23,586 nucleotides of DNA from a virus: positions 1 to 23,586 of the IMG/VR virus record IMGVR_UViG_3300024520_000503. One strand, 5' to 3'. Made by a program: the position numbers and the translations under genes. How positions within the stretch are numbered: the stretch's first letter is position 1; every line of letters starts with the position of its first letter. The notes beneath the pieces are model-generated. The model ran no database searches. It was given only the letters and a program-made list of their open reading frames with translations, and was not told the origin of the DNA. This document shows, piece by piece, positions 1-23,586 of this stretch.

Positions 1-2
1 AA

Positions 3-272
3 GCTCTTGCTGAGGAAAAATATAAGTTGGCTGTAGAATACGCCAGACTGTCAGAAGTATACGCAAATCACATCAGACTAAGGGCAGAGCATTTCAACGC
101 CACAAGAGCCGATTTTAAGTCAGATAGAGCATGTGAGAGAGCCTTTGAGACAACAGAAGACGGTGTGATGATGGAAATAGTAAAGGCAAAGCAAAAATCA
201 AAAGAGAAACGTATGTCAGCAATAAGCTCACTACTCAAGGTCGCATCAGATGAATCACATAACAGCTATTAA
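3..272 (+). CDS. Hypothetical charged helical protein, 5' end missing
   Basis: The reading frame is open from the first bases of the window, so the gene starts upstream and only its last 89 residues are seen. The UUG at base 27 could be read as a start, but the preceding codons (A-L-A-E-E-K-Y-K) continue the same charged helical pattern, so it is more likely internal. The fragment is rich in Lys, Glu, Arg and Ala with no transmembrane segment and looks helical or coiled-coil. It ends with TAA directly followed by T and the next ATG. I do not recognise the family and assign no function; it belongs to the left-arm cluster of small genes before the terminase. Confidence 0.6.
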   Translation, partial: ALAEEKYKLAVEYARLSEVYANHIRLRAEHFNATRADFKSDRACERAFETTEDGVMMEIVKAKQKSKEKRMSAISSLLKVASDESHNSY

Positions 273-273
273 T

Positions 274-465
274 ATGGACACAGAAGAATTTATAGCCCAA
301 AACCCAGGAGCTAAAGATAACCCCTTAAAGTACGCAGTAGAGAGCGGAATGAGAAAAATGCACTGGACAAAGAGTGATAGAGAAGACAGAGAGAACTCGA
401 TCCTCCTTCAAGACTTTGTAGAGTATGTAAATGAATTAGTGGAAGAGATAACAAAATTAAGATGA
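274..465 (+). CDS. Small hypothetical protein (63 aa)
   Basis: A short acidic/basic helical protein of unknown function. An in-frame ATG at 250 would overlap the previous gene, but the ATG at 274 lies exactly at the TAATATG junction that recurs between genes in this genome (also at 982, 1269, 9326, 11800 and 23015), so I chose 274. It ends with a TGA that overlaps the next ATG (ATGA), typical of translational coupling and one of only two TGA stops seen in the window. There is no signal peptide, membrane segment or recognisable motif. The C-terminal half (around residues 45-63) is a Leu/Val/Glu-rich amphipathic helix. Confidence 0.65.
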   Translation: MDTEEFIAQNPGAKDNPLKYAVESGMRKMHWTKSDREDRENSILLQDFVEYVNELVEEITKLR

Positions 466-659
466 AAAACTTCGAGTACAAATGCAAAAGATGTAAGGAT
501 ATATGGGAGTTCACTCCCGAAGATTACGACCACAAGTCAGACTATCCCAAAGTATGTCCTTTATGCTCAATGCCTATAACTCAAATGATAAGTGATGTTT
601 ACAAACAGGAGGGGATTAGAGAGGTTATAAGGTTTATGTTTATTAGAATATTCAAATAA
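462..659 (+). CDS. Zinc-ribbon protein (65 aa)
   Basis: Two Cys-x2-Cys knuckles (residues 8/11 and 32/35) separated by about 20 residues form a classic zinc-ribbon layout, similar in style to FmdB-type or rubredoxin-like ribbons. The second knuckle is preceded by a Tyr-Pro-Lys-Val segment, common in zinc ribbons. Such small phage ribbons often bind nucleic acid or modify host transcription or translation factors, but that is family-level knowledge and not shown here. The start overlaps the previous stop by 4 nt (ATGA), so expression is probably coupled. The C-terminus is hydrophobic and basic (Ile, Phe, Arg). Confidence 0.7.
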   Translation: MKNFEYKCKRCKDIWEFTPEDYDHKSDYPKVCPLCSMPITQMISDVYKQEGIREVIRFMFIRIFK

Positions 660-660
660 C

Positions 661-984
661 ATGGATGAAAAAGAAATCATAGAACACGAGTTCAGCAAGA
701 TGCAGCACCTGTACAAGAATACCAACAAGAAAGGTAGTACAGGGTGTCAGGCAGTACTCCGTTTTATGGTGGAAAATTATTCTCATAAGAAATGGTGGTG
801 GAGCTGGGAGTTCATAGGCAAAAAGACAGAAGGAGGGATATATCTATCACACAGATCACCAGCAAGAGCTTCAGACTTAGCTATACTGCACCCAGAGTTA
901 GTAGAAGATAGAAAGATAGGGAGATATAAAGTTTACAGAGTGAGGAGAGAGAATAGGCAGGCGGTTATCAATTACTTAAAATAA
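661..984 (+). CDS. Hypothetical protein, possible winged-helix fold (107 aa)
   Basis: The start follows the previous TAA by one base (TAACATG). The protein is basic with a tryptophan-rich stretch near residues 45-50 (K-K-W-W-W-S-W), followed by a region with the feel of a recognition helix and wing (a Ser/Arg/Ala-rich helix, then an R-x-K-I-G-R-Y-K-V-Y beta turn). That order suggests a small winged helix-turn-helix DNA-binding domain, but no family is recognised with confidence. There is no membrane segment or cysteine cluster. It ends in the TAATATG junction with the next small gene. A DNA-binding regulator is a plausible but unproven role. Confidence 0.6.
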   Translation: MDEKEIIEHEFSKMQHLYKNTNKKGSTGCQAVLRFMVENYSHKKWWWSWEFIGKKTEGGIYLSHRSPARASDLAILHPELVEDRKIGRYKVYRVRRENRQAVINYLK

Positions 985-985
985 T

Positions 986-1135
986 ATGAAAAAAAGAAGT
1001 AAGAGGGAAAAGAAGTATGAAAGTATATGGACTAACACTGTGTATAGCGATAGTGTCGTCTTACTCATAGATAAACATCCTTTTGTAGAGTTTATTGCAG
1101 AGTCCATGAAAAAAAGATATGGAGAGAAAATATAG
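986..1135 (+). CDS. Small basic hypothetical protein (49 aa)
   Basis: This short frame begins at the ATG of a TAATATG junction and runs to TAG. The product starts with a Lys/Arg-rich segment (M-K-K-R-S-K-R-E-K-K), has a hydrophobic middle (V-V-L-L-I) and ends basic. It fills a gap between neighbours on the same strand and follows the same junction pattern as surrounding genes, which is the main support. No family is recognised and no function is inferred. Confidence 0.5.
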   Translation: MKKRSKREKKYESIWTNTVYSDSVVLLIDKHPFVEFIAESMKKRYGEKI

Positions 1136-1154
1136 ACAAGTTAAATAAATAATC

Positions 1155-1271
1155 ATGAGTAAAAAACAAATAGCAACAGAGATACAAAACAAACAACTAC
1201 AACACCAAGTAAAGGTAACAAGGATATGGTTAGGGGTTACAGCAGTGTTATTAGTGATAAGTTTGATTTAA
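1155..1271 (+). CDS. Single-pass membrane microprotein (38 aa)
   Basis: The frame starts at an ATG in the context AATAATC-ATG, like the starts at 8190 and 15269. The N-terminal 20 residues are polar and Gln/Lys rich; the last 16 or so are strongly hydrophobic (W-L-G-V-T-A-V-L-L-V-I-S-L-I), giving one C-terminal membrane anchor. It ends at the TAATATG junction with another membrane microprotein. Such pairs in phages can be holin-like, superinfection-exclusion or host-envelope factors, but the sequence alone does not choose between them. Confidence 0.5.
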   Translation: MSKKQIATEIQNKQLQHQVKVTRIWLGVTAVLLVISLI

Positions 1272-1272
1272 T

Positions 1273-1434
1273 ATGAATGGATACTTTATAGCAATTATAA
1301 TTTTATTGGCACTAGACTTAGGTTGGGTAGCGGCAAAGAATGGTAATCCTAAGGAATTAGAATATAGCTTTGTTGCGACACTTTTAACTTATGCAATATT
1401 TGTAGCTCTTTCATGGTTCGCTATAAACAGCTAA
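1273..1434 (+). CDS. Two-helix membrane microprotein (53 aa)
   Basis: Starts at the TAATATG junction. The product has two hydrophobic segments (about residues 4-20 and 33-50) joined by a short polar turn (K-N-G-N-P-K-E), a helical-hairpin membrane protein. The size and topology resemble small class II-like holins or other phage inner-membrane proteins. However, it lies far from the lysis genes at the right end of the window, and a host-takeover or exclusion role is equally possible. It is followed by about 105 nt without a clear gene that holds the promoter of the HNH endonuclease. Confidence 0.55.
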   Translation: MNGYFIAIIILLALDLGWVAAKNGNPKELEYSFVATLLTYAIFVALSWFAINS

Positions 1435-1504
1435 AGTTATCAACAGGTGGTGTGTTGTTATTTTGACAAATCAATATTAGAATGGGTGTATGAAGAGAGG
1501 TTCA

Positions 1505-1533
1505 ATGACAAAGCCTATACCGCCTGCTATAAT
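1505..1533 (+). promoter_or_regulatory. Strong sigma70-like promoter for the HNH gene
   Basis: A -35 element ATGACA (1505-1510, five of six consensus bases), a 17-nt spacer and a perfect -10 TATAAT (1528-1533) lie just before the ATG at 1540. Transcription starting 6-7 nt after the -10 would begin at or next to the start codon, giving a leaderless or near-leaderless mRNA. The promoter sits inside the longer version of the HNH reading frame, which argues for the shorter start. A stand-alone TTGACA at 1463-1468 has no matching -10. Confidence 0.6.
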
Positions 1534-1539
1534 CAGATT

Positions 1540-2190
1540 ATGATTAAAAAATGCAAGATATGTGACAAGAAGTTCACTATAGAGGAAAAACAACGTGGAG
1601 AGGATGGTAGGTTTAAGTCATCATTGAGACCTTGGAACACACAGACGTGTTCACCTGAATGTAGATACAAAAATACTGCTATAAATTCAGCCAAATCTCA
1701 AGAAAGGAGAAAGAAGAGAATTGTTAGAAGGAAATGCAGGTATTGTGGCAAAGAAGTTGTATCTAGTGCTTACTGTATAAGGAAGTTTTGCGAAGGGAAA
1801 GCTGGGGAATGCTATAGGTCTTTTTTATCAGAAACAAGGAAGGGAAAGGATAACCCAGCATACAAAAGCGGCTTTAGATCTTCTGGAAAGAGAGGTTATG
1901 CAGGGAAGCACACGAGAGCTTGTGCTAAATACAGAAAACATTTCCTTGAAAAGAATGAGTACCTGTTCTGTGAAGTATGCGGAGTAAATGAAAATGGTAC
2001 ACCTAGATTTGAGACCCACCATATATATTTTGCAAGCTTATATCCAAAACACGAGGAACTACATAACTTCAAGAATCTTATTATGGTTTGCATAGCGTGC
2101 CACAATAAATTTCACGGAGGTAACCAGTATAGAGATGAATTTTTACAAATAGAAAAGGAAAGGGGTTTAAAAGAGTTATTTAAAAAATAG
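1540..2190 (+). CDS. HNH homing-type endonuclease with zinc-finger N-terminus (216 aa)
   Basis: The C-terminal domain (about residues 140-195) carries an HNH/treble-clef signature: Cys144-x2-Cys147, the His160-His161 pair, an Asn-containing H-N-F-K-N-L segment near 175-180, then Cys184-x2-Cys187-His188-Asn189-Lys-Phe-His192. Two further cysteine clusters upstream (Cys5/Cys8 with Cys37/Cys41, and Cys66/Cys69 with Cys84/Cys91) look like zinc fingers for DNA recognition. This fits free-standing phage homing endonucleases, which cut at a specific site and spread by repair. Upstream in-frame codons back to 1447 exist, but the start at 1540 is preferred because a strong promoter lies just before it and the first knuckle then follows directly. 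It sits between a membrane microprotein gene and a resolvase gene, a plausible insertion point. Confidence 0.85.
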   Translation: MIKKCKICDKKFTIEEKQRGEDGRFKSSLRPWNTQTCSPECRYKNTAINSAKSQERRKKRIVRRKCRYCGKEVVSSAYCIRKFCEGKAGECYRSFLSETRKGKDNPAYKSGFRSSGKRGYAGKHTRACAKYRKHFLEKNEYLFCEVCGVNENGTPRFETHHIYFASLYPKHEELHNFKNLIMVCIACHNKFHGGNQYRDEFLQIEKERGLKELFKK

Positions 2191-2196
2191 AAAGAT

Positions 2197-2562
2197 ATGG
2201 AAATTACAATTAAAGGACGAATACCTTCAAAAAAGAACTCTAAGCAAATAGTTTTCAAGAATGGTCGTCCTCTAATTATAAGCTCTAAGAAACACAAGGA
2301 GTGGAACGAGGAGCAAATGTGGATGCTCAAAGGTAAAGGACAGATAACGGACATTGAAAACGTGAGTATAGACCTTTATGCCCCAGACAGAAGAAAAGCT
2401 GACCTAACGAACAAAGCTGAGAGCATAATGGACTTGCTGGTCGATGCAAAGATAATAGAAGATGATAACTGGTACATAATTCCGAACGTAAGCCTACACT
2501 TTAAAGGGGTAGATAAAGAAGACCCAAGAGCTGTTGTAACGATCAACGGACATGGAGAATGA
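2197..2562 (+). CDS. rusA: RusA-family Holliday-junction resolvase (121 aa)
   Basis: The length and motif order match the RusA endodeoxyribonuclease family, which cleaves four-way DNA junctions as a dimer. Visible hallmarks are the N-terminal P-S-K-K-N-S segment (residues 10-15), the acidic/basic core D64-R-R-K-A-D69 with a following Asn72, D79 in E-S-I-M-D-L-L, and the I-E-D89-D90 pair. These correspond to the conserved Asp residues that bind catalytic magnesium in the family. In phages such enzymes resolve recombination or replication branches before packaging, which suits its place ahead of the terminase. The stop TGA overlaps the start region of the next gene. Exact residue equivalence needs an alignment. 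Confidence 0.88.
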   Translation: MEITIKGRIPSKKNSKQIVFKNGRPLIISSKKHKEWNEEQMWMLKGKGQITDIENVSIDLYAPDRRKADLTNKAESIMDLLVDAKIIEDDNWYIIPNVSLHFKGVDKEDPRAVVTINGHGE

Positions 2563-2749
2563 ATTAGAACATACAAAATTCAACGACCCATGGAAGTATG
2601 AAGTAAGAAGTGAAATACAAACATGCTATTGTGGTAATAAGTATATACAGCTCTGTTCCATTCAAAGTAATTGTAAGGAATGTTCAAAAGGATACTGGTG
2701 GATAATATTAATAAGATTCAAAGATGAACACAGAAACAATAGAAATTAA
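2552..2749 (+). CDS. Small cysteine-rich protein, probable zinc binding (65 aa)
   Basis: The start overlaps the end of the resolvase gene by 11 nt. The product has five cysteines in a tight cluster (25, 27, 35, 41, 44; C-Y-C-G-N then C-K-E-C), consistent with a degenerate zinc ribbon, followed by an aromatic/hydrophobic segment (Y-W-W-I-I-L-I). Its 3' end overlaps the next small gene by 26 nt in another frame, which is more than usual here, so one of the two starts could be wrong. No function can be assigned. Confidence 0.5.
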   Translation: MENELEHTKFNDPWKYEVRSEIQTCYCGNKYIQLCSIQSNCKECSKGYWWIILIRFKDEHRNNRN

Positions 2750-2894
2750 CGGAAATGAATACCCTCTAGCTCTGTGTAAAAGGTTAGTAAACGGTAAGGA
2801 GTGTGGAACATCAATGAATCCATCAAGAAAGTTTTGCACAGGTTGTGAACAGGTTATGAAAAAGACATTACAAGATAGTTTAGAAATGAAATAA
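2724..2894 (+). CDS. Small four-cysteine zinc-ribbon-like protein (56 aa)
   Basis: A short frame with four cysteines at residues 18, 27, 38 and 41 (the last pair C-T-G-C), matching a CHC2- or ribbon-like zinc site. The N-terminus (E-T-I-E-I-N-G-N-E-Y-P-L) is beta-like and the C-terminus helical. The stop TAA is 7 nt before the next ATG, in the usual tight spacing. It overlaps the preceding cysteine-rich gene. It is one of several small zinc-type proteins in the left arm, and the function is unknown. Confidence 0.55.
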   Translation: MNTETIEINGNEYPLALCKRLVNGKECGTSMNPSRKFCTGCEQVMKKTLQDSLEMK

Positions 2895-2901
2895 AATAAA
2901 C

Positions 2902-3147
2902 ATGGCAAAAGAAACAAAAGAGGTAAAAGGAGAAGAGGTAAAATTGACACTAGCACCAGCAACAAAGGAACAAGGAGAGAAACTAACAGCCTTCTTAGAG
3001 GAAAACAAGCTAAATATTCAGGCAGTAGTGTCATATGAGCCAGTAAAATCAGGAGGATTCCTAACAGTAGGAAAGGTAGCACTATCTCAGGTAGTAGAAG
3101 TGGAGGAAGAAGTTAAAGAGGAAAAGAAAGAAGAAGAGTCAAAGTAG
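2902..3147 (+). CDS. Hypothetical protein with acidic/basic low-complexity tail (81 aa)
   Basis: The core (about residues 12-65) has a mixed alpha/beta look (L-T-A-F-L-E-E-N-K-L-N-I-Q-A-V-V-S-Y-E-P then G-G-F-L-T-V-G-K-V-A-L). Both ends are Lys/Glu rich, and the last 15 residues are almost only Glu, Lys and Val. No family is recognised. The region directly downstream (3148-3274) is open in the +1 frame and reads like protein, raising the possibility of a frameshifted extension (see findings). Confidence 0.6.
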   Translation: MAKETKEVKGEEVKLTLAPATKEQGEKLTAFLEENKLNIQAVVSYEPVKSGGFLTVGKVALSQVVEVEEEVKEEKKEEESK

Positions 3148-3187
3148 AGAAGCACTAGATGACATAAACAAGAAATCATTAGGTACT

Positions 3188-3274
3188 GTGGAAAGGAAAA
3201 CTGTTACTTGCAGCAAAGATTTCAAGGTTAATCTAAAGATAGAACCAGACCCTACAGACAAGACAGAGGAATAG
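3188..3274 (+). CDS. Possible GTG-start microprotein or frameshifted extension (28 aa)
   Basis: The 142-nt gap between the 81-aa gene and the small terminase gene contains a frame from a GTG at 3188 to TAG at 3272-3274. The encoded stretch (T-V-T-C-S-K-D-F-K-V-N-L-K-I-E-P-D-P-T) has the composition of a real beta-rich protein. The same frame stays open upstream to at least 3098 inside the preceding gene, so it may instead be reached by a +1 shift. Low confidence; otherwise the gap holds nothing I can name. Confidence 0.25.
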   Translation: MERKTVTCSKDFKVNLKIEPDPTDKTEE

Positions 3275-3289
3275 TGGTAAAATAAGTTT

Positions 3290-3721
3290 ATGAAGACGGC
3301 AATAACTACTAATCCTAACGGTGCAAATCAATATGTTTTAGATCCTAGACAAAAACTATGTTGGGAAAGATACATAAATCCAAGGAGTAAAACCTTTGGT
3401 AATGCACTACAATCAGCCCTTGAAGCAGGGTATGCAGAGACTACATCACTACATATTACAACAGAGAAATGGTTTCTCGAAAAGGTACGAAGGCTAAACC
3501 TACTAGGGAAAGGGGAAAAGGTTCTTGAAGAAACACTTGACTATGATAGTTTTGACCCCGAGACAGGAAAGGTAGATGCCTCAGTAGGAAGACTGAAACT
3601 AGACGCAGCTAAGCACGTAACAAGTACACTAGGAAAGGATGATGGATACTCACAAAAACAGGAAGTAGTAATAGCAGTAGAGAGAAGGGAAGTAATTACT
3701 ATGGCTATAGAACAGTTATAA
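3290..3721 (+). CDS. terS: Terminase small subunit (probable)
   Basis: The 143-aa product lies 223 nt upstream of the large terminase, the usual place for the DNA-recognition subunit. Residues 19-60 (Q-K-L-C-W-E-R-Y, F-G-N-A-L-Q-S-A-L-E-A-G-Y, then T-T-S) match the N-terminal helix-turn-helix pattern of small terminases, where a helix ending in A-L-x-A-G-Y is followed by a Thr/Ser-started helix. The central region is helical and suited to ring oligomerisation, and the C-terminal tail (V-V-I-A-V-E-R-R-E-V) could contact the motor subunit. The assignment rests on motif, size and synteny and was not confirmed by alignment. Confidence 0.75.
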   Translation: MKTAITTNPNGANQYVLDPRQKLCWERYINPRSKTFGNALQSALEAGYAETTSLHITTEKWFLEKVRRLNLLGKGEKVLEETLDYDSFDPETGKVDASVGRLKLDAAKHVTSTLGKDDGYSQKQEVVIAVERREVITMAIEQL

Positions 3722-3735
3722 ATAACAAAGGCATT

Positions 3736-3945
3736 ATGGAAAAAGAAGATATAACAAAAGCACTGAAGAAAGAGATGAAGAGATTGCACACTAGAACACT
3801 AGGCAGTGACTTCTCAGCATCAATGGTTAAAGCCCCAGTTAAAGCAGCTACAGAATGGATAGAGAAAGACGTGTCTACGAATGACCTTGTAGGGATGAAG
3901 AGGGGCGTGGGGATACTAAGGAAGTTAGAAGGAATACCAGCCTAA
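3736..3945 (+). CDS. Small hypothetical protein between terminase genes (69 aa)
   Basis: A Lys-rich helical protein with no recognisable domain, located between the small and large terminase genes. Its stop overlaps the large terminase start in the form TAATG, implying coupled translation. Position suggests a packaging accessory role, but there is no direct sequence evidence. The start is set by the first ATG after the small terminase gene, 15 nt downstream of its stop, with only a weak AAAGG upstream. Confidence 0.6.
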   Translation: MEKEDITKALKKEMKRLHTRTLGSDFSASMVKAPVKAATEWIEKDVSTNDLVGMKRGVGILRKLEGIPA

Positions 3946-5501
3946 TGGATAGTAAGGAGTTAATAAAAGAAATCATACTAGATGGGACAAAAGAGGAAAA
4001 GAAGTTCCTGTTTGGTTTTGATGCTACTACTCCTAAGAAGACAGTACTAAATAAGTTCAAGGTATACGCTAGGGGAATGTACCCTCGTTACTTTAAAGGG
4101 GAATCAGCACCATTTCATGACGAGATGGTTTTAAACTATATAGACTCCTACTATGGAGAGAACTACTTGAATATCGCATTCAGAGGAAGCGCAAAGACTT
4201 CAATCATGAAGTTGTTTGTAACGTTTGTTCTTCTTAATGACGGCGATAAACACCGTAACTATATAAAGGTTCTAACTAAGGATGGAAAGAACTCTAAGCA
4301 GATTGTAACGGACATCTATAACTTGATGGTGGAGGTAAAGGACATTTATGGTGATGTCTTTGAAAGAGAAGGAGACACTAAGAGAGAAGAGACTATGGGT
4401 AGCTTTACTATGAAGAACGGTAGGAAACTATCATCAGGAACAGTGGGGCAAACACAGCGTGGACACGTCCAAGATGCTTATAGGCCAGACTGGATATGGT
4501 TTGATGATATTGAGGATAGAGATTCAGTGCGGTCACTTACTATTACTGATGGGATTATAGAGAAAACACAGGAGGCTATTGATGGTCTTGCTAAAGATGG
4601 TTCATATACTTGTACAGCTAACTACATCTCAGAGGAAGGAGTAGTAGAATGGATGAAGACAAAACCAAGTGTAAACACAATGATTACACCTATTCTTATT
4701 GATGGAATACCAACATGGGCTTACTACTCGACTGCAGACATAGCGAAGATTAAAGCTGATGCAGATGATTTCGCAGGGGAATACATGTGTGATCCTCAGA
4801 GTTCAGATAACAAGTTCTTCAGTGTAGAGCAGGTAAAGGCAGACCTAGAGTTATGCAGAGAGCCTTCAAAGGTCATTGTGGGGGCTAAATATTGGGGAAG
4901 CTACCTACCTCACCACAGGTATGGAATAGGAGCAGATACTTCAGCAGGAGTAGGTCTCGACAGTAATACTTATGTTCTATGGGACTTCAAGACAGGAGAA
5001 GCAATGGCTACTTATCACAACAACACTATTGCACCAGATATATTTGGTCATGAGTTAATGCGAATAGGTAGGGAGTTTGGAGAATGTATTATCGGCCCAG
5101 AAAGAAACAACACAGGATACGCCACACTTACAGCTATGGATGGATACCCAAACATCTATCAGGAAAGGACAATGGGTAAACAGGTGCAAGGAGTAACTAA
5201 TCAGCTAGGGTGGCACACAAACAGAAAGAGTAAGCCAACTATGTTCTTTGAGTTCAGAAAAGACTATACAGACGGTCTCATTAAGATATATGATTCAGAT
5301 CTGTTACAGGAAATGCTAAGATATACAGCATCAGATATGCAGAACGTAACCCAGTCATCAGTGACAAGGCACTTCGATCTTCTGACAGCAGCTGTTATAG
5401 GATGGCAGATGAAGAGTTATGCGGGTCAACCACAGAATATAAACAAGATCAGAGACCGACATATGATGAGGCAAAGGAATATGAAAAATCAAGCTAGGTA
5501 G
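3945..5501 (+). CDS. terL: Terminase large subunit
   Basis: This 518-aa protein has the two domains of the phage packaging motor. In the N-terminal ATPase, residues 77-87 (I-A-F-R-G-S-A-K-T-S) form the variant Walker A loop typical of terminases, and W-I-W-F-D-D-I-E (183-190) is Walker B with its catalytic acidic residue. In the C-terminal RNase H-like nuclease, metal ligands are expected at Asp331 (G-I-G-A-D-T-S-A-G), Glu386 (I-I-G-P-E-R-N) and Asp478 (R-H-F-D-L-L-T-A-A). Length is in the normal range. It starts in a TAATG overlap with the preceding gene and ends within the -35 region of the portal promoter. Confidence 0.95.
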   Translation: MDSKELIKEIILDGTKEEKKFLFGFDATTPKKTVLNKFKVYARGMYPRYFKGESAPFHDEMVLNYIDSYYGENYLNIAFRGSAKTSIMKLFVTFVLLNDGDKHRNYIKVLTKDGKNSKQIVTDIYNLMVEVKDIYGDVFEREGDTKREETMGSFTMKNGRKLSSGTVGQTQRGHVQDAYRPDWIWFDDIEDRDSVRSLTITDGIIEKTQEAIDGLAKDGSYTCTANYISEEGVVEWMKTKPSVNTMITPILIDGIPTWAYYSTADIAKIKADADDFAGEYMCDPQSSDNKFFSVEQVKADLELCREPSKVIVGAKYWGSYLPHHRYGIGADTSAGVGLDSNTYVLWDFKTGEAMATYHNNTIAPDIFGHELMRIGREFGECIIGPERNNTGYATLTAMDGYPNIYQERTMGKQVQGVTNQLGWHTNRKSKPTMFFEFRKDYTDGLIKIYDSDLLQEMLRYTASDMQNVTQSSVTRHFDLLTAAVIGWQMKSYAGQPQNINKIRDRHMMRQRNMKNQAR

Positions 5502-5536
5502 ATTATTAATCTTATTGTATAATTAAGGGGCGGTTC
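5493..5536 (+). promoter_or_regulatory. Late promoter and GCGG leader, head module
   Basis: The -10 TATAAT lies at 5518-5523 within the 9-mer GTATAATTA. Upstream, GCTAGGT at 5493-5499 is spaced exactly as in the promoter before 13599 (18 nt between this heptamer and the -10), so it probably carries the -35 function although it does not resemble TTGACA. A GCGG motif (5530-5533) lies 16 nt before the portal ATG. The spacer contains the small palindrome GATTATTAATC (5501-5511), a possible operator. This would drive portal, scaffold and capsid genes. Confidence 0.7.
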
Positions 5537-5545
5537 ATAAAGTAA

Positions 5546-7303
5546 ATGAATAAACAACTATTTGCATTTGTAGAAGAGACAATCGGTAATTACGAGTCAG
5601 GAAGTATCAGCTTAGTTGAAGGTCTTAACTTCAACATGTTTGACACACTGAAAACAATTGAGTTCTACTCAAACTCTAGGTATCGAGACGGTCAAAGAAA
5701 TGCACGAAACCAAGAGAAACCATTTTATAATATAGTTAATGCTAATGTAGACGTAGCCATCACAGCTACTGACATTGATACGAAAGATATTGTTATCGTT
5801 GGAGACAACGCTGATCAATATGTTAAGGCCATGATACTTACACGGTCTATTTATGAGTGGATGAAAGAAATAAACTATGCACAGTCACTTAACCGACAAG
5901 GAGAGATCCGAGCAAGATACGGAGGTATTCTAGTTAAGAAAGTAGAGCAGGAGAATGATCTGTTCATTGACGTTCCAGAATGGAAGAACCTTATTGTAGA
6001 TCCAGTTGATATTGAAGGAGGTGTTGTTATAGAACGACATTTCATGTCAGCAGCAGATCTCTCAAAGAAATCTGATTCATGGGACAACATCAACGAGGCA
6101 CTAAAGCTTGTAAACACAAGTTCATATAACAAAGGGGATATTCAATCAACACCAGTTGGATTCATCCAAGTACTTGAGGTATCAGGTGAATTACCAGAAA
6201 CAATAATAGATGAAGACGGAGACGAGTTTACATATGTACGACAACAACACTTCATTGCGACAGATGGTAAGAACATGGTTTCAATGTTTGGCGAATTACA
6301 GGACGAAAATCCTTACAAGTTCCTACCTTGGAAAGAAGTCTCAGGACGAGCTCTAGGACAAGGAATTGTAGAGGAGGGATTCCAGTCACAAATCTGGACT
6401 AACGACGCTGTGATAGCAGAACAGGAGGCAATGCAGCTATCTGGAAAGGTTATTCTAAAGACAGATGACGACGCACTGGCCAATAACATCTTTGAAGTTG
6501 ATAACGGACACGTGTTCACTCTTCAGAAAGGAAAAGACGTTTCATCAATGAATCTTCTTCCTTCAGCACTACCACAGTTCCAAAACCTAATAACAAAGTG
6601 GCAAACACAGTTCGATAGAACTACAGCAGTTACAGACTCACTACGAGGAGAAACTCCACCATCAGGACAAGCATTCCGATCTACAGCACTGGTTACACAG
6701 CAAGCATCTTCACAGTTTGATTACCGAAGAGAAGAGATGGGAATCCTACAGAAACAGATCTTCACTGACTGGGTTATACCTTTCTTGATAAGCAAGAGAC
6801 TAAGCAAGGCTTCAGTACTTACAGCACAGTTGTCTAGCAAGGAACTAGACCTAGTGGATGAATCAATACGAACAAGAGAAACAAACCAGATTCAGTTAGA
6901 AAGAGTCCTAGCAGGAGATTCACTGCTAGATGTAGAGGGAGTAGAGACATTAAACACAGAGATTGACCAGGAGTTGGCTAAACGAGACAGTGTCAGAACA
7001 GTGGGTATTCCAAAAGACTACTTTAAAGACTTTGAGTTCCAAGTAACCGTAAGGACAACAGGAGAGCAAGGAAACAAAGCAGCACGATTGGAGTCACTTT
7101 CAAACATACTACAGACAGCAGCAGCAAACCCAGCAGTACTACAAGACCCAGTATTATCAGAAGTATTCGGAGAGATACTAGAACTATCAGGACTCGGAGG
7201 GTTCAGAGCATCTCAAGGTTCATCAGCAGAAGGACAGTCAACACCAGCACCAGTTAAAGAAGAAACTAGCCTTAATCTTCCTCAACCAGAGGCACAAGCA
7301 TAA
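5546..7303 (+). CDS. Portal protein
   Basis: The 585-aa product directly follows the large terminase and precedes the scaffold and capsid genes, the standard portal position. Its length suits podovirus-like portals. The N-terminal part contains an F-Y-S-N-S-R-Y segment and a basic N-A-R-N-Q-E-K-P stretch followed by N-I-V-N-A-N-V-D-V-A, typical of portal proteins. The middle (about residues 350-440) has the long helical region with Thr/Ala/Gln-rich T-A-L-V-T-Q-Q-A-S-S-Q-F-D-Y-R-R, and the C-terminus is Pro/Gln-rich and disordered. As a dodecameric ring it would form the DNA channel and docking site for terminase and tail. It starts 23 nt after the promoter -10 and overlaps the next gene in TAATG. 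Confidence 0.88.
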   Translation: MNKQLFAFVEETIGNYESGSISLVEGLNFNMFDTLKTIEFYSNSRYRDGQRNARNQEKPFYNIVNANVDVAITATDIDTKDIVIVGDNADQYVKAMILTRSIYEWMKEINYAQSLNRQGEIRARYGGILVKKVEQENDLFIDVPEWKNLIVDPVDIEGGVVIERHFMSAADLSKKSDSWDNINEALKLVNTSSYNKGDIQSTPVGFIQVLEVSGELPETIIDEDGDEFTYVRQQHFIATDGKNMVSMFGELQDENPYKFLPWKEVSGRALGQGIVEEGFQSQIWTNDAVIAEQEAMQLSGKVILKTDDDALANNIFEVDNGHVFTLQKGKDVSSMNLLPSALPQFQNLITKWQTQFDRTTAVTDSLRGETPPSGQAFRSTALVTQQASSQFDYRREEMGILQKQIFTDWVIPFLISKRLSKASVLTAQLSSKELDLVDESIRTRETNQIQLERVLAGDSLLDVEGVETLNTEIDQELAKRDSVRTVGIPKDYFKDFEFQVTVRTTGEQGNKAARLESLSNILQTAAANPAVLQDPVLSEVFGEILELSGLGGFRASQGSSAEGQSTPAPVKEETSLNLPQPEAQA

Positions 7304-7527
7304 TGATAAAAGATAAACTAAAAGAGCTTTTTTTAGACAAAGCGATGCTCACCGAGGTAAAAGATGGTCTTATCGCACACTTGCAACGAGCAGCTCTAGA
7401 AGACGTCTTTGGAGGAACAGAGGTAGTAGGGTACAAACAAGCAGGAGAGGCCTTAGAAGACTTCTTTAAAGGACTAGAGAGCAAGTATTCAGAGAAGAGA
7501 GCGAGTTCAGGGAATAGTTCAGTATAA
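7303..7527 (+). CDS. Small hypothetical protein after portal (74 aa)
   Basis: A helical protein starting in a TAATG overlap with the portal stop, so probably co-translated. It contains alternating hydrophobic/charged residues (L-K-E-L-F-L-D-K-A-M-L-T-E-V-K-D-G-L) and a Gly-rich turn (F-G-G-T-E-V-V-G-Y-K-Q-A-G), with a disordered Ser/Asn-rich C-terminus. Placement between portal and scaffold suggests a head-assembly accessory, but I do not recognise the family. Confidence 0.65.
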   Translation: MIKDKLKELFLDKAMLTEVKDGLIAHLQRAALEDVFGGTEVVGYKQAGEALEDFFKGLESKYSEKRASSGNSSV

Positions 7528-7533
7528 AAACAG

Positions 7534-7593
7534 TGAGGGCATTAGGATATGGCCACCTCAATTAAAAAGCTAATCCACGGGAGATAACCCTCA
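7534..7593 (+). ncRNA. Predicted H-type pseudoknot with alternative fold, scaffold leader
   Basis: The 90-nt gap before the scaffold gene can fold as an H-type pseudoknot. Stem 1 is TGAGG (7534-7538) with CCTCA (7556-7560). Stem 2 is ATTAG (7541-7545) with CTAAT (7570-7574). An A-rich third loop (7561-7569) crosses stem 1. The same TGAGG(G) can instead pair with CCCTCA (7588-7593), producing a nested fold around the unchanged stem 2. The geometry (5-bp stems, 2-nt first loop, A-rich third loop) recalls the preQ1-I riboswitch, though its conserved GGUUC is absent. A TATAAA at 7523-7528 could start a transcript right at this element. Identified by eye, without energy calculation. Confidence 0.45.
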
Positions 7594-7617
7594 AAATCAA
7601 TTAACATACATAGTAAT

Positions 7618-8136
7618 ATGGATGAAAACATCGAGTTGCAGGACTCTCAAACACCTGTAGAGGTAGAGGAAGTTGTTGAAGCGGATGCATCTGCTGACAC
7701 AGAAGAATCTACACAGGAGGTAGACGTTGAAGGTCTACAAAAACAGAATGCTAAGCTTTATGCTCGCATGAAAAGAGCTGAGGAGGCTCTCAAAGCCACT
7801 CCTCAGGCCCCTCAGCCTCAAAAAGAGACAGTTATTAACAACACCCCAAATCAATCCGAAGACGCTGTTGACGCCAAAATTCTGGAGTCTCAAGGTTTCT
7901 CTGATGAGGAGATAGACAGGGCGAGGAAGGTTGCTAAGGTTGAAGACGTAAGTCTCATCAAAGCAACTAGAGACGAAATGTTCACTTCTTGGAAGGCATC
8001 CCAAGACGCAAAGAAGAAGGCTGAAAAGGCTCAGCTTAGGGGTTCAAAGGGTTCAGGCTTAAACAAGCCTCAGAAGACTACGAATCTTTCTAAAGAAGAG
8101 CACAAGGCTCTTTGGAACGAAAAGATGGGGAGATAG
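7618..8136 (+). CDS. Capsid scaffolding protein (probable)
   Basis: The 172-aa protein lies between portal and capsid genes. It has the composition of a scaffold: an acidic disordered N-terminus (E-V-E-E-V-V-E-A-D-A), a coiled-coil-prone middle (L-Q-K-Q-N-A-K-L-Y-A-R-M-K-R-A-E-E-A-L), a Pro/Gln linker, and a basic C-terminal helix (L-S-K-E-E-H-K-A-L-W-N-E-K) of the type that contacts the coat protein. Such proteins shape the procapsid and are expelled before DNA entry. The start is at a T-A-A-T-A-T-G context, 24 nt after the structured leader. Its stop lies within a hairpin that precedes the capsid gene. Sequence similarity among scaffolds is low, so the call rests on position and composition. 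Confidence 0.72.
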   Translation: MDENIELQDSQTPVEVEEVVEADASADTEESTQEVDVEGLQKQNAKLYARMKRAEEALKATPQAPQPQKETVINNTPNQSEDAVDAKILESQGFSDEEIDRARKVAKVEDVSLIKATRDEMFTSWKASQDAKKKAEKAQLRGSKGSGLNKPQKTTNLSKEEHKALWNEKMGR

Positions 8137-8170
8137 TCTCACACTATTTATTAGTAGTTAAAGTGGGACT
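8135..8170 (+). promoter_or_regulatory. Hairpin in the capsid-gene leader
   Basis: AGTCTCAC (8135-8142) can pair with GTGGGACT (8163-8170), an 8-bp stem with one G-U pair and a 20-nt AT-rich loop. It begins within the scaffold stop codon and ends 19 nt before the capsid ATG. No T-run follows, so it is less likely a terminator than an mRNA processing, stability or translation element that could let the capsid be made in excess of the scaffold. Predicted by eye only. Confidence 0.4.
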
Positions 8171-8189
8171 GTCATAAACATTCATAATC

Positions 8190-9095
8190 ATGGCATATCC
8201 AACAGATACGTTCACAGCTGCTGACTTAGCAGTGCTTATCCCAGAAGTATGGGGAGAAAAGATTAATGACTTCTACAAAGATGCAGGAGTTATCGCACCT
8301 TTCTTCACAGACCGAAGTGATGAAGTAGTTATGGGAGGTGATGTTCTACACACACCAAACCTAACAGAGATGAGTGCAAACGCTAAAGCTAACGCAACAG
8401 CAGTTACACTTAACTCACCAACAGAGACAAAAGTTGATCTAACAATCGACCAGTGGTACGAAGTTTCATTTGCAATCGAAGATAAAGAGGCAGCTCAGGT
8501 AAAACGAAGCTACTCTCTACAAGAGCGATACGCAAAGAACGCAGGTTACACAATCGCACAGCAACTAGAAACAGCTATCGCAGCACTATTCACAGGATTC
8601 TCAGCATCAGCTGGAACTACTGCAACAGACGTTGACGATGACGAAATTCGAGAAGCTATTGCAACACTTGCAGCAGCAGATATTCCAGGACTTAATGCTG
8701 GAACAAACGAAGTAGCATTCATCATGCACCCAAACACTATCTGGAACCAGGTACAGGGAATTGATAAATTCGCTCTTCTACAGAACACTAATGGTTCAGA
8801 TCCAGTATTGAAAGGACACGTAGGATCACTTTACGGAATTCCCGTATTGTCATCTACAAACGTTCCTATTTCTACAGACCGAATCAACGTTCTAGCTCAC
8901 ACTGACGCAATTCACTGGGCAACATCACCCCTTGGAGCAGGAGGTTCAAAGGGAGCAATGGTTGGATCAGGAGGAGTCCGAGTTCAGTCAAACTACATTC
9001 CAGAGCAACTCGCAACACTTACAACTGCAGACATTCTGTACGGAGTAATTGAAAACCGAGACGCAGCTGGAGTTCAATTGATCGGAAACGTTTAA
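8190..9095 (+). CDS. Major capsid protein
   Basis: The 301-aa product follows the scaffold and has features of HK97-fold coat proteins of podovirus-like phages. The N-terminus has the P-E-V-W-G-E-K-I-N-D-F-Y segment seen in many such proteins, followed by the G-G-D-V-L-H-T-P beta element, a long helix (S-L-Q-E-R-Y-A-K-N-A-G-Y-T-I-A-Q-Q-L-E-T), and a domain with W-N-Q-V-Q-G-I-D-K-F and the G-S-L-Y-G-I-P-V-L-S-S turn typical of the A-domain. No N-terminal delta-domain extension is evident, in agreement with a separate scaffold. Codon choice is uniform and Ala/Thr rich, as in a highly expressed late gene. It is flanked on both sides by predicted RNA hairpins. Confidence 0.9.
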   Translation: MAYPTDTFTAADLAVLIPEVWGEKINDFYKDAGVIAPFFTDRSDEVVMGGDVLHTPNLTEMSANAKANATAVTLNSPTETKVDLTIDQWYEVSFAIEDKEAAQVKRSYSLQERYAKNAGYTIAQQLETAIAALFTGFSASAGTTATDVDDDEIREAIATLAAADIPGLNAGTNEVAFIMHPNTIWNQVQGIDKFALLQNTNGSDPVLKGHVGSLYGIPVLSSTNVPISTDRINVLAHTDAIHWATSPLGAGGSKGAMVGSGGVRVQSNYIPEQLATLTTADILYGVIENRDAAGVQLIGNV

Positions 9096-9146
9096 TCGTT
9101 ACTCTTGGGGCTTTACGCCAAAACGATAGCCCCAAGATGTTTTGGC
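9095..9146 (+). promoter_or_regulatory. Two mutually exclusive hairpins after the capsid gene
   Basis: Right after the capsid stop, TCTTGGGGCT (9103-9112) pairs perfectly with AGCCCCAAGA (9128-9137), a 10-bp stem followed by GTTTT, like a weak intrinsic terminator. Its loop contains GCCAAAAC (9117-9124), which is perfectly complementary to GTTTTGGC (9139-9146), and AACGAT (9122-9127), which is complementary to ATCGTT (9095-9100). A one-nucleotide linker cannot span the 10-bp stem, so the alternatives exclude each other, as in terminator/antiterminator pairs. It could trim capsid-to-downstream expression. Confidence 0.5.
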
Positions 9147-9175
9147 AGCGATGACTACTAATAAATAAAACTATT

Positions 9176-9328
9176 ATGGGTAAAGTAACAGTAAGTGCAG
9201 GGTTACAGAGGCATAGAGTGAGGATGGATAAAAATGGAGTTACAAAGGAAGTGCCAACACTGGCAAATAAACTAAAGGACAGCGATAAGCTTCCTAAATT
9301 TGCAGCTAAATTAAGAACACTAAAATAA
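9176..9328 (+). CDS. Small basic hypothetical protein after capsid (50 aa)
   Basis: A short Lys/Arg-rich protein starting 30 nt after the hairpin element and ending in the TAATATG junction with the next gene. The sequence (G-K-V-T-V-S-A-G-L-Q-R-H-R-V-R-M-D-K-N-G-V) looks like a beta hairpin followed by a basic helix. No family is recognised. Its position suggests a head-completion or capsid-associated role, which remains inference. Confidence 0.55.
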   Translation: MGKVTVSAGLQRHRVRMDKNGVTKEVPTLANKLKDSDKLPKFAAKLRTLK

Positions 9329-9329
9329 T

Positions 9330-9692
9330 ATGACAAGAACTTACACATTCAAAAATGACGAGATCGTTTCCCTTATGGGAGAAAAAGACACTCTTATGGA
9401 GTATTTCAAGAAGCAGACAGCAAAGATAGAGAAGCTTCAGAAGGAACTTGGAGACAAGTCACAAGAGCTCCAAGTTCTAAAGGACAAAATGCGGCCGATA
9501 GTAGATGAATATGTCCTAGACCAACTTGATGAGTTTGAGCTAGTAACAAAGCTTGATGTAAAGGACGGAGAGATCGTGGTGGAAATTGTAGACGAGATTG
9601 AAAGCTTTAAAGAGGCTGTACAGAAAAGGAAACTAAAGGAGATTGAAGATAAAGAGAATGAAGGAAAAGAAGTTGAGGAAGAGGAAGAATAA
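9330..9692 (+). CDS. Coiled-coil hypothetical protein with acidic tail (120 aa)
   Basis: The product is helical, with heptad-like hydrophobic spacing from about residue 15 to 55 (L-M-E-Y-F-K-K-Q-T-A-K-I-E-K-L-Q-K-E-L). A predicted beta/alpha segment follows (D-E-F-E-L-V-T-K-L-D-V-K-D-G-E-I-V-V-E-I-V), and the C-terminus is a Glu/Lys-rich tail. It is the last gene of the head module and is followed by a strongly structured intergenic region. The last 35 nt overlap a second small open frame (9658-9783). No function is assigned; a head-assembly accessory is plausible. Confidence 0.65.
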   Translation: MTRTYTFKNDEIVSLMGEKDTLMEYFKKQTAKIEKLQKELGDKSQELQVLKDKMRPIVDEYVLDQLDEFELVTKLDVKDGEIVVEIVDEIESFKEAVQKRKLKEIEDKENEGKEVEEEEE

Positions 9693-9698
9693 AATACT

Positions 9699-9767
9699 CC
9701 CTGTCCTTGGCAGGGTATATGGGGGATTCAAATTAAATAATGCCGCACCCTTTGAACCCCTCATATA
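9699..9767 (+). terminator. Tandem hairpins at the end of the head module
   Basis: The first hairpin pairs CCCTGTC (9699-9705) with GGCAGGG (9709-9715), 7 bp with one G-U and a triloop. It abuts a second, larger one: 9716-9732 against 9751-9767, 17 positions with a single mismatch and one G-U pair and an 18-nt loop. Only a short CTTT follows, so it is not a textbook intrinsic terminator, but place and stability fit transcription termination or mRNA 3'-end protection before the next promoter. The loop of the second hairpin is complementary to the following leader (see findings). Confidence 0.5.
9726..9744 (+). repeat. 19-nt exact repeat, copy 1 (intergenic hairpin)
   Basis: ATTCAAATTAAATAATGCC occurs here and again at 23516-23534 within the peptidase gene. 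Here it forms the 5' arm and loop of the large hairpin. Confidence 0.85.
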
Positions 9768-9786
9768 CTTTGCTCGGGAATAGTAG

Positions 9787-9810
9787 TATAATTATAAGAA
9801 AGGTGCGGCC
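9787..9810 (+). promoter_or_regulatory. Late promoter and GCGG leader, connector module
   Basis: TATAAT (9787-9792) in the shared GTATAATTA 9-mer, then GGTGCGGC (9802-9809) with GCGG starting 16 nt before the ATG at 9821. No good -35 is visible at normal spacing (a TTTGCT at 9769 is too close). The start of transcription is expected around 9799, so the leader would begin just ahead of the GCGG motif. It follows directly on the hairpins that end the previous unit. Confidence 0.65.
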
Positions 9811-9820
9811 ATAAGAACAC

Positions 9821-10519
9821 ATGGTATTTAGCGATTCAACTGACAAACAAGGTATTGTAGAAGAAGTAAGGTTCCTAACAGGGACTAATTCTAGTACTTA
9901 CCCTATTGCACAACTAACTAGGAACGTAAACAGAGCTCTCGATAAAGTAACATCCACTATAATAAGTGCTGATGGACGATGGCAGTGGGATGATAGCAAC
10001 GAAACAGATTACCCTATTGCGACATCTGACTTGGTTTCAGGTCAAAAGGAGTATGTTCTATCCAACAACTTCCTTACTATTTATAGGGTGGAGTGGAAAG
10101 ACAGTAATGGAAACTGGGTTTTAGGCGTGCCTATAGACCAAAGAGATATTAAAGAAGCCATTGATGAGTTCCAGAAGACAGACTCAACACCGCTGTATTA
10201 CGACAAGATTAACGACTCATTGTTCTTATTCCCTAAACCAAACTACAACTCAACAGACGGGCTGAAAGTGTACTACCAGAGAAACACAACCTACTTCACA
10301 GCCTCAGATACAGTAAAAGAGCCTGGATTCGGTAGGCAGTTCCACAGACTGCTATCACTTTACGCAGCTAAGGATTACGCAGTTGCACGGAAGCAAGAGA
10401 TGGTTACACCCTTTACTAATGAGATCCAGAAACTGGAGGATGAGTTAGAAAGGTTCTACGGAGCACGGTCAGAAGACGAGCCAAGAGTTATTAAAAGCGT
10501 TTATAAAACATCAAGATAA
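9821..10519 (+). CDS. Head-tail connector / adaptor protein (probable)
   Basis: A 232-aa protein in the position of the ring that joins the portal to the short tail (P22 gp4-like or tail-tubular-A-like adaptors). The layout fits: an N-terminal helical part with V-N-R-A-L-D-K-V (about residues 33-42), a W-Q-W-D-D-S-N-E-T-D-Y-P-I-A motif (53-66), G-Q-K-E-Y-V-L beta strands, a second beta-rich segment ending in L-F-L-F-P-K-P, and a long C-terminal helix containing a predicted coiled coil (residues 180-220). The W-D-x-x-N-x-T-D-x-P motif is common in such podovirus connector proteins. It heads its own transcription unit. The call is by position and pattern; no alignment was run. Confidence 0.65.
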   Translation: MVFSDSTDKQGIVEEVRFLTGTNSSTYPIAQLTRNVNRALDKVTSTIISADGRWQWDDSNETDYPIATSDLVSGQKEYVLSNNFLTIYRVEWKDSNGNWVLGVPIDQRDIKEAIDEFQKTDSTPLYYDKINDSLFLFPKPNYNSTDGLKVYYQRNTTYFTASDTVKEPGFGRQFHRLLSLYAAKDYAVARKQEMVTPFTNEIQKLEDELERFYGARSEDEPRVIKSVYKTSR

Positions 10520-10983
10520 TGAAAAATAATTTAAGCATAAAAGGTAGAATCAAGTTGGTTCACCGAGACAACGAGGGTAACATTAAGTCAGTTACGGAGA
10601 AGAGTAACATAATTACAAATGCAGGAATTGCAGAGGTTGCTGGGCTTATGGGGAATACGGGTTCTCCAACAGCATTTACATATCTAGCAGTTGGAACATC
10701 AGCAACAGCGGTGGCAGCAACAGACACTACTCTGGGGGCTGAAATAACATCAGGAGGACTAGAAAGGGCCTCAGCTACAGTATCTAGGGTTACCACAACA
10801 GTAACAAACGACACACTACAGTTCGAAAAAACATGGACAGCAACAGCAACTCTAGCAGTGGAAGAATGTGGAGTGTTCAATGATGCTTCAACAGGGGACA
10901 TGTTGGGTCACGCATTAACAACAACAAAGTCGCTAGTATCAGGAGATACGTTAGCGCTAACTTATAAGGTTCAAGTATCATAA
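10519..10983 (+). CDS. Beta-rich minor structural protein (154 aa)
   Basis: Begins in a TAATG overlap with the connector gene. After a short basic start, the protein is Thr/Ala/Ser rich with repeated beta-strand patterns. The segment Y-L-A-V-G-T-S-A-T-A-V-A-A-T-D-T-T-L-G (around residues 54-73) is a widely seen phage pattern in virion decoration and fibre-base proteins. The C-terminal half continues as a beta sandwich ending in L-T-Y-K-V-Q-V. It probably sits on the neck or tail, or forms part of the fibre base. No catalytic motif is seen. Confidence 0.6.
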   Translation: MKNNLSIKGRIKLVHRDNEGNIKSVTEKSNIITNAGIAEVAGLMGNTGSPTAFTYLAVGTSATAVAATDTTLGAEITSGGLERASATVSRVTTTVTNDTLQFEKTWTATATLAVEECGVFNDASTGDMLGHALTTTKSLVSGDTLALTYKVQVS

Positions 10984-10986
10984 TCT

Positions 10987-11802
10987 ATGGCAATAGCTTT
11001 TGTAGAAAGTACATCACACACAGCTACAACAGGGAGCGTCATCTCGTTTAGCCACACAGTAACAGCTGGATCAAACAATGTTTTGATCTTGGCTGTTATG
11101 TGGTCTAGTGACTCTACTTCGGTGACAGGGGTTACTTATAACAGTGTTTCAATGACATCTTCAGTAGATTCAGGGTCAGGTGCTGGGTCGACACGATCAC
11201 AGTTATTTTATCTAGGTAATCCTTCGACAGGTTCAAATACGGTTGAGGTGACATTTTCAGGTACTCCAATAAGAGAAGCTTTTGTTGCTTCTACGTTTTC
11301 AGGAGTTGACCAAGCCTCTACAATAGGTGGAACAGATTCAGACATCTCCACTAACACACCTTCAAGTATAGATGTTCCTGTGGCAGGTAGCGCAGGAATG
11401 GTTGTTGATGCTTTTGCAGCCGAGAGTACCTGTACGTGGGCGGAGGCAGGAGCGCAGACACTAATGGATGGGGGACAGTTTGAGTCGGCTTTGAATTGGG
11501 GTTCAAGTTACAGAACCCACTCTGGTTCAACAACAAATATGGGGTGGACAAGAACTGGGGCTTGTGGAGCACCAGTAGCAACACCAGCTGGGATATCACT
11601 CACTCAATTTGTTTCAACAGCCCATACATCAACAGTAACTGATTCTATATCTACTTCAGAAACAACAGTTGCACAGTTGGATTTATCTGTTGCAATAACA
11701 GAAACTCTAACAATGATAGAGACTATAGTCACCGATGAGGAGATCCTTTGGACAAACCAAACAAAACCATCTACAAGCTGGACTAATCAATCAAAATTCT
11801 AA
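10987..11802 (+). CDS. Beta-sandwich structural protein, possible adhesin (271 aa)
   Basis: Ser/Thr/Gly-rich throughout, with alternating strands. Residues 1-185 read as a jelly-roll or Ig-like domain (S-V-I-S-F-S-H-T-V, N-V-L-I-L-A-V-M-W, V-T-G-V-T-Y-N-S-V-S-M), similar in style to surface adhesins and phage appendage domains. A Thr/Ser-rich linker follows (residues 205-250). The tail contains two copies of a short W-T-N-Q-(T/S)-K motif, which appear to be a repeated C-terminal signature. There is no signal peptide, consistent with assembly into the virion. It lies three bases after the previous gene and may be an appendage or decoration protein; the precise role is unknown. Confidence 0.55.
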   Translation: MAIAFVESTSHTATTGSVISFSHTVTAGSNNVLILAVMWSSDSTSVTGVTYNSVSMTSSVDSGSGAGSTRSQLFYLGNPSTGSNTVEVTFSGTPIREAFVASTFSGVDQASTIGGTDSDISTNTPSSIDVPVAGSAGMVVDAFAAESTCTWAEAGAQTLMDGGQFESALNWGSSYRTHSGSTTNMGWTRTGACGAPVATPAGISLTQFVSTAHTSTVTDSISTSETTVAQLDLSVAITETLTMIETIVTDEEILWTNQTKPSTSWTNQSKF

Positions 11803-11803
11803 T

Positions 11804-13243
11804 ATGGCTAATAAAAAACTAAACAACTTCTATTCAGGGCAACAGTTTGACGACAGACTGCCAACTTCATCAGGGTATTCATATTCAGAAAACTTTAAAC
11901 TTGACGACCTTACAAAGCTGAGAGCTACATACGGTAAAGACCCAGAAACTCTTGACTCAGAGGGGACTTTTAATCTTATGGCTGATGACAATGGTGTCGT
12001 TTGGAGGTTAGGTATCGATGATGGTGGGGCAAGTAGACCAAACAACGCCTCTATAGATAACTACACAACAGGGTGGGAAAATGCCAACACAGCAACGTCA
12101 GGTGCAATAACAAGTCAGACTAAGACTATGACCTTTTATAAAGGGGGTATGTATTTTCAAGGTCTTAACTACTTAATGAAGTTCTCACCTCCAGCTAACA
12201 CTATAGATACAACATTCCAAGCCACTACCAACGTAATTACAGGACGAGGTGTCGTGGGTAAAGATGACGTATTGTATTTTCCAACAGATACTACTTTAAA
12301 TTCCTATGATCCAAATGTTGTACCAGCTTGGGTTGAAGATGTTATCTCAGTACCAGATGACTATACTATTAAACAAATAGACGTATTCCAAAACCTCCTT
12401 GCGATAGGGGTAGATTCCAACGACTCAAGGGAGTCAGGTATTTTCTTATGGGATTACATAAACGCCGACATTACAGACTTCATACCAGTAGGGGTGGGGG
12501 ACTTGTTTGGACTTACTAACTTAAACGGTATTCTTATAGCTGGATTAAGTTATGAAGATAAATCAGGGCAAATAATAGAGATGAAGGGATATTCAGGGGG
12601 GAGTCCTGTCTCATTGGGTAAGATTAAGATGAACTTCCTAGACAACCCAGAGCCTTTTAAAGAATTTCAAGGGAAAATCATGTTTTCTGCAAGATCAAGT
12701 AATACAGACTCTCTTTCTGATGCTAGATATAGTGTTTGGGAATTTGGTCAAGTTACGACACAAACACCATTTGGCTTCAATCTATTTATGACAGATGATG
12801 ACTGGGCGCAAGACTTATACGACTTCCACCAGCTTGATGATGGTTTCTTAGTCGCTTACAGGGGGGCTTCACCAGGAACGGAATATAAGATAGATAAGGT
12901 ATACAGATTAGGCTCTAGTGCTGTCATTGAAACACAATGGTTCACAGGGAATGATCCAACTATTACACAGCAACTTATTTCAGCTACTGTTCTACATAAC
13001 CCAATCCCAAGCGGAGGTTCTGTAACGGTTAGTGTTAAGTCAGATGCGGACACAAGCTACACAACACTGCTCGTGTCAACAACAGAGGACTCAATGAGGA
13101 CTACAGCTACTTTCGAGTCAGATGGAGGAGAGCTGGATCAATTCCTACGTCTGAAGGTTAAGGTTGATACAACAGGAGGGGTTGATGTCTACGGTATTAA
13201 GCCAGAATTTGATGCGATAACAGACGACGCTTATGGACGATAA
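11804..13243 (+). CDS. Structural tail protein, possible tail hub/nozzle (479 aa)
   Basis: The start at 11804 is chosen because it forms the TAATATG junction with the previous stop; an in-frame ATG at 11735 would force a 68-nt overlap. The protein is beta-rich with many short repeated strand-turn units (V-W-R-L-G-I-D-D-G-G, M-Y-F-Q-G-L-N-Y-L-M-K-F, V-L-Y-F-P-T-D-T-T-L-N-S-Y-D, G-I-F-L-W-D-Y-I) reminiscent of beta-propeller blades. The C-terminal 110 residues form a separate beta domain. Propeller-like nozzle proteins (for example P22 gp10 or T7 gp12) occupy the same gene position after the adaptor, so a tail-nozzle role is plausible but unproven. Confidence 0.6.
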   Translation: MANKKLNNFYSGQQFDDRLPTSSGYSYSENFKLDDLTKLRATYGKDPETLDSEGTFNLMADDNGVVWRLGIDDGGASRPNNASIDNYTTGWENANTATSGAITSQTKTMTFYKGGMYFQGLNYLMKFSPPANTIDTTFQATTNVITGRGVVGKDDVLYFPTDTTLNSYDPNVVPAWVEDVISVPDDYTIKQIDVFQNLLAIGVDSNDSRESGIFLWDYINADITDFIPVGVGDLFGLTNLNGILIAGLSYEDKSGQIIEMKGYSGGSPVSLGKIKMNFLDNPEPFKEFQGKIMFSARSSNTDSLSDARYSVWEFGQVTTQTPFGFNLFMTDDDWAQDLYDFHQLDDGFLVAYRGASPGTEYKIDKVYRLGSSAVIETQWFTGNDPTITQQLISATVLHNPIPSGGSVTVSVKSDADTSYTTLLVSTTEDSMRTTATFESDGGELDQFLRLKVKVDTTGGVDVYGIKPEFDAITDDAYGR

Positions 13244-13562
13244 CTTACAAGAACAAATAGATGCTCTAAAGCTTCAACTCCAGCAATTCAACTATGCTTA
13301 TGACCGAATGGTTCGCAGTGACAGGATTGTCCCTAATAAGAACATATTCTTATTAGACGGTGGTGTTGTTTCAGCTGGTTCTAATTTAGGAACTAAGGTG
13401 GGCGAAGGCACTACAGATAAGCTAGGGTTTTACGGAGTAACTCCAGTGGATCAACCAGCAACAGTGAGTGACCCATCAGGAGGTGCAACAATAGACAGTG
13501 AATCACGGACAGCTGTGATAGCATTGATAGATAGGTTGCAGGAGCTAGGTTTAATAGCGTAG
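13233..13562 (+). CDS. Coiled-coil fibre-associated protein (109 aa)
   Basis: Starts 11 nt inside the end of the preceding gene. The N-terminus (L-Q-E-Q-I-D-A-L-K-L-Q-L-Q-Q-F) is a coiled coil. The segment T-D-K-L-G-F-Y-G-V-T-P-V-D-Q-P-A (about residues 62-77) is a frequent phage fibre/appendage motif, normally followed, as here, by a segment ending in a short helix (T-A-V-I-A-L-I-D-R-L-Q-E-L-G-L-I). In many phages this module ends a fibre subunit or adaptor. The gene contains a 10-bp perfect hairpin in its coding sequence and its last codons overlap the GCTAGGT element of the next promoter. Confidence 0.6.
   Translation: MDDNLQEQIDALKLQLQQFNYAYDRMVRSDRIVPNKNIFLLDGGVVSAGSNLGTKVGEGTTDKLGFYGVTPVDQPATVSDPSGGATIDSESRTAVIALIDRLQELGLIA
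13333..13356 (+). repeat. 10-bp perfect inverted repeat with tetraloop inside a CDS
   Basis: CTAATAAGAA (13333-13342) and TTCTTATTAG (13347-13356) are perfect reverse complements separated by CATA. It lies about 100 nt into the 109-aa gene. It could be an mRNA structure or an operator-like DNA site; coding constraint does not explain a perfect 24-nt hairpin. Confidence 0.6.
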
Positions 13563-13588
13563 TTATTGTATAATTAATAGAAAGCGGC
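13544..13588 (+). promoter_or_regulatory. Late promoter and GCGG leader, ejection module
   Basis: TATAAT (13569-13574) in GTATAATTA, preceded by TTATTG-TATAAT and, 18 nt upstream of the -10, by GCTAGGT (13544-13550), identical in sequence and spacing to the portal promoter. GCGGC at 13584-13588 lies 15 nt before the ATG at 13599. The shared heptamer suggests a -35-like contact for a non-canonical sigma factor or an activator. Confidence 0.7.
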
Positions 13589-13598
13589 TCAAAAAAAC

Positions 13599-15266
13599 AT
13601 GGAAGAAGATTTACTTAAAAAAGCAAAAAACTTAAAAGGTGATTTAGATAAAGGATTCCAAAGTTTCTCTGAGAGGAATGATAAGAATGACTTCTCACAA
13701 TTCGCTGGTACTGATATAGGATTCTCTAGAGACCCATCACAGACTGGAGTTCCAGCCATACCTACACCACTTATTTCAAATACTCAAGTAGAAGCACCAG
13801 AGCTCGAAATACCAACTCGGGCTGTTGTTGCACCTGCACCTCAAATTCAAGCAGATCCAGCACAAGCTATAGTTTCAGGAGCACAAAAGATAGCAACAAG
13901 ACCTATTGCTAAAACTCCAGAACAACTAAGAGCAGAAGGAGCTCCGACAGACAGAACAACTAGAACAGCAACAGGAGAAGAACAAGTCCTTCAAGGTAGA
14001 ATAGAAAAAGCAATGGGACTATCCGAAGGAACCCTCGGGAGAGAACAAGCTCAACTAGAAGAAGAACGACTTAGAGGAGTTGAAGAACAAAATCAAAGGG
14101 TTGCACAGAAGCAAGGAGAGATCCAAACACTTGCAGCTGAATTTGACTCTGCAATCGTCGGATTAGAGGGACAAGGTAGAGGTATACCACTTTCGCTTAT
14201 TACAGGCCAGCAGGGGCTTCTCAGGCGCCAGAAAGCAGCAGAAATAGGTATCAAGCAAGCAGAACTACTCGCTATTACAGGACAAAGAGATGCAGCACAG
14301 AAAGCAGCCGACCGAGCTGTTGATTTAGAGTTTGATGCTAGAGACCAAGAACTACAAAATGCACTACTTGAAATTGAACTAGTTAAACCACTCGCAGACG
14401 CAGCAGAGCGAAAACGACTAGAGGCACGAGAAGATGAAATCAACGGACAGTCCTCAGTAGCCAAAGATCTTAAAGATAATAAGAAGTTCTTCATAGAACA
14501 AGCAATCGATAACCAGCAGTTTGATGTTGTGAGTGCGCTTATGACAGCAGGATCTGTAGAAGAGTTGGCACAAGCCGCTTCAGGAATACAGTTCGGTAAC
14601 TCAATAGATGATATATACAAAAGATTACAGATAAGTAAATTACAGTCCTCAGTATCAGGAGGAGGGGGTGTCTCAGCCGAAACAGATGAATTTGGACGTG
14701 TCCTAGTTAATTCAAAGGATGCCTCTAAGTTGAATAAGGAGATTAGAACATCAGACGCATTCCAAGCTATCCAGAAAGGTACAACCTCACTAGCAGGACT
14801 CAATAGATTTGAGGAACTTTTCAATAAGGTTGGAACAACATCAGGAGTTACTAGTCCTTTTGATGAGTCTAGACTTGCTCCACTCTATAACGCAGCAGTA
14901 TTGGATCTTAAAGAGTTCTTCAACCTTGGAGTTCTTAATGGCCCAGACCTCGAAGTTATTCAGTCAGTCCTTCCAAAACCAACAGGACAAGGATTTGTTA
15001 CAAACATTGCCGCTAAAGGATCTACAAAGGCAGGTTTGGCAAACATTAAGTCTATGATCAACGATACACTAGATGATCGGTATCGAAGTATTGTTCTTCA
15101 GTTTGAGCAGTCTCCAGAATCAGTAGGTGCTCTTAGAGATCTACAAATCACATACATTGATAACAAATCAAAACTGGATTCTAATATAAAAACAGCTGTT
15201 GATTCAGCCAGGAAAGAATTCCCAGGAATTTCAGATGATGAAATTATTCAAATAATATCAAACTAA
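13599..15266 (+). CDS. Large coiled-coil virion protein, candidate ejection protein (555 aa)
   Basis: The N-terminal ~100 residues are Pro/Ala-rich and probably disordered. Residues ~140-290 form long charged helices (E-E-E-R-L-R-G-V-E-E-Q-N-Q-R-V-A-Q-K-Q-G) interrupted by a G-R-G-I-P-L-S-L-I-T-G-Q-Q-G motif, a pattern I have seen in phage tail/ejection-type proteins. A Gly-rich hinge (S-G-G-G-G-V-S near residue 350) leads to a compact C-terminal helical domain. It starts its own transcription unit with the 483-aa membrane-active protein, a pairing like the internal virion proteins that form a DNA conduit in podoviruses. No catalytic motif such as a lytic transglycosylase signature is seen. 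Alternative: a fibre-base or tail-spike anchor. Confidence 0.5.
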   Translation: MEEDLLKKAKNLKGDLDKGFQSFSERNDKNDFSQFAGTDIGFSRDPSQTGVPAIPTPLISNTQVEAPELEIPTRAVVAPAPQIQADPAQAIVSGAQKIATRPIAKTPEQLRAEGAPTDRTTRTATGEEQVLQGRIEKAMGLSEGTLGREQAQLEEERLRGVEEQNQRVAQKQGEIQTLAAEFDSAIVGLEGQGRGIPLSLITGQQGLLRRQKAAEIGIKQAELLAITGQRDAAQKAADRAVDLEFDARDQELQNALLEIELVKPLADAAERKRLEAREDEINGQSSVAKDLKDNKKFFIEQAIDNQQFDVVSALMTAGSVEELAQAASGIQFGNSIDDIYKRLQISKLQSSVSGGGGVSAETDEFGRVLVNSKDASKLNKEIRTSDAFQAIQKGTTSLAGLNRFEELFNKVGTTSGVTSPFDESRLAPLYNAAVLDLKEFFNLGVLNGPDLEVIQSVLPKPTGQGFVTNIAAKGSTKAGLANIKSMINDTLDDRYRSIVLQFEQSPESVGALRDLQITYIDNKSKLDSNIKTAVDSARKEFPGISDDEIIQIISN

Positions 15267-15268
15267 TC

Positions 15269-16720
15269 ATGGCCTTAACTCAAGAACAAATAAACAGACT
15301 AAGAGGGAATTTACATTCAAAACAACAACAAGCACCTAGTTCTCAAGGAGGTCTAAGGAACTTTTTTGCAGACGCAGTGCAAGATGTTAAAGAAATAGGT
15401 TCTGGCGTTAAAGAGAGAGCTTTTGAGAGAGCAGACCAGTTTGGAGAACAACAGACACTTGTAGGTAAATTTGGACAAGGTGTGGGTTTCGCAGGTGATA
15501 TTATTGGAGAAACAGTGCTTGGGGCAGCAAAAGCGGCAGTACCGCAATCAACAGAAGAAGCGGTTTCGAGCGGTTTCGAGTCAACAGCAGCTAAAGTGTT
15601 ACAAAACGAGAAGGTTCAGGAGGGACTAGCAGCAATTGAAAGGTTCAAAAAAGAAAACCCAACTCTTTCCGAGGCGCTAACAGCTGTTGGTAATACAGCG
15701 ATACTAGGATTAGACATTGTCGGAATTGGAGGAGGAGCTCAAGTAGCAAAGACAGTTGGTAAAAAGGGGTTGAGGACAACAAAAGACACTATTTCTAAGG
15801 GAGTGGACACTGTGGGATCTAAGACACGAGATGTAGGGTCTGCTGTTACAGGTGCTCTGAAGGATATAAAACCTACTAGGCAAGCAATTATAAATGAGCA
15901 GGTTACTAAGGCCCTCGACTTTGCACCAGGGGATTTAAATAAAATAGCCAGGGCCACTGATAACGAAGCGGGTATTTTCTTAGCAGATCAAAACTTAATA
16001 GGAACAAACAAGGCTAATACTGTCAGGAACCTAGAGGAGTTTGCAGACGATGCGTTCAATCAAGTACGTGAAGAAATTGGACTAGTAGGCGATAAATTCA
16101 CACATTCAGACATCCCTCAGTACAAAGAAGCTTTGAATGCAATAAAAGATAAAACAAAAGGGAAAGCTGGGCTACAAGAGGTGAATAAGGAGCTCGGCAA
16201 GCTAATCAGGAAAAAGAATATAAAACTTACAGACGTGCAAAGAACAAAAGAGCTTCTAGACGAACACTTCAGTCTATTCAGCGTTACTGGAGATATTAAA
16301 GAAAGTGTAGAGAAACAAGGGCTTGCTAATGTTAGACAGAGTCTCAGGGGCTTTATAGAAGATAAGGTTGAGATAGCTGGGGGAGGTGACATTAAGTTAC
16401 TGAACAATAACGTTGCAACATCAAAAACTATACTAGAGACAATTAAGACTCGTTCTCCTAAAGGTCTAACTAAATCAAATATAAAGCTAGGAGATCTAGG
16501 AATCTTCGGGGTAGCTTCTACCTTCGGAGGGCCAGCAACAGGACTAGCTGCACTTCTCTTAAAGAAGATAATAGAGTCACCATCAGTAAGGCTTAGGTTT
16601 GCGAAGTGGTTAGATAAGATAGATGACGCAAAAAGAGCTGAGGCCTTAGAGGAACTCAGAAAAGGTACTGTGTCTGATGAACTACAGAAAGCTGTAGGTA
16701 TTACTGATGCGACCGAATAA
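15269..16720 (+). CDS. Membrane-interacting virion protein, candidate ejection protein (483 aa)
   Basis: Starts at TAATCATG, two bases after the previous stop. The N-terminal third is amphipathic and Gly/Ala-rich (G-V-G-F-A-G-D-I-I-G-E-T-V-L-G-A-A-K-A-A near residues 71-90; a second hydrophobic Gly-rich stretch around 137-162). A further hydrophobic region near residues 410-435 (G-I-F-G-V-A-S-T-F-G-G-P-A-T-G-L-A-A-L-L-L) precedes a basic helix. Such a layout is expected of proteins that leave the capsid and insert into the host envelope as a DNA-ejection channel. The middle (~200-390) is helical and charged. A 10-bp tandem duplication lies in codons 98-104. No family is recognised with certainty. 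Confidence 0.5.
   Translation: MALTQEQINRLRGNLHSKQQQAPSSQGGLRNFFADAVQDVKEIGSGVKERAFERADQFGEQQTLVGKFGQGVGFAGDIIGETVLGAAKAAVPQSTEEAVSSGFESTAAKVLQNEKVQEGLAAIERFKKENPTLSEALTAVGNTAILGLDIVGIGGGAQVAKTVGKKGLRTTKDTISKGVDTVGSKTRDVGSAVTGALKDIKPTRQAIINEQVTKALDFAPGDLNKIARATDNEAGIFLADQNLIGTNKANTVRNLEEFADDAFNQVREEIGLVGDKFTHSDIPQYKEALNAIKDKTKGKAGLQEVNKELGKLIRKKNIKLTDVQRTKELLDEHFSLFSVTGDIKESVEKQGLANVRQSLRGFIEDKVEIAGGGDIKLLNNNVATSKTILETIKTRSPKGLTKSNIKLGDLGIFGVASTFGGPATGLAALLLKKIIESPSVRLRFAKWLDKIDDAKRAEALEELRKGTVSDELQKAVGITDATE
15561..15580 (+). repeat. Tandem 10-bp duplication in a coding region
   Basis: The decamer CGGTTTCGAG occurs twice head to tail, encoding V-S-S-G-F-E across two frames of the same unit. 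Loss or gain of one copy would shift the frame. Confidence 0.8.
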
Positions 16721-16727
16721 TTATTCG
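16714..16727 (+). repeat. 14-nt perfect palindrome at a stop codon
   Basis: CGAATAATTATTCG overlaps the TAA of the 483-aa gene. It has no T-run and a stem too short for an intrinsic terminator, so it could be an operator or fortuitous. The 85 nt from here to the next ATG (16806) contain no other gene or clear promoter that I can see. Confidence 0.4.
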
Positions 16728-16805
16728 ATACCACCCATAATTAGTAGGAATATGATAAGAAAGAATATTTCCATATATCTACATAATAAACACAAACAAA
16801 CAACC

Positions 16806-16973
16806 ATGTCAACAAAAACTGTTAATAACCAAGATATAGCCGATCTGGCAAAATTCCAGAGATTGCTACGAAATATTGAGGACATGAGACGAGGAGCAGC
16901 CCAAACTCTTGTTAAAAGAGAGAATGAAGGTATGTTCAAACGCATTTCTGAAAGGAGACGAAATGCTGTATAA
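16806..16973 (+). CDS. Small basic protein before the fibre gene (55 aa)
   Basis: The frame extends further upstream to an ATG at 16707, but that part overlaps the previous gene's end and reads as non-protein-like AT-rich sequence, so the ATG at 16806 (AAACAACC-ATG) is preferred. The product is Arg/Lys-rich and helical (F-Q-R-L-L-R-N-I-E-D-M-R-R-G-A-A-Q-T-L). Its last codons overlap the -10 of the fibre promoter. No function is recognised; a small virion-assembly or regulatory peptide is possible. Confidence 0.5.
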   Translation: MSTKTVNNQDIADLAKFQRLLRNIEDMRRGAAQTLVKRENEGMFKRISERRRNAV

Positions 16974-16992
16974 TTAGTATAACGTGTGCGGC
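16969..16992 (+). promoter_or_regulatory. Late promoter and GCGG leader, fibre/lysis module
   Basis: TATAAT (16969-16974) in GTATAATTA, then GCGGC (16988-16992). The motif is 13 nt before the ATG at 17001 and 16 nt before the one at 17004; the other three leaders have 15-16 nt, which favours the second ATG. A GTG at 16986 lies within the motif itself and is unlikely as a start. Confidence 0.65.
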
Positions 16993-17000
16993 TAACACAT

Positions 17001-20000
17001 ATGATGCCATCCAATCAAAACGAACTTAAAAAACTATTAAACTTTGCAGAAGATAAGGATCTAGCACTGTTCGATGAACTTTCTGGTCTTAATGAATCTC
17101 TGAATGATTTCAGGGGTATTTTCGATAATACAAACTTCCAGAATGTAGAGATCCTAAAAGGAGAGGATGGGTACACACCAATACTAGGTGTAGATTTTCT
17201 TACAGACGTAGATATAGCAGAATTGCTGGCCAAGACAGAGAAGCTACTGGTTCATGGAGTTGACGGAAAGGATGGTAAAGATGGAGTAGGGGTTAATGGT
17301 AAAGATGGAACAGATGGCGCCACACCAGTTAAAGGTGTTGATTTCCTTACAGAGACAGACATTCAAGAAATGGCAGAGGCTACAGCAAAACAAATTACTC
17401 AGTTTGAACTGTTAGGAGAAGGTGTAAGGGATGTTCTTATGGAAATGGAAGGGGACGATAGACTACCCATCATAGCCATTGCTTCTCTTAGGGAAGAGTT
17501 GGACAGGCTACATTTTGCAATACAAAACCCAATCAACGGTAAAAGGACAACAGGTGGAGGTAATCTTTCTACATTCAAGAACGGAACTAAAGTAGGGTCA
17601 GGAACTAAGCTAGACCTTATAGAAGGTACTAACGTAACGATTACGTCAGCATTTGATGGCTCAAAGACAAGTTATACAATTGCTGCAGCAGGAGGAGGTG
17701 GTGGTGGATCAGGAACAATGACAACTGTAAAAGAAGACGGGGTTCAGGTAGGAGGTGCTGATATTGAAGTACTTGATTTTGGAACAGGGTTTGATCTTAC
17801 AGAATCACCTGATAAGGAGATAAATATATCACTTGATTTAGACGAACTTGTTGATAGTTATACTGAAAGTAACACACCCCAATCTGGAGACATGATTCTT
17901 TGGCAGGACGTAACAGCCAATGTTATTAAGAAGTTTGATGTTGCAGATGCTCACACAGCTCTTGGTTTTACTTTATCTAACCAATACGACATTGCATATG
18001 GGGCGTCAGACCTTTCATTAGCATCAGATGGATCATTCCAATATTTAAATACAACAAAACAACTCATCAGCGACTCATCAGTTGTGGGTATAGGAGGTTC
18101 TATTAACTGGACTATCAGCAACTTGGCACATGACGGACTTGTGTTGAAGCCAGTATCAGGAACATATGCAGGTAACTACATTGACCTACTAAACAACGCA
18201 GGTGCTACCCTCTTCCAAGTAGACACCACAGGACAGCTACTAATCCCTGGAACAGTCGAGGCTTCACCTATCGACATTGCAGACTACATTCCTTTCATTG
18301 ATAACTCAGCAGGAAGTACAGTCAAGAAAGTATTACGAGACAACTTCCTTTCAGAGATTGGAGGAGGTGGACGTTCAGCAGGAGATGCTGGAGAGGTTAT
18401 ATACGCAGATGGTACAGGTCTTACAAGCTCAGAGGCAGAGTTCTTGTACCAATCTACTATCAATAAGCTAAACGTAGGAGAGGTATCAGGTTCAGCTAAC
18501 TTCCACATGGAGGTGATGACAGGAGCTGTTCAGCAAGCGTGGCCAGCAATCAACATACTAGAAAGTACACATGCCTCATCAGGACGTGCCACTATCGGAT
18601 ATGGACTAGATAATGCAGCAACACCAACATCAGGATTTCTACAGGGACGAGACTGGGCAGGAACAGATACAGAGACTTTCTACCTATACTCACTCTCAGG
18701 AGCTAAAACAGCCATGTACGTTGACGGTGCAACTGGATATGTACAGATCGGAGGTGGTGGAGGTAATGCTTCAAACCCACTCTCAGCACACCTATCACTT
18801 TCAGGAGACTTCGTTGCTCGTGTAGAAAACACTCACGCGAGTGGTGACGGACTTCTTATAAATACAGCAGGAACAGGAGGTACTGAGAGTTCATTTAGAG
18901 TTTCAAACAATTCAAATATTAACTTTGATATTCATAACGATGGGGATGTTAGTATCGGACAGACAGCCAACACTCATTCTATTGTAGAAATTACAGCAGA
19001 CGCAGATACGATTGATGCAGCAGGGCATGATTGGGCAATTCCTTTGTCATTGAACGTTGACTACGGTCAAGGAGGAATGGACATCTCAGGACAGTCAGGA
19101 GGGGGGACAGATCTTTACTACAGCCTACGAGACAGTGACGATATTGATAATGCCAACTACTTCTGGATGGGTCTTGATACAAACGGAGCTGTAGCACCAA
19201 CTGGAACTAATGCTCTGGTATCTTCAAAGAATGGAACGGGAACAACTAATAATTTGGTTCTTACAGCTACAGACAACTCTACTAGCGCCACTCCTCAAAT
19301 AACTATTAAAGCAAACACCGCCTTTGTAGGAATAAACAAACTTGTGCCTACGGTAGCCCTTGATGTGGTTGGAGCAGGAGCGTTCACTTTAGACGTAACA
19401 GTACCAGACGAAGTGTATGGAGCAGGGTGGAATGGTTCACTCGAAGTACCAACAAAGAACGCTGTATACGATAAGATCGAAACACTTGGAGGAGGTGGTG
19501 ACGTTACAGCAGCAGCAAACATAACAGATCACGCTCTCGTTAGAGGTGATGGTGGAGCTAAAGGTATACAAGATAGCGGAATATTCATTGATGACACTGA
19601 CAATATGTCTGGTGTTACGCTAGATGATTTCGATAATACTATCAATGCAGATGGAATCCATACAAGAGTAATCAACAACTCTGGAGTAACAATCAATAAA
19701 GGAGAGCCTGTGTATATTAGTGGATATAATGCAGGATCAGGACTCTCAGAGGTAGCCAAAGCAGACGCAGATGACGCAAGTAAAATGCCTTGTGTTGGTC
19801 TTATGGCTTCTAATACAACAAACACTTCAACAGGTGGTGTGATTTCATTTGGAAATATAAACTCACTAAACACCTCAAGCTGGGCTGTGGGAGATTCTGT
19901 GTATGTAGACACAACAGCAGGAGCATTAACAAACACTCGTCCAACAGGTGCGACTACAAATGTTCAGAAGATTGCAGAAGTTAAGAAATCAGATGCTTCA

Positions 20001-21281
20001 AATGGAATCTTGATTGTTATGGGAGCATACCGAAGTAATGATGTACCTAATCAAATTAGTGATGCGGTGTTCAGGCTACACGATAATGGGGACTCAACAA
20101 AACTAGCTGACTTCCAGCTCTCAGGAATAACAACAGGTACAACAAGAACTCTCACACTGCAAGACGCAAGCGGAACTATTGCTCTAGTTGGAGATAACCT
20201 TTCAACATTTACAAATGACTCAGGGTTCATCACAGCTTCATCTACAGACACCCTCACAAACAAATCAGGTAACATTTCTATGTGGACTAATGATTCAGGT
20301 TACATAACAGCCACTCTTACTCAAGAACAAGTGGAAGATTATGCAGGAACTTTGGTTGCAACAGGTGGAACAAAGACAGGAATAACAGTAACTTACCAAG
20401 ATGCGACAGGGGACATGGACTTTGTTGTTTCAGATACAACAGTAGCAGGAGACACAGGTTCAACAGGAATTACGCCTGGAGATACACTTACTATTGCTGG
20501 GGGAACAGGAATTACCACAGCAATGTCAGGAGACTCACTGACTATCACAAACGATGTCACAGCTCTCACTCAAGAGCAGGTGGAAGATTACGTTGGCGGA
20601 ATGGTAACAGGCAACACTGAAACCTTAATCACAGTTACATACCAAGATGCTGACGGGACTCTTGATTTCGTTGTCGATAATGACCTGTCTAATTACTCAA
20701 ACGCCACTTCTAACTTCTTCGATACAGCAGGGAACGGACTCACAAGCTCAGGAAGTACCGTTAATGTGGTTGCTGGAACTGGGCTTACGGTTAATGCGAA
20801 TGATATTGAAGTAGATTTTGCATCAATCGCAACAACAGACACAGGAACTTCTACAACAGAAGCAGTCACACCAGATGGACTTCAAGGTTCAAAGAGAAAC
20901 ATAAGATGGCTTTCATTCAACCTCGTAGAAGCAGGAACAGACTGTGCAACAGCTACTAACATTGCAGGTGACTTCTTATCACCGATTGCTGGGACAATAC
21001 TACAAAGCGATTCAGCACCATTCTACATTTACGCAACAAACTCAACAGCAGGAACTACAGGGACTATGGTCGTGGACGTGAGTATCAATGGTACATCTAT
21101 TATGACAACTAACAAGTTAGACTTTGATTCAGCAGAGAAAACAACCACAACAGCTGCGACAAAACCAGACTTAACTACCACAGCACTAGCAGTTGGTGAT
21201 ATAATTACAATCGACATTGACTCCGTTCACACAACAGCAGCTAAAGGGCTTACTGTGTACATGGCAGTAAGAGAAAGTTAA
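17001..21281 (+). CDS. Large tail fibre protein (about 1426 aa)
   Basis: A very long, repetitive, Gly/Thr/Ser/Asp-rich beta protein typical of trimeric receptor-binding fibres. In order: an N-terminal helical anchor region (residues 1-50), two copies of a G-x-T-P-x-x-G-V-D-F-L-T motif (57-68 and 106-117) flanking an interrupted collagen-like Gly-X-Y stretch (86-106), a poly-Gly hinge around residues 232-237, and long beta-solenoid-like modules with recurring L-T-N-D-S-G-(F/Y)-I-T and T-Q-E-Q-V-E-D-Y repeats. A C-terminal beta-sandwich head ends in G-L-T-V-Y-M-A-V-R. Expressed from its own promoter. The start is the ATG at 17001 or 17004. The receptor is unknown. Confidence 0.88.
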   Translation: MMPSNQNELKKLLNFAEDKDLALFDELSGLNESLNDFRGIFDNTNFQNVEILKGEDGYTPILGVDFLTDVDIAELLAKTEKLLVHGVDGKDGKDGVGVNGKDGTDGATPVKGVDFLTETDIQEMAEATAKQITQFELLGEGVRDVLMEMEGDDRLPIIAIASLREELDRLHFAIQNPINGKRTTGGGNLSTFKNGTKVGSGTKLDLIEGTNVTITSAFDGSKTSYTIAAAGGGGGGSGTMTTVKEDGVQVGGADIEVLDFGTGFDLTESPDKEINISLDLDELVDSYTESNTPQSGDMILWQDVTANVIKKFDVADAHTALGFTLSNQYDIAYGASDLSLASDGSFQYLNTTKQLISDSSVVGIGGSINWTISNLAHDGLVLKPVSGTYAGNYIDLLNNAGATLFQVDTTGQLLIPGTVEASPIDIADYIPFIDNSAGSTVKKVLRDNFLSEIGGGGRSAGDAGEVIYADGTGLTSSEAEFLYQSTINKLNVGEVSGSANFHMEVMTGAVQQAWPAINILESTHASSGRATIGYGLDNAATPTSGFLQGRDWAGTDTETFYLYSLSGAKTAMYVDGATGYVQIGGGGGNASNPLSAHLSLSGDFVARVENTHASGDGLLINTAGTGGTESSFRVSNNSNINFDIHNDGDVSIGQTANTHSIVEITADADTIDAAGHDWAIPLSLNVDYGQGGMDISGQSGGGTDLYYSLRDSDDIDNANYFWMGLDTNGAVAPTGTNALVSSKNGTGTTNNLVLTATDNSTSATPQITIKANTAFVGINKLVPTVALDVVGAGAFTLDVTVPDEVYGAGWNGSLEVPTKNAVYDKIETLGGGGDVTAAANITDHALVRGDGGAKGIQDSGIFIDDTDNMSGVTLDDFDNTINADGIHTRVINNSGVTINKGEPVYISGYNAGSGLSEVAKADADDASKMPCVGLMASNTTNTSTGGVISFGNINSLNTSSWAVGDSVYVDTTAGALTNTRPTGATTNVQKIAEVKKSDASNGILIVMGAYRSNDVPNQISDAVFRLHDNGDSTKLADFQLSGITTGTTRTLTLQDASGTIALVGDNLSTFTNDSGFITASSTDTLTNKSGNISMWTNDSGYITATLTQEQVEDYAGTLVATGGTKTGITVTYQDATGDMDFVVSDTTVAGDTGSTGITPGDTLTIAGGTGITTAMSGDSLTITNDVTALTQEQVEDYVGGMVTGNTETLITVTYQDADGTLDFVVDNDLSNYSNATSNFFDTAGNGLTSSGSTVNVVAGTGLTVNANDIEVDFASIATTDTGTSTTEAVTPDGLQGSKRNIRWLSFNLVEAGTDCATATNIAGDFLSPIAGTILQSDSAPFYIYATNSTAGTTGTMVVDVSINGTSIMTTNKLDFDSAEKTTTTAATKPDLTTTALAVGDIITIDIDSVHTTAAKGLTVYMAVRES
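20308..20680 (+). repeat. Two diverged copies of a fibre repeat module
   Basis: Two segments, near 20311-20440 and 20560-20675, encode L-T-Q-E-Q-V-E-D-Y, then a Gly/Thr linker, then I-T-V-T-Y-Q-D-A-(T/D)-G-(D/T)-(M/L)-D-F-V-V. Protein similarity is clear while nucleotide similarity is partial, indicating an old internal duplication in the fibre shaft. Confidence 0.75.
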
Positions 21282-21298
21282 TAATTAACAATAATATT

Positions 21299-21595
21299 AT
21301 GGCAACAAGAGCAGAAGTAATAACAATAATAGAAGCTAATGTGGTTAAGGTATTGAGGAATGATGTTTCAGATACAAGATACAACAAAATAGATCGAAAA
21401 GATGGTTCAAAGACAGAGATAGAAAATATCCCCTGTCTTGTTGAAAGAGAGGATGGAAGTGTAAGCTACCAGAATCAGACAATCTACGTTGATTACGACA
21501 AAGATGGAAAGGAAGTGGAAGCGTGGATGGACAAAAGCCAAAAGAACTTTGAAGAATCAGGTGAAGTAGTTTCAACAGAAGTAGCACCAAAATAA
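21299..21595 (+). CDS. Small hypothetical protein between fibre and lectin genes (98 aa)
   Basis: Starts 17 nt after the fibre stop in an AT-rich context without Shine-Dalgarno. The palindrome GTTAATAATTAAC (21277-21289) lies across the fibre stop codon. The product has an N-terminal helix (A-E-V-I-T-I-I-E-A-N-V-V-K-V-L-R) followed by charged beta-like segments and an acidic tail. It could be a fibre chaperone or an attachment protein given its position, but there is no recognisable domain. Confidence 0.6.
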   Translation: MATRAEVITIIEANVVKVLRNDVSDTRYNKIDRKDGSKTEIENIPCLVEREDGSVSYQNQTIYVDYDKDGKEVEAWMDKSQKNFEESGEVVSTEVAPK

Positions 21596-21596
21596 A

Positions 21597-22673
21597 ATGG
21601 CATTTGACTCAGACTTTACAAAAAGATTTAAGATAACCTCAGCTAATACATATGTACCCAGCGACCAGACGGATATTCCTCTGGCTATTGATCTTTCTAC
21701 TATAGGTTCGGGTCATGCTTTTTGGTCTGATGTGCTTTCAAGTGGTGCAGATATTAGAGTTGTAGAGAGTGACGAAACTACAGAAGTCCCTGTGGAGGTG
21801 GATAAGTTAGACACTACTGCTAAAACAGGTCAGATTTACTTCAAGTCAGACATTACAGCAGCTAGTGATACTGACTACTATGTTTACTACGGTAACTCAG
21901 GGGCTTCTGCTCCAGGGGTATCTACCACTTATGGTCAATATAATGTATGGGACTCTAACTATGGAGCTGTATATCACTTGGGTGATGCCACAGCCGAGGA
22001 TGTTGTTGATTCAACAGGAAATCAACTTAACGAAGGATCTGGTTCTTCCTCAGCAACAAGTGTTAATGCTCTGTTTGGTAAAGGTTTTGACTTCAATGGT
22101 TCTACTAATACTATTGTTTTTGAATCGGGTGTTTCAACTTATGTGTGTCCTACAGCAGAGTTACAGTTTGAGTTGTGGTTCAATGCAGATACTAAAGGTA
22201 GTGATGTTCTCTGGTCTACTAGATTGGACTCAACCAATAAAGGATGGGGTCTTTGGTTTTGGAATGGTTATCTACGACCCTCAATAGGTATTGGTTCATC
22301 AGGTAATACATGGACAAATGTCACATACCCAATGAGCAGTATCAGTACAAGTACTTGGTATAAAGTAGTGGTTAAATATGACGGTTCTACTGTTAAAATG
22401 TTTGTAGATGATGACGAGAAAGACAGCTACTCAACTTCAGGTTCTATCACTTATTCTGGTTCACAGATGCTCTTTGGTAACAGAGCTGGTGGTGATGACT
22501 TTGACGGAACTTTAGATGAAATGTGGGTGAGTATTGTTGATCGTTCAAATGATTGGAATACAGTTATCTATAACTGGCAGGTGGACAATAGTGCTTTTTG
22601 GACAGTGGGTGCTGGAGAAGCTAACCCAGGAGCAGGAGGAGCAACATTTATACCTAAAATGCAAATAATATAA
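21597..22673 (+). CDS. DUF2341 plus concanavalin-A/LamG-like lectin protein (358 aa)
   Basis: Residues ~20-110 match the DUF2341 pattern (a beta domain with I-P-L-A-I-D-L, S-D-V-L-S-S-G-A-D-I-R-V-V, then Y-Y-V-Y-Y-G-N-S-G-A, a strong signature). Residues ~120-320 resemble a LamG/concanavalin-like jelly roll: A-V-Y-H-L-G-D-A at its start, F-E-L-W-F-N-A strand, W-Y-K-V-V-V-K-Y-D-G-S-T-V-K-M-F-V-D-D, and the G-T-L-D-E-M-W closing strand. Such domains bind carbohydrates, so this is a likely receptor-binding or fibre-tip protein. It begins one base after the previous stop and overlaps the next gene (TAATG). Confidence 0.8.
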   Translation: MAFDSDFTKRFKITSANTYVPSDQTDIPLAIDLSTIGSGHAFWSDVLSSGADIRVVESDETTEVPVEVDKLDTTAKTGQIYFKSDITAASDTDYYVYYGNSGASAPGVSTTYGQYNVWDSNYGAVYHLGDATAEDVVDSTGNQLNEGSGSSSATSVNALFGKGFDFNGSTNTIVFESGVSTYVCPTAELQFELWFNADTKGSDVLWSTRLDSTNKGWGLWFWNGYLRPSIGIGSSGNTWTNVTYPMSSISTSTWYKVVVKYDGSTVKMFVDDDEKDSYSTSGSITYSGSQMLFGNRAGGDDFDGTLDEMWVSIVDRSNDWNTVIYNWQVDNSAFWTVGAGEANPGAGGATFIPKMQII

Positions 22674-23017
22674 TGGATAAAGAAGACGAAATAAAATTTA
22701 AAGAATACATATTCCAAGCACACCAAGCAGGCAAGTCAGAGACTAGTCAGCTTTTTCAGGAGATAAAGGATGAAGTGAAATCTATCGTGGATACAGCAAC
22801 AGAAAATCACAAACAAACCCATGACTCCTTAATGGAGCTAAAAAACGAGACCATAAACAATACTGATGCTCTGATAGCACATGATGAAACCTTAAAGTCT
22901 CACAACGGAAGACTAAGTAAGGTGGAGAAGACAATACTCATAGTCGGAGCTGTGTCATCAACAATTTTAATAATGAACGGTTCAAAGGCAGTAGAATTAT
23001 TAGGAACAATATTTTAA
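22673..23017 (+). CDS. Holin-like protein: coiled coil plus C-terminal membrane segment (114 aa)
   Basis: The N-terminal ~80 residues are polar and helical with heptad-like spacing (residues 25-80). A single hydrophobic segment at 86-103 (K-T-I-L-I-V-G-A-V-S-S-T-I-L-I-M) follows, then a short amphipathic end. This topology resembles XhlA-type or other phage lysis-accessory proteins. The gene lies directly upstream of an M23 peptidase, as expected for a holin/endolysin cassette, and starts in a TAATG overlap with the lectin gene. Alternatively it could be a membrane anchor or spanin-like factor. Confidence 0.55.
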   Translation: MDKEDEIKFKEYIFQAHQAGKSETSQLFQEIKDEVKSIVDTATENHKQTHDSLMELKNETINNTDALIAHDETLKSHNGRLSKVEKTILIVGAVSSTILIMNGSKAVELLGTIF

Positions 23018-23018
23018 T

Positions 23019-23586
23019 ATGAAACCAGAAGGAAAAATAATGTATCGACCTCTTAACTCATGGCACGTCAACCAGGAGTTCGGAGAGAACACAGTTTGCA
23101 TAGATTTTGAGACAAGATCAAAGTATAAATGGTGTGACGGTAATAACCCACCAGAGGGCTTCAGATCCATTTATGGAGATAAAGGACACATGGGTGTAGA
23201 TCTTCGTGCAGGACGCTGGAATCCCTGTTATGCGGCTGTGATGGGTAAGGTTGTTCATATTGATACAAACAGAAAGTCTGGTTTTGATGTAAGAATACAA
23301 TCTACAGTTAGGGACTTCACTTTCACACATATATACGAACATCTAGAGATGTGGAATGTTAAACTGGGTGATGAAATTAAAACAGGACAACTCATAGGAT
23401 GGGTAGGTAGCACAGGATATTCAACAGGCCCTCATCTGCACTTCGAATGCAGAGACAGTTACGGAAAGTCATTCGACCCTATTCCTTTTATGTACGAAGA
23501 ACCAGCTACAGCAGTATTCAAATTAAATAATGCCATTGCTCATCTCAAACAACAGATAGAAGTTTTAAAGGTGGGGATAACTGGCT
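23019..23586 (+). CDS. M23-family peptidase, endolysin (3' end cut by window)
   Basis: The frame starts at a TAATATG junction and remains open to the window edge (189 codons seen). It shows the M23/LytM zinc-peptidase signature: H57-M-G-V-D61 for two metal ligands, the H108 of E-H-L-E, and G-P-H139-L-H141-F-E for the third ligand and the catalytic His. The intervening G-x-V-V-H, G-Q-L-I-G-W-V-G-S-T-G-Y-S-T-G pattern is typical. These enzymes cleave peptide cross-bridges of peptidoglycan. There is no signal peptide, so it is a cytoplasmic endolysin that would need the preceding holin-like protein, or a tail-associated lysin. The C-terminal part seen (from about 162) is a helix rich in Ala, Leu, Lys and Gln. 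Confidence 0.9.
   Translation, partial: MKPEGKIMYRPLNSWHVNQEFGENTVCIDFETRSKYKWCDGNNPPEGFRSIYGDKGHMGVDLRAGRWNPCYAAVMGKVVHIDTNRKSGFDVRIQSTVRDFTFTHIYEHLEMWNVKLGDEIKTGQLIGWVGSTGYSTGPHLHFECRDSYGKSFDPIPFMYEEPATAVFKLNNAIAHLKQQIEVLKVGITG
23516..23534 (+). repeat. 19-nt exact repeat, copy 2 (in the peptidase gene)
   Basis: Identical to 9726-9744; here it encodes F-K-L-N-N-A at the start of the C-terminal helix of the M23 protein. Confidence 0.85.

Follow-up and report, generated by a model that had tools for sequence, protein, structure and literature searches.

The DNA analyzed here (the window, 23,586 nucleotides of the IMG/VR virus record IMGVR_UViG_3300024520_000503) carries phage virion genes arranged in units, each preceded by a putative late promoter (Table 1). 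Since the terminase gene lies upstream of late promoter 1, the first unit extends from the portal to the capsid gene. This portal gene is co-located with the capsid gene in about 100 viral contigs, and some of the matches of the portal, capsid and terminase to known phage families are weak. The product of the gene starting at 9821 is an SU10-type adaptor, as judged from its Pfam match and from its fold, which matches the VP1, GP4, SU10 and N4 portal-tail chains. The function of the third unit was not recognizable in profile and protein searches, and searches with the third-unit protein and with the protein encoded at 11735 gave no relatives. An earlier note on this sequence had divided the virion genes into head, connector/tail, ejection and fibre/lysis modules; the placement of promoters at module boundaries stood, and "ejection" for the third unit stays a guess. 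Among named phages, the matches were only distant cyanophage capsids and an unhosted spring phage, and the one hint of a host, a 9.6-kb contig in a Bacteroidales MAG, is too weak for naming it.

Table 1. Positions of the genes and predicted regulatory features of the window (energies are for the duplex with the apical loop of the stem-loop)
Feature	Position	Strand	Remarks
Terminase gene	3945-5501		upstream of late promoter 1; fits known phage family
-10 TATAAT, late promoter 1 (portal unit)	5518-5523	+	inside GTATAATTA 5517-5525; portal -10 also in relatives
Leader motif 1, AAGGGGCGGT	5525-5534	+	GCGG 5530-5533; -13.8 kcal/mol, one-base bulge
Portal gene	5546-7303	+	first of head unit; 585 aa; phrog_332 head-tail adaptor, E 5e-5
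Major capsid protein gene	8190-9095	+	phrog_267, E 8e-26
Last head-unit gene	9330-9692	+	stop codon 1 nt before stem-loop; homologues in 10 loci
Predicted stem-loop RNA	9694-9789	+	35 bp, 96 nt; apical loop 9733-9750, 18 nt
Anti-motif GCCGCACCC	9742-9750	+	unpaired in apical loop; complementary to late leaders
-10 TATAAT, late promoter 2 (connector unit)	9787-9792	+	GTATAATTA copy
Leader motif 2, AAAGGTGCGGC	9799-9809	+	91% complementary to 9742-9752; -17.8 kcal/mol
Connector (head-tail adaptor) gene	9821-10519	+	Pfam SU10_adaptor, E 3e-9, above cut-off
-10 TATAAT, late promoter 3	13569-13574	+	GTATAATTA copy
Leader motif 3, GCGGC	13584-13588	+	weakest loop partner, -11.1 kcal/mol, 5 bp
-10 TATAAT, late promoter 4 (fibre unit)	16969-16974	+	GTATAATTA copy
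Leader motif 4, GTGCGGC	16986-16992	+	-14.7 kcal/mol

The 9-mer GTATAATTA occurs exactly four times in the window (at 5517, 9786, 13568 and 16968), always on the + strand, as the earlier note had reported; 0.37 copies were expected, and none of 100 shuffled sequences reached four. In a post hoc test, some 9-mer was common to 4 of the 30 gene-upstream regions in only 1 of 1000 shuffled sets. Plain TATAAT was not enriched in this AT-rich window (17 found vs 17.4 expected), and the promoter calls therefore rest on position and conservation: the hexamer stands, in the manner of a sigma-70-type -10 element, at a fixed place before the transcription units, and this position is conserved at the portal and connector genes. 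At none of the four sites was a match to a -35 element listed. From the end of TATAAT to the ATG there are 22-28 nt, which corrects the distance of 23-32 nt given previously. The 9-mer as such is not widely conserved, because in the relatives it was found only before the portal gene of L052, with TGnTATAAT or TATACT elsewhere. The heptamer GCTAGGT, which had been noticed upstream of two of the promoters, is real as sequence, but both copies are coding: the first is part of the terminase gene, where it specifies the C-terminus NQAR*, and the second belongs to a sequence specifying ELGLIA*. A similar peptide is kept in relatives with other codons. The heptamer was rejected as an upstream promoter element and, judged from the coding sequence, the pair is a coding coincidence.

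All four late leaders contain GCGG (at 5530, 9805, 13584 and 16988), the only 4-mer that they have in common. It is located 16, 16, 15 and 13 nt before the start codon (16 nt before the second ATG in the case of the fourth leader), in agreement with the spacings originally described, and 6, 12, 9 and 13 nt after TATAAT. A 4-mer present in the four leaders at equally constant spacing was obtained in 0.3% of shuffles. The suggestion that this is an RNA-level element set by the start codon was supported by 21 leaders, in which the standard deviation of the tag position was 3.1 nt relative to the start and 6.7 nt relative to the -10 hexamer (p 0.0002).

The leaders were compared with those of about 100 non-redundant viral contigs containing related capsid and portal genes. 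Within 75 nt of the start, 55 of the 98 portal genes and 27 of the 70 connector genes had a -10-like site, far above the frequency at capsid (5 of 91) and scaffold (7 of 95) genes; promoters thus mark module boundaries across the group, as proposed for the window. GGAGG-like Shine-Dalgarno motifs, searched for 4-17 nt before the starts, were found at 6 of 227 starts of the relatives (16 of 227 in a control stretch) and at 3 of 30 starts of the window (8 of 30 in the control). Neither set shows a Shine-Dalgarno signal above control. The description of GCGG as something other than such a motif was supported.

The distance between the -10 site and the ATG in the relatives is bimodal (6-12 nt, or mostly at least 22 nt). 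The short distance corresponds to leaderless mRNAs (class A). Most of the long leaders contain an element from a small set: (i) the tag GTTGYRS or, in its place, a GCGG-centred tag (window) or ATTGCGG (L002) (class B), (ii) a small AAGNA-loop hairpin, its stem covarying, and after it a terminator-like hairpin that immediately precedes the ATG (class C), or (iii) CAG-GAAAA-CTG or a variant of it (class D). The portal and connector leaders of the same genome belonged to the same class in 18 of 19 cases vs 6.8 expected (relatedness not being removed from this comparison), and the classes switch repeatedly along the portal tree.

Of 168 starts of portal and connector genes, 23 had the tag GTTGYRS, compared with none of 204 internal starts (p 5e-9); the tag lies at a distance of 3 to 26 nt from the -10 hexamer. 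The portal gene of L052 is preceded by GTATAATTA and GTTGCGG, this tag being followed 9 nt later by a GTG that is probably the start codon, and by its sequence this genome is of class B at both the portal and the connector gene. RNAalifold revealed no common fold of the tag leaders. On the portal tree the window is placed outside the other tag-bearing clades, and a sequence model built from the GTTGYRS leaders of the relatives did not recover the window leaders; the link between its GCGG tag and the tag of the relatives is thus one of position and of an anti-tag of its own, rather than one of sequence homology.

The 128 nt that separate the connector gene from the last gene of the head unit hold a 96-nt inverted repeat, predicted to fold at about -40 kcal/mol (z -5.8), with a minimum free energy of -39.1 for the + strand vs -32.2 for the - strand. 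GCCGCAC occurs only once on the + strand of the window. When the apical loop was scored against the 30 nt preceding each of the 31 gene starts, its four best duplex partners were the four late leaders (Table 1), followed by a start at -8.5 kcal/mol. No promoter of the stem-loop's own was found. A GC-rich stem followed by a U-run, as in an intrinsic terminator or attenuator, is present in class C relatives; in the window the stem-loop is followed by AATTATAAGAAAGG, with no U-run. Rfam searches with E-values up to 1 gave no match in the window or in L002, L006, L046, L053 and L163. Programmed frameshifting at the stop codon that precedes the stem-loop, or readthrough of this codon, was considered and rejected, because a ribosome reading through would encounter a further stop after 15 codons and the relatives, by inspection, have no common extension.

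A stem-loop displaying the reverse complement of the genome's own tag was identified at the same place in all 12 tag-bearing genomes, the window included. Eleven of these are the class B genomes with a readable connector upstream region (the window, L002, L006, L046, L052, L053, L062, L064, L065, L070 and L100). The twelfth, L163/L164 (contigs of L056/L058), was fetched after the idea had been formed and fits it: its loop, GCCGCAACT, is complementary over 9 nt to its own portal leader, AGTTGCGGC, located kilobases away. The anti-tag/tag pairs include CCACAAC/GTTGTGG, CCGCAAC/GTTGCGG, ACCGCAAT/ATTGCGGT, TCACAAC/GTTGTGA, TGCAACTA/TAGTTGCA, CTGCAAC/GTTGCAG, GTGCAAC/GTTGCAC and GCCGCACC/GGTGCGGC. 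In unconstrained folding of 11 genomes, the anti-tag stretch was unpaired or nearly so and abutted the 3' arm. No such stem-loop was found in the connector regions of about 18 relatives lacking the tag (class A, class C and other untagged genomes).

The duplexes are short (5-9 bp), and the match between loop and leader is specific to the genome: pairing with the own loop summed to -113.9, vs -79.2 (standard deviation 7.5) with foreign loops (p < 5e-5). Loop shuffling gave per-genome p values of 0.0005 to 0.11, L065 alone (0.11) not being significant, and a combined Fisher p of about 4e-16, for loop segments picked by eye from the folds and related genomes that are not fully independent. In each of the 12 genomes it was the + strand that gave the better fold (p 0.0005), as expected if selection sees the + strand RNA. 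In the class B stem-loops, the preceding gene's stop codon is often part of the outer stem. The loops of L163 and L002 are a closer match to the portal leader, although it is distant, than to that of the connector.

Taken together, these results make it probable that the head operon of the phage has, in its 3' UTR, a regulatory RNA which would base-pair beside the start codons of late mRNAs. The pairing of tag and loop is well supported by sequence, and its covariation points to a way of controlling phage late genes by RNA that has not been described before. From each of the four late promoters would come an mRNA whose 5' leader is very short (about 16-22 nt), ending at the first gene of the module and bearing, 9-12 nt before the AUG, a genome-specific tag (N-GCGG-Y in the window). 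This tag would be the base-pairing target of the stem-loop RNA, whose apical loop is predicted to expose the anti-tag GCCGCACCC. As the stem-loop has no visible promoter of its own and the stop codon before it often lies within its outer stem, it is likely to form the 3' end of the head-operon mRNA, made once that operon is transcribed to its end and presumably released by processing. The RNA would then pair with every late mRNA leader (portal, connector, third unit and fibre) and alter ribosome access to the start codon. That it acts in trans is suggested by the several loops that fit the distant portal leader best; an unpaired seed, complementary to several leaders and covarying with them in 12 genomes, is what would be expected of a trans-acting small RNA. 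We slightly prefer repression of translation as the outcome, since a duplex 9-12 nt before the AUG falls inside the initiation footprint. In some relatives (L060, L121, L114, L052 and the connector of L058), however, the tag is folded into a hairpin touching the AUG, and pairing could instead open the start site.

A more far-reaching version must be regarded as tentative: that a single stem-loop RNA serves as a global translation switch for all late genes in phages without Shine-Dalgarno signals, its loop being a master key to the tags at each late mRNA, that tag and key evolve as a matched set, and that relatives have swapped this module for leaderless or attenuator-like leaders.

The loop adjoins the connector leader, and in a read-through RNA it could pair with this leader, 50 nt downstream, as an H-type pseudoknot. 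Such a cis-only arrangement, in which the tags of the other leaders would have some other explanation, would agree with the frequent inclusion of the preceding stop codon in the outer stem. We consider it unlikely, because a promoter sits between loop and leader, so that RNA started there cannot pair in cis, because the L163 and L002 loops prefer the portal leader, and because all four window leaders outscore the other 27 starts. A cis-only pseudoknot would hide the connector start or shape the end of the head mRNA. The view put forward in the earlier note, that GCGG is a non-Shine-Dalgarno initiation signal read by the ribosome (through 16S rRNA or a ribosomal protein), draws on the lack of a Shine-Dalgarno signal in the family, on the fixed distance between tag and AUG, and on the reported pairing of mRNA with rRNA outside the anti-Shine-Dalgarno at selected sites (PMC3310771). 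It nevertheless appears quite improbable: none of the 204 internal genes of the same operons carries the tag, relatives manage without it by means of leaderless mRNAs at the same genes, and the matching anti-tag loops are left unexplained. Complementarity of GUUGYGG to 16S rRNA or initiator tRNA was also considered, and fails to explain the loops. Start-positioned and acting at the RNA level, as had been thought, the tag is better understood as an intermolecular or long-range RNA pairing site than as a signal for the ribosome, given that it complements the loop at 9694-9789 and covaries with it.

We regard as very improbable that the tag is recognized by an RNA-binding protein, of the phage or of its host, or acts in antitermination, with the anti-tag loop as a decoy or autoregulatory mimic. 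The same promoters in related genomes do carry hairpins with the conserved loops AAGNA and GAAAA, as well as terminator-like hairpins before the ATG that are reminiscent of attenuation, but a protein mimic should copy the tag and the loop is its complement, and tag-class leaders have no U-run terminator. Antitermination of the boxB or put type was rejected for the tag class, there being no terminator beside the tag. That every single duplex is short speaks for chance similarity; this explanation, or a promoter element acting at the DNA level, is hardly credible in view of the variable spacing of -10 hexamer and tag and of the 12 of 12 matches with their combined p value.

Coordinated control of phage late genes is usually credited to sigma factors, antiterminators or phage RNA polymerases. 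The sequence evidence presented here points to an RNA that would act by base pairing and has a candidate target in each virion operon of phages that show no Shine-Dalgarno signal. The covarying tag/anti-tag pairs make this claim directly testable with simple reporters, and the matching of leaders to loops provides a route to such systems in uncultured phages.

In bacteria, small RNAs derived from 3' UTRs are known in which a stem-loop at the end of an operon pairs with 5' leaders by a short seed. The putative phage RNA resembles them in all three respects (operon-end stem-loop, short seed and 5' leader targets), and differs in having no U-run terminator tail, in its viral late mRNA targets and in the covariation of seed and sites between phages. 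The C4 antisense RNA of P1 and P7 is a structured RNA processed from a longer phage transcript, whose unpaired loops a' and b' pair with phage mRNA near the ribosome binding site (PMC5320573). Here, too, an unpaired loop has its complement in phage mRNA leaders, close to their start codons; it belongs to a single stem-loop after the head operon, whereas C4 has three stem-loops and acts in immunity via the ant/icd mRNA; the candidate targets also differ, being four late leaders of a phage without Shine-Dalgarno signals. The Rfam covariance model of C4 gave no match (E up to 1) in the window or the five relatives named above.

Other phage RNAs that base-pair on phage genes are the antisense RNAs sar of P22 and OOP/aQ of lambda, aQ lowering Q and so the late genes (covered in part by the review PMC12197685). 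These are transcribed opposite their targets with long complementarity, in contrast to the same-strand RNA proposed here, which would recognize a short tag at several mRNAs. The leaderless portal and connector promoters of the relatives, in which the -10 site is only 6-10 nt away from the ATG, follow a described pattern: leaderless genes are marked by a TA-like signal some 10 nt upstream of their start (Zheng et al. 2011, PMC3160421). Unlike these, the four late mRNAs of the window are predicted to be leadered.

Upstream of the portal and/or connector genes, leaders resembling attenuators were observed in 11 loci of related phages (L007, L026, L039, L048, L079, L104, L108, L112, L153, L162 and L168; the fit is only loose for L048 and L079). 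In these leaders the promoter is followed by a small hairpin and then by a second, terminator-like one with a U-run that stops close to the start codon ATG. The small hairpin has a loop of AAGNA or AGAGA and a 3-bp stem that covaries between loci (CCG/CGG, TCG/CGA, CGG/CCG, CAG/CTG, GAG/CTC or CTG/CAG), and bases are often common to the two hairpins.

Hairpins of the form [CT]AG-GAAAA-CT[AG] were found in portal leaders of L066, L084, L086, L094, L144 and L145, in some of which they are enclosed by GTCT..AGAC. The loop of the GAAAA leaders is GNRNA-like and in this recalls lambda boxB, which we regard as a resemblance only.

In the window, the early-side genes appear to be leaderless, in contrast to the four leadered late ones (promoters and other features are listed in the table). 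For the HNH-like endonuclease gene, the start in question is the ATG at 1540, downstream of the GTG start at 1447.

Features of the window and of the related locus L046
Feature	Location	Context	Grade
Leaderless promoter TGCTATAAT	window 1525-1542	before ATG 1540, HNH-like endonuclease gene	probable
Leaderless promoter TGGTAAAAT	window 3275-3292	before ATG 3290	probable
Stable stem GATAGTCTCAC..GTGGGACTGTC	window 8131-8172	just upstream of capsid gene	
Third GTTGTGG tag (leader motif)	L046 7043-7065	after TATAAT, near scaffold region end, before capsid gene	

The only match for this phage family in the genome collection was L038 (JAAZCL010000379.1), a 9.6-kb phage contig filed in a Bacteroidales MAG.

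The 130-nt region containing the stem before the capsid gene gave a z of -3.2. Small hairpins with GTAAGCATAATC-like loops are repeated upstream of the scaffold gene in L014, L015, L018, L008 and L022, where they form a conserved element, sometimes in tandem.
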